In this document: piece by piece, positions 1 through 64,000 of the stretch
Position numbering within the stretch: position 1 is the first letter of the stretch
Layout of the letters: every line of letters begins with the position of its first letter
Assembly (NCBI GenBank): GCA_009667805.1
Contig: CM019063.1
Location: 194,536,954-194,600,953, forward strand
DNA: 64,000 nucleotides
Direction of reading: 5' to 3'
DNA from: Leptobrachium leishanense
Taxonomy: Eukaryota; Chordata; Amphibia; Anura; Megophryidae
The notes under the pieces: generated by a model
The model's input: the letters and a program-made list of their open reading frames with translations, nothing else
Told to the model about the DNA's origin: nothing
The model's database searches: none
Made by a program: the position numbers and the translations under genes

Positions 1-239
1 TGGAGACCAGTGTCTGGGCAAGCCTGTCAATGCGGCAGCACTGCATCAGGGAAGTAATGGAGGCACCTGTGGCTGCTGCAGTAGTTGACTGAGGTATTGC
101 AGGCAATTAATCACATTACAGGCCTTCTTGTGACAGCGGTGACGTGTTACCTGACACAGGTTTTATTTTATGGTAAATTATACAATATAATGAAAAAAAT
201 GGTATCTTTAGAAAGTCCATTTAATGGTGAGGGAAAAAT

Positions 240-682
240 TGGTATATACTTGGGTATAAGCCGAGTTTTTTTACTCAGATTTTGAGTCAAAAAACCGCGA
301 TTCGGCTTTTATCCGAGTCAAGGTCCTGAACACGGAGTCCGTCCGTGTTGAAGGGGATGCGGCTGCGTGCAGGCGCAGCCGGTCACGTGGTCCGGCTAAT
401 CAGGTGGTACGGAGTCTCTGTACCACCTGACTGGCCGGACCGCGTGACCTGCGCACGCACGCAGCCGCATCCCCTTCAACACGGACGGACCCCTGTATCC
501 ATGTGAGAGCTGGCTGCCGCTGGGGCAATATCCATGTGTGAGCTGGGGCAATATCCATGTGTGAGCTGGGGCAATATCCCACTTAGGCTTATACGCGAGT
601 CAATATGTTTTCACAGGTTTTTTGGGGAAAAAGTAGGGGGGTCGGCTTATACACGGGTCGGCTTATACCCGAGTATATACGG
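240..682. mobile_element. MITE with 25-bp terminal inverted repeats and internal foldback (copy 1)
   Basis: The terminal inverted repeats at 240-264 and 658-682 match closely; each reads towards the inside as GTATAAGCCGA. The interior at about 335-489 is a long palindrome with arms of roughly 75 bp and GC-rich sequence. After it come two to three 23-bp units of the motif TATCCATGTGTGAGCTGGGG (about 494-580). There is no transposase. A second copy with the same ends lies at 6666-7642. I could not define a convincing target-site duplication, so the superfamily is open (hAT-like is a guess). Confidence 0.75.
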
Positions 683-1067
683 TAATATTTATTTGTCAAG
701 TATTTTGCCTTGAAAGCTACATTGATATTTCTCTAATTTTCAAGTATGTCCTGGGTTCAAGAACATTGAAATTTTACAGTTGTTACAGAAATACAAAGTA
801 ATAAAATGCAGGATATAAAAACAAAACACATATACAGATTAAGACAGAAAATTAAATCTGTAGGAAGTAAAGTCATTATGTTACATGTTTTACAGGTGCA
901 TTCTGTATGTGTGGGTTCCATAAACACAAACCGCACAGATATGTAAAATAAGCAGTTTGTACTTTCCGACTGACAATGGTAAAACAGCCTGGTCCCTAAT
1001 GGGGTTAAAAGGTCCAAAGAAGTATTGCATAATGCAGCTCAATGAAATAAATTAATCGACATTTTAA
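683..1067. other. Unassigned, AT-rich, no gene seen
   Basis: I see no exon, repeat end or conserved coding stretch here. The short open frames have no recognisable content. Confidence 0.5.
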
Positions 1068-1170
1068 GACTATGACTCCGAGGCTCCTATTTGCATATCC
1101 TTCTTGCATGGAAAAAAATCACTCTGGTCCTAAACCCCTTCATAGTCTACAATCCCTTGCATAACCATTA
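1068..1170. repeat. DIRS terminal-repeat fragment
   Basis: The sequence beginning at about 1068 contains GACTCCGAGGCTCCTATTTG and then a run ending in CAATCCCTTGCA. The same pair of landmarks appears at the DIRS ends at 51712-52170 and in other DIRS copies in this window. It is therefore read as a detached or decayed DIRS inverted-repeat end. It probably belongs with the decayed gag fragment at 3025-3560. Confidence 0.55.
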
Positions 1171-2562
1171 CGTCTGCGTTTCAGGCCTTAAGGTTCTTTT
1201 TGCTGCTTTATCCAAAGATAAAGCCGTGGAGGATTTCCGTTTTTTCAAAACTAAGTGCCACCACACACTGTCTCCTTGCGATACATCAACACATTCCATT
1301 TTTTTTTTGTGTTTTTTTTTTTTTTTTTTTGGGGGGAGTATGCTGCGTTTTTTTTTTAAGCCCAAACACTGCTTTCTCAGGTGAAAGCTCCCTTCATCCT
1401 GCCTCCCCATAGGAGTACCTTCCCCGCCAGGCCCCCCACACAGGCTCATCTCCGCCTTTGCTATCAGTTTGGCTGTGCAATCCATGGTCTCCTATCTAAA
1501 GACCTCCATTGATCTCTGGTTTGGGTCATGGCCATAATTGTGGTACTATTGTCGGATTTTCCTACTTTGGCGGATTCCTCCGGCCTACGGACGGTGCGAC
1601 ACCTTATCCAATGTGGCTTTGCCGTGGCAGGTAAAATGTTCTTGCAGAAGACTAAACTTGTGACTAGGGGGCTGGCATCCCTGCACCACTGCTAGAGTAG
1701 GACCGAGTTCCAATCTCAAACGAGCCCCTACTCACCAGGTGACTATTCCCAAGAGGCCTAAAATTTAAGATCAGAATAAAGGTAGTTCTAATAATTCTGC
1801 TCAAGTTCCCATACGATAAATAAAAACCACTATACACCAGCACTCCGTTAAAAATCTTGAAGACCCAGGAGGGTTTAAACATTAGTTTCTCATCCAGGTG
1901 ATGGGGAAAAACCCCACATGATGATTTTTGAATGGAGTGCTGGAGTATTTAGATCTTTAACTAAAACTCAAGATGACGCAGCTCTCCTCACGACCGTTGT
2001 AGCTGACTTTGTGGTTGTTACACCCCATACTGCTGATCAGTGTTAATTGTGACAGCAAATTTCATTTTATAGTAACAATTCTTGTTTAAATGGTCATCAA
2101 TACAGCAAATGGTAAGAACTAGCGGCCTCGCCAGGAATAGTCACAGAAGGACACATTGAGTAAAGAATCACAAGAACAAAAAGGAGACTTAAATGAAGCA
2201 AGGGGTGCCAGAGAGAAAGAAAAATGCAAAAACCCCAACAACTAGTAAAGGAGTGGGGAACTGCCCTTTTGAAGGTGACATTCCTGGTGCACTCCGAGGC
2301 CCACCCGGGAGATGGGAGGCCATGGAAGAGGTCACGTGGCGTGGAGACAGACTGCAGTCACACAAGCGCACAGTGCGTCCGTGTGACTACACCTCCCTGC
2401 ATCCGTCGCAGCTTTTGACAGGCTGGACTGGGAGGGCCACACGAGGTAGCATGTTCATGAATTGTGAGCGCTACCACTGGATGTGATTTCTGCCTCCCTG
2501 ATAAAAAGCTATGATGGACGCTGATGGTCCTACGAATGTGATCCTCCGTAGGAGGATCTTGC

Positions 2563-3036
2563 TTTTGTAGCGCTGAGCGCACTAACTGCTCTCAGCGAGT
2601 TGGCCACAAGGACGTCAGTGAAAGGAACGTCCACTCTCAAGGACGTTCCTTCCCATCTGACAAATGCTTGTGTGCCTGCAGCCTTAGTCTTTCACTTGGA
2701 GTAGTGCAAACATATAGAATGTGCTTGACCAGCGTGTGGGACAGTCGTACACAACAATAAGACCACACTGATCCAATAACTTCTGTGTTGCAACAGATGA
2801 TTTTCAAAAGCGTTTTACCACCGACCTTGTTCTTATTATCTCACAAGAAAAGGTTTCTTCTATGTAAACCCTCAAAATCTAAATGAAAAGATTTTGTATA
2901 TGGGATCACAAATGCTGCAGGCACACAAGCATTTGTCAGATGGGAAGGAACGTCCTTGAGAGTGGACGTTCCTTTCACTGACGTCCTTGTGGCCACCTCG
3001 CTGAGAGCAGTTAGTGCGCTCAGCCAAGTGACTGAG
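2563..3036. repeat. Large inverted repeat, about 120-bp arms
   Basis: The arm at about 2566-2685 (including GGAACGTCCACTCTCAAGGA) is repeated in reverse complement at about 2914-3035, with a spacer of roughly 230 bp. The arms are nearly identical, so the fold is either young or maintained. The right arm runs directly into a DIRS gag-like coding remnant, so the palindrome may have arisen inside a DIRS copy. Confidence 0.8.
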
Positions 3037-3560
3037 GAAGATGAGGTGGTGCTTCATGCACCGGAGGAGGACCCCAAGGGACCTGTTTATTGTGAGGTTA
3101 TTTATGACCCCCGGGACATCCTTTATTTTGTCCTGCGGGATCTTGCCCAACCCCGATCTTCAGCATGACCCTGAAGCCCCATGTAGAGAAGTGGGATGAT
3201 GTCCATATTAGTAGATCCTTGGATAGTGCAACATGCATGATGATGATGCATTATGAATTTCCTCGCCGCATGACGAAGGGCAAGATATGCCTCACGCCTG
3301 TGCTACAAAAATGTCACCAAACATTGCTGTTCAGCTAGGTATGGATTTGATCTCGCCAAGACAAACTTCTAGATCTGTTGAGACCACTTCTACAATTATT
3401 TGATGTTTCGGAAGAGGCTAAGTTGAATTCTACCAAACTTGCTGCCCTTATGGTGCGTAACTAATGTTTAACACATGTTGGACTCTTTTGGCAACGCCAC
3501 CTCAGATATCCAATCAACGGCCATTGCTAGTATATTTAGACAGTTCTGCCCATAACCTGC
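3025..3560 (+). pseudogene. Decayed DIRS gag-like fragment
   Basis: The frame reads DEVVLHAPEEDPKGPVYC and, further on, YDPRDILYFVLRDLAQPRSS. The gag of DIRS-C at 58601-58966 has the same pattern (DEVVLHA, then DPQGDPLFYPEDLSHPRSS). Further downstream, after stops and shifts, the sequence resembles the gag segment LLDxxxPLxxLFDxxExAK. There are several stop codons, so it is a dead remnant. The flanking inverted repeat at 2563-3036 ends within it. Confidence 0.65.
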
Positions 3561-6500
3561 TGTTTGGGAAAGCGTTTTTTAAAGTTATGGGTGCATTTGC
3601 CTACACCTTTTTTACACGCTAGATAAGGTTTCTTCTTCCCCGATGGTCTTCAGAGGCTGTGTTTTAGACAGAGACAGAGGTTTGGGGGTGATTGTAACAT
3701 TAGAGGACTAGAGTGGTAATTTGGGAGTTGCCAAAACTGCTCTCCTGAGAATCACTTGCAGAATCGGGGGGGGGGAATTCCTGTAGTTCGATGCCTGAAA
3801 ACATGTATTTTCAGGGCTGAGCAAACAGTTGTTTTTTTTTGTCCCTATGCCCACTGGGTAAGGAATGCCATGGACAGGCTTTTTGCCTCTGATCGGCTCC
3901 TGCAGCTTCATGATGTATAATCAGTGCTGCCTCCGTCCATCAGTTGCAGGATGTGAAGCTGCTCCTCCCTGAGCTCTGGCTGAGTTGTTTCACAGCTGCC
4001 TACTTGGTGGTTCCTGTGGCTCCTCACTGGGCTGCAGATCTCCTAATTCTGGCCAGCCTTTCGCTTGTGAGGGTAATGTGCCCCCCCCGACCGCATTAAG
4101 CTCTCCCTGCCACGTTCTGTCTGCTGTGTCCCAGTACTGCATCATCACGGAACGCCTGTTTATCAGCCTGAGCAAAGACACAGGACTCCTGTGATAAGGG
4201 GGTGTTCAGACATGTCATAACAGCATCAGAACATGTGTTAAGAGCAGCAGTGTTAACCTTTCACACTGTCCTGAGAGCTCATGGCAGGCAGGAGGCCCTA
4301 AACCCGCAGAGCAGAAAAACCTCCTCCATAGCTGTGCAGAACTGCCTTTACACAAATCTAAGGAATAAGGGTGGTAGGCTTGCAATAAGAAAGACTATGA
4401 AATATAGTAAACCAAAAATCTATGAATGTAGATTGTAGGGGATCCGTCTCAATATAGCGGAAAACTCGCAGTCGCTTCAGAAATTGCCAGCTTTAATTTC
4501 AGACAGCAATCCAGTCACAAAAATAGAAACTAAAAGGTTGCAGGCATCCAGACAAAATCAGTTCATAGAAACAAAAGTCCGCTCAACTGAGCCTTACTTG
4601 GGTATTTAGAGACAGTCCTCCAAGCTGAGATGGTTTCCTCCAAGGAAACCGTGAAAGTTCATCCATGGAATCCTGTCCCACTGACAGGCTTTTTCTCCCA
4701 ACACAGGAGTTGCTGCATTCCACACACAGTCTCTCCATGCACTGAGACACACACACTGCTAGGTGCAGCTGCACATTAAATTAATCCCTGTCCCACCCAG
4801 AGCAAATTAAACTCCTGGTAACACCAGCTCCAGAATCTGTTTTACCCATACAAGTTAAAGAGCTATTGGTCTTTATACTGGCAGTACCTTAGATGATGAA
4901 TCTAAACATTCGTGGAGGAATGTTTCTGCCATCTATCACTTTTCCTGCCACCCTGGCAGGTTCTACTGGCACTCTGTTACAACATTTTATTATTCCTATA
5001 CATGTACTGCCGGTAAAGTTTTTTTTTTTACCAGTGGTGCACACTAGAATAGTGTAAAAAACTCCAAACCATAACAACTCCAAGCCTTCCACACTAATCC
5101 AACAAATGAGCAAAGCGTTACACGCCTAAAGCAAAATATCAATTTTGCATGTTTTTTTTAAAATGTAGACTCCATGTCAAACGTCAGCAGGTACATATAC
5201 ACAATAAATCATGATCTTAAACGGTACTGAAAACAAGGCCATATGAGCAAAACAGTCTTCACTATGAAGAAAATACACAGTACTTTGGATTATTGTATTC
5301 TCAAAGTGTATATTTAAAGATGCAGGAAAATCATTGAATAAAAAAAGGCTTGCCGCACTCAAATAGCATTCTCTGTTCATCAAGGGTTGCTTTATTACAT
5401 CTTTATATATAGTTACTGTTAAGAGAACACGATTGTTAAGGATCCTAGTGCCCCTTTCCGTTGTATAAGACGGATCTTGTATCCAGATACAGTATAGACA
5501 CATAAACTGTATGAAGAGATGTTGCTCATTCAAAATCCAAATGGAGAATGCTTTATTTTTGCTTTAGACACACAAAGGTAAAACACAGTTGAGACACAAC
5601 CCACTACCTTTAAAGAATACATTGCAGATAACATCAAGAGTCTCCAGTCAGAGAAAAATAGAAAGGACCTTCAACACAATGGAATGTTTACACATGCGTC
5701 TTTCTCTAAACAGCCTGCTAGACCTAGGGGAACAAAGGAGTTGTCTTACAGAGAGGGAAACAAAGGAGGTTAGAGTGCAAGCTCTTGAGCAAGGGTCCTC
5801 TTCTACTGTTTAGTGAGTGCAAAATATAACAACTTAGAACGAACATACAGATACACACTTTGACAACAGCATAGCACATCACACAACCCTCTACACTATA
5901 TACAGTGACATTAAATGCAAATAAACTTTTAAAGTGGCGGTTTCATCACAACGATTACTAGCTTTTCCGCATTTTTATTGGCATACTGCGGACCGCATTG
6001 CTCACATTAGGGTTTAGTGTGTGTATACACAAATATGTACCTGATTTATATATTTTCTGTAATTTATCAGATTTGATGGAAAAAGGTTGATTGGCATTCG
6101 TCACGTGTGCAGCTCTTTTCTTGCCTATATATGTGCTGCAAAGCTTTTTGTGTCACTCTGCTTTTCTACCACCCATTGAAGGCTGGAGAGGCAGTACGGT
6201 ACAACTGCAGCAATGTACTGAACAACCTTTTTGTTTTGTTTCACCTCTTCCATGCTCTTCTTTTCGGCATTGGCCACATTGCCAGTATAGAATACCCTAT
6301 CATGTCTTGCAGTGTCACGTGTAGGCTGTACAATCTATGCAGCAGGTGTGGTTGTGAGCCCAATATGCAGTGCACTGAGGAGATCAGACCAGTTATAGCA
6401 CACAAAAAGGGTTATTTACAAGAGACTTGAACTAAACAACAGAGGAGACTGGACAGATGGGGAATAGATTGGGGAAGGAGAGGAGATGCAGAAAAAGGAG

Positions 6501-6665
6501 GTTGAGGCAATAGAGGAATGGCTGCGAATAGTGGGAAGGGAGAACTGAATATGGGAGTAGCTAGGAAACCGAAATAAGGAATAACAAGATGAGAATTCAA
6601 GAGGGGAGAGAGGAGCAATAGACACAAGGAGAAACTATCAACACAATAAACATTATATATACATA
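3561..6665. other. Unassigned intergenic or intronic DNA
   Basis: About 3.1 kb with no recognised exon or element. It contains short poly-G and poly-C tracts (around 3768 and 4081). A stretch near 5770-5810 (AAGCTCTTGAGCAAGGGTCC) has the look of a dispersed repeat end. No further assignment is supported. Confidence 0.4.
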
Positions 6666-7642
6666 CCGTATATACTCGGGTATAAGCCGACCCCCCCCCC
6701 CTACTTTTTCCCAAAAAACTTGTGAAAACTTATTGACTCACGTATAAGCCTAAGTGGGAAATGCAGCAGCCACTGGTAAATTTCAAAAATAAAAATAGAT
6801 ACCAAAATCCTGCTAGGGTGGGTTAAAAGAATGAGAGGGGCCTTGGGGGGATCCATTTTGTCCTGCAACAAAATATAATCCTCAGTGCAACTGTTACTCA
6901 CCATCAACTCGACACTCTGAGAGTGCTCTCTGTCGTCCTGCCTTTTGCCTGTCCTCCGATATGAGATTTTTTGCTGTTAATTCGTCTGTATTTGGAAAAT
7001 TGCAATTCTGGGCCAATTCTGAGTTTAGTGAATTACCCCTTTAATGTTTACATACACGTCCAAGACCCACTGGGGAACTGACAGCCCAATGGGAGACTAG
7101 TCTGCTTTTTGTACTTGGGATTAAAGGTGAATGTGCATGTCAGTACGTTCGTGGATCCCCCTCGGCTCTGCATGGGTCATCTTTAAGAGGCAGTGACACG
7201 CACCCCTTTTAACCCTGCACTGACTGTCGCACGGTAACAACGCTGGAGGACTAGCATGTCCTCCTGGCCTGCGACTGCATCTAGCTTGCGGTGGCGGACT
7301 GTGCAAGGGCTGCAGACACCTTGCCCCAGCCATCCCTGCATGTCACCCAAGCACGCACTGCCCGCCGCCGATTCCTTAGTCCTCCATTACGAAGGTCCAG
7401 CCTGCTGCTGTAGCATGCCTCCCAGCTACATATCTCGAGGCTGGGAACGGCACGCTGCACTGGCGCCGCCCCCTCCAGCATGATGACCTCACCGTGCGTC
7501 ACACACAGCCGCGGCCGTTTCCAGCCTCGTGATAAGTAGCTGGGAGGCCAGTCCGGCCCTGTCCTTGACTCGCGTATAAGCCAAATCGGGTTTTTTTTAC
7601 TCAAAATCTGAGTCAACTCGGCTTATACGCGAGTATATACGG
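6666..7642. mobile_element. MITE with 25-bp terminal inverted repeats (copy 2, opposite orientation)
   Basis: Its ends at 6666-6690 and 7618-7642 are the same inverted repeats as in the element at 240-682. Subterminal sequences are shared too (poly-C/CTACTTTTTCCC at one end, CTCAAAATCTGAGTCAA at the other), but in the opposite orientation. The interior differs: a GC-rich, partly palindromic 0.5-kb section around 7120-7560. No open frame resembles a transposase. A TG run follows the right end. Confidence 0.75.
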
Positions 7643-7725
7643 TGTGTGTGTGTGATATATATATTAATATTACACCTACACTGTATCAGGCAATTGAAAT
7701 AGTCGTAATCTGGAGCAGGGGTCTT

Positions 7726-7760
7726 AGGCTAGGGTCAGACAAATGCATTCTGTGCCTCCG
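7726..7760 (+). mobile_element. Harbinger-like MITE end, isolated
   Basis: The sequence TTAGGCTAGGGTCAGACAAA resembles the terminal repeat (GGCTGGGGTCAGACGAGCG) of the complete copies at 30207-30609 and 35818-36266. Only this end is visible. It may be the missing left part of the truncated copy ending at 10059, split by the element at 8412-9638, but this is not proven. Confidence 0.4.
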
Positions 7761-8411
7761 TGCACAACAGACGTTCTTCCTGTTTGTTTTTGTGACTGAC
7801 ATTTTTTTTTGACTGATGTAGATGGGAAATAAAATTAATATGAAAAAACATTGTTATGGAAAGTTTGGTGTTTGCGCATAAAGTCCTGGTGCACTAAAAA
7901 AGGTACACTGCAGTATTAAAGTGCGCCCAGTACAAACAAATCCGTCACTATAAAAATACACGCTATATCTAGCTCTTTCTGTATAAGAACGAAGTACTTC
8001 TCTGTGTCCCAGGAGGAATCCGACAAACACTCTGCTTCAAGCTGGAAATCCTCTGCCCAAGTGCGCTGTGGCTCCTGGATTGTATAATTTATTAGACAAT
8101 CGCACACGCCCAATAGCCCCCTGGCTGTACAACAGAAAAGCCAGGTTGCCCAGTAATTAAATTTACATATCAAAAGGACAGGGGCGTAGACCAGAATGAC
8201 CGACCGGCCTCCTGGAGATGACTCATCCCATAGCCATCTCCATGATCCCCGTCAGCCATGTTTGTCCCCATCCCCCGTCACTTGTCACTCATCAATATGG
8301 ACCCCACTCAGATACTGCTCAATCTACGTGTTCCTACGGGTTATGGACATATCTGCGGGGACAAATAAAGTTATTATCTCAACACGGTACCAGTGTTGAG
8401 ACAAGGCTTAA

Positions 8412-9638
8412 CCAGTTCAATGCTAAGGACGCGCTGAGCGCGTCCTCAGCATTACCGCTGGTATGCGGAGGACGCGCTGAGCGCGTCCTCGCATTGGGGT
8501 CAGCGTTCGGCCGGGTTCCGGCCGATCGCTGGCCCCTCCGGTGCGGGCTGACATCCTGGATGTCAGCCCGGCATCCGGAGCAGCGGCCGCCATTATTAGG
8601 TGTCATCGCGCCCCCGCGATGACACCTAATTCAGGCGCCCCCCCCGCATGTGCGGAGGAGGCGCCTGAAAGGGAGGGGGGAGGTCCTTCGGACCTCTCTC
8701 CCTCCCGATCGGCGGCACACAGGGGCTTAACCCAGGCATCATTTGGAAGGGCACAGCCTGCCCTTCCAAATGATGCCTGACATTAACCCCTGGGGAGCTG
8801 GATCGCAAATCGGCGCTGAAAAGCGCCGATTCGCGATCCTTCCCGGGAGCTGGCCGACATCTTGGATGTCGGCCAAGCTTCCGGGAACTCCCCCAGAGGA
8901 CTGGCGTCATCGTGCGTAGCACGATGACGCCAGTCCTACAGTTAACCCCTAACTGCCACGAACTGTGGAGATAGGGAGTTCCAATGAACTCCCTATCTCC
9001 CGATCCGTGGCAGTTAGGGGTTAAATTTTGATATGGTTGGATCGGCCAGAACATGGCTGTTCCAACGATACCAAACATGAAAGTAAAAAAATTTGTAAAA
9101 AAAAAAAAAAAAAAAAAATAAAAATAAAAAAAATTAAAAAAAAAAAAAAATAAACACTTTTTTTTTATTTTTTTTGGTTTGTTAATGCAGCAATATTGTT
9201 CCCATTTCAATTATAATGTGAACAATGATGCTGCATTAACGATTTTTGTATGCGGTGCGTTTGTTAAAAATGGTGTCATTTTCCCCAAAAAAAAATGTAA
9301 CGAGACCCCATCTCTAATTTTTTTAACAAGCGCACCCCATACAAAATATAACCGCAATTGCTCGCATGTTAAAATGTGGAAAAAAACACTTTACACATTG
9401 TAAATTATTGAAAATACATATTTTATTGCATTTTTTGTTATAATATACAAACATGACATAACGTATACATATAATAATGACATATTATGAATCTACCGAG
9501 TCTGACGGAAAGAACGATATATAATATGTCGGTGTCATATACTAAAATAAGCCTTTAAAACACGTTTAAACATGATGCGCAAAACAGGTAAAAAATGACC
9601 TCCGCACAGGGGCGGGAAAAGCCTCAGCAGCGAAAGGG
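8412..9638. mobile_element. TTAA-flanked MITE made of a chain of hairpins
   Basis: The element is bounded by TTAA at 8408-8411 and 9639-9642. Its ends are imperfect inverted repeats (CCAGTTCAATGCTAAGGAC and, reversed, CCCTTTCGCTGCTGAGG). TTAA duplication is the hallmark of piggyBac-type transposition. The left two-thirds is a series of separate near-perfect palindromes, for example around 8426-8455, 8470-8492, 8551-8567, 8600-8625, 8730-8780, 8800-8840, 8846-8880, 8900-8940 and 8940-9025. After these come A/T homopolymers and another inverted repeat at 9180-9240. No transposase is encoded. Assignment to piggyBac is by TTAA and the general end pattern. Confidence 0.65.
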
Positions 9639-9811
9639 TTAAAATGTCTTAAAAGCAGGTATGTCTCTAAACCCAAAAGAAGGTTTTCATACTGACGGTT
9701 TTGCCGCTGGTTTGGATTTAAAACCACATTCAAATCCAACACAGGGAGACAGATGACAAAATTATTACGCACATCCTAGAATATAATGTCCACATAATAA
9801 AATTTCCACGA

Positions 9812-10059
9812 CAACATTTTGTCCGTCAAAATGCAGTCCATCCGACTACGTTCCATCACTCACTCACTCACAAAGCTATACGGACGTGGCGCACTCCGCA
9901 CGTCCGTTATAGCGGTTTTATGTTCTTGCCTAATTTACGTCAATTTGCCACGTCCATTGTGCGTGCGCACTTCTGTGCGGATGTACTTCGTGTGTGGGTC
10001 TCTTGATCATAATTGTATGTTACCACGTACGTGAACACTGCTCTTGTCTGACCCGAGCC
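9812..10059 (-). mobile_element. Truncated Harbinger-like MITE
   Basis: This is the reverse complement of the right-hand part of the copies at 30207-30609 and 35818-36266. They share GTGCGCCACGTC-type and CACTCACTCACAAAGCTAT-type segments. The preserved end reads CTTGTCTGACCCGAGCC followed by TAA at 10060-10062, the 3-bp duplication used by Harbinger elements. The other end is missing. Confidence 0.65.
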
Positions 10060-12229
<2,170 letters not shown>

Positions 12230-12610
12230 GAGAGATCTTCCAGTCAACACCCTAACAGAGCCGAGGAAACCCTGGCAGTTCTAGCAGAATGCCTGCCAAA
12301 ATGGGAAACGTTTCCTCCAGATAAATGCACCATCCAGCTCGCCAAAGTAGCGGTGCTAACTGGTCCATGAGGAGGACAAAGAGTATAAAAGAAACTCCTG
12401 AAGTACGGACTCCTAAAACCACAGACCACAAATGGGACATAATAAAGATTGTGAAGGCAAAGCTAGATGCAGCATTGAATGAGCGAAGTCTTTGTTTTCC
12501 TGGAGATATCAAATCGTACCCCTTATGGTATAAACGATCACACTTGGAAGTTCAGAGCCCAAACATCACCAACTCTTACAGGGAAATAGACAAAACGTGT
12601 CACGGCTGGG
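12230..12610 (-). pseudogene. DIRS tyrosine recombinase fragment
   Basis: On the minus strand the translation HGPVSTATLASW, followed by SHFGRHSARTARVSSALLGC, matches the integrase C-terminal half of DIRS-B (PVSTSTLARW, then SHFRAHSIRGAAASKA). It therefore carries the H-x-x-R box of a tyrosine recombinase. The segment at 12510-12590 corresponds, with changes, to the upstream FQIRSFVPEGVRFD block. The reading frame is broken and only about 370 bp remain. It is a relic inside the intron between exons A and B. Confidence 0.7.
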
Positions 12611-13161
12611 GGTCCCCTTGGTGGTGCTTTTGGGCCATTGAATAATATTGCTGGTTCCCGAGTACACCAGCAGATGGGGGAGGGACTTGAGTCCGTGAAG
12701 CCTGCCAGATTCAAAAGCCGGGAAGTTCATTTGTCTAATTGCCCTGTCGTGGTTGCTACCAGATAGTCAGATAAATGGCGAACAAAAACACGAACTATAT
12801 ATTGACCTTGGCTCTGTTCTGACAACTCTTGTCGTTAACCCTTGCTTTTCCTGTTTTACTGGGTATTGATCTTGGTTCTGTTTGCCTATTCTCCTGGCTG
12901 GGTTATTTGTTTTACCCAGTGTACCCAACCCTAGCTTCTGACTCCAGCTTGTATTTCACCTTGTCTTTTTCTGTGTGGCTGTCCTGTTACTAGATTTTCT
13001 GGCAGTTCTAAAGACCCTGTCTGCATGAGGGGATCACAGGGATATCCGTTACATTAAGGATTTTATCCAAAATCTGCTGTGAAGACAGACTCTTTTTATT
13101 GGGTCAATAAAACAGAACTAGCATCACAATGTCAGAATAAAGTGGCAACTGTGGTTTAGTG
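12611..13161. other. morc2 intron, unassigned
   Basis: I see no gene or element boundary. 13154-13161 is the left TSD of the next element. Confidence 0.45.
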
Positions 13162-14177
13162 CAGTGGTTCTCAACCTCTGGACCCTCAGGACCCACAATT
13201 GTCCATAGTCATTAAGTCGCGACCCAAAAATAATAGAATTTCTGAAAATTTATTCCACAAAACAACGTGCGCAATATTCTACAAATGTATGCACTTTTTA
13301 AACAATTTTGTAAACAGGGATTCTTTCTAAAATGGATAGTGCAGTAATCACAGAACTAGTGAAAACGAAAGCAAAAATGCAATATAATAAACTGTAATTG
13401 AAACATGAAATTAATTTGAATTTATGGGAAAACTGGGGATGTCTCTTGCTCTTAAGTGTCTCAAAGTCTGGGGTGATGGTAAACAAAGCAACTCTAATTT
13501 AAATTACTACTGAATGAATAATAAAATATTATAAAAAAACTTAAACACATCTGCTCTGCGCTTCCCCGCTGTCTCTGCTGCTGCGCACATTATTTTTTCG
13601 CAGCAGCCTGCCCTCCCTGAGCCTACGCAATTTGCATAGCTGAACGCATAAATTCAAGCTGGCCAAGAGATTGAGAAGTCTGCAGTACGTGTCTGGCGCT
13701 GCCTACTTCCTGAACCTAAGCTCTTCAGTGCCTCAGAGACACTGAAGAGCAATGGATTAGCTTGGACCAATGTGAAAGCACCATTGGTCCAAGCCATTCA
13801 AAAAATACCTCCATGGGAGGAGGCAGGCCTATATAAAAAATACTGTGCTTCATTGATATGTGCATTGCGCACATTGTCTTCTGGTGTTGGGAGTACAGAG
13901 TGTGCCACCAGTCACTGAGTCCCACCCCACACCTTCCCATTACAGATCCCCCCCCCCCCACCTTGCCATTTCAGTGTATCTTACCTGATGCAGCGGCTCC
14001 CAGGTGGCGCCTGGGAACATTCAGAGGTAGCCGCACCGCCTGAGACCCGCTAACGCAGCTAAGATGCATCAGCGGGTCCCAGGCATTAGAGAGGCCTGGG
14101 AGCACTTGTCCTGCGACCCAGTCCACCCCTGGTCGCGACCCACTTTTGGGTCGCGACCCACCACTTGAGAAACACTG
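13162..14177. mobile_element. hAT-type non-autonomous element with 8-bp TSD
   Basis: Ends are CAGTGGTTCTCAACC on the left and GAGAAACACTG on the right, typical of hAT/Charlie-like termini. The flanking 8-bp duplication GTTTAGTG is perfect (13154-13161 and 14178-14185). Subterminal sequences GACCCACAATTG and TCGCGACCC also recur inverted near the right end. The 1,016-bp interior has no transposase domain. Confidence 0.88.
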
Positions 14178-15893
14178 GTTTAGTGAACCGAATCCCTTTC
14201 AGTAATCGACAGATTGGTGCATGGAAACCCAAAGCGAAACCGTGAATACTTGCATGTCTGGTAGAAACTGCACATCGATACATTGACCATACAATAGGCT
14301 TTTCTTGAATCCAAAATAATAGTCAAAAAAGTAACCCATAAATAAGGCCGCAAAGACCTTCTGATTCCATTCCAAACAGCGAAACAAATGGTCTCGAGCA
14401 AAGTCTTAAACGCTCCTAGTCTCAGGAGCTTGTGCTTCCCTGAGCGATTTCCCCAGTCATGTGTAATTAAGTGGTATAGCGCAAATTATCCAGATTTGCC
14501 TGTGGGGATAATTACAAACAACCAGGAGCAGTCTTTGTTGAATGTGTTGTCTTCAGCACATGTAAACAAAATACATCCAACGTTGTGCAGTATTTTCTAC
14601 AATAAACTGCTTTTCTTTTAAAAAAGGATCCCAGATTTTTGAGCCCACTACCAACTCTAGAGAGGTTATTCCCTAACCTCCGAAATGCACGAGATGGTGA
14701 ATTAAAGGTTTGCGCAATCTCAGTCCAATTTGTCTATTCACTAAGAGGGTTATTCAGAGACCACCGAAATTTCAGCACGTTGCGACGATTTCATTTCCTG
14801 GACTCTACGGTGAATTCAGTATTCTCCGCAGGGTCCCTGAAGTGCACCAAAGGTACAGCTGAAGACAGCCGGCGACCTGACCCCCGCTGCACGCGGCTGA
14901 AAACAGCCAACGAGCCACTGAACTGAAGAAAAAAAGGAACTCTTCAATTCTTAAAGGTGTTTAAAAAAAAAATAAACTGAAAATGTGTAGAAATAATAAA
15001 AGGTCTATCACAGAATAAAAAAATGGGAAACAAAATTTTTTCCAAAAAAATTCTACGAAAAAAGGGGCTTTTTGCTGAAACTGTAAAGAATAAACTTATA
15101 TTTATTTATTAATTTGATCCATGTGTGCGGATCTAGGCGCCGCTCAGCGGGCTTACACGCGATTTTCGCGGGCTTTTTCGAGTGTCCGCCGGAGCAGAAC
15201 AAGTTTGCGGGGCTCACCCGAGGTAGGAGAGGGTCCGTGCAGCAGGCTGTTCTTTAGACCGCAATGCTAGCCGTAGGAGGAATGGTCGCACCTGCTGACT
15301 TCGAACTCGGCACGAGCGGAATGACGGCAGAGCCGATTAACACAAGATGTCCGCCAACGCATGCGCAGACGAAATCGCGCACTCTGAGGCAAGTTCCTCA
15401 TGCGGGGCTGCACGCGCAGACGCCTTTTAGAACGAAATAAAGTAATACAAAAATAAATAGTAAAAGCGGTGTAACTAGCACCCGGCGGCCCAGGGAAATT
15501 TCCCTCTGCTGGAGATGGGGAAGAGAAAGGAGGCAAGCGCAAGCCTGCAGGCGGGAAAGTGTCCACGCAGCAGGTAGAAATCTAGAGGAAAAACTGTTAA
15601 ATACAGAAACTTTAGCCTAAAACAATCTGGTAAACCTCATTAGATTAAATATAATAAACTTAGCGATAAATACTGAAATATATCCTGGCGTCCAGGAGCT
15701 GTTTTGAAAACGACTCACCTGGAGGCCAGCAGCAAGAAAAGAGGGCGTGGCTAAGGACTTACTACACTCTTATTGTTTATTGGTTACTGCTGTTGCTATG
15801 TAAACTTTCCTTGCTGCTGATGATTTAGTAAAGAAAAGAGAATGCAAAATATGAAGCCTCCTGCCTTGATATAAAATTGATAATATTTTTTTA

Positions 15894-16223
15894 CATTGTA
15901 TCATATGGGATTCACCTGTTTAAACTCGTCGCACTGAACCACCAAAAATCAGGGCTCACTGACTTTTCTATTCAGTTCAGCATTCTCTGAATAGAATAAC
16001 CATGATTTCTGTATGGCACAATTTCACTGCTGCTGATGATCGGTGAACTGCACTGTATTGACAGCAGAATATGTTGCAGTTCGGCAGCACTGAAACAGCC
16101 CCTTAGACTAGTGTTTTCTATTCACAGAATGATTAACTGCACAGAGATTGTGGTGAAATGCCTTTTTGTTCAGTGTTTCATTTGGACAGGTTTAAAAAGG
16201 CGAATCCCATAGGATTCAATGTA
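15894..16223. mobile_element. Foldback MITE, about 33-bp inverted ends
   Basis: The segment at about 15894-15926 (ATATGGGATTCACCTGTTTA) recurs in reverse complement at about 16191-16223. The pair encloses about 260 bp that includes CAGTTCAGCATTCTCTGAAT. The segment GGCGAATCCCATAGGATTCA is also present in the element at 28308-29191, so these are related. No TSD was defined. Confidence 0.5.
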
Positions 16224-16357
16224 AAGTGTGTGTGTCCACATCTGGCACTCCAGGATATCTTGCGTCCTTGCTCGGTGCTAAGCTATTGATATATCAGGAA
16301 ACAAGCAGCACTCTCGGGTCTCACCATATATATCAATTTTATTGGTTCAACGGTTTC

Positions 16358-16409
16358 AGTTTGTTATCCACAAACTTTCATCAGATGAAAGTTTGTGGAT
16401 AACAAACCG
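16358..16409. repeat. Near-perfect hairpin, 23-bp arms
   Basis: TTTGTTATCCACAAACTTTC is followed almost immediately by its reverse complement. The immediate flanks (AATTTTA and ATATATATCAA blocks) are also partly inverted, so the whole 16318-16440 segment can fold. It is probably the centre of a small foldback element. Confidence 0.7.
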
Positions 16410-16919
16410 AAATGTTGATCCTGTAAAATTGATATATATGGAGAGTGCCACTTATTTCCTGATATATTTTTTTTTTCCAGGGTTCAGCAAAATATCTTTA
16501 TTTTCTAGAACACCTTTTTGTATTTTTAGACTTTTTTAGAAAAGAGGTGTTTTTATTTTGACTTTCTTATTTAAAAAAATTAAGAACTTTTTTCTATTTG
16601 GACAGGTTTTTACTGATTTATACTCCTATTAGGAAAATAAATATATAAAATCTATTTTTTTCTTGAATTCACTGATGCCAATTCTGCTGTTTTTCAACGT
16701 CTGATAACTGCTGCTGTGACCATTTCCTAAATAGTGAATTTGGCCTAGTTTCGGCAAATTAAGCCAAAATGCAAAGCACCAAAATTGCACACAATTTCGG
16801 TGCTTTGGGTTTATACACAGCTGGGTGTTTCTCTTCTCAGGTGCCCACACACCTTCCTGTCTCGTTCATCTCTCTCTCCAACCACATTCCAGTCATATAA
16901 ACGGGAAGATGTACAGTAG

Positions 16920-16982
16920 TCCCCCTCATATTCGCGGTTCGATAATCGCGGACTCAGTCATTCGCGGATTTTCCCCTGTATG
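16920..16982 (+). mobile_element. Isolated DNA-transposon-like end
   Basis: CAGTAGTCCCCCTCATATTC, followed by GCGGTTCGATAATCGCGGAC, has the look of a terminal inverted repeat of a cut-and-paste element. Only this end is visible. It runs straight into the minisatellite at 16983, which suggests that the array grew inside this element. Confidence 0.4.
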
Positions 16983-17150
16983 CTGGGGGCAGTGTGTCCA
17001 TGTGTGCTGGGGGCAGTGTGTCCATGTGTGCTGGGGGCAGTGTGTCCATGTGTGCTGGGGGCAGTGTGTCCATGTGTGCTGGGGGCAGTGTGTCCATGTG
17101 TGCTGGGGGCAGTGTGTCCATGTGTGCTGTGGGCAGTGTGTCCATGTGAG
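16983..17150 (+). repeat. 24-bp minisatellite, about seven units
   Basis: The unit is GTGTGCTGGGGGCAGTGTGT plus CCAT, repeated about seven times. The period of 24 is a multiple of three, so it reads as an eight-residue repeat (CWGQCVHV) in one frame and stays open in several frames on both strands. It is not a gene. The unit is related to the CCATGTGAGCTGGGG motif of the adjoining array and of other elements here. Confidence 0.9.
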
Positions 17151-17490
17151 CTGGGGGAAAATCAATATATCCATGTGAGCTGGGGGAAAATCAATATATC
17201 CATGTGAGCTGGGGGAAAATCAATATATCCATGTGAGCTGGGGGAAAATCAATATATCCATGTGAGCTGGGGGAAAATCAATATATCCATGTGAGCTGGG
17301 GGAAAATCAATATATCCATGTGAGCTGGGGGAAAAATCAATATATCCATGTGAGCTGGGGGAAAAATCCATATATCCATGTGAGCTGGGGCAAATCAATA
17401 TATCCATGTGAGCTGGGGGAAAAATCAATATATCCATGTGAGCTGGGGCAAATCAATATATCCATGTGAGCTGGGGCAATATGTCCATCA
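17140..17490 (+). repeat. Minisatellite of about 29-bp units
   Basis: About eleven units of TATCCATGTGAGCTGGGGGA plus AAATCAATA, drifting at the right end to shorter units with GGGGCAAATCAATA. The right edge, GGGGCAATATGTCCATCATA followed by (TA)n, is close to the unit found in the MITE at 240-682. It lies about 250 bp upstream of morc2 exon B. Confidence 0.9.
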
Positions 17491-17742
17491 TATATATATA
17501 TATATCAGTGAGTTTTATTGCTGTGGATTCTGTGATACGCTCATACACACCGCACACTGCTGTGAGTTTTATTACTGTGGCACGATGTTATGTCCTTTAA
17601 GTTTTTCTTTTCTGACCTGTATGTGCGTTATAATTGATCTATTTTTTTTTTTTAAATTGATTAATCGAACAGAAAAATTTTAATCCGTACCAGCCCTAGA
17701 AAACTTATGTTTTTTTTTTTTTCCCTCCGCCCCACTTTCAAG

Positions 17743-17902
17743 GTTATTGTTCCTCTACCCACTTGGAATTCGAAAACCTGTGAGCCCCTAACTGATAATA
17801 TGGAGAAGTTTGCCATTGAGACAGAACTCATCTATAAATATTCTCCGTTTTGTTCTCAAAAGGAAATCCTGGACCAGTTCAAAAAGATCAGTGGGAACTC
17901 AG
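17743..17902 (+). CDS. morc2: morc2 exon B: ATPase module
   Basis: Encodes 53 codons plus one base, starting [19 protein letters not shown], then [16 protein letters not shown], and ending KKISGNS-G. All of this is recognisable MORC2. The acceptor follows TTTCAAG at 17742 and the donor is GTAAAG at 17903. Phase 0 in and phase 1 out match exons A and C. Confidence 0.96.
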
Positions 17903-18290
17903 GTAAAGAGTTAGACTTGAAACACAGGAGTCGGGTCATTAGTTTTTCTCCTTGTGTATTTAATATTTCTACAGTTGGGAGTTTTACCGTAATAGGTAAT
18001 CAAGAGTCAGTCACTCTAGCTTGAAAATTAATAAAAACCGTACTGAAACCAGATGAATAAGACTATAGGGTTTCGATACTGGATGGGAAGTTTTTTTTAA
18101 AAAAAATATTTCAAAATATTGTGAAAATAAAAAAATGCATTTCATCTGTATCCCCAACTAATATTTTAAATTTGTTTACAATTCTTTGTAAACGTAGAGT
18201 AATAATAGATCTGGCTGATTTTCTTTTGTGTTTACATCTTGTAGAATCTTATTTTATGTTAAGGATTTATAGAAATATATTCACGTAAAG
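17903..18290. other. morc2 intron, unassigned
   Basis: AT-rich intron with no exon and no element ends. 18283-18290 is the left TSD of the next MITE. Confidence 0.5.
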
Positions 18291-18470
18291 CCGTGTTCTC
18301 AACCGCGGTCCTCAGTACCCCAGCAGGTCAGGTTTTCCAGATATCTGAAGCACAGCACAGGTGATATGATTTGCTGCTCAGTGATTGAGGATTCAGTCTG
18401 CATTTACCCAAGGTAATTCTTAAAACCTGGCCTGTTGGGGCTACTTGAGGACTGCAGTTCTGAACCACTG
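18291..18470. mobile_element. Short hAT MITE with 8-bp TSD
   Basis: A 180-bp element with ends CCGTGTTCTCAACC and GTTCTGAACCACTG and a perfect ACGTAAAG duplication (18283-18290, 18471-18478). Subterminal GCGGTCCTCAGTACCCC and TTGAGGACTGCAG are partly inverted. It sits about 200 bp before exon C. Confidence 0.85.
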
Positions 18471-18664
18471 ACGTAAAGGGTGATTTTATAATTTCTTAAA
18501 TGGATTCTGCTGCTTTTAAACACTATCTCATGCTTGCAGAATGTTTGTCTCTAAATTGTATTTGACTGTCCCCTTGCATTAATGTATTTTACTTTTCTAG
18601 ATTGCAAAAGATTATTTTTTTAAGTGAAACACGTAGCGTTAATTGCAGTGTATTTTTCCCTTAG

Positions 18665-18776
18665 GGACTCTGGTTGTGATTTTCAATTTGAAGCTGATGG
18701 ACTCTGGTGAACCAGAGTTGGATATAGTTTCTGACCTAAAAGATATTCGCATGGCTGGCACTCCACAAGAGGGAAC
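18665..18776 (+). CDS. morc2: morc2 exon C: ATPase module, transducer-like part
   Basis: Encodes (G)[20 protein letters not shown], then [17 protein letters not shown]. [20 protein letters not shown] is highly conserved in MORC2, while the following loop is divergent. The acceptor is CCCTTAG and the donor GTAAGT, a strong site. Two bases complete the glycine codon begun in exon B, and the final AC starts a threonine codon finished in exon D. Confidence 0.96.
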
Positions 18777-19189
18777 GTAAGTATTGGACAGGAATGCTTA
18801 TGAAAACCTTACATCAAGCCCAGCAATTTTATGACCTATTAGCTTTCAAGTTGCTTTTTTATTTGTATTTTCTTAACTCCACATCTAAATGTATTCCAGC
18901 CATTGCATTCCTACAGTCACGCCTCTATAGTACTAGTACTTACTAATGTGCTAATTAGATGATGACCTGAATCCTAGTATTTAATGAGGAAAAGTATGCA
19001 AACCACTGCTGTGATCAGCACTGTTCTCTTGAAATTGGTTTTGCCATGGAGCAGATCCTATGTTACGGATATCTGAAATGTAACTGGAATCGAAAAAAAA
19101 TGACTTCCTCATGCCAAAAGAATTGACATGGGTTCAGTTCTGGCTTTACTGGCAAAGGGGTACAGGTAACTTCTGTTAAAAATTTCAAA

Positions 19190-19690
19190 GACTATGGTAG
19201 ATGAGCATGAAGTCAAGCTGCAGACATTGGGGACACCAAAGCCACAGTCCCACAGAGGGCAAAATTTACTTCCCATTCACCAGAATGACTGTCGGTTCCT
19301 TCAAATGCCACTCAATAATAACTGTAGGATGAGATCAAGCAACCTACTAAAAGAATGGCAAATGGCAGCTGGGTTGACCTGCATCTCATCATGTTGGGCT
19401 ATTCTAGCTTTGCATGAATTTATGCCTGCTAGAAGCCTAAGAGGAGCCAGGCTGAGATTTGCTAATTACCATAAGGATTGGGCCGTTAAGAGGACTGGAG
19501 TAAGATCATCTTGACGTGTCCAATTTTCAGCTTTGTCCAACACCTAGATGAAGGTCTACAAGCCAGTGTGTGGCAGATTGGTGAAAATCTGGGGGTGCTT
19601 CTCAAGACTGAACTCTGGTAGTTTCATCTTTTGTGAAGGACTCCTGAAAAAGGTTCTTTTGGAAGAAAACGTTTTCCCTCTGCTCTGGTA
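19190..19690 (+). pseudogene. Decayed Tc1/mariner transposase fragment
   Basis: Scattered Tc1 signatures are visible in shifting frames: LLKEWQMAAGLTC, then ARLRFANYHKDWAV followed by DWSKI, and later FQL-type sequence. Together they match the middle of a Tc1-like transposase (helix-turn-helix end to first catalytic region). There are many stops and shifts and no intact inverted ends are seen. It differs in sequence from the Tc1 at 24182-28265. Confidence 0.6.
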
Positions 19691-19869
19691 ATGTTTCCAA
19701 ATTGAGAGGATTTTTTTACAGTATCAATGCTCCAGGCTGACCAGCCAGGTCAAAGGTTTAGATGAAGGACCAGCAGATAAAGATTCTGTCATGGCCAGAC
19801 CCGACTATATTTTAGTTTGACCAAAGCGGCTTTGGCAATTCTTGCACTTTTAAATTTCATAAGTTTTAA

Positions 19870-20867
<998 letters not shown>

Positions 20868-21039
20868 TCTATACTATAAAAGGATAAGCTAAAAACTGTC
20901 CGTCGCCAAAAGCCGTCTGCGCATGCGCGACGGACATTTGAAAGCGGCCGTTAGAACACACAGGTAGCTGCGCGTGCCGGCCGCGTGAAAAAAAAAAAAA
21001 ACACGGCACGAGCCGCGCGCAGCTACCCGTGTGTTTACA

Positions 21040-22320
21040 CGGCCAGATGCCCCGATCCTCCAGCGGTGACCGTCCTCCGGCTGCCGGCGGGCCTCCAGGC
21101 TCAGGCGAGCCCCCGGCTCGGTTTGGGCCTACAGCCCAGCCGAGCCGGGGACTCGCCTAAGCCTAGAGGCCCGCCGAGCAGCCAGCGGCAGCCGGAGAAG
21201 GTCACCGCTGGAGGATCGGGCCGAAGTTCCCAAAAAATACACCCCAAAATCGGCCCTGAGCTCCAGCGGAGACCTCCTCCAGCTGCCGCTGGCTGCTCGG
21301 CGGGCCTCTAGGCTTAGGCGAGCCCCCGGCTCGGTTTGGGCCTACAGGCCAGCCGAGCCGGGGATTCGCCTAAGCGTAGAGGCCGGCCGAGCAGCCTGCT
21401 CGGCCGGAGGAGGTCACCGCTGGAGCTCAGGGCCGATGTTGCCGAACACATACTCACCGACATCGGCCCTTAGCTCCTCCAGCGATGGCGGTCCGCTTGC
21501 AGCATCCTCTCTCCGTTGCTCGCCGGAATGACGTCACGAAAGCCTTTGACCCCGGGGGTCAAAGGCTTTCGTGACGTCATCCTGGCGAGCAACGGAGAGA
21601 GGATGCTGCAAGTGGGACCGCCATCGCTGGAGGAGCTAAGGGCCGATGTCGGTGAGTATGTGGAACCGGTGGAGGACTCGAGGCCGATGTAGGTGAGTAT
21701 GTGCTCTACACACACACACACACCCTGCTTGCTCGGCCGGTATCCAAGCTTAGGCGAGCCCCCGGCTTGGCTTGGGCCTAGAGGCCCTGCCGAGCCGGGG
21801 ACTCGCCTGAGCATGGAGGCCGGTCGAGTTGCATGCTCGGGCGTCCTCCAGGCTCAGGCGAGTCCCCGCTCGGCTGGGCCTCTAGGCCCACGCCAAGCTG
21901 GGGGCTCGCCTAAGCTTGGTCGGCATCCAGGCTCAGGCGAGCCCCCGGCTTGGCTTGGCCTAGAGGCCCAGCCGAGCCAGGGACTCACCTGAGCCTGGAG
22001 GACGACCGAGCATGCAACTCGACGGCCTCCATGCTCAGGCGAGTCCCCGGCTCTGCTGGCCTCTAGGCCCAAGCCGGGGGCTCGCCTAAGCTTGGATACC
22101 GGCCGAGTAAGCAGGGTGGGTGTGGAGAGCACATACTCACCTACATTAGCCCTGAGCTCAGCGGTGACTGTCCTCCGGCTGTCGCAGGCTGCTCGGCCGG
22201 CCTCCAGGCTCAGGCGAGCCCCCGCTTGGCTTGGGCCTACAGGCCCAGCCGAGCCGGGGGCTCGCCTAAGCCTGGAGGCCGGCCGAGCAGCCTACGACAG
22301 CCACCGCTGAGGCTCCGGCC
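21040..22320. repeat. Nested GC-rich inverted repeats inside the Helitron
   Basis: Multiple copies of GGCTCAGGCGAGCCCCCGGC and its reverse complement alternate around GCCTACAGGCCCAGCCGAGC-type centres. At least three foldback blocks result: about 21050-21215, 21245-21440 and 21725-22110, plus a related block at 22165-22315. Open frames here are by-products of the GC-rich repeat. No protein domain is seen. Confidence 0.75.
21458..21656. repeat. Palindrome with about 95-bp arms (copy 1)
   Basis: A near-perfect palindrome centred near 21555 (CTTTGACCCCGGGGGTCAAAG). Both arms contain TGACGTCA and GCGATGGCGGTCC-type sequence. A diverged copy is at 22355-22552. Confidence 0.88.
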
Positions 22321-22354
22321 CAATGTAGGGGGATGTTGCCTACACATACTCACC

Positions 22355-22552
22355 TACATCGGCCCTTAGCTCCTCCAGCGATGGCGGTCCCGCTTCCAGC
22401 GTCCTCTCTCGCTCCGTTGTTCGCCGGAATGACGTCACGAAAGCCTTTGACCCCGGGGGTCAAAGGCTTTCGTGACGTCATCCCGGCGACCAACGGAGCG
22501 AGAGAGGACGCTGGAAGCGGGACGCGGGACCGCCATCGCTGGAGGACCGATG
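22355..22552. repeat. Palindrome with about 95-bp arms (copy 2)
   Basis: A second copy of the palindrome at 21458-21656, with the same centre CTTTGACCCCGGGGGTCAAAG (near 22455). It has small differences such as GCTTCCAGCGTCC in place of GCTTGCAGCATCC. Its right arm ends within a few bases of the 19-bp satellite. Confidence 0.88.
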
Positions 22553-22554
22553 TA

Positions 22555-23795
22555 GGTGAGTATATCCACGAGCGGGGGGGCCATATCCACGGGGGGGGGG
22601 CGATATCCACGTGCTGGGGCGATATCCACGAGCTGGGGCAGTATCCACGAGCTGGGGCAGTATCCACGAGCTGGGGGCAGTATCCACGAGCTGGGGGCAG
22701 TATCCACGAGCTGGGGCAGTATCCACGTGCTGGGGCAGTATCCATCCACGTGCTGGGGCAGTATCCACGTGCTGGGGCAGTATCAATCCACGTGCTGGGG
22801 CAATATCCACGTGCTGGGCAGTATCCACGTGCTGGGGCAGTATCCACGAGCTGGGGCAATATCCACGTGCTGGGGCAGTATCCACGTGCTGGGGCAGTAT
22901 CCACGTGCTGGGGCAGTATCCACGTGCTGGGCAGTATCCACGTGCTGGGGCAATATCCAGGAGCTGGGGCAATATCCACGTGCTGGGGCAGTATCCATCC
23001 ACGTGCTGGGGCAATATCCACGTGCTAGGGCAGTATCCACGAGCTGGGGCAGTATCCACGAGCTGGGGCAATATCCACGTGCTGGGCAGTATCCACGAGC
23101 TGGGGCAGTATCCACGTGCTGCGGCAATATCCACGTGCTGGGGCAATATCCACGTGCTGGGGCAGTATCCACGTGCTGGGGCAATATCCACGTGCTGGGG
23201 CAATATCCACGTGCTGGGGCAATATCCACGTGCTGGGTCAATATCCACGTGCTGGGGCAGTATCCACGTGCTGGGGCAATATCCAGGAGCTGGGGCAGTA
23301 TCCACGAGCTGGGGCAGTATCCACGTGCTGCGGCAATATCCACGTGCTGCGGCAATATCCACGTGCTGGGGCAATATCCACGTGCTGGGGCAGTATCCAC
23401 GTGCTGGGGCAATATCCACGTGCTGGGGCAATATCCACGTGCTGGGTCAATATCCACGTGCTGGGGCAGTATCCACGTGCTGGGGCAGTATCCACGAGCT
23501 GGGGCAGTATCCACGTGCTGGGGCAGTATCCATCCACGTGCTGGGGCAATATCCACGTGCTAGGGCAGTATCCACGAGCTGGGGCAGTATCCACGAGCTG
23601 GGGCAATATCCACGTGCTAGGGCAGTATCCACGAGCTGGGGCAGTATCCACGTGCTGCGGCAATATCCACGTGCTGGGGCAGTATCCACGTTCTGGGGCA
23701 GTATCCACGTGCTGGGGCAGTATCCACGTGCTGGGGCAGTATCCACGAGCTGGGGCAGTATCCACGAGCTGGGGCAGTATACATGAGCAGGGGCA
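22555..23795 (+). repeat. 19-bp satellite array, about 65 units
   Basis: The unit is GGGGCAGTATCCACGTGCT, with common variants CAA for CAG and GAGCT for GTGCT. A 23-bp variant containing TATCCATCCACG occurs near 22740, 22992 and 23530. The units have no stop codon in any frame, and 19 is not divisible by three. All six frames are therefore open for long distances, as a 19-residue repeat such as AGAVSTCWGSIHVLGQYPR. These frames (up to 391 codons) are not genes. Unit-specific variants recur 209 bp apart (11 units), which shows a higher-order duplication. Confidence 0.95.
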
Positions 23796-24044
23796 GTATA
23801 TCCACAATAGACTGCCCTCTGGGCAGGCTTTACAACTAGTAGAATATATAATCACAAAGTTTGGATGATAAACTGTGGAAAAATATGCTGTAAATGATTG
23901 AAATCCGAGATGGAGGTGTAACACAAATTCAAATGAATAGAAATGGGCTTTAGAATGATTATTTTACCTTGATGGACATCTTTTGAAAAATATTGTACAT
24001 ATATTTTTTTCATTTAACAAGTTTGCCTGATCTTCCTCTTTCAG

Positions 24045-24124
24045 AATGTATAAATATACATCAAACCGGTTTAAAACACGAGCTGAGCAAGAGGTGAAGA
24101 AAGCCGAACATATGGCAAAGATAG
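24045..24124 (+). CDS. morc2: morc2 exon E: start of coiled-coil arm
   Basis: Encodes (R)[20 protein letters not shown], then EHMAKI. It starts the long charged coiled coil (CC1) that projects from the MORC2 ATPase module. The acceptor is CTTTCAG and the donor GTACTG at 24125. The final G begins the alanine codon completed in exon F. A Tc1 element begins only 57 bp after the donor. Confidence 0.96.
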
Positions 24125-25302
24125 GTACTGCAGGGGAAGAGGGTGGTCCGTTATTAAGGCAAATGATATTATATATACATACAGTGGGTGGAGGGAGGGA
24201 ATTATTTGATCCCCTGCTGATTTTGTACGTTTGATCATTTTGTTCAGTGGGCAATCTATAATTTTAATCGTAGGTTTATTTTAACAATGAGAGACAGAAT
24301 AGCAACAAAAAATTCAGAAAAATGCATTTCAAAAAGTTATAAATGTATATGCTTTTTAATGAGTGAAATAAGTATTTGATCCCCTATCAATCAGCACGAT
24401 TTCTAGCTCCCAGGGGATTTTTATACAAGTAAAGAGCTGAGATTAGGAGCACCTTTTTAAAGGGACTGCTCCTAATCTCAGTTTGTTACCTATATAAAAG
24501 AAACATGTCCACAGAAGCCATCAGATTCCAAACTCTCCACCATGGCCTAGACCAAAGAGCTGTCCTAGGATGTCAGAGACAAGATTGTAGACCAACACAA
24601 GGCTGGAATGGGTTACAAGACCGTCATCAAGCAGCTTGGTGAGAAGGTGACAGTAATGGGTGCGATTATTCACAAATGTAAGAAACACAAAATAACTGTT
24701 AATCTCCCTCAGCCTGGGGCTCCATGCAAGATCTCCCCTTGTGGAGTTTCAGTGGTCATGAGAACAGTGAGGAATCAGCCCAGAACTACACGGGAGTATC
24801 TTGTCAATGATCTCCGCTCAAGACATTTGGTACATAGTAACAGAAAACAATTTGTAACGCGCTATGACGTGAATGACTGTAATTCTGCAGCTCCTGCACG
24901 GTCCCTCTGCTTAAGAAAGCACATGAACAGGCCCGTCTGAAGTTTGCCAATGAACATCTGAATGATTCAGAGGAGAAATGGGTGAAAGTGTTGCGGTCAG
25001 ATGAGACCAAAATCGAGTACTTTGGCATCGACTCAACTCGCTGTGTTTGGAGGAGGAATGCTGCCTATGACCCCCAAGAACACATCCCCACCGTTAAACA
25101 TGGAGGTGCAAACATTATGCTTTGGGGGTGTTTTGCTGCTAAGGGGACAGGACAACTTTACCACATCAAAGGGATCATGGACAGGGCCATGTACCGTCAA
25201 ATCTTTGAGAACCTCCTCTCCTCAGCCAGGGCATTGAAAATGGGTTGTGGATGGGTATTCAAGCATGACAATGACCCAAAACACAAGGCCAAGGTAACAA
25301 AG

Positions 25303-27808
25303 TGTAAGATTTATTGGAAAACCATCAGGATTTGAGCCTGTAAACAAAGAGATTCTGTTGCGTTTCGTAGACACGGCTTGGACGAGGAGATGACGGGGGG
25401 GAACAGACAAGGTTTTATGTTACGTTACACACAACTGATCTGTCCTTTGTTTAGTTGGTTCTTATATAGGACATATTACGTAAAGAAAATCATCAGATTA
25501 CAAGCCAATAGAACATTCTCTACGTCAGAGATAATTAACGTAGTTGTACCTAAAAGACCTGTTACTATATATGATTATGCTCTAACCCAAAGAACAAACT
25601 TTGAAATAAAAGATCATGTGACCCCCCCCCCCAAGAAACCAAAATGTTCTGCCCAGCAACAAGCTTCATAGTATAATCTAGTCTAGTCTGCCTTCAGCAG
25701 AAAGGAAATGTCTTTGTTTATGCTAGACATTCCACATTCCAGTGATCTATCCCCCCCCCCCCATAGACAGTTGGCTTGCTGTAGGTTTTGAACTGCTTAA
25801 GAAAAGGGGTTCTCGACTAAGGTGTGAGTATATCAAAGTGCTGTGCACCCCAGCTTCTTGTAATTTTAATGCCTGGCACGAAGCCGAAAATAGATGTATG
25901 TATGCATGTATGTTTATTTTCAAAGTTTTTATTTTTTTGTAAGAGTCAACTTAACAACACACTATAAAGAAATGAAGGGCCTCGCAGGGCCAAGAATTGT
26001 CGTCATAAAAAACACATCAATGTAAACAAAAAGTCCGCTAACGGTATTCATATAGTAGCAATAATCATCCCCTAACAGGGGGGTCTCCTCTATGAATAAG
26101 CGACGAAGGATGAGAAAAAAAGGGGGGGGGTGAAGAGATGGCAATGACCAAAATTGTGCCTGCCCTGGTGAATACCCGTACGGCCGAACGACCGCGGGAA
26201 AGCCACGGGGGGAAAATAGCACTTAGGTCCGGGCGGTCGTGGACAAAGCCGGGCATCAGGCCACGGCTGTGCCTCCCGAGCTATCCCGGATATGCCCGAT
26301 TTAAACAAAAAGGGGGGGGGGACTAAATATAAAACACCTGAAAAGAAAAGCGGGTGGCCCCTGAGGACCGCAAAACGTTTGCTAAAACCTCAGTATAGAC
26401 AAGTAGGTTCATCAAAGAATGCACATTGTAAGAAGAATAACAAAGTCATCGTAAGTGTTTCAAGGTAGAAACGAATGTCCTCGCAACACTGCTGGAGTTA
26501 AAGAGAGTCCTCAAGAACATCCGAAAAAATAAAAGATACAAAAAAAAAGTCAGCAGCTAAGGGTCATCAGATGGAAAATTAAAATAAATAAATAAGGTCT
26601 CAGAAAATAGAAGTCTCATCACATAGGCAAGGGAGGGGGGTAAGCGACTGCGAAAATGTGTAGTCGGGGGATTACCAAAAGATGAGCCAGGTCAATAACT
26701 GGAGGGTGAAAAATGGGGACCAGCGAACCTCCTCAGCCTGTGTCCAGCCAAACAGCTCGGCGGGGATTTCCTCGGCCCGACGGGGAGAAAAGCACCATGG
26801 AGTAATCTGCGTCAGCCTTCCCAGGTGGTGGTCCAGAAGCCCTCACCAACGACATGCCCGTCAGGGTTAATTCCATTGGATCGGCAACCCCCCCGCATCT
26901 GCACCTTCTACGCAGCCGTCCGGATCGCCATCGCCGCTCAGAGCCTGAAACTTTCCCCCTGCCAAGGGGTCCAGGAGCGGCTCCCCATCAAGGTCCTTGG
27001 TGCCGGCCTCGTGGTCCACACTGTCCCCGGGGTGCAGCCCGCCATCCACCGCCGAGCGCTCCCAGAGGTCAGCATCAGGTAACTCATCGGTCTCCATCTC
27101 TTCTCTGGGCACAACATGTACCGGTTCGTTTCTCGCACCAAACAGATCCTCAGCTTCTTCACCATAGTCAGCAGGCAAAATATCTTCCATGATCTCCGCA
27201 TTCAGGTCTGCAGTTGCCCGGCCAGTCCTCCATGCGGCCATCAATCGCCTCCATGCGCCGCGAGTAATCGGGCTCTCCTCCGCCTCCCCATCTGCGCCAA
27301 ACAGACCTCGAGGGCCGCAAACGCAGCCTCCATTCCACTGGTGGGGGCGGGGGTCTGCTCCAGCCTGCGCCACTCCGTCTGCTCCCTCAACATAGTCCCC
27401 GGGGGTGCCGCCAATGTAGCCATCAAGATGGGGGCCCTCCATCTCCCTAGCCTACAACTGCCAGACGCCCAAATCGGTCTTTCCACGGGGAAGCAGGAGG
27501 GGGGAACGAGAGTCCAGAGGTGGGTGATGAGGCCGCAAGATGGCCGACAGTCGAACAGACTCACCGGGCTAAAACTCAGCTGTGCTCCGCAGGGGGGGAC
27601 TAAAATGGGCCCCAGAGCATTCCCCGTTATGGCCAGCCGTGCAGGGACCCAATAATGAGTAATTCGGTGGGAAGCTCCTGCCAAAAACCCCCAATATCAG
27701 GTGAATCCGACAGAGCTCCCTCCAGACACGTCCTCTCCCTTGCAGTGCCAGCCACGCCCCCCGTATGCATGTATGTTTGATACAGGGAATTAAAAAGATT
27801 ATTTAACA
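25303..27808. mobile_element. Candidate solo LTR inside Tc1, itself containing an L1
   Basis: The insertion starts with TG at 25303 and ends with CA at 27808. It is flanked by CAAAG and CAAAC, consistent with a 5-bp duplication carrying one change. Without the nested L1 (25916-27762 plus one TSD copy) it is about 640 bp, with no internal coding region, as expected for a solo LTR. The assignment is structural only. The family (endogenous retrovirus or other LTR element) is unknown. Confidence 0.4.
25916..27762 (-). mobile_element. Short L1-like LINE with 16-bp TSD
   Basis: A perfect 16-bp duplication GTATGCATGTATGTTT flanks it (25900-25915 and 27763-27778), proving target-primed insertion. 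On the minus strand the 5' end begins GGGGGCGTGGCTGGCACTGC, like amphibian LINE 5' leaders. The 3' end, at the left, is A-rich after reverse complementing. There is no endonuclease or reverse transcriptase in 1.85 kb, so the copy looks internally deleted. A minus-strand open frame at 26867-27442 (191 codons, acidic) could be ORF1 N-terminal sequence, but I do not recognise it. Confidence 0.7.
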
Positions 27809-28307
27809 CAAACGAGTGGCTCAAAAAGCACATGAAAGTCCTGGAGTGGCCTAGCCAGTCTCCAGACCCTAATCCCATAGAAAATCTGTGGAGGGAGCTG
27901 AAGGTTCCCGTGGTCAAACGTTGCCTTGAAACCTTAATGACTTGTAGAGGATCTGCAAATCTGAGTGGGACAAAATACCTCCTGAACAAACCTGGTGGCC
28001 AACTACAAGGAACGTCTGACCTCTGATTGCCAACAAGGGATTTGCCACCAAGTACTAAGTCCTGCTTTGTGAAGTGGTCAAATACTTATTGCACTGATTT
28101 TAAAATGCAAATTTATTTATTTCTTTTTTGGAAAGCGTTTTTTCGATTTATTTGTTGTTCTGTCTCTGTTAAAATAAACCTACCGTTAAAATTCTAGACT
28201 GATCATTTGTAAGTGGGAAAACGTACAAAATCAGCAGTGGATCAAATATTTTTTTTCCCTCCCAGTATATAAAAAAAAATATTTTTTTTGTAATTTACAA
28301 AGACTAA

Positions 28308-29191
28308 CAGGGTTATCCAAAGAGATTCGAAAAGTCACCGCACATTCGGTGACTTTTCGTTCTCTTCAATTCGGTTCCTTTTGCCGATTGCATTTCGGTG
28401 ACCCTGCGGTGTATTCAGCAAACACCACAGGGTCCCCGAATTGCAGGGAAAAGCTGCCGAAAACCTGACGAAAACTAACCGAATGCACTATGAAAACAAG
28501 CAAAAACATCTGGATTAACCTTCGAACAGGAGCCGAACAGGAGCCGAATCACACAGAGCCGAAGCAGCTGTGACGTAGAGGAGGCAGTGAATAAATTAGA
28601 AAAACCATTTGTATGAATCTGGGAAAATGAAACGCTGTTTGCAAAGAAACTACTGAGCGAAAATGTCTGAAATTTTCACAGGAGGTCCAGGGAATGATAA
28701 TAAAGAGGACTGTTACAAAAAAAATAAGCAAACTGAAAAAAAAAAAATCGGACTTTTAATTTTTTTTTAAAAAATTCAGAAAAATGCTTAAAGTATCCTA
28801 AAAAATCTATAAATAAAGAGACTTTTTGCTGCAGAATTTTATAATGAACGGTTTATTAGATATTGAATTAAAACGGGAATATTTTTAACATTGAAGTCTA
28901 TGGGATTCGCCTGAATAAATTTGCCGAATTAAACCACTGAATGGCAGGGCATTAGGGGAACCTTTCACTGCTGGTTTGTGTTCTCTGAATAGCCGAAGCA
29001 GTGCTTTTTCATGGGGATTTCACTGCCCTCGAACAGGCACCGAACAGGCACCGTATGTGCAGGCAATTCGACAGGATTTGGCGAATTACCTGCTCTCTGG
29101 ATAGCCGAATGGCCAGGAAAGGTAACCGTACCCTGATTTTCAGCGTTCGGTTACCTTTCTCAAGCAATTCGAATCTCTTTGGATAACCCTG
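28308..29191. mobile_element. MITE with about 25-bp perfect inverted ends
   Basis: The left end CAGGGTTATCCAAAGAGATT and the right end AATCTCTTTGGATAACCCTG are exact inverted repeats (884 bp total). Internal short palindromes include CGAAAAGTCACCGCACATTC followed by GGTGACTTTTCG. An internal block at about 28795-28915 also occurs, inverted, in the hAT-type element at 54383-56832. No clear TSD and no coding are seen. Confidence 0.78.
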
Positions 29192-29786
29192 TGATTCTTT
29201 TAACTGTTTAGTTGAATTCATGATATGCAGCCACCGGGCAGCAGAGGATATAATGTCGTAACCGTATATGTAGAATGTATGCACAATCTAATCTCGTACT
29301 CCCATGCGTTACATATGGCATCAGGCATTCCTCCAAGATTCTTTCGTTTGGTCTATACCTCACGAAAGTGGTGTTCTTTTGTGATCTGAACACCTCAAAT
29401 TTGAGAGTCCTCTGTCTAGTATCTGTGTTCTTCTTAATATTGTCTTTGTTGGCTAGTCTGATTCCCCCATCTTTTTGCGACTCTATTACTGGACATGGTG
29501 GAAAAATGAGCCACTGTAGCTCAGGACTGATAGTTGCTGATAATAGGTCTCTGTATGACTATGTAGATATTGCAGTAGACCTCCTGTGTCCAGCTCAAAG
29601 TTATTTCCATTATTAGAAAGGTCTTGTGCTGTATTTAATAAAGAACATTTGTTTTTTTGGGGGGGAGGAAGTTTTTGAGTGACTGAATCACACACACACA
29701 CACACACACACACACTTACTTTTCAAATACATCAAACCTTATTTTTCGTGTGTGTACAATACATGTTTTTTTGTAAATTTCCCTAG
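29192..29786. other. morc2 intron with (CA)n
   Basis: Intron upstream of exon F with no exon recognised. A dinucleotide (CA)n microsatellite lies at 29691-29715. Confidence 0.6.
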
Positions 29787-29869
29787 CTGAGGAAAAGGCC
29801 AGGGAGGCAGAGAGCAAAGCACGAGCAATGGAATTGCGTCTTGGAGAGGATTTAAATCGTGAATCCAGA
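29787..29869 (+). CDS. morc2: morc2 exon F: coiled-coil arm
   Basis: Encodes (A)EEKAREAESKARAMELRLGE, then DLNRESR, a highly charged heptad-like segment of the MORC2 CC1 arm. The acceptor is CCCTAG and the donor GTGAGT at 29870. Phase 0 out joins exon G. Confidence 0.96.
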
Positions 29870-30206
29870 GTGAGTATATAATCTTGACTGCGGTAGTTTA
29901 AATTGAACTGGTTTTATTTGCAAATTCTAAACATATAGGAACTTTTTTGTGAATCTGCGGTTTCTAAGCTTAGAATCGGAGAAAATGGTTCCAGAGAAAA
30001 TCTTGGAGGGGCAGGGACTCTAGTATTGAATTGAGAAAGGATGGCAAATGATTTTAAAAGTAGAATGGTCCTGTTTCCTTGAGCATGGAACCAACTTACT
30101 GGTGGGAGCAGGTGAGATTTAAAGAATGCCATCAAAGTAGGTCAATCCAGGAAAATAAATGGAATGTGGGGCTGTGAATGAATGAATGAGGTTATGTGGA
30201 CATTAA
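29870..30206. other. morc2 intron, unassigned
   Basis: No exon and no element end before the Harbinger-like MITE. Confidence 0.5.
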
Positions 30207-30609
30207 GGCTGGTGTCAGACGAGCGCAGTTATCACGTCCGTGTTGCCGCACAGTTGTACGTCCGTGGCAGCATAGCATTCTGACCAATGGAGCCCCACAC
30301 ACGAAGTGTGGATGCAAGACGGACACGGCAAACGGACGCAGGTTAGGCAAGAACGTAATACTACTAGAATGGACGTGTGGAGTGCGCCACGTCTGCAACG
30401 TCCGCATAGCTTTGTGTGTGAGTGATGGAGCATTTATACCTTCAGCATTTTTTGATGGACAAAATGTTTTTTCATTTCCCATCTACTTCAGTCAAAAATA
30501 ACGTCATTCATAAAAATGGAGTGTGTGGCCACTACCTTGTCAGTCAGAAAGTACATCCGTTCTTCACGGATGCACAGTCCATACAAAATGCGCTCGTCTG
30601 ACCTTAGCC
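30207..30609. mobile_element. Harbinger-like MITE with TAA TSD
   Basis: Ends are GGCTGGTGTCAGACGAGCG and, inverted, GGCTAAGGTCAGACGAGCG, flanked by TAA (30204-30206 and 30610-30612). Interior sequence such as GGCAAGAACGTAATACT and GTGCGCCACGTC is shared with the copy at 35818-36266 and the truncated one at 9812-10059. It is 403 bp with no coding. Confidence 0.85.
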
Positions 30610-32072
30610 TAAATGCATGTTCTTTTAGATCGCTTTGGTTCGAAACAATGGAGTGTCTTGCGGATCATGTTGAGGTCTAAACTTTTAGTCCTCCTTTCTT
30701 TTGACTTGAGAAAGGTTCATGTAGAGTCTGAAACCTTGTCATTAAGTGCACAGTCGTTTTCTTATACCATTGAGAATGTCTTGTCACTGGCTTTACAGAG
30801 CAGACTTTGGTAAGTGAGGATAAATAGAGGTACTTTGAGTGCTGGCTGTTATCCATCTAGTAATAAAAAAAATCTGTAGCTGGGAGTTGAGCCTGGAAGC
30901 CAAGGAGAATAGATATGTGCTGGTGGAGCTCCGTTTTGGACTCCCCATTGAAGACTTTTTTGGACCAATTATTTTCCTTCCCTGGCTCCTTTACTTGCAG
31001 GGGGACCCCTGGACTCCCATTTCTAGGTCGTTGCTGCCGGGTGACCCCTGAAATTGGTCCCCATTGGCCATCTTGGGGCCGATCGGCTGATGGTAGACTG
31101 CTGTGGCTCTTATGACGGTGGCATCCATGGCCCTGGGGACGTCATTACCGGGGTGGACGTAGGGCCCTGGTTCTCCGATACCCGTCTGCTGCCTGGCGAT
31201 GGGTTCCCCAGATTTACCTGCTACAGGCCTCGATGGCTTAACGGTCCCTGAGCGCCCCCCCCCCCCGGCTGCCATTCTCCCATGCGCTGACTCATGATTT
31301 TTGCCAGTCTGACTCACAGCCGCTTACCAGGCGAATGCTCAAGGAGCTGCTGGAGGAGTTTAGGGAGCTATGGCGGGCTTCCGAACTGACAGCCGGAGGG
31401 GAGAGTGGTCTGGCTTTGACTCAAGCAGGAGCAGGTCAGCCTGCAGAGATGGTGACGGACATGCGGCCCTGCAATGGCCCCCGAGGGACTCCGACTATGC
31501 GCTTGGCGGCCCGGGAGGCTTACTTTCATGCCTTGGAGGGGCAAGCTCCAGCCTCCTTGTGCAGGTGTTTACTTTGAGGCTTCTGACCGCTCCCTCTGGC
31601 CCCAGATCATCCAGCCATGTGGCCTCCCGTCCCCCGCGGGGTCGAGCCAGGAATGTCACTCTTGTTTAGGTGGTCCCGTCCACATTTTTTTCCCCATTCC
31701 CCTTTATATATATATTTTTTTTTCTTTGCTTGTACAGCTGACCCGCCCGCGGATTACCTGATGACTTGTCCATCTCCCTGATATAGCTGTCTCATAGTTG
31801 TCTGAGTGCCTCCCTCCTTTTTCTCTTTCCTTCAGTCATTTCCCTGCTGTCCTTCCATTGTTGTATTGATGGATGTACCCTTTGCTGTTTTTTTTGCCTT
31901 TTTTATGTGGCTATGGTTTATTTGTGCCTATGCAAAATTCTAAATAATTTTGGGGTGGGGGGGGATATGTAGCTTTGTTTTTAATCGTGTTTCCTTTTTT
32001 TTTTCTGTAAAAGAAGGAAAATGAAAGTGTTAGCCTAAGAAACAGATGGTTTTGTTTTTTTTCCTTTTTCAG
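30610..32072. other. morc2 intron with GC-rich unclassified repeat
   Basis: About 30989-31660 is markedly GC-rich against the AT-rich intron. An open stretch reads LLEEFRELWRASELTAGG. Its composition resembles the LINE 5' region at 26700-27760, but I cannot show homology. The rest is T-rich intron leading to exon G. Confidence 0.35.
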
Positions 32073-32158
32073 GCATCTCTCAGACAAGTACAGAATGCAG
32101 CAATAACACATCGAAGAGATGCAGATGTGAAAAAACGCATTCAAGAAGCCAAGCAGAG
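32073..32158 (+). CDS. morc2: morc2 exon G: end of coiled-coil arm
   Basis: Encodes ASLRQVQNAAITHRRDADVK, then KRIQEAKQ-R, the returning helix of CC1. The acceptor is TTTTTCAG and the donor GTAAAT at 32159. The arginine codon is split with exon H. Confidence 0.96.
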
Positions 32159-34009
<1,851 letters not shown>

Positions 34010-34164
34010 GGCATGCGGAGGAGCTGTTGGAGTGGTTGATGTTCCATACCTGGTTCTGGAGCCCACCCACAATAAGCAGGACTTTGCAGACGCCAAAGAA
34101 TATCGACATTTACTGAAAGCTATGGGCGATCATTTGGCTCAATACTGGAAAGATGTGGGAATAG
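34010..34164 (+). CDS. morc2: morc2 exon I: S5-domain continuation
   Basis: Encodes (M)[20 protein letters not shown], then [20 protein letters not shown] and [11 protein letters not shown]. The acceptor is TTTCTAG and the donor GTAAGC at 34165. The last G begins the alanine codon completed 16.8 kb away in exon J. The left end of DIRS-A lies only about 110-140 bp after the donor. Confidence 0.97.
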
Positions 34165-34284
34165 GTAAGCTCTTTTAGATATGTTAAATAAAACTGTCAC
34201 ATCCAAGCTATCAAAGCTATGCAAATATTAAGTGAAAGCCATAACTTTTTTTAAAATGGCTAAATTCTAGAATTGAAAGATAAG

Positions 34285-34710
34285 TATGACGGTAAGTTAG
34301 AATTTTAATAAAGGACTCAGAGGCGAGTATTGCAGTCTCTTTTCTTGCTTTAATACAGCAGCAAGCATAAGTGTCAAAAATAACAGACATTTAAAGAAAC
34401 AAACCTATTGCTAACAATGGACCAGTCCAACCCCCCTTCCCCAGTGAGCCAGTCCAATGTCCAGCCGGTGCATAAGTAGATCCAAGTTCCCGCCTCTTTT
34501 CCTTGCTAACCACGGGTCAACAGGCGTAGAAGAATTGAAAGACGATTCAGCCAGACGTCAGCAAAGCAGGAACTGCCAACAGACGGACCGCAACATCTCA
34601 CTGTGCTGAAACAAAAAGAGGGGTGAGACCAGAAGTCTGGGCAGGGTGGGCAATACTCGCAATACTCGCCTCTGAGTCCTTTATTAAAATTCTAACTTAC
34701 CGTCCTACTT
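34285..34710. repeat. DIRS-A 3' module bounded by inverted repeats
   Basis: GACGGTAAGTTAGAATTTTA with AATAAAGGACTCAGAGGCGA (34289-34331) is repeated inverted at about 34658-34705. The same arrangement is seen at DIRS-B (43262-43335 with 44675-44750) and DIRS-C (about 52115-52160 with 52500-52555). It probably corresponds to the DIRS terminal repeat plus internal complementary region used in circle formation. Confidence 0.7.
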
Positions 34711-34739
34711 GGCTAAATTCTATAATTTTCATACAAGGA

Positions 34740-35640
34740 CTCAGAAGCTCCTATTGCAAGTTCAAAGCTGGTCCATAAGAGTGGATGACCAATGAACAAT
34801 CGGCTTAAAATAGAAGGTCCGGAAGGTGGTCTTCCTAGACCAATCAGCCAACCTGGGCAAATTCTCCAAACGACAACCCGCTATCACCGCGGAAGACGCA
34901 GCTCTGCGAACTGAGTGAGCTCCAAATTTAGAAACCTCCACTCCTGCTAGCACCAACAGCGATTTAAGCCAGAGTAGTGGAACCGACCGCGGCATGTGGT
35001 GACCGAAGTAAAATAAAAGGAGGCAACACCCCCATCTGCTCGCAGCGACACCGTACCTGATTCATAAACCTGTAAACAATCCAGAGGACAAAGGGTCGGT
35101 TGGGAGGGGAACGCCAGATAAAACACTGTTAATGACGTTTTAGTACGGCAGAAGACATCAAATCGAACCCCCTCTGGTACAAAGGATCTGACCTGAAAGT
35201 CCAAAGCCCAGACAACCCCTACATGTTTACAAGAGATGAGACAGAGGAGGGCCAAAAGTTTGGCTGAGAGCTGTCACAAAGCTAGATTTTGGTTAGAGGG
35301 CCAAGCAATCAAGAATTTGAGCAGGATTGTCACATCCCAAGTCTTTGAGTACCGAGGGAGCGGAGGTCCTGAGCACCGAATGCCTCTCAGTAAGCAACAG
35401 ATCAAGGGATGTTTGGCCGCCTGGATCCCCTGGAAATTCTTATGATAGACCGACAAAGCTGAACGGTACACATTAATAGCCTTACCTTCATCAAAACATT
35501 CCGATAGAAAATTTAAGATGAAAGCAATAGGGACTTGAAAAGGATCCAGGTCCCGTGGCACACACCAACCAGACCACTGGGCCCAGGCCAAGTCACAACA
35601 GGACAATGTGCCTGGAGCCCACGCGGCCCGTAGGAGCACT
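34740..35640 (-). pseudogene. DIRS-A tyrosine recombinase
   Basis: Site-specific recombinase that integrates DIRS circles. In minus-strand order, the N-terminal part at 35639-35274 includes INVYRSALSVYHKNFQG and GPPLPRYSKTWDV. The middle at 35255-34947 has LISCKHVGVVWALDFQVRSF with PEGVRFDVF. The C-terminal part at 34995-34762 has FGAHSVRRAASSAV (H-x-x-R) and FRTFYF with the likely catalytic Tyr. In the first box, DIRS-B has CKRVSDVRALD where this copy has CKHVGVVWALD, so the catalytic Arg is lost. Frameshifts separate the three pieces. Confidence 0.85.
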
Positions 35641-35674
35641 CTAACACGACTCTAAATGCTTCCGCATCAGCTTC

Positions 35675-35749
35675 GTGTCTCGTCCCAGCTTCCCTGGTAT
35701 CGGAGTCCGGGGCGCCCTCCCCGATACCAGGGAAGCTGGGACGAGACAC
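35675..35749. repeat. Perfect 29-bp hairpin inside DIRS-A
   Basis: GTGTCTCGTCCCAGCTTCCC... at 35675-35703 is exactly complementary to 35721-35749, with a 17-base GC-rich loop. It lies in the stretch between the recombinase remnant and the Harbinger-like MITE, where DIRS RT/RNase H and recombinase genes normally overlap. Confidence 0.85.
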
Positions 35750-35817
35750 GATCCGTGTGACAATAGTGGATGAGGAAATACCTAACCGTCCACCAACAGA
35801 TCCTGACTGTTCGGTAA

Positions 35818-36266
35818 GGCTGGGGTCAGACGAGCGTAGTCTTCACGTCCGTGATTGCGCCTAAAAGTACGTCCGTGATAGCATGAAAGAAAGTCCATTG
35901 GAGCCTGACACATGAAGTACGTCCGCACTGAACTGCGGACGCATGACGGACGCTGCAAACGGACGCAGGTTAGGCAAGAACGTAATACTGCTAGAACGGA
36001 CGTGCGGAGTGCGCCACGTCCACAACGTCCGCATAGCTTTGTGTGTGAGTGATGGAGCATGGTCAGACGGACTGCATTTATACGTCCAGCATTTTTGACG
36101 GACAGAATGTTTTTTCATTGTAATTTATTTTTCCCTCCTACATCCGTCAAAAATAACTTCAGTGAAAAAAACGGACTGTGTGGCCACTACTGCGTCTTCC
36201 GTACTGACGATGTCCGTACTGCACGGACGTACAGTCCGTAGAAATCACGCTCGTCTGACCCCAGCC
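35818..36266. mobile_element. Harbinger-like MITE with TAA TSD, inside DIRS-A
   Basis: Perfect 19-bp inverted ends (GGCTGGGGTCAGACGAGCG) are flanked by TAA at 35815-35817 and 36267-36269. The length is 449 bp. It interrupts DIRS-A after the codons for VDVLRLL at the end of the RNase H-containing ORF. It is the best-preserved of the related copies in the window. Confidence 0.9.
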
Positions 36267-36269
36267 TAA

Positions 36270-37700
36270 GAGCCGCAGGACATCCACCCGGAGTTCCAGA
36301 TACAGGGGAAACCATGGTTGGTTGGGCCAGAATGGAGTCACTAGAACTGCCTCCTGCATCCAGACCTGGCGCAGCATCCGCGCCACCAATTGAAATGGAG
36401 GAAACGCATACTGCCGACGCCTTCTCCAATCCTGTAAGAAGGCATCAGTGGCCAGAGCCATGGGCCCGGCCACCAACTGTTAAAGAGGGGTACTCGGGCG
36501 TTCAGAAGCGACGCAAAGAGGTCGATCTGAAAGGGACCCCAAAGACCCGCCATGACGGCAAAGATTGAGTGCAAACTACAATCCCCAATCTGCGAGGAGA
36601 TTCGAAACACCCGGAATTAACTGAGCGTGAACCATAACTTTCCTCTGAAAGCACCAATACCAGAGGCGCGTCGACACATCCGTCAGGAGCAAGCAACGAG
36701 GTCCCCCCGTGATGTAAAGCACGGCTAGAAAGTTGTTCATCCGGATGAGAACGGACACCTGACCCGCCGGTTTGAGAAAGCTCTGCAGGGCGAAAAGGCC
36801 CGCTAACAACTCCAGACCATTGATATGGACGTGAGCCTCTTGTGCCGACCAAGGTCCCCCATCATTAAGGTCCCAAACCTGGCTCCCCAACCTGACAGAC
36901 AGACATGCATCGTAGTCTATCATCACTGAGGGAGGTGATGTTGTGATAGACTTCCCGTTGCAACACCGGAGGTTCTTGATCCAACAAAGGAGGTCCTCTC
37001 GCGCTCTCATCGAGAGTAGAACACGATCCGAGTAATCTCGACCTTCCCGTAGGAAATGGGCAGTCAGGCGTTGGAGGGCCCGATAATGGAGAGGTGCCAG
37101 ATGCAGCGCCAGTTTCAGGGCCCCCAAAAGCCCTATTATGCGTGAAAGATCTTGCAAGGTCTGGGAGACATTGTTGAGAAGAGCACGCTCCTCCTTTGGG
37201 ATAGCTTTGTATTTGTGTTCTGGGAGCATCAGGGACATCAATAAAGGTTGACCTGTGAATCCAAGGAACTCCAGTGACCGAACTGGGTGAAGAATCGACT
37301 TTTCAAAGTTCACTAGAAAACCCAACTCTTGCAAGAGAGTTATCGTCTGCTGGATCTGAACTTGCAGCAGTCGAGCGGACTCCGCCATCAGAAGGATGTC
37401 GTCCAGATAAATGAGGCGGATCACCTGCGATCTGAGCCGACACCCCACTGGCTTCAGGAGCTTGGTGAAGCTCCAAGGAGCTGAAGAGTCCGAAAGGCAG
37501 GCAACGGAATCGCCACGTGACGGCGTTCCAGTGGAAACAGGAATTTCCTGGATTCCTCCACCATAGGCACCGTCAGGTAGGCGTCCTTAAAGTCTATCTT
37601 CGCCAACCAGTCTCCTTGTCGAAGTATATCTTTTAACAAATGCAAACCTTCCATTTGGAAGTGATTGTAGTTAACTGACATTCAACTTTTAGATTGAGGA
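36270..37700 (-). pseudogene. DIRS-A reverse transcriptase/RNase H
   Basis: Copies DIRS RNA to DNA. In minus-strand order: FQMEGLHLLKDILRQGDWLA, then KIDFKDAYLTVPM with the first catalytic Asp (37681-37520); a shift; IRLIYLDDILLMAESARLL with YLDD (37448 on); LGFLVNFEKS; RIIGLLGALKLALHLAPLHY. The RNase H core is degraded: DYDACLSVRLGSQV for the usual D-A-S, IRMNNFLAVLYI for LRMDNF, and LLADWGL for VADWNS. TDAFLQDWRRRRQYAFPPF follows at 36470-36400. Several catalytic RNase H residues are altered, and there are at least three shifts. Confidence 0.88.
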
Positions 37701-38376
37701 CGGCACGACTCCCGCCCTTCTTGAACTAGAAATAGATTGCCAAAGATTTATACGTCCTTCAGCGAGGATCGTTATATGGCGCCTTTCCAAAGGAGGTCTG
37801 CAATCTCTTCGTCCACCAGCGCTCCCTCCTCCGTGGCGAAAATCAACATTGGGGGAAAGGAGCGCTGAACGGGTGTTGAGATGAAATCTATGACAAATCC
37901 TTGTATTGTGTGTGTAACAACCATGCATCTGACGTGACTTCCTGCCATCGTGGCACACATGCAGACAAACGTCCCCCCACTTGAACATTCAAATGGTGAA
38001 TCAAAGCATGAAATACCTGGTGACCTGTATTGGAAATTGCGTCCTCCTCGATAACCTCTGAAACCTCCTGGCACGCCAGGGACGGGAGTGGGAGGGGAAG
38101 AAGTTAGAGACTCTATTCTTGGATTGGGAGGCGTCCTAAACCACGGAGCCTGAGAATTGGCGGGAGAAACCTGTCCTTGCACGGCTGGCAGCGCGACCCC
38201 CTGACCCTGCCGGCCCGAGCAAAAACCCCAGCGGTGAAAACCTTCTTTATTGAGGTACTGACCTTTTCCATGGTCGTAAAAGCTTCAGTATATTCAGACA
38301 TATCACGCAGGAAACAAAGCCCGAATAGCATCCCTTGGACTTTAGCCCCAGCTCGTAGGTCCGCTACTGCCGCCAA
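37690..38376 (-). pseudogene. DIRS-A gag, 3' part, and RT N-terminus
   Basis: The minus strand reads AAVADLRAGAKVQGMLFGLC, followed by FLRDMSEYTEAFTTMEKVST and FARAGRVRG. After that comes the region leading into RT, with VVPSSI-type sequence and shifts. The gag frame joins directly to the codons at 44750 (LLKMDPQL) when DIRS-B is taken out. Confidence 0.75.
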
Positions 38377-38940
38377 TTTTAATACACGACTCGAAGGCTC
38401 CTATCTAACATCCCAACGTGGGAGTATCCCTTCCCTCAGACCCTGGCCACCCCCTCATCCCAGTCCATAGGGGGGCGTGTCTGGAGCATCATTCCCTCTT
38501 CTTTTGCTGCTCCTCACAGAGATAAGTACTCCGTTTTATGCTCTGCAAAAATTACGTGTTTCTTTGTGTTGGAGTGAATGTTTTTTGGTTATTTCATCCC
38601 TGGGCCCGATCTACCCGGCTTCTAACCGCGGGGATTGGTGCCTGGGGCCACCTGCGAAACCGGCAATAACCGCCGTTCCGCAGATACGAATTGTCATACT
38701 AGCATTGTACATTGTACTCCCCTTGCTCGTTATTTAGGTGACCACGCTCCTGTCCCGCTTGCCCTACCACACCGGCTCCGTCCGACCGCTTGAAAACCCT
38801 TGCGCATTCCAGCCGCCTTGTTTCGCTCTCTACACACGAGGCGGGGGGGTGGAGTCTGTGGATCTCCTCACGTCTGCACTTCAGTTCAAAGCCCGGCGCC
38901 ATTTTAAACACGCGCGAGTACCTTCCAGACACGCTGCAGG

Positions 38941-40277
38941 ATGTCCCTCTCTAAACCTGACTCGGAATCTCGTTCGACCTCTCCCAGGTCTGAATCCGCC
39001 GCGAGTTCCCGACGCTCGGCCTCAGGAGACCCCCAGGCACAAGGTTCCCCCCAATGCCACCATTCAAAATCAAAGGCACGCTTTGCTGCAATGGAAGCCG
39101 CGCTCCGCTCCACCATAGCGGACACCGTGGCCTCGGCTGTATCTTTCCCTGGAGGCTGGTCCCTCCCATAGTCAGTCCTTTAGATCCCCATTCACGTCTA
39201 TGGGACCCCCACCACTTCGCCCAATTTGCGAATCTGTGGCGTCCTCACGATCTGCGACACCATATGAACCCGATTCTTTGGCCGTTGTACGGCACGGTGA
39301 TTTTGCTCCTAGAGGGGCTGGCAACCCCACAACACTGCCCTTTGACGATGGCGAGTACGTCTCGTGTAAGAGAGCCTCTGACCGCGAGGCGACAAAAGTG
39401 GTCGCTGATAAAAAGCTTGAGCCCACGGGCCGCAGCTTACTCCCAGTGTACAGCAACTCGGAGAGTGAGGAACCCGAGCATGGGGAGGATGTCGAAGCCA
39501 TTGAGCTTCACGCACCGGATGATTCCGACCTGATGGTCTAGGAGGAGCCATACGTCCCCAAACGCAATTCAACTGCGGTCATTATAGGGGACCCACAGGG
39601 CCACCCCATGTTTGACCCCGTACAGGTCACTAACCCCCAATCCACGGCATGGTCACCACAACCGCACGTCGAGAAATGGGTGGACGCACATCTGCGTCTC
39701 CCCATGGATCGAGAAACCCGGGCCAATCTGAGAGCGGAATGCCCACGTCCAACCACCGCGGGGAAAACCTGCATTACCCCGGAGGTGGACCTGGACTTTC
39801 AAAAGTAGATTACCACCAAAGGATGGTCCCCGAAACGTGGCATTGACCACACTTTTAGAGCGTGCGAGGACAAAGTGCTGGACGTGGCGGCCCCGCTAGT
39901 CCACCTCTTTGTGGCAGAGGAAGCTCGCCTACAGGGCACTAACATGGATTCAGGCATGGTGGTGGAATGGGTCCAACGCTCCTTATGCCTCCTGGGAGCT
40001 GCCAACACTGCACTGGCCGCTGAACGCAGGAAATCGATCCTGTTGAAAATGGATCCCCAACTGACCACTATGGCCAGCAAAGATATGGGCAGTGAAGCCT
40101 AAGGCCTTTTATTTGGGGAAGCATTTATTAAAAACCTTGGAAAATACGCAGGGACCTTCACCAATCTGGAAAAAGTCGACCTCCTTCAAAAAGGTCTCTG
40201 GTCCCAAGCGTGTTTTTGGGAGAGCCAGCAACTATCGGTCGTGCTGCCGGCAGAGCGGGTCCTTCCCGCAACCCTAA
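38941..40277 (+). pseudogene. DIRS-B gag-like ORF1
   Basis: Structural protein of the DIRS particle. It starts at ATG 38941 (MSLSKPDSESRSTSPRSESA, a Ser/Arg-rich N-terminus). It then shifts frame near 39180 and reads through two UAG stops (after PDDSDLMV at 39539 and DLDFQK at 39806). Conserved blocks include VEKWVDAHLRLPMDRET, LRAECPRPTT, GWSPKRGIDHTFRACEDKVL and ERRKSILLKMDPQL. A further shift near 40100 leads to the C-terminal GRASNYRSCC segment. The same blocks occur in DIRS-A and DIRS-C. Confidence 0.85.
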
Positions 40278-40429
40278 AGGCCCCGCCCAACCCTTATCTG
40301 GAGCCCAAGACTCTGGTCCCGTTGGACCATCATACCAGTCCCGAGCAGGCTGCTGGCGCAGCCGCGGCTACCGCGGTAGAGGATCCAACGATCCACGTCG
40401 TCCATCAGGTAAGCCTGCCAATCTTGATT

Positions 40430-42300
40430 CCGCATCACTCGCTCCCGGTAGGGGGTCGTTTGGGACTCTTCCCCGAGGCGTGGGCCCGTATCTCCACAGA
40501 TCCCTGGGTGCTCCAAGCCATAAAGGGGTACATGATCGACTTTGCGGCGCTCCCCCCTCCTGCGTGATCATCCACCTCCCCAGTTGCGCTTCTCAACCGA
40601 CCAGACGCTTCTGGTGCGATCAGAGGTCCGGACTAGGCTAAGGAAGGCAGCGATAGAGCGGGTGTCGGGGTCTGCCCCAAAATTCATCAGCAACCTCTTC
40701 CTATTTGCCAAAAAGGGCAGGGGACTTCGACCAGTCATCAATCTAAGGGATATCAACGAATGGGTCACGTACCAACACTTACAGATGGAAGGGGTACACA
40801 CCATGAGACTTGTTGCGTACGGGGGACTGGCTCGCGTAGCTGGATCTCAGGGATGCGTATCTGTCCGTTCCTATGGCGGTGGAATGTCGCGACTACCTGT
40901 GCTTTCCATGGAACGGAGACCTTTGGCTCTTCAAATGCCTCCCATTCGGCCTCTCGTCTGCTCCGTGGTGCTTCACGAAGCTGATGAAACCGGTTATGGC
41001 CCATCTTCGGTCCCGGGGGATACGACTGGTCATATACCTAGACGATATACTGATTATGTCGACTTCTCGATCCCGAACGTCCCTCCACGTGTCGTGGATG
41101 GTGTCCCTCCTACAGGATCTGGGGTTCCTCGTCAACGAGGAAAAGTTGCTGCTGATTCCTACCCAGTGTCTGGAATTCTTGGGTTTCACTCTGGACTCAC
41201 GATCCATGACACTCAGTATTCCAGACTCCAAGGTGAAGTCCATCCAAAAGGAGGTCTGCTCCTTGTTGAGAGTCAAGTCAACGACTCTTCGATCTCTAGC
41301 TCGAGTGGTTGGTCTTCTAGCAGCCACACGTCTGGCAGTTCTCCTGGCTCCTCTCCACTATCGGGCCCTCCAACGATTGACGGCCCGTTCTCTCCGGAAA
41401 GGCATGGCTTACCGGGACCTGGTTGCCCTCTCGGACGACGCGATTCTAGATCTGCGTTGGTGGTCAACCGGTTGGTCGGAGTGGAACTCCCGTCCGGTGA
41501 TAGACCCGATGCACATGATGGTGATCGAATCGGACGCCAGTCACCTGGGCTGGGGGGCCCGGTGCGGTCCACTGGCGACGGGGGGTCGATGGTCAACGGA
41601 GGAAACGGAACTGTACATAAACTTGCTAGAACTCCGGGCGGCTTTGTTTGCCCTTCGTTGCTTCATACGCGGCACCGTACACCGATCTATCCTACTACGC
41701 CTAGACAACTTCCCGGTGGTACGGTACATCAACGCCTTGGGAGGTCCCAGATCGCTGGCTCTAATGACTATGGCTTCACGCCTGTGGGAATTTTGCCTTC
41801 CCCGAGGCCTTTACGTAAGGGCACAATTCCTACCAGGGTTACACAACACTGTGGCGGATTGGAACTCCCGCAACTTCAAAGAGTCGGATTGGAAACACCT
41901 CCCATGGGTCTTCGGCGCTCTCTACGACTTATGGGGTCCGCTACTGGTGGACCTGTTCGCGTCTCAGCTGAACTGTCAGTTTCAGAGGTTTTTCAGCTGG
42001 AGACCGGACCCGGAGGCGACAGACGCACTCCTACAGAATTGGTTGACGGCTCGCCTCTACGCCTTTCCACCGTTCCGACTGCTCGGAGCCGTACTGGGCA
42101 AACTTTGCTCGTCCCCATCGGAATTAGTTCTCATCGCGCCATGGTGGCCGATGCAACCATGGTTCCCGACGATGCTAGAATTGTCCATGGACATAGTGTG
42201 GTTTCTGCCTTGGTCTCGGGACCTACTCCTAGATCCGTGCGGTCTCCCTCACCCGCTGCTCCTAGAGGGTCGACTGCCTCTGATGGCCTGGCTTGTTTCA
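40430..42300 (+). pseudogene. DIRS-B reverse transcriptase/RNase H
   Basis: The N-terminal block VGGRLGLFPEAWARISTDPW (about 40447) is in one frame and SNLFLFAKKGRGLRPVINLR (about 40690) in a second. The rest, from about 40825, is in a third, after a UAG at about 40837. Motifs: LDLRDAYLSVP (catalytic Asp), CLPFGLSSAPWCFTKLMKPV, IRLVIYLDDILIM (YLDD at 41035), DLGFLVNEEK and LEFLGFTLDS. The RNase H part has VIESDASHLGWGARC, ELRAALFALRCF, LRLDNFPVVRYIN and VADWNSR, so its D-E-D-D core looks intact. From 40873 the frame is open for 527 codons, so only the 5' part is broken. Confidence 0.9.
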
Positions 42301-43229
42301 GGTTCGCCTGGCAACGCTATGAGCTTTTGGACGCAGCTGCAGAACTGCTCCGACTCGCCTGGGCTCTGGGCACCAGAAACGCATACCGTTCTGCCTGGGA
42401 CAGCTGGCACCGCTGGTGTGTGGGACCGGGTCAGGATTCCATTTCAGCTCCTTTAGGATCCGTATGGGATTTCCTGGCCTCACAATTCAACGGGGGTTTG
42501 GCCTTTCGGACAGTCAATGTATACCGATCCGCTAGCTCGGCTGGTCATGTCGGGTTTGACGGCGTTCCGGCTGGACGTCATCCCTTGGTTTGCCGTCTGT
42601 TGAAAGGGGTCAGACTTTCCCGTCCTCCCTTGCCCAGATACACCTCCACCTGGGATGTTTCGGTGGTCTTGCTGTTTCTGCGTTCTTGGCCGGATAACGA
42701 GGGTCTATCATTACGACAGCTATCCGCCAAACTGCTGGTGTTGTTTGATTTCATGCAAACGAGTCAGTGACGTAAGAGCACTGGATTTCCAGATCCGCTC
42801 CTTCGTTCCAGAGGGGGTTCGTTTTGATGTGTCCCATAGGACCAAGACGTCCCTCTCTTTTAGGTTTTCTACCCAGCGTTCCCGTCGGAACCATTGTGTC
42901 CAGTCCGGTGTTAAAGGACTTATGAGTCTCGTACGGGGTCGCTAAGGATGGTCATGGCTTTGCCATTGTTCGTGTCCTTTCGCTCCCCTCACGCTCCGGT
43001 GTCCACCTCCACTTTAGCACGGTGGGCTCGTTGGTTGTTGTCTTTGGCGGGGGTCGACACCTCCCATTTCAGGGCGCATTCCATCAGGGGCGCGGCTGCG
43101 TCCAAGGCCTACGCGATGGGTTGTTGTTTGGAAGATATCATGAAGGCGGCGGATTGGACGAGAGAATCGACTTTCCGCACCTTCTATTTTCCTCAGGCTC
43201 CGCATTGGTCGGAGGATTTGTTGCGTTGA
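42260..43229 (+). pseudogene. DIRS-B tyrosine recombinase
   Basis: Overlaps the end of RT/RNase H in another frame, as usual in DIRS. It contains LGTRNAYRSAWDSWHRWCVG, FRTVNVYRSASSAGH and PPLPRYTSTWDVSVVL. A frame change near 42760 leads to LISCKRVSDVRALDFQIRSF, with the first catalytic Arg. A second change near 42945 leads to PVSTSTLARWARWLLSLAGV, then FRAHSIRGAAASKA (H-x-x-R) and STFRTFYFPQAPHW (Tyr). The Arg, His, Arg and Tyr are all visible, but two frameshifts break the gene. Confidence 0.88.
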
Positions 43230-43261
43230 ACAAGCAAATAGGAGCCTCCGTCGTGTCTTAA

Positions 43262-43335
43262 AATTACCAAATTTTCCTATCCGGTGACGGAAAGTTTGGA
43301 TTTTAATAAAGACTCGGAAGCGAGTATTTCCCGCC
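43262..43335. repeat. DIRS-B inner inverted repeat, left arm
   Basis: AATTACCAAATTTTCCTATC through GACTCGGAAGCGAGTATTT is repeated inverted at 44675-44750, the extreme 3' end of the element. The arms are almost identical, with one visible difference (GGAAGCGAG versus GGAGGCGAG). Confidence 0.85.
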
Positions 43336-43563
43336 TCCCCACCCGTTGTGGGTTGTGTGGACGCTTCGTTCTCCATATACCGGTTGTTATTTTGATGTGG
43401 AATGGGGCGCCCGCGTACTGTCGTGCTACCGCGCTTACTGAATGCTTGCATGTGTATGTCAGGATTTGGGGACGATTAGTCTTCCCGTCGTGTTGACCTG
43501 GCTTTCGTGTTTGTTTCCTTTCAGGACCTTGAACCGCTGGTCAGAAGTTTTCTCAGTTTCCTA

Positions 43564-44470
43564 TAGGGATGCACCGATACCACTTTAAGACCGAGTACGA
43601 GTACCGATACTTTTTAAAAGTACTCACCGATACCGAGTACCGATACTTTTCTTTAATGTCATGTGACGCTTTCCAATAAGAACAGACCATATAAAAAGGC
43701 CCCAGCTCACGTGTGTGTGTGTGTGTATATATATATATATTCATACTGCCCCAGCTTATGGATATGCACCCCCAGCTCATGGATATGCCCCCCAGCTCAC
43801 ACATTGATATGCTCCAGCTCATGGTTATGCCCCCCAGCTCACACATTGATATGCCCCCCATCTCATGGATATGCCCCCAGCTCACGGGTATGCCCCCCAG
43901 CTCGGACCCCCCCCCGACGATACTTACCTTCCTGAGCGCCGCCGGGAATGTCTCCGCGCGTGTGCTCGTTGGAAGGACCCCAGCCGTGACCACGTGGGAC
44001 CATGTGATCACGGCTGGGGTCCTTCCAAGGAGCGCGCGCGGGGAAACTTTCCCGGCGTCGCCCAGGAAGGTAAGTATCATCGCGTAGAGCAGCTGCAGGG
44101 CCTATCTGCATTCAGACAGGCCCTGCAGCTGCTCAGTGTGTTTATACTTACCTTCCTGGGCGCTGCCGGAAAGCTTCTGTGCGCGCGCTCCTTGGAAGGA
44201 CCCCAGCCATGATCACATGGTCGCGGCTGGGGTCCTTCCAACGAGCGCCGCGCGGAGACATTCCGGCGGCGCCCAGGAAGGTAAGTATCGCAGGGGCGGC
44301 TGTCTGAATGCCGATAGAGCATTTGGACAGCCGCCGCAGCCCCTCGGATGCCGGCTCAATGCCGGCTTCCGGTATCGGAAAAAATATCGGGGGGTACTGC
44401 AGGAGTACTAAGTACTCCTGCAGTACCCAGTATCGGCCCCGATACCGATACTAGTATCGGTGCAACCCTA
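43564..44470. mobile_element. hAT-type MITE with 8-bp TSD, inside DIRS-B
   Basis: Ends are TAGGGATGCACCGATACC and, inverted, TAGGGTTGCACCGATAC. The perfect duplication GTTTCCTA lies at 43556-43563 and 44471-44478. The 907-bp interior holds (TG)n(TA)n, then tandem units of the CCAGCTCATGGATATGCCCC motif (43741-43905), then GC-rich inverted repeats with GACCCCAGCCGTGATCACA-type arms. It has no coding. It sits between the two inner inverted repeats of DIRS-B. Confidence 0.92.
43741..43905 (-). repeat. Minisatellite units inside the hAT MITE
   Basis: Read on the minus strand, the units are TATCCATGAGCTGGGG and TATCAATGTGTGAGCTGGGG. The second differs at one base from the unit in the MITE at 240-682. 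About seven irregular units of 17-25 bp. Confidence 0.85.
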
Positions 44471-44749
44471 GTTTCCTACCTTCCCTGTGGACCCTACTGC
44501 ATTGATTGAGTTCTACTGAGCTGTTCGGAGCGCTATAAAGAGGAAATGATGCTCCAGACACGCCCCCCCCCCCCCATGGACTGGGATGAGGGGGTGGCCA
44601 GGGTCTGAGGGAAGGGATACTCCCACGTTGGGATGTTAGGTGTTTTTTTTGTTAAATTCTGTTAAATAAAGAGATAAGCAAATACTCGCCTCCGAGTCTT
44701 TATTAAAATCCAAACTTTCCGTCACCGGATAGGAAAATTTGGTAATTGC

Positions 44750-45687
44750 GGATCCATTTTTAATAGTATACATTTACGCCTCTCCGTTGCAAGCACAGTG
44801 TTGGTGTTGCCAACAATACTAAGGGCTCTTGGGACCCAGCTAGTCACGTCATATGGGTCAAAGGTGGCATCAGCTAATTTGGCTTGTTCAGCCACATCAA
44901 GGAGTTTAGTAAGCGGACCGACTGTGTCCAGCAGCTTATCTTGGCAATTTTTAAACGCTAGATCAATTCCCCTTTTCTGGGACCAGCCTTTAGGCTCGAC
45001 AAATTTTATAAATTTCTGGTCAATTTCCGGTGTCAAGCATGCTTTACCTACAGTAGTAGGCCGGGGACACTCCGCTCTAATTTTATTTCTTGAGGCCTTG
45101 TCTAAAGGCCTTCACACTCAGGCATCTACCCAAGCCTCTACGTGCAGGATGTGGGTCGACTCCACCGAGCGAGGGGGAGCTAGGTCTTCCGCGGTGAACC
45201 TAGAGTTCCCCATCGGGTTGTAAATGGACAAAGCGGTATCAGATGCTTGACGGGGTTGTAAAGCAGGGTCTGTAAAATCGCCATCTGAAGCGTAAACTTC
45301 TAAAGCATCCTCTCTGTTAACCTTTTCCTCTGAAAGGGAGGGATTCTCAAGGCCACGGGAGGTGGAAGGGTAAATTTTAGAATGACCGGGATCAGTGTGT
45401 TTTATACGCTTAGCAGAGTCTGACTCCATATGGTGAGTCTTATGAGTGCACTTTTTGGGAGTGAGGGACCCAGACATTGAATCCCCGGGCAGGGATGCCA
45501 GCCCTCTGCTTATGTTTATCAATGGGCTGTTTCCCCGTGGTCAGGGGAGGATCGGAGGGCCTCACGCGGTGAGAGAATTGCCCATTTCATTATTTGGCTG
45601 AATTGAAATAACCTCAAGTCGAGCATCAGTAATGGCCTCCTGGAGGGATTGCTTTAATGTAGAGGAAAGGGCCGAAACTGCCTTTAA
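44750..45687 (-). pseudogene. DIRS-A gag, middle part
   Basis: The minus strand from 45522 reads VEAWVDA, then a changed segment, GRPTT-type sequence, PEIDQKFIKFVEPKGWSQKR and GIDLAFKNCQDKLLDTVGPL. It ends TERRKCILLKMDPQL at about 44750. The N-terminal part continues at 45522-45687, up to the TTAA where piggyBac entered. It matches DIRS-B gag block by block. Confidence 0.85.
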
Positions 45688-45694
45688 CCCCTTA

Positions 45695-45765
45695 AGGACG
45701 CAGGGCGTACCATGCCGTCCTGCACCACGTGGGCTTTAATGCCGCAGGACGGCATGGTACGCCCC
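45695..45765. repeat. Subterminal hairpin of piggyBac
   Basis: CAGGGCGTACCATGCCGTCC is followed, 25 bases on, by GGACGGCATGGTACGCC, giving a near-perfect inverted repeat of about 20 bp next to the left end. Such subterminal repeats are often transposase binding sites (inference). Confidence 0.75.
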
Positions 45766-46129
45766 GCGGCGTTTGGAGCCCCTGTGCGCCGAAAAACGGC
45801 CCGCCTCCCTTCCCACAATGCTGATCGCTGGCTGGGGGTCTGCCTGACACCCGGGCAGACCCTCCCAGCTGGCGATCGGCATTCTGGGAAATGAGGCGGG
45901 CCGTTTCCCTCGTGGAATCGGCAAGCCTGCCAATCCGGCGCCTGGAGCTGTCAGTTGCAGCGGTGACAAGCTGTCACCTCTGCAACTGTCAGAATGTCTC
46001 AGCCAATGATGTTGCATTGGCTGAGACATTGTCTCTGCCCCTTTCTCCTGCTCCTCATTGCGATCTGAGGAGCAGAGAGAGAGAGACAGAGCAGAGAGGA
46101 GAAGGAAGAAAAAAAACCCAGGCACTACC

Positions 46130-46600
46130 TAAAACCCCAGGCACTGTACCCCAGGCACTGTACCCCACACCCCAGGCAGTGTACCCCACCTGGCACTACC
46201 CCACCTGGCAGTGTACCCCCCTGGCACTGTACCCCCCAGGCACCTACTGGCACTGTACCCCCCAGGCACTACCTACTGGCACTGTACCCACCTGGCAGTG
46301 TACCCCACCTGGCAGTGTACCCCACCTGGCAGTGTATCCCCACTGGCACCTACTGGCACTGTACCCCCCAGGCACTACCTACTGGCACTGTACCCTCCTG
46401 GCACAGTACCCCCTGGCTGAAAAAAAAATCCCCAGGCACAGTACCCCCTGGCTGAAAAAAAAAAAAAAAAAAAAAACCTGAAAAAAAAACCCAGGTACAG
46501 TACCTCCTGGCTGGCACTGTACCCTCCTGGCACAGTACCCCCTGGCTGAAAAAAACCTGAAAAAAAACCCAGGCACTGTACCCCCTGGCCTGCAGTGTAC
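46130..46600 (+). repeat. Degenerate tandem repeat, CCCCCAGGCACTGTA-type
   Basis: About 25 irregular units containing GGCACTGTACCCC or GGCAGTGTACCCC, broken by poly-A runs (46450-46475). It lies between the left end of piggyBac and the transposase ATG. Confidence 0.85.
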
Positions 46601-46604
46601 CCCT

Positions 46605-46800
46605 GATTGAGAACCCGCATTGGCATACGACCCTTTGGCATTTCTGACTACCCGCATTGGCGTACGACCCCTGGCATTTCTGACTACCCACATTGGCATA
46701 CGACCCCTGGCATTTCTGACTACCCGCAATGGCATACGACCCCTGGCATTTCTGACTACCCATATTGGCATACGACCCCGTGGCATTCCTGACTACCCTT
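46605..46800 (+). repeat. 36-bp tandem repeat in piggyBac leader
   Basis: About five units of TTTCTGACTACCCGCATTGG plus CGTACGACCCCTGGCA, ending about 110 bp before the transposase ATG. Confidence 0.88.
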
Positions 46801-46908
46801 GTCTAGATAGATAGAAGTACCGGCCACTACAAGGACCGGAAGGGCTTAGTTTAGGTGTTCTAATATTTTGTGTACTTGACCCCATCAGTTCCCCGACCTC
46901 CCATAAAA

Positions 46909-48620
46909 ATGTCCTCCCGCTTTTATTCCCCAGAAGAGGCATATGAGATCCTGGCCGCCTCTGAGAGCGACGCTCTCGCCGACAGTGACACCCTCACAGC
47001 CTCTGATATAGAGCCCCTTAGTGAACCCTCCAGTGATGGTGACCCCCCACCATCTACTGGGAGGCACGAGAGCATTTGGGTACCCCCAAATATGGCTGCC
47101 CCAGAAATACCCCCATTTCTAGCGACTCCTGGCATCACAGTAAGGGTAGAGGACTGTGAGCCAGTGAGCTTTTTTAACCTGTTTATGTCGGACGATGTAT
47201 TCGAGATGGTGGTTGAGTAAACCAACCTGTTTGCCAACCAGTATCTTGATGCGCATCCGAATTCACATCGCCACAGACGTAACAAGTGGCACCCAACGGA
47301 TGTGATAGAGTTAAAAAAAATTTGGGCTTTAACCCTCGTAATGGGAATAGTGAAGAAGCCAAGTATCCGGTCTTACTGGCACAAAAACCCCATCCTGGCT
47401 ACTCCACTATTCCCAAGGGTTATGAAGAGGGAGAGATACGAAAATCTCATGCGATTCCTCCATTTTAATGACAACGCACTGTGCCCACCAAGAAACGACC
47501 CAATGCATGACCGCCTCTATAAAATTCGGCCCCTTATCAGTCTTATATCTGCCAAATTCACCGATAATTATGTTCCCGACCAAAATATATCTGTAGACGA
47601 GTCCCTTATGAAATTCAAAGGCAGACTGCTCTTCAAGCAGTATATCCCAAGCAAGCGATCCCGGTATGGCGTCAAATTTTATAAATTGTGTGAGTCCACA
47701 ACAGGCTACACCTGGGCGTTTAGAATATACGAAGGGAAAGCTAGCCACCTTGACCCCCCAGGATGCCCCGATTGTATTGGCACCAGTGGAAAAATTGTGT
47801 GGGATTTGGTCTATCCCCTATTCAACAAGGGCTATCATTTATGGGTCAAAAACTATTACACCAGTATCGACCTATTTAAAAATTTATATTGTTTTGAGAC
47901 CCTTGCGTGTGGCACAGTGCGGAAGAATCGCAGAGGTTTTCCCCAAATCCTGACAGCAGGCAAAAAAAGTAGAGGCTCCTCTTCATCTCTACGTCAGGAA
48001 GAAGTGCTAGCCCTTCGGTTCACCGATAAGAAGGATGTATACATGTTATCTACAGTGCATGACGAAAGTACAGTGCCAGTGCCTGTGAGAGGGAGGACTG
48101 AGCCACTGGAAAAGCCGAAGTGCATTGTAGATTACAGCAAGTTTATGGGGGAGTAGACTTGGCTGATCAATGTATACAGCGTTATCTGGTGAACCGAAAG
48201 ACTAGGGCATGGTACAAGAAGATTGCCATCTATTTGACCGAGATAGCAATTTTCAATGCGTATGTGCTCTACAAGCAAGCAGCAGTACAAAAGCCATATC
48301 CCTTCCTAGAATTCATGCTTGAGATCATATCCCAATTTATCCTAACCCCGGCCCCCGTTACATCCGCTTTGGAATCAGGAGATCTCCAAAGATTAAGCGG
48401 CAGACACTTTCCTTCCCGAGTCCCTCCCACCCGCTGTAAAAAGTCCCCCAGAAAAAGTGTCGTGTCTGCCGCAAGAAAGGAATCCGAAAGGATTCTAGTT
48501 ATTATTGCCCTACCTGCCCATCTCTACCTGGCCTCTGCATAACCGAGTGCTTCAAAATTTATCCTACCGAGCTAAATTACTAAATCCCCTTTTCTGCTTT
48601 GTCCCGATTACCCTTTGCTG
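46909..48620 (+). pseudogene. piggyBac transposase, broken
   Basis: Starts at ATG 46909 (MSSRFYSPEEAYEILAASES, acidic N-terminus). A UAA at 47218 interrupts VVE-TNLFANQ. The same frame then stays open to 48156. Family blocks: GIVKKPSIRSYW, RYENLMRFLHFND, NISVDESLMKFKGR (first catalytic Asp), RYGVKFYKLCESTTGYTWAF and YTSIDLFKNL. The usual D-N before YTS is K-N here (WVKNYYTS), so the second catalytic Asp appears lost. A one-base deletion near 48146 puts GVDLADQCIQRY (third Asp) in another frame. A further shift near 48440 reaches the Cys-rich C-terminus (KCRVCRKKGIRKDSSYYCPT, then CPSLPGLC). Confidence 0.92.
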
Positions 48621-48795
48621 CCTGTACCGACTCATTGGCTTGTTATACCGACTACCCTTTGTTTGCTGCCTGTACCGACTCATTGGCTTGTTATACCGAC
48701 TACTCTTTGTTTGCTGCCTGTACCGACTCATTGGCTTGTTATACCGACTACTCTTTGTTTGCTGCCTGTACCGACTCATGGCTTGTTATAACGAC
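48605..48795 (+). repeat. 48-bp tandem repeat, four units
   Basis: Units contain GCTGCCTGTACCGACTCATT, GGCTTGTTATACCGACTACT and CTTTGTTT. The period of 48 keeps frames open on both strands. It directly follows the transposase C-terminus. Confidence 0.9.
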
Positions 48796-49011
48796 TACTC
48801 TGACTTCTGGAATCCCCTGAATTTGGCCTGTCCCTGTTTACGTTAAGCCCAGCTATTCTAAAGTGGCTGCACCAAACAACTCAAAATACTAATTTAGAAT
48901 CATTGGCGCGTCATCTTTGGAGCAATATTCTTTCTTGGCGTGCCATGTTCTCTCAAAGTCGACATAAATCCTGAAAATCACTTGTCAAATTACCAAAAAA
49001 GTAAGTAAAAA

Positions 49012-49790
49012 TGCTACATATGGGGTACCGTTGAATTCGTAACACATTGCCGAACACAAATATCAATGTTATAGGCCAGTAAAAGGTTGACCGAGCAGGA
49101 TATTAGCAGCAAAATAACAGTTTTCGTGTAAAACAAATGCAAAACACAATCATGAAAACTAAGTGTCTACTATAAAAAACTGGACATACCCCATTTTCAA
49201 CACTCTGGGTTGTCTACTTCTCAAAATGATATGCCATGATGGGGTACTTCTCAAACCTGGGCTGCCATACCCTCTCAAATTCAACCTAGGCCCAGCAAAC
49301 CAATCTGGCAATATTTCAAGTTGTAAAACCTGAAATGGGCAAACTCTACATTTGACCGTGTAACTTTACAAAAAGTAAATAAAAATGCAACATGGGGGTA
49401 CTGTTGAACTCGTAACACATTGCCGAACACAAATATCAATGTTATAGGCCAGTAAAAGGTTGACCGAGCAGGATATTAGCAGCAAAATAACAGTTTTCGT
49501 GTAAAACAAATGCAAAACACAATCATGAAAACTAAGTGTGGCCAGGGTTTGTGACCAAGTGTCTACTATAAAAAACTGGACATACCCCATTTTCAACACT
49601 CTGGGTTGTCTACTTCTCAAAATGATATGCCATGATGGGGTACTTCTCAAACCTGGGCTGCCATACCCTCTCAAAGTCAACATAGGGCCAGGAAATCAAT
49701 CTGGCAAATTTCAAGTTGTAAAACGTGAAATGGGCAAACTCTATATTTGACCCTGTAACTTTCCAAAACCTCCTAAAACCTCTACATGGG
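49012..49790 (+). repeat. Direct duplication of about 375 bp in piggyBac 3' region
   Basis: About 49020-49330 and 49395-49720 are direct repeats with few differences. Both contain GTAACACATTGCCGAACACA, AAAAACTGGACATACCCCAT and GATATGCCATGATGGGGTAC. The second copy has an extra 23-base segment after AACTAAGTGT (GGCCAGGGTTTGTGACCA). Part of the unit begins a third time near 49785. Confidence 0.88.
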
Positions 49791-50148
49791 GGGTACCGTT
49801 GAACTCGTAAGACATTGCTGACCAGAAATATATGTATTTTATTTCATTTATTGCTAAGCGTACAATGTCATTCACACTAAAAATACAATGGAGAACTTTG
49901 AAAATTGCAAAATTTCCTTTTTTCTCATAGTTTTTAGGTTTTTTTTCATACTATAATATATTTTATATATAAATCTTTGGAAGATGAAAGCCCTATTTCT
50001 CCTGAACAAAATGATATATAATAAGGGTGGGTACACTTAATATGTAAGAGGTAAATTATGGTTGAACAGCGAATAGCTGAAATTCTACTTTTAGAAGTGT
50101 TCAAAAGTGTTCCAAACTTGTAAAATTACTCCCGTCCTTAAGGGGTTA

Positions 50149-50600
50149 AAGACGGCCAATTCTATAGAGGCTTGTACTTGAAGTTCTAAATAATTAGCCG
50201 AATCAGGGGCAGCAGAGCCAGCAGCCCTAGGGCCTGGCGAGGTAATACCAGCCTTATTGTGTACGTCAGCCATGTGATTGGGGTTGTCCTCCGAGTCCAA
50301 TTCCCTTGTTGGGGGAAGAATCTTTGGAAGTCTGACACAGAGCCTGCTTCGAGCGCGGCATTCTCTAAGGAATCGTAAGGCAACGCTGCAAAGACGGCGG
50401 TAGCAAGCGCGTGAAAACTATGCGCATAGTAACAGCCGCCGCGAGGTACCTCAGCATCGGGAGAAAATGGAAAAGATTGTGAACGTTTAACAAAAGGTTC
50501 TTCGACTCCCCAATCACAATGATGGTCGCAAAACCTTCCCACTGTACTCCGGTCGCCTCGGTTACAGCCTGGCAACTGGAAAAACACAAGTAATGACGGA
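50149..50600 (-). pseudogene. DIRS-A gag, N-terminal part
   Basis: The minus strand contains SEDNPNHMADVHNKAGITSP, then SANYLELQVQASIELAVF, after which the frame meets the piggyBac TTAA. An overlapping minus frame (50587-50186) is open but unrecognised. The region between 50600 and the terminal repeat is the DIRS-A leader. Confidence 0.7.
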
Positions 50601-50935
50601 GAATGAAATAAATAATACTTGTCTTCTCCAGCAGCAAGAAAAGCGGGAGAAAAGACTGGAACTTGGATCTACTTATGCACTGGCTGGACATTGGACTGGC
50701 TCACTGGGGAAGGGGGGTTAGACTGGTCCATTGTTAGCAATATGTTTCTTTAAATGTCTGTTATTTTTGACACTTATGCTTGCTGCTGTATTAATGCAAG
50801 AAAAGAGATTTCAATAGGAGCCTCTGAGTCCTTGTATTAAAATGGAATATTGCTTGTTTGTAATAAATAGGTTGTACATGGCTGTTCACATGATTATTTT
50901 TAAACCTACTTAAATATTGTTTTTCGATTTCCCAG

Positions 50936-51064
50936 CACAAAAAGGAATTGTCAAGTTTTGGGACGAATTTGGATACATATCTGCTAACTGGAATCAACCG
51001 CCATCATCTGACCTTCGGTTTAAACGCAGACGTACAATGGAGATCCCAACCACAATTCAATGTG
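50936..51064 (+). CDS. morc2: morc2 exon J: end of S5 region before CW
   Basis: Encodes (A)[20 protein letters not shown], then [20 protein letters not shown] and QC-D. The acceptor is TTCCCAG, only about 80 bp from the DIRS-A right end. The donor is GTGAGT at 51065. The Cys of QC is the first zinc ligand of the CW finger, so the domain is split between exons J and K. Confidence 0.97.
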
Positions 51065-51144
51065 GTGAGTTTTTTTTTTTTTTTTTATAAATCGGTATAC
51101 TGGACAGAAAGTGCAGTCATCTCCCATTTAGATCAGTTTTTTAA

Positions 51145-51369
51145 CCCTTTCCTGCGGTGGGTGGGGTTTGAAGATGCGGAGCTAGTATGCCCCCTTGGCT
51201 TCTGTTGGCCTCATCAGTCCCGCCCAGCAGTCAGTGCACACCTCGCGCCATTGGCTGCTGCGGGATGGCCTGAACTTGCAGTGGCTACGGGGTCCGAAGG
51301 AGGCGCCCACTGAAGAGGCTGGCATTAATCCCCTTCCTGCCGACAAACACCCCGCCCGGCGTTAAGGGG
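51145..51369. mobile_element. Possible TTAA-type MITE in J-K intron
   Basis: A GC-rich block starts TTAACCCTTTCCTGCGG at 51141 and ends GGCGTTAAGGGG followed by TTGA. The ends resemble the short inverted repeats of the other TTAA elements here. The right TTAA would have to carry one substitution. Confidence 0.4.
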
Positions 51370-51501
51370 TTGAACGAAAATATTACTCTGAAGTGACGAT
51401 TCTATAATTTTATTCTTGAATAATTCAATGTTTTTCTGTTTTGTAATTTCCTTTATCTTGTACTTTACATATGATTTTTTTGGGTTATTGTTTTTTTACA
51501 G

Positions 51502-51607
51502 ATATGTGTTTAAAGTGGCGGACCCTCCCATTCCAGTTAAATGCTGCAGACCAAGAGTATCCTGATACATGGGTCTGTGCAATGAATCCTGATCCAGAAC
51601 AAGATGG
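51502..51607 (+). CDS. morc2: morc2 exon K: CW-type zinc finger
   Basis: Encodes (D)[20 protein letters not shown], then [14 protein letters not shown]. With QC from exon J this gives C-x2-C, two tryptophans (KWRTLP and DTWVC) and a third Cys; the fourth ligand should lie in the next exon. CW fingers read lysine 4 of histone H3 in many proteins, although the human MORC2 CW is reported to lack one aromatic-cage residue. The acceptor is TTTTACAG. The donor is taken as GTCAGT at 51608, the only fitting GT at the family exon end. Confidence 0.95.
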
Positions 51608-51699
51608 GTCAGTAGTATTTGAAATTACTACAGTGTTAAAAAAAACAACACATATTATTAGTATAAGTGAGGTATACGTGATCAAAGTACTCTGAAAGT

Positions 51700-52100
51700 A
51701 GTCTGGTGGAGTATAATTGCTAAATTTTCCTATTTTATGACAAAGTTTGAATTTTAACAATGCCTTAGATAGTATTTGCGTTTCCTGAGAACAGAAAACT
51801 CTAGAAAAACAATCGCACGTTTCCCTTGGTCTAAACCCTTCCCACAGATCACAATCCCTTGCAGTCCTCCTCCATAAAAGGCAGAGATCCTGGATCCCTT
51901 CCTCTTTCTGGCATCCACCAGACAAACAGGCAAGGAATAAGCAAATACGGCTCAGGAGGCTGAAAGAAAGCAGAAATGCAAGCAAGGGATTAGGAAAGGT
52001 CCACAAACCAGTCAGGAAATAAAGACCCAGAAGAACCATGCACAAAACAAAGGATTTATTCAGAATAACAAAGTATCCCGTGGCAAACGTTGGACGTATC
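51700..52100. repeat. DIRS terminal region, second subfamily
   Basis: AATTGCTAAATTTTCCTATT and AAAGTTTGAATTTTAACAA match the outer end of DIRS-B. Further on, GGTCTAAACCCTTCCCACAG with ATCACAATCCCTTGCAG matches the end at 1068-1170. It is an isolated or adjoining DIRS end just after morc2 exon K. Confidence 0.6.
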
Positions 52101-52599
52101 AGACCGACAAAAGAATTAATAATTTTCCGAAGTATGACAGGAAGTTAGAATTTTATGAAAGACTCGGAGGCTCCTATTTTGCATCTCTTTCTTTGCATTT
52201 ATTAACAGCAGCATAGAAAAAAACGTAACCGGTAAACTTGCCCCTCCCTTCCCACAGTCCATTGCAAAAGTTCACCCTCCCCTCTCCATAAATAGGCTCT
52301 TCCTGCCAAAATGATCCTCTTTCGTGCGGGCGACTCAGCATCCAACCGGGAGAAGAGCCAACCAACGAGGAGAAAAATCCAAACGGAACTGGAGAGAAAT
52401 CAGGAGGCTGTGGGAAGAAGAGGAATAAGAACATGGTACAGGCGAGCCAACGCTCAGACCTCACAGTACAATAACCCAGGGTGGGAATGGGCAGGAAAAT
52501 ACTCTCCTCAGAGTCTTTCTTAATATTCTAACTTCCCGTCATACTTAGGGAAATTATTTATTTTAATTCATGACTCAGAGGCTCCTATTTTGCATATTC

Positions 52600-53480
52600 A
52601 AAGCCTGTCCAAGACCGCAGCCGACCAATGATCGACAGGCTTCAAATAAAACATCCGGAGGGTCGATTCCCTGGACCAGTCCGCTGCCTTCATTAGATCC
52701 TCCAAACGGAAGCCTGACAACACCGCCGTGGAGGCCATGGCGCTTCAAGTAGAATGCGCCCCAAACGTGAGGACATCAATACCAGCTGTGGACATCAACC
52801 AGCACAGCCATCTGGCCAGCGCGGTGGATGACACGGACAGTGGGGAACCAACAAGAGAAACAGAGGCGAAACCCCCAGCGGGCGCCGAGCAGCAGTGCGG
52901 GCCTCGTAAGCGCGTAGGCAGCGATCCAGACAAAACCGCGGGCGGTCAGGTAGCACAGCATAAAAGACCTATAACAATCGCTGTTTTGGTACGCCTGGAG
53001 ACGTCGAAACGCACCCCATCAGGTACAAAGGTCCACGCACCAAAATCTAACAAACATCGCTGACGCGCTTGCAGGAAAGTAAGCAGAATAGCATCAACAA
53101 TTTTGTGGACAGCTGGCGCAAGGACAGTTCATCATCCAGCCAGGCCGACAAAAAACGTAGGATCAACAAGACATCCCATGTGGAGGAGTAACTAGGGCGA
53201 GGGGGCAAGACAAGTGAAACGCTCGCAGTAACCTACATACCAGGGGTGACTACCTGCCGGGACCCCTTGGAACCCGAAGTGTCCCGCTGACACCGCCGAA
53301 AGAAAGGTTTGCCAATCCCTGGTCGAACAAGCCAGTGAGGAAGTCAATCACAAGGGCTTAAAGGGGATCCAGACCCCCATCCACACACCAGCGAACCCAA
53401 CGGGACCAGGCGGCGCCATAGACCATTCTGGTACCAGGGGCCCAGTTGCGCTGGAACAAGGCGCCAGTGCGTTAGGAAAC
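52600..53480 (-). pseudogene. DIRS-C tyrosine recombinase
   Basis: The clearest part is SVSSTALARWLCWLMSTAGI followed by DVLTFGAHST at 52840-52745. It matches the DIRS-B block before and including the catalytic His; the H-S-x-R arginine is not preserved in this frame. The C-terminal block (LEDLMKAADWSRE-type, 52700-52640) and a degraded N-terminal block are visible in other frames. Confidence 0.72.
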
Positions 53481-53610
53481 ACCAGCGACAGAGCCAGGTC
53501 CCCCGACACCAACCATGCAATCAACGGACAGCGAGACGTGATAAGAGGGTGGGGCCGGTCCTCCGGATCCGTGATGAGGTCTAGGGGGCAAGGCAACACT
53601 CGGGGATAAT

Positions 53611-54374
53611 CTATGGACAGCAGAAGGCCGGAAACCAAAGTTGGCCCCTCCATAGGGGCGTCGCCACCTGCGACCTGACCCTGGCCAGGGTTCGAGCCGC
53701 CATGGCAAACGGGGGAAAGGTGTAAAGCCTCCCTTGGGACCAAGGTTGCAGGAATGCATCCGTCGCCCATGCCTCGGGGTCCGGGCGCCAGCTGTAGAAC
53801 GTCAGGAGCTGGTGGTTCAGCCGGGAGGCAACAGATCGACCGCTAGCGGACCCCAAAGACATGACAAACGAGCAAAGATTGCTGGTAGCAGTCGCCAATC
53901 GCCCGAGTCCAGAGTGTGCCTGGAATTCCAGTCTGCCACCACGTTGTCTAGACCTGGGAGGAACTGGGCTTGCATCGTCAGCCCCGACGCGAAGCAATGG
54001 GCCCAAAACCGTTGCGCTAACACTGTGAGCATGGGGGATCTGGGACCCCCCCAGGCCGTTGATGTTGCGAACGGCTGGGAAATTGTCCATCCTCAGGAGG
54101 ATTGTGCAATCTCTTAAGCCTTTGGTAAAGGATTGAAGTGCAAACAAACCTGCCAGCAGTTTCAGGCATTTGTGTAGGAGGAATTCCTCCATCGACCAAC
54201 TGCCCCCTGTCTCCAGAGAGCCGCAGCGAGCTCCCCAACCGGAGCGGTAAGCATCCAACTCTATCGTGAGGCAAGGGGGGCCGGAAGGACCGCTTTCCAG
54301 TTCCAGGACTGGAGGTCTGTCGTCCACCATGTGAGGTCCAGGCGAGCTTAGTCTGAGAGGGAAATCATCTCTGT
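53611..54374 (-). pseudogene. DIRS-C RNase H part
   Basis: The minus strand reads VLELESGPSGPPCLTIELDA, then YRSGWGARCGSLETGGSWSM, KLLAGLFALQSFTKGLRDC and LLRMDNFPAVRNINGLGG. After a shift it reads QFLPGLDNVVADWNSRHTLD and, towards the end, FYSWRPDPEAWATDAFLQPW and RLYTFPPFAMAART. The E-L-D-A in place of E-x-D-A-S and the frame changes show decay. A hAT-type element cuts the gene at 54383. Confidence 0.85.
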
Positions 54375-54382
54375 GTAAAGAG

Positions 54383-55828
54383 TAGTGATGAGCCAAACAC
54401 CCACAATTTCAAGAGTTCGAGTTCGAACACGAACCGAACTCAATGCAAGTCAATGGGACTCGAAAGTTTTTTTTTTTTTTTGAGTGCCCTCCAAGAGGGC
54501 ATATATTCAAGATATTTGCCATAAAAGGTGTATGGGGGTCTGGGCAGTGCCCTGGGGGACAGGAAACGAGGACAAAGTTTTATTTTTTTTTTTTTAAAAA
54601 AAAACGTTTTTAAAGTAACTGAGTTTTCCATGAAATAAAGGTTAAGCATAAAAACGAAAAATTCCTTCAAATATCGTGCCTAGAAGGTCCCCATAACCTG
54701 CCCGTGAAGTGGCGGATTTGTAGGATGTATAGAAACATTTAAAAACAAAAAAATGACATTTCAAATGACTGTAAATGGGTTTTCCTTTAATCTATTCATA
54801 AACAACTGCTTGGGGCGGCAGCCTGTATGAAAAGAGGAGACATTTTAGGACACGCAGAACAAGTTTAGTGATTTTTTAAAAAATTTTTGGGCTAAATTAT
54901 GGTGACACTTATGCAGGCTTTGAATGAAAGTAACAATAGGTGCTTTAAAATTGGGCCTTCAGTGTCGGCAACAGTGCCGTCACACCGTAACCCCTCTGTG
55001 GTATTGTGGAAGAGTGCAGTGGTGGACCCTGCAGTCCAATATTAAAATGATATGAATCTGGTATATGCGTCAGTGGCAGTGCACCCAAATATTGTGCCTT
55101 TGGTGGCAGCAAGTGCCTTCACACCGTAACCCCTTTTGTGGTATTGTGGAAGAGTGCAGTGGTGGAGGTTTTGTGAATGCAGAAGAGATCCCCGATCTAT
55201 TCAGTTACATCAGCAGCTATAACAAAGCCGGGTCAGCAATGTTTAGGCACTTGTACTGCGCTACTGTTTATGGTGAGAATCGGCACACACCAGTAGCAAC
55301 AGGAAGCAAACAGAACAGGCAGGGAATACACCGAGAATCGTCAAATGGCAGGCAAAGTCGGCAACAGATCGGGTCCTCAGAACAAGCAGGGTCAGTAACA
55401 AGTATACAAACTGATTCGGTAAACTAGCGATGCGGGAATAAAGGCTGCGACGCACAGCGTAGCAAAGCAAACTTTTGCGGGCTTGACTTTACTCCGCTTT
55501 GCCTCGCAGCGTGTCTACACTACATTTGCTTCTCACCGCACTGGACAGGAATCCACTAACTAAATTAAAATGTACACACAAAACAGTTTTATTTTCACAA
55601 AGCCCATGTTATATAGGCAAAAGTTTCTACTGAATAAAATACATCAAAAATTACTGTTAATTTAATTGGAATAGTATAAAAATATATATAAAAAAGTAAC
55701 CCCATATCATATATATATATTATAGGGACACGGAGCGCTGTATATAGAGTAGGGATGTATTGACTCCACACACAGACCTATACGTATATATCAACACGCA
55801 GATATAGATATATATATATATATATATA

Positions 55829-55869
<41 letters not shown>

Positions 55870-56832
55870 CCACAGACCTCAGACCATATATACACATACG
55901 CACATGGTGGGGTGGCATGTGGACACTCTCCACTAAATGCGCCCCCCCCCCCCCCATTTGGCTGATCCCTCCAGAAGAAATGTTGAACCTGACAGGGCAG
56001 ATAATATATTTATTATGCTCTGCTCTATCGGGTTCAACATTTCTTCTGTAGGGATCAGCCAAATGGGGGGGGGGATTAGTTGCCAAAATGTGTGTGTAAT
56101 ACAAGTCTATGTGATATATAGATATCATACCTGCCCTTACCTTCCCCTATAAATTTGCTAAAAATATACACACAAAAAAAAAAAAACCACTGCCTGAGAC
56201 CCCGCGCAGCCCACATGCCACCACCCTCTACCTGGCTGAATGTAATATAATATATATATATATATATTACATTCAGCCAGGTAGAAAAAGAAAAGTTTTA
56301 TTTTATGTTCCCAGGGACATTTAAAAATGTCCTCGGATTTTAATTTTTTTTAGAAATGTGTCGCCTTACCTTACCCTGGTGGTCAGTGGGGGCTCCCTGG
56401 ATCCTGGTTGGGGGGGGTTCTGCCGTGGCCGCAGGTGCAGTGACTCCCTCCCTGCGTTGCCTGTCTCTGCCACATGCACCCGGGCGGCTAGCCCGCACAG
56501 TCGCAGCTCTGTCATCCGGCGGCCGCGTGCTCCTCAAGGGGATCCTTGGGTGGCCCCAGCAGGCTGCCCTCTACAGTGCCTGATTAGAGGGCCATGTCTG
56601 CCTGATATTTTAGTAACAAGAATGTTTTATCCCATAGGCTTCAATGTTAAAAATATTCCCGTTTTTTTAATTCAATATCTAATAAACTGTTGCTTATACT
56701 ATTCTGCAGTAAAGAGTCGCTTTATTAATTTTAAATTTTTTTGAACTTTTGGCGAACGTCCCAAAAAGTTCGAAGTTCGCGAACGGCCGATGTGCGATGC
56801 GAACTCCGAACAGATCGAACAGCTCATCCCTA
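54383..56832. mobile_element. hAT-type element, 2,450 bp, inside DIRS-C
   Basis: Ends are TAGTGATGAGC and, inverted, TAGGGATGAGC. The 8-bp duplication GTAAAGAG is perfect (54375-54382, 56833-56840). Near the ends, GAGTTCGAGTTCGAACACG and GTTCGAAGTTCGCGAACGG are related. The interior has no transposase domain. It contains a long (TA)n at 55790-55862, an inverted repeat at 55935-56075 (poly-C, then ATTTGGCTGATCCCT), a short palindrome at 56228-56283, and a block at 56630-56740 shared with the MITE at 28308-29191. Removing it rejoins the DIRS-C RT gene. Confidence 0.9.
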
Positions 56833-56840
56833 GTAAAGAG

Positions 56841-57598
56841 CGCCCTCCCAGAGGAAACTGGCCATCAGGCGTTGGATGGCCCGATTTAATGCAGGGGGTA
56901 TCGCCAATCTGGTGGCCGAGAGGAGACCCACCATGCGAGCGAGGGCCCTCAGGGAACAAGGGCTGTGCCACAGGAGCGAGCCTCGCCTCGCGTTCCATCG
57001 TGGAAACCTTGTCGGCTGGAAGGGTGAGCTTCATGGATACCGAATCCACCACTAGGCCCAGGAATTCCAGACGCAAGGTTGATTGAAGAATGGACTTCTC
57101 TGCATTTACCACGAAGCCCAACTCCTTAAGAAGGGGGAGAGGGTCCTTTACAAGTGGAGAGAAAGCAATTCCTCTGTGGTTGACATAATGAGGATGTCGT
57201 CTAGGAACACGATGAGGCGAACGCCTTTTGCGCGCAAGGTCGCCATCACCGGCCTCAGCAGTTTGGTAAAGCACCAAGGTGCAGAGGAGAGTCCAAACGG
57301 AAGACTGGAGAAGCACCAGAGGTCCCCCTGCCAACGAAATTGCAAGAAATCTCTGTGATCCCTCGCCATGGGAACAGACAGATAAGCATTTTTCAGGTCC
57401 ACTTTGGCGAGCCAGTCCCCCGGAAGGAGAAGGTGTGGGAGATCCTTCATGCCCTCCATTTTGAAGTGGTAGTAAATCAGGAACGAGTTTAGGGCCTTCA
57501 GGTTTATGACAGGCCTCGAGCCCCCGCCTTTCTTGGCTACTAAGAAGAGATTGCTCACGAGTTCCTGGGACGCGCTCTATTGCCCCTTTTTTGAGCAA
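56841..57598 (-). pseudogene. DIRS-C reverse transcriptase
   Basis: Minus strand, 57558 down: SNLFLVAKKGGGSRPVINLK, FKMEGMKDLPHLLLPGDWLA, KVDLKNAYLSVPM (catalytic Asp), GDLWCFSSLPFGLSSAPWCF and VRLIVFLDDILIM (FLDD). After a shift it reads LLKELGFVVNAEKSILQSTL and RLEFLGLVVDSVSMKLTLPA. The first half is open and well preserved. The gene continues across the hAT-type element at 53611-54374. Confidence 0.9.
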
Positions 57599-57619
57599 GG
57601 CTCCGCACTACGTCGTCTA

Positions 57620-58966
57620 CTATAGTCTATCCCTCGGATGCGAACCAGAGGGGTGGAGGATGGGACGTTTGGGACGGGGTGGACTCGAAGTCAAGACAGA
57701 ATCCTGCCACTGTAGGACCCAGGGGTCCGAGGTCAGAGTTTTCCACTTGGCAAGAAAACGCGCAATGCACCCCCCCCACACCTGTGGTAAAGCCGGCGAG
57801 CGCAACACGTGGCTTACCTGGCAGATGACGGGTGCCGAAGGATCTCGAGTGCCTTGGAAGCCTCTACCACGCCAGCCATGGGTACGTGATGGGAAGAATC
57901 TGGTGTTGGAGTAGATGGGATCACTGATCTGGGGTTGCGGGGCAGGAGGAGTCGAAGGACTGGGCCACGTTGGAACATGGTTCGGGGCGGCCGGTAAAGT
58001 TCCCCCTACCTTTACCGGCCCTGCCGAAAACACACCCCTTGAATTCTCGTTTCATGGAGGTTGAGACTTTGTCAAGGGAGGTGAATGTATTGGCGTATTT
58101 GTCCTAGTCTCTAACGAATTTCTCTCCAAACAATAACCCCTGAGCCTCACAGCCCAGATCAGATTAGTTTTTTTCTGTGAGCTGATTGTTGGCTTTCAAC
58201 AAGATGGTCCTCCGCCTCTCAGCCGAGATGGCAGAATTTGCGTTAGCCAAGAAGCAGACAGCATGTTGGAGCCATCCCTGCACCATAAGGGATCTAGATC
58301 TAGGGTGTCTCCTTGGGCCTTAGCTCCTTCGGCAATATCAAATAGTTTGATCAGGGGCCCAATAGTGTCTAGCAGACTGTCTTGGCGCTTTTTAAAAGCC
58401 TGGTCAGTGCCCTCTTTTGCAGACCAGCCATGATGGGTAACGTACTTTTGAAAATCCCTGACCCCCCCCCCCCCTAGTGGACAGGTTCTCCCTTGAGTGG
58501 TGGGACAGGGGCACTCAGCCCGAATTCTATCTTGTGTGGCTTTCTCTAGAGGGCACCGCATAGGGTCATCCAGCCACTTCTCCACGTGGGGTCTTTGTGA
58601 TCAGGTAGAAGAACGGGGATGGGACAGGTCCTCCGGGTAAAAGAGGGGGTCCCCTTGCGGGTCACAAATCACGGCCTTATCCCCAGTAGGGGTATAGGTC
58701 ACTGTCAACCCCATATCAAATAAATCATCATAGGAAGCGTGGAGCACTACTTCATCATCCCCGGCCCACAGACCATCGGGATCATCAGAGTGAGAGGCTT
58801 CCTCCTCATCACCATCCACCCCTGCTGGAGGGGATTGTTCCACCTGCTTTGGCCTCGGCCGGCCTTCGGGATCAGGCGAGTCCCCGTCCTCCAGGCCCAG
58901 GTTCTCATGTCCGATTTTTGGTATCGGTTTTCGGCCGAAACTATCCCGAATTTTTTGTTTCAGCAT
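57620..58966 (-). pseudogene. DIRS-C gag
   Basis: Minus-strand pieces: KIRDSFGRKPIPKIGHENLG, then DEVVLHASYDDLF, DPQGDPLFYPEDLSHPRSST (58966-58601), VEKWLDDPMRCPLEKATQDR, IRAECPCPTTQGRTCPLGG, GWSAKEGTDQAFKKRQDSLL and DTIGPLIKLFDIAEGAKAQG (58585-58250). A C-terminal piece at 58033-57620 follows and leads into RT (QVWGGCIARFLAKWKTLTSD then PWVLQW). At least three frame breaks, one beside a poly-C run at 58460. Confidence 0.82.
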
Positions 58967-58997
58967 CGGCTGGAAATTTTAGTTTCGGTGCATCCCT
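58900..58997. mobile_element. Isolated hAT-type end
   Basis: GGTATCGGTTTTCGGCCGAA leads to TTTCGGTGCATCCCTA at 58982-58997, the inverse of a TAGGGATGCACCGA terminus as at 43564. No partner end is visible. Confidence 0.55.
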
Positions 58998-59374
58998 AAA
59001 CAGAGTAAACGCATAATTGCGAGTCCGTGTCCAATGTTGAACGCATTGTCGCCAAGGCTTACGGGTCCAGATGCCCAGTTAAGGCAGTTAAGATTCGTGT
59101 TAAGGCAAGACATAAACAGGCCCACTTCCAAGGGACCCCAGAGCGACAAATGCTTGGAGATCGAAGAATGCAGAGGTCAGTGTCTGGATTTCCCAGATTG
59201 CTGGAATTCCAGTCTTCCACCAGATTTGCTTAAACCCTGAATGAACTAAATCTGGATTGTGATCTCCCTTTCAAAACTCTGCTCCCAGAACTGTGTTGCC
59301 AGATGCGGTAACATCTACGACCTCTGACTATTTAAACCGTTTCGAACGCCTGAGATATCGTCCATTTAAAAAAA
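58998..59374. other. Possible DIRS RNase H-region fragment
   Basis: GCTGGAATTCCAGTCTTCCA at about 59201-59220 resembles the DIRS-C segment at about 53926-53945 (minus-strand VADWNSR region). The rest is unassigned. Confidence 0.35.
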
Positions 59375-59639
59375 AAAATTAAATAAATTTTTCTTTTATT
59401 TTCACTGAGCAGTAATACAGAAGTATAAAAGAAAAAATGCAACATAAAAAGGGAGAGGGGAGGGGGAGTTAGGGGGTTGCAGCCGGGAACGCATGTATCG
59501 GGGTCTTAAGTATGCTCATAATAGCACAAAATCTATAAAGCATGTGATGTCCCAAAGTTTCCAAGGATCCGATTTATGGGGTTTTATTTCTTCCGACGCC
59601 AAAATCTTCGAGCCAAATCCACGATATTGATCCAATAAA

Positions 59640-62000
59640 TCAATGACTTAACGTGGACTTACAATTCTGTGCTAGTAGCAAGGCTGTCGTGGAGGTAATG
59701 CTAAAAAGCATCCGTTTTTGTGGGCTTGGAAGGTTGATCATACCTAATAGCAGAACCTCTGGGCTGTGGGGAATCTGCATGCCCAGGATCTCAGTTGCTA
59801 TCGACGAGATATCTTTCCATAGTGAAGTTATTTTGGGACAATGCCACCAGATGTGACTCTTAGAACCTTTTACCGTGGAACATCTCCAGCAAAGATCCGA
59901 CTTTTGCAGAGCATAGTGTTTAATTCTGTCTGGGGTAAGGTACCACCTGTAGAGTAGCTTACACTGAGTCTCTAATAGGGTAACGCATCGAGTCGCTCCC
60001 ACTGTGAACATTTAGGCTGATGCCCACTGTGTGGGCGTGAAAGATTGTCACAATTCCTTTTCCCAGCTTTTCTGAAATGTCCAAGTAATAGGTCTTTGGG
60101 AGGTATTAAAGTACTCTATAATACATTGAGATCGGTTTAGTGGTAGAGTGAGGATCCAAACAAAACAGTTCGGTTTCCGACAATAAGGGAACATTGGCAG
60201 ACCGCTTGGAAAAGATTTGAGACCGTGCAGTTGCATATAAGATAAAAACTGTGCATTCGGAACTTTAAATTTGGTGCGCAAGGTCTCGAAGGGCAGGATG
60301 AATGTCACTTCAAATAAATGATGAAGGTTCAGAACTCCATAGTGAGTCCACCTGTTACAACCTCCCTGAGGAAGTAGATATTTAAGAGTTTAAAGGTGTG
60401 ACCATAGAAATCGGATGATGATTCGTAAAAGTAGGGAGTAACCGGTCCCAAATCTTAAGGTGTAGTGTGGTATTAGCAAGCGGGGATTGTATTCGTGGTC
60501 TGTCTTTTAGGGGAACCCAGAGTAGTGTTGTGGCCCTCTAAGTATGCAGCCTCAATGGTGAGCCATTGTGGCATGGGATGTGTGCGGAAAATATCCGATA
60601 AGGTTGCCAGGCATGATGCCCAAAAATAAAGTTGCACATATATCATGTTCAGCCCTCCGTCTCTGTGTCTGTAACATAGTAGTTGTCGTGGAACCCTAGG
60701 TCTCTTATTGTTCGACATACGAGACTAGAACCGATTGTATTTTAGATAGGTAGGATTGAGGGGTAAAGCACAGAACACGTATAATAATTTTGGCAATATT
60801 ATCATCTTAGCTGCCACCATCCTGCCCATACATGAGACTTCTTTTAATCTCCACAGGTGTACAAGCTCCCGTATCTCTGAAAGTATTCGTTTAGAATTAT
60901 ATTGATAAAGATCCTCTGGTTTCTCCATAATTCTATCAGATAAGTAGAGCGCCAGTCAAATATATACAGATTTTTAAGAATGTCTAAGAGGGGATACGGT
61001 ATGTTTATCGGAAGAGCTTGTGTTTTGAGTAAATTCACTAAATGGTATGATACATTATTGCAGGCCTCAAAATTTCCACTCGCATGCTCGCATTTGGCGA
61101 GTGGAAATTACATGAGGGCGAGTGGGAATGCAGAGGCATGGCTGGATAGGGGTTAGGTGGGGCAACTAGTGGCGAGTAACTCTTAAGACCTGGCTAGTAG
61201 CTTGGGACTTGAAATTTTGAGGCCTGCATTATTGTATGCCTCAAGTTCTTAGTATAGAGCTGTTAGGGAGACTGTCGGATCTGTCAATGTTAGGAGCATA
61301 TCCGCATAAAGGTGTTTCTTGTATGTTGTCGGGCCCACCGAAATGCCTCTAATGTTATCGTTCTTTCGAATAGCTTGTGCTAGGGGTTCCAGCAGCAAGG
61401 CATATAGCAGTGGGGAGAGAGGGCATCCCTGACGCGTGCCGTTCGTTATCATAAATTCCTCAGAAATCCCCATGTCAGGACTCTAGCAGATGGGGAGTCG
61501 TATAAAGCCTGTATAGCTGTCAAAATTGGGGAAGGAAAGCCATATATCTCGAGAATCCTGTGAAGGGTGAGCTGGCTATTCCTATCGAAGGCCTTCTCGG
61601 CGTCTAGGGACAGGACCAAGCAGGGATGGCTAAAGGTCTTAAGGTCTCTAGTAAGTTGATCAGTTTTTTTTTGTGCTGTCAGGTCCTTGTCTACCAGAGA
61701 TAAACCCCACTTGGTCCTGTCCGATTAGAGTCGGCAGGATGTGTTGAAGTCTTTTCGCTAAAATTTTCCCATAAATTTTTATATCTACGTTAAGAAACGA
61801 GATTGGGCGAGGGTTGTGGCATGCGGCACGCGTAGGGAGTGTAATTATATGAGCCCACAACATGTCCGTCGGGAAGGTACCTTGTTCTCGTGCAGTGTCA
61901 AAAACCATGTGTAGGTGTGGTAGGAGATGAGGGAAGAAGGTCGACTAGTATAGTCCAGTAAGTCTGTCGGGACCTGGGGCCTTCCGTTTCTGTAGCCCCT
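59640..62000 (-). pseudogene. LINE ORF2: reverse transcriptase and C-terminal region
   Basis: Minus-strand order: [60 protein letters not shown] (61908-61660), [20 protein letters not shown] and [10 protein letters not shown] (61440-61280). The catalytic YADD has become YADM. Further on: ILSEIRELVHLWRLKEVSCM, GRMVAAKMIILPKLLYVF (60890-60760), LCYRHRDGGLNMIYVQLYFW (60690) and LYRWYLTPDRIKHY. The last block has DLCWRCSTVKGSKSHIWWHC, a Cys/His knuckle typical of L1 C-termini. Frameshifts separate most blocks. Confidence 0.88.
61061..61226. mobile_element. 166-bp hAT MITE inside the LINE
   Basis: Perfect inverted ends CAGGCCTCAAAATTTC and GAAATTTTGAGGCCTG are flanked by the exact 8-bp duplication CATTATTG (61053-61060 and 61227-61234). 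Just inside the left end is a short hairpin (TTTCCACTCGC, later GCGAGTGGAAA). Confidence 0.92.
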
Positions 62001-62784
62001 TAACCACCTCAGAGATCTCATCTATGGAGATTGGGGAGGCTATTTTCGACACTTGTGAGGGCAATAGCTTCGGTAAATTGAGTTTACAGAGATAGTCGTT
62101 TTAATAGTGTCGGGTGTGGGTTGCAATGTGTTCTCATCTGTCGATTAGATTATACAGTTTCTCATAAAAGTCTGCAAATTCATTTGCAATTTCCATCGGA
62201 ATGTAAATCAACCCTTGATTCGTTTTGAGATGTGATATCCCCGTCTTGGGGGGAGGGGTTTAAGTCTACGAGCTAGGAGCCTACCCGGTTTATTTTGAAA
62301 TGCAAAACTGTGTTCGCAGTCTAGTCATGGTCGTGCTATATCTGTCAGCTTCCAAGTTCGAGAGAGCGTAGTGCAGCATCTAATTCATCCACGAGATCCG
62401 CCGACGGGGTCAGTTTGTTTCGGGTGTCTACGTCTTGTATGGTCTGAAGGATGTCTAAGCGGTGTTTCATGTGGGTTTTTTTAAGTCTCGCCCCCCACTG
62501 AATACATACCCCCCTTTATAACTGCTTTGTGAGCCTGCCAAGTAATGAAAGGGTCTGTGTCCGAGGATGCATTTTCTTTAAAATAGTGATTCCTGAATTG
62601 CCAAGGACGCCGGCTCGTGTTTCAGGAGGTGTCCACTAAACCTCCAGGGTGGTCGTGTATGAGAATGAAATTCATCCTGCAAAGTGCGAATCAATGGGGC
62701 GTGGTCAGACCATGTGAAGGGAAGTATATCACATTTGTCAAATCCCCACATACTATTAAATCGCCCAATCGAACGTCTGTAACC

Positions 62785-63153
62785 TTATTCAAAATGTGTG
62801 CCAAAAATTGTGTTTGAGCTATTGGGAGTGTAAACCGCTACTAATGTGTACACTCTACCGTTAATAGTGCATACCAAAATAATATAACGTCCTCTGGAAT
62901 CCGTGATAATCCGGTGAGTCTGCAGTGCTACTCTGTTGTGAATCAATAACGTCACCCCTCTAGATTTAGCCCTAGAAGTCGAGTGAAACTGGGTACGGTA
63001 TTGAGGTGCATATAATTTAGGATGATTTAGCCTCCTAAAATGTGTTTCCTGAAGGCAGACTATGTCCGCGTCGTAGTGACTGAGGTCTCTGTATAGAGAA
63101 TGACGTTTAACGGGTAAGTTTAAACCTTTTACATTATAGGATACTATCTTCAT
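62785..63153 (-). pseudogene. LINE ORF2 N-terminus: APE-type endonuclease
   Basis: Starts MKIVSYNVKGLNLPVKRHSL, with the conserved Asn of the AP-endonuclease fold. Then DADIVCLQETHFRR has the catalytic Glu, SRGVTLLIHNRVALQ follows, and YTLVAVYTPNS marks the next block. The fold's later catalytic residues fall in the broken region after 62785. The ATG at 63153 is the likely ORF2 start because the family begins with this SYNVxGL block. Confidence 0.9.
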
Positions 63154-63577
63154 AAAAATCTACAAAAGGGCTGCGAAGAACGAATATGTGACTCTTAAAA
63201 CGTGTAGTAAGATCCTGTACCCAGGATACCAAGAACGGAGAATGAGAAGTGCTGCAACCCCCTGGGGTCTGGAAAGGGAAAGGGAAACATAAACAAAACA
63301 AACTGTCGCAACATAGCGACAAAACTTGGTGCGTTTCAGAACGCCATACTCTCGTCAGAGTACCCTACCAGGGAAACGTCCGTGCCCTTAACTGGGAAGG
63401 GGGAGAAAACGAAAAAAAAAAGAGGGGGTGGGTCCACCTGCTACCAGCAGCGAGACCAAAGTAAGGGTTCATTAAGTCACCAACTTTACCCATCCTGTGT
63501 CTCATGTCCAAGGGTGTCTAGGGACTCTAGCAGTGGGGTCAGCACTGTGAAAAGTTGCCTCATTTATATCCATCTGG

Positions 63578-63898
63578 TCAGCGGTTGCGCCATTCTGGTG
63601 TCACCTTTTTCAGTGGGGATGTGCATTCCTGGGTATCATCTTTAACTTGTAATCCCCATGATTCCAGAGTGTCCTGTCCCTCAGTAGGTGATGTAATGAT
63701 CGTGGTGATGCCATCAGGTAGGACAATTAACTTGGTGGGGAACCCCCAGCGGTACATTATACCAGCGGTGCGTAGAGTCGCCGTAAGCTGACAAAACAGC
63801 CTCCGTTGTTGCAGCATCGCTTTAGAAATGTCTGGGTAAATTACCAGGTGGTCATATTGAGATCCCAATATCTCATAGCACGCAAGATGTCCTCTCAT
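63578..63898 (-). pseudogene. LINE ORF1 C-terminal part
   Basis: GSQYDHLVIYPDISKAMLQQ, then RRLFCQLTATLRTAGIMYRW and GFPTKLIVLPDGITTIITSP resemble the C-terminal domain of L1 ORF1 proteins, an RNA-binding nucleic-acid chaperone. It lies upstream of ORF2 on the minus strand, as expected. The N-terminal coiled coil is not in the window. Confidence 0.75.
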
Positions 63899-63917
63899 GG
63901 CTTGTAGTAGTGTAGCT

Positions 63918-64000
63918 CAGGGTTTGACAAGTTTGCTTTGAATCTAGGAGCCAGCTACAAAAGTTAGGAGCCAGCATTTCAGCGAGAATTCGCCTGTATA
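63918..64000 (+). mobile_element. Start of a hAT-like element, cut by window end
   Basis: CAGGGTTTGACAAGTTTGCT, followed by AGGAGCCAGCTACAAAAGTT and AGGAGCCAGCATTTC, has a hAT-like CAGGG terminus. It continues past the window, so no TSD can be checked. Confidence 0.5.

Follow-up and report, generated by a model that had tools for sequence, protein, structure and literature searches.

A G-rich minisatellite shared by three transposon superfamilies in the frog Leptobrachium leishanense lies mostly in one direction downstream of a palindrome

Tandem repeats that ride on one transposon family are already known. In frogs, Xmix and Xstir (Xenopus laevis) and miDNA4 (X. tropicalis) are tandem repeats on non-autonomous DNA elements, and miDNA4 is tabulated as a Tc1-mariner MITE with a satellite inside it (PMC9659126). 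The arrays described here are of the same general kind; however, in the parts of that source available to us each of these repeats is tied to one element (PMC9659126). The present repeat is common to hAT, mariner-type and Helitron-like families, where a donor-like start and a palindrome often go with it. The arrays of the oyster Cg_HINE Helentrons are likewise interchangeable central modules between flanks, for which recombination has been suggested, but in the sections at hand they belong to one superfamily and have longer monomers, and a donor-like junction goes unmentioned (PMC7492417). Internal tandem repeats are also found in Tetris of Drosophila virilis (TIR-220), a foldback element, and seed longer arrays; unlike the units here, these repeats are of ~220 bp and, according to the accessible text, lie in the inverted repeats of one element whose ends are shared with DAIBAM (PMC4079207). 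One repeat common to several superfamilies was not encountered in the literature searched, which covered titles and the starts of abstracts and few subscription papers.

The window analysed here is a stretch of 64,000 nucleotides of L. leishanense (contig CM019063.1, positions 194,536,954 to 194,600,953). All four motif arrays of the original prediction were found in it: array 1 (494-583, plus strand) with 23-bp units (519-579), array 2 (16977-17488, plus strand) with 24-bp units (16977-17157) and then 29-bp units (17141-17476), array 3 (22564-23805, plus strand) with 62 copies of a 19-bp unit (22604-23799), and array 4 (43741-43905, minus strand) with mixed units of ~20-24 bp (20/42 bp at 43749-43903). 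Parsing gave 3, 18, 63 and 8 units, respectively. At ≤3 mismatches the 20-base core has five matches in the window and none in 100 shuffles; window scans placed it at all four arrays and nowhere else, and fuzzy window scans with four unit forms detected no units outside the arrays at ≤3 errors. The similarity of the unit consensus sequences was reached by at most 1 in 2000 composition shuffles in each of 15 pairs. Across the 3.54-Gb genome, an 18-base form of the core has 67,349 exact matches, against 1 for the reversed control. Elsewhere, a degenerate 18-mer gave 22 and 2 single-copy matches, about the chance expectation, and 0 matches were returned by two core patterns in viral contigs and by one core pattern in genome contigs; 11 matches of a mariner-end 15-mer in viral contigs were taken as chance. 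Array translations used as protein queries had no match, and neither Rfam nor tRNA scanning found anything in the window.

Array 1 lies in E1 (240-682, plus strand), a non-autonomous element with mariner-type ends, whose terminal inverted repeats (~240-323 and 584-682) align with those of an array-less relative at 6664-7645. A GC-rich palindrome (334-493; arms 334-378 and 449-493, 93% complementary) stands directly to the left of the array. The array-mariner junction is present in 436 copies genome-wide (0 in controls), and all eight fetched members (L104-L111) have TA on both sides and matching terminal inverted repeats, as in Tc1/mariner-type elements, the left flank of E1 itself being TT. 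From one identical junction the mariner-type arrays span 216-664 bp (seven of eight fetched copies, the first unit being recognised), and the arrays therefore change length in place, in line with the predicted expansion. Derivation of the seed from mariner subterminal sequence was considered and rejected as weak, since between 1 and 9 of the 400 controls did as well in the anchored test, and the free alignment was reached by at least 18 of 1000 shuffles and at least 84 random windows.

Helitrons begin with a 5' TC, end with a hairpin followed by CTRR, and insert between A and T. The host of array 3, E3 (20868-23839, plus strand), has all of these features, with TC following an A at 20868, a hairpin CTGCCC-TCT-GGGCAG at 23812-23826 (plus strand) and CTAG preceding a T at 23839. 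Within it, a series of GC-rich palindromes (21085-22563) carries outward-pointing GGTGAGTAT at several outer ends, and one such splice-donor-like GGTGAGTAT (22555-22563, plus strand) sits at the junction with the array. This array contains repeated unit blocks, which likewise speak for growth in place. The junction of array and Helitron 3' end recurs 4,610 times genome-wide at ≤3 mismatches, against 0 in controls, and a shorter exact form 3,562 times.

The host of array 4, E4 (43564-44470), is a hAT element with ends TAGGGATGCACCGATA and TAGGGTTGCACCGATA and a perfect duplication, GTTTCCTA. It holds two palindromes (43915-44082 and ~44135-44290), with a splice-donor-like GGTAAGTAT (43920-43928, minus strand) between palindrome and array. 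An 8-bp target duplication with short terminal inverted repeats was found in E4 and in 13 of 38 sample stretches, the 38 together covering every listed place in a 7.2-Mb run. The elements around these 13 arrays are bounded by exact 8-bp duplications and have hAT-like ends, of which there are eight types; none of 736 mispaired controls passed the strict end finder, which was adopted because a looser one matched 90 of 438. At the centres of the E4 palindromes the gapped pattern CCATGTGA-N5-GCTGGGG occurs at 44000-44019 and at 44201-44220, where shuffling the window would give 0.01 matches on expectation. As a candidate source of the seed, the palindrome centre gave a suggestive result with arrays 1 and 2, though none with the array of E4 itself, and was rejected.

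Array 2 is fused to an end (16914-16976, plus strand) which we take to be Tigger-like. A matching right end was sought and not found, and at ≤3 mismatches the junction has three matches genome-wide (control 1), only that of the window being exact. The two ends and multi-copy array junction that would mark a Tigger/pogo host are thus not seen. Four differing hosts had been predicted; mariner-type, Helitron-like and hAT hosts stand, while the place at 16983-17490, its junction being essentially unique, has no host family. The right flank of array 2 (17500-17580) resembles two sampled loci, L068 and L088. The expected spread beyond one element family is borne out across the genome, where the minisatellite sits in multi-copy hAT-like, mariner-type and Helitron-like families.

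The arrays are often accompanied by further parts, arranged on one side. Relative to the G-strand, 24 of 42 arrays have a strong palindrome upstream, 3 have one downstream and 15 have none on either side. The distance between array and upstream palindrome is at most 60 bp in 18 of the 24. Two of the 24 are doubtful, one being 535 bp from its array (L090) and the other not GC-rich and belonging to another repeat (L099). The word AGGTRAG precedes the array in sense orientation in 20 of 40 cases, is absent before it in 20, and is found once in 40 in antisense and in 0 of 42 downstream (shuffles 0.76); GAGGTGAGCTGGGG has 11,844 matches genome-wide against 23. The vertebrate 5' splice-site consensus is matched at the array start with a score ≥8 in 21 of 42 arrays; in windows drawn at random from these loci the mean was 2.6 and the largest count 5. 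Many array units lack the GT of a donor. In an uncontrolled count that includes E3 and E4, antisense donor-like words were also observed upstream in 8 of 20, with 5 of the 8 cases in one family (H1); outward donors on both sides are not claimed beyond E3 and E4.

The mean G/C skew of the arrays is 0.27, with positive values in all 40, against 0.00 for the palindromes, and AGCT occurs 946 times where 116 are expected. With the palindrome upstream in 24 arrays and downstream in 3, this skew places the G-runs on the palindrome-outward sense strand, which is the non-template strand if outward transcription is assumed. The palindromes are rich in CpG (observed/expected 0.94 vs 0.63 in far flanks), and those of the window are predicted to fold very strongly. 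A search of the 24 upstream palindromes for promoter motifs gave NRF1 0, YY1 0 and SP1 2, against 5.4 in shuffles; E-boxes are present in 10 of 24 against 1.4, an excess that may reflect palindromic symmetry, which shuffles lose. A polarity of unit length, with short units near the palindrome, was rejected (15 increases and 13 decreases among 31 arrays). The recurring thing is thus more than a seed: it is an array, often with a one-sided palindrome and a splice-donor-like start.

These interiors mostly stay with their hosts. By unit composition, 24 of 36 arrays have their nearest neighbour in the same host, where shuffling gave 4.7 on average and 14 at most, so that transfer is rare compared with turnover within families; a departure of unit relationships from those of the hosts, the proposed sign of transfer, is largely not seen. 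The palindromes sometimes depart from host-family lines. In H6, one hAT family, the palindromes of L076 and L089 fall on opposite sides of a branch with 99/98 support (AU p 0.00047, for a pair selected after a first tree), and H3 has two kinds of palindrome with the same ends; in both families the palindrome varies between members that keep the ends and the adjoining tens of bases. No match to the mariner palindrome exists among the other 23, and those of E1, E3 and E4 are mutually unmatched; hence no single palindrome accompanies all arrays. A mobile seed moving between superfamilies, as originally predicted, agrees with the multi-copy presence in different superfamilies, but a lone seed does not describe it and its transfer is infrequent.

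Sharing by three superfamilies and the polarity of the arrays are observed. As to their cause, our preferred though tentative reading is that the minisatellite is lengthened, and passed between element families, by transcription-linked break repair. Switch loci are laid out as promoter, exon and donor, and a putative cassette of promoter, exon, donor and repeat in these elements may work like an immunoglobulin switch region. The palindrome would serve as a bidirectional promoter having a short first exon, splicing would use the donor at the array start, and G-runs on the non-template strand would form R-loops, as in switch regions. Transcription out of the palindrome would then lead to breaks in the array, and mending by synthesis on another copy would change the repeat number; at times, repair could carry palindrome and array together into an element whose ends differ, and transposition of that host would multiply the new combination. 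The one-sided palindrome, the donor-like start, the skew, the CpG-rich palindromes, the palindromes that cross host families and the growth in place speak for this reading. Against it stand the arrays that lack a strong palindrome or AGGTRAG, the units without GT, the mostly host-bound composition, the want of one common palindrome, and promoter motifs that are missing or no commoner than in shuffles. In yeast, S-mu-type (GAGCT)nGGGGT repeats show strand-biased instability, and in the available parts of that work rearrangement was raised only with the G-runs on the non-transcribed strand (PMC4256205). Like the arrays here, these repeats are G-rich and contain GAGCT and GGGG (PMC4256205), and the present arrays too follow a donor-like site and have G-runs on the outward sense strand. 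They differ in lying inside mobile elements and in having 19-30-bp units with an A/T-rich half, and the suggested likeness to S-mu is one of working only.

Replication rather than transcription could be responsible, if hairpins or cruciforms of the palindrome stall or break forks and restarted copying makes and exchanges repeats. The closeness of long palindromes to the array in 18 of 24 upstream cases and the very strong predicted folding of those in the window argue for this, but a symmetric hairpin explains neither the one-sided array nor its splice-donor-like start, and we consider it somewhat unlikely. It is less probable still that a palindrome-array element gained other terminal repeats by nearby insertion and aberrant transposition while its interior stayed: common interiors with differing ends are what such capture predicts, yet H3 and H6 keep their ends and change the palindrome, and by itself it does not account for three superfamilies.

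An origin of the unit beside the Helitron 3' end, with export to other hosts, is similarly improbable. The Helitron junction is the commonest counted, and Helitrons are described in the portions available as prone to sequence capture (PMC7492417); however, some 11,200 3' ends of the E3 type exist at ≤2 mismatches, that of L099 has no array before it, and the E3 array is among those least like the others in composition. Convergence, in which each element separately expanded a similar intron start, donors and G-runs being alike, would fit the donor-like start in many hosts, but it is very improbable: the arrays also have the non-donor half of the unit in common, through CAATATATCCATG and beyond any donor consensus, which nearly refutes it; with a cross-array similarity far above shuffles, the earlier judgement that independent origin is unlikely holds.

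The reading by transcription-linked repair can be widened, though doubtfully, to superfamilies of one genome sharing a pool of interior modules, each combining a bidirectional promoter and its first exon with a splice donor and a switch-like G-rich repeat; transcription-driven breaks would expand and swap these modules, so that ends and interiors would be separate replicators. A repeat common to hAT, mariner-type and Helitron-like families, in copies numbering from hundreds to thousands and often joined in one orientation by a palindrome and a donor-like start, would show that interior parts are traded among unrelated transposons, and a single frog genome would offer thousands of natural replicates for relating transcription polarity at G-rich repeats to minisatellite growth and ectopic exchange.

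One G-rich minisatellite occurs in the window as four arrays, at 494-583, 16977-17488, 22564-23805 and 43741-43905 (minus strand), and Tandem Repeats Finder detected all four where the original prediction had placed them. Its 20-base core gives five window matches at up to 3 mismatches (0 in 100 shuffles), and a fuzzy scan of the window at up to 3 errors confines the units to these arrays, from which 3, 18, 63 and 8 units were parsed, respectively. Across 15 pairs of unit consensuses, each observed similarity score was reached by at most 1 of 2000 shuffles. Within array 3, four-unit blocks repeat 5 times vs 0.40 in shuffled order (reached by 1/2000); for three- and five-unit blocks the figures are 28/2000 and 11/2000 shuffles, and no six-unit blocks were seen in the same scan.

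Array 1 lies in an element with mariner-type ends (E1, 240-682), which has an array-less relative at 6664-7645, array 3 in one with Helitron-like ends (E3, 20868-23839), and array 4 in one bounded by hAT ends, with a perfect 8-bp duplication (E4, 43564-44470). The further claim that array 2 sits in a host element of its own was not borne out; it adjoins a single Tigger-like end, and if up to 3 mismatches are allowed that junction matches 3 genome sites, of which the one in the window alone is exact, vs 1 for the control. Its right flank is similar to those of two sampled stretches (L068 and L088), and we treat it as a fragment with no host family. Array 2 is probably intronic, within a gene resembling MORC2, which is linked to transposon silencing. 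This placement follows from an exon-like stretch at 17740-17900 that matches MORC2 (PDB 5of9, E 1.3e-21). Elsewhere, a reverse transcriptase reading frame at 40840-42456 (Pfam RVT_1, E 3e-18) is presumably DIRS-like, and a transposase frame in the 45700-46800 / 47221-48156 region (Pfam DDE_Tnp_1_7, E 7e-67) is one we take to be piggyBac-type. To the left of the latter, GC palindromes accompany two further tandem arrays, one with units near CTGGCACTGTACCCC and one with a 36-bp unit; this is another pairing of palindrome and minisatellite, whose repeat differs from that of the shared array.

In the whole genome, TATCCAYGTGNNCTGGGG occurs 32,935 + 34,414 times (reversed control, 1). The first 100 places among the matches listed, all at 0.29-7.5 Mb of the first contig, were taken as the source of a sample, and every cluster among them was fetched, giving 38 stretches (L066-L103); one, L075, has a single core without an array but still contributes to the counts, represented there by a chance match. 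A strict rule, which requires five hAT-like bases at the outset of each end, a match at 8 or more of 14 end bases and an exact 8-bp duplication, passed 13/38 stretches vs 0/736 mispaired flanks. Their end types are CAGTGGCGTC (H1; L067, L080), CAGGG.TCRAG (H2; L066, L072), TAGGGATGCACC (H3, the type of E4; L091, L096), CAGTGGCGGAAC (H4; L082, L102), CAGGGTCGGTGCTA (H5; L068, at only 8/14 end bases), CAGGGGTGGGCA (H6; L069, L076), CAGGGCTGGCCC (H7; L097) and CAGTGGCGTGCAGA (H9; L098). The first eight end bases are identical in H1, H4 and H9, and a cautious count therefore gives six hAT groups. Two more stretches, L071 and L089, qualify if one mismatch is allowed in the duplication, further stretches were labelled by likeness to the strict-rule types, L103 was placed in H9 by eye from its right flank, and several stretches carry no family label. 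Matches to the mariner-array junction at up to 2 mismatches number 436 genome-wide, vs none for the control, and TA stands outside both ends in 8/8 fetched mariner-type copies. For the Helitron-array junction there are 4,610 matches when up to 3 mismatches are allowed, vs none for the control, and 3,562 of a shorter exact form, both counting junctions and not units per copy; Helitron 3' ends of this type number 11,200 at up to 2 mismatches.

The arrays are also polarised. When each of the 42 arrays (38 sampled, four in the window) is read 5' to 3' along its G-run strand, a strong palindrome (score at least 40, within 600 bp) lies upstream in 24/42, downstream in 3/42 and on both sides in 0/42. 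Of the 24 upstream palindromes, 18 lie no more than 60 bp from the array, and the 24 include members of H1, H2, H3, H5, H6 and H9, the mariner-type element, Helitrons and L074; two are doubtful, that of L090 being 535 bp away and that of L099 not GC-rich. The last 100 nt ahead of the array contain the splice-donor-like word AGGTRAG in 20/40 cases in sense and 1/40 on the opposite strand (shuffle mean 0.76, maximum 3), and the word follows the array in 0/42. A typical start reads GAG followed by GTGAGCTGGGG, which doubles as the first unit core, and the 14-mer of the array start has 11,844 genome occurrences vs 23. At the outer palindrome ends of E3 and E4, GGTRAGTAT gives 10 matches vs 0.72 expected. 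The E4 palindrome centres (44000-44019 and 44201-44220) have the sequence CCATGTGATCAYGGCTGGGG, in which five bases interrupt the array core, a gapped pattern expected 0.01 times per shuffled window. G/C skew is positive in 40/40 arrays, AGCT is eightfold over expected in arrays, and CpG observed/expected is 0.94 in palindromes, 0.63 in far flanks and 0.07 in arrays. CACGTG occurs in 10/24 palindromes vs 1.4 in shuffles, which do not preserve palindromic symmetry; SP1, NRF1 and YY1 words show no enrichment in the 24. The sequence CTCGCGAG, core of a promoter motif (TCTCGCGAGA) to which BANP binds, is present in the palindromes of L076, L077 and L098 (3/24 vs 0.5 in shuffles, maximum 2).

From one and the same junction, mariner-type arrays run 216-664 bp (7/8 copies with the first unit recognised; core counts overlook some units, e.g. 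in L106). Composition tracks host in 24/36 arrays (shuffled mean 4.7, largest 14), and H3 is less similar to itself (0.204) than to the mariner type (0.244). Palindrome arms are alike at z>5 in 19/20 pairs within host labels and 46/170 across them, the latter including L098-L103, later assigned to one family. In a tree of 14/20 donor-bearing palindromes (the hard-to-align L074, L083, L087, L091, E3 and E4 excluded), a 99/98 branch splits the H6 members L076 and L089, and forcing them together was rejected (AU p 0.00047; pair chosen after an earlier tree). The two have similar ends and adjoining tens of bases, with 69 bases at 86%. H3 palindromes are of two kinds (L071 and E4 vs L091, L096 and L101) with left ends similar throughout, and right flanks are 86-90% alike, except in L101, whose right flank has no match. 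A single travelling palindrome is disfavoured, because the one in the mariner-type element has no match among the other 23, and no two of E1, E3 and E4 have matching palindromes. Chains of array beside array may be common in this genome: a 30-bp unit (CTGGGGGCAAGTGTCTGGCTGTAATTAGTT) is arrayed right of the shared array in L069 and L089, a 28-bp unit (CAGTGCTGTGTATATTATTCTGGGGGCT) after it in L066, L072 and L073, and a 55-bp unit (TGTGATACGCTCATACACACC...) after it in L068, L074, L083 and L088. In L090 a Helitron-like 5' end begins ~475 bp past the array, and in L099 an array-less Helitron-like 3' end lies ~480 bp before it.

We tentatively prefer transcription-coupled repair copying, with putative RNA steps, as the mechanism. 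Transcription would exit the palindrome on the array side, with the G-runs in the non-template strand, and breaks in the array would be repaired from another copy, altering repeat number and occasionally carrying the palindrome along. If transcription ran in this direction, the side of the palindrome, the skew and the donor-like start would all be expected. Immunoglobulin switch loci have this layout. Switch repeats, (GAGCT)nGGGGT, in yeast rearrange more only with G-runs on the non-template strand (PMC4256205). Stalling at the palindrome hairpin is a less probable explanation than repair copying, and both capture of new ends and export from a Helitron birthplace seem unlikely.

Among described systems, in the portions of the sources used here, Xmix/Xstir and miDNA4 of Xenopus are covered in reviews (PMC9659126; PMC6947457), and Cg_HINE (PMC7492417) and Tetris (PMC4079207) are the nearest modular cases; one repeat across superfamilies was not found in those portions. 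A further reading is that the putative splice donors might shield element transcripts from HUSH silencing, because HUSH is described as targeting long intronless transcripts (PMC7618375).
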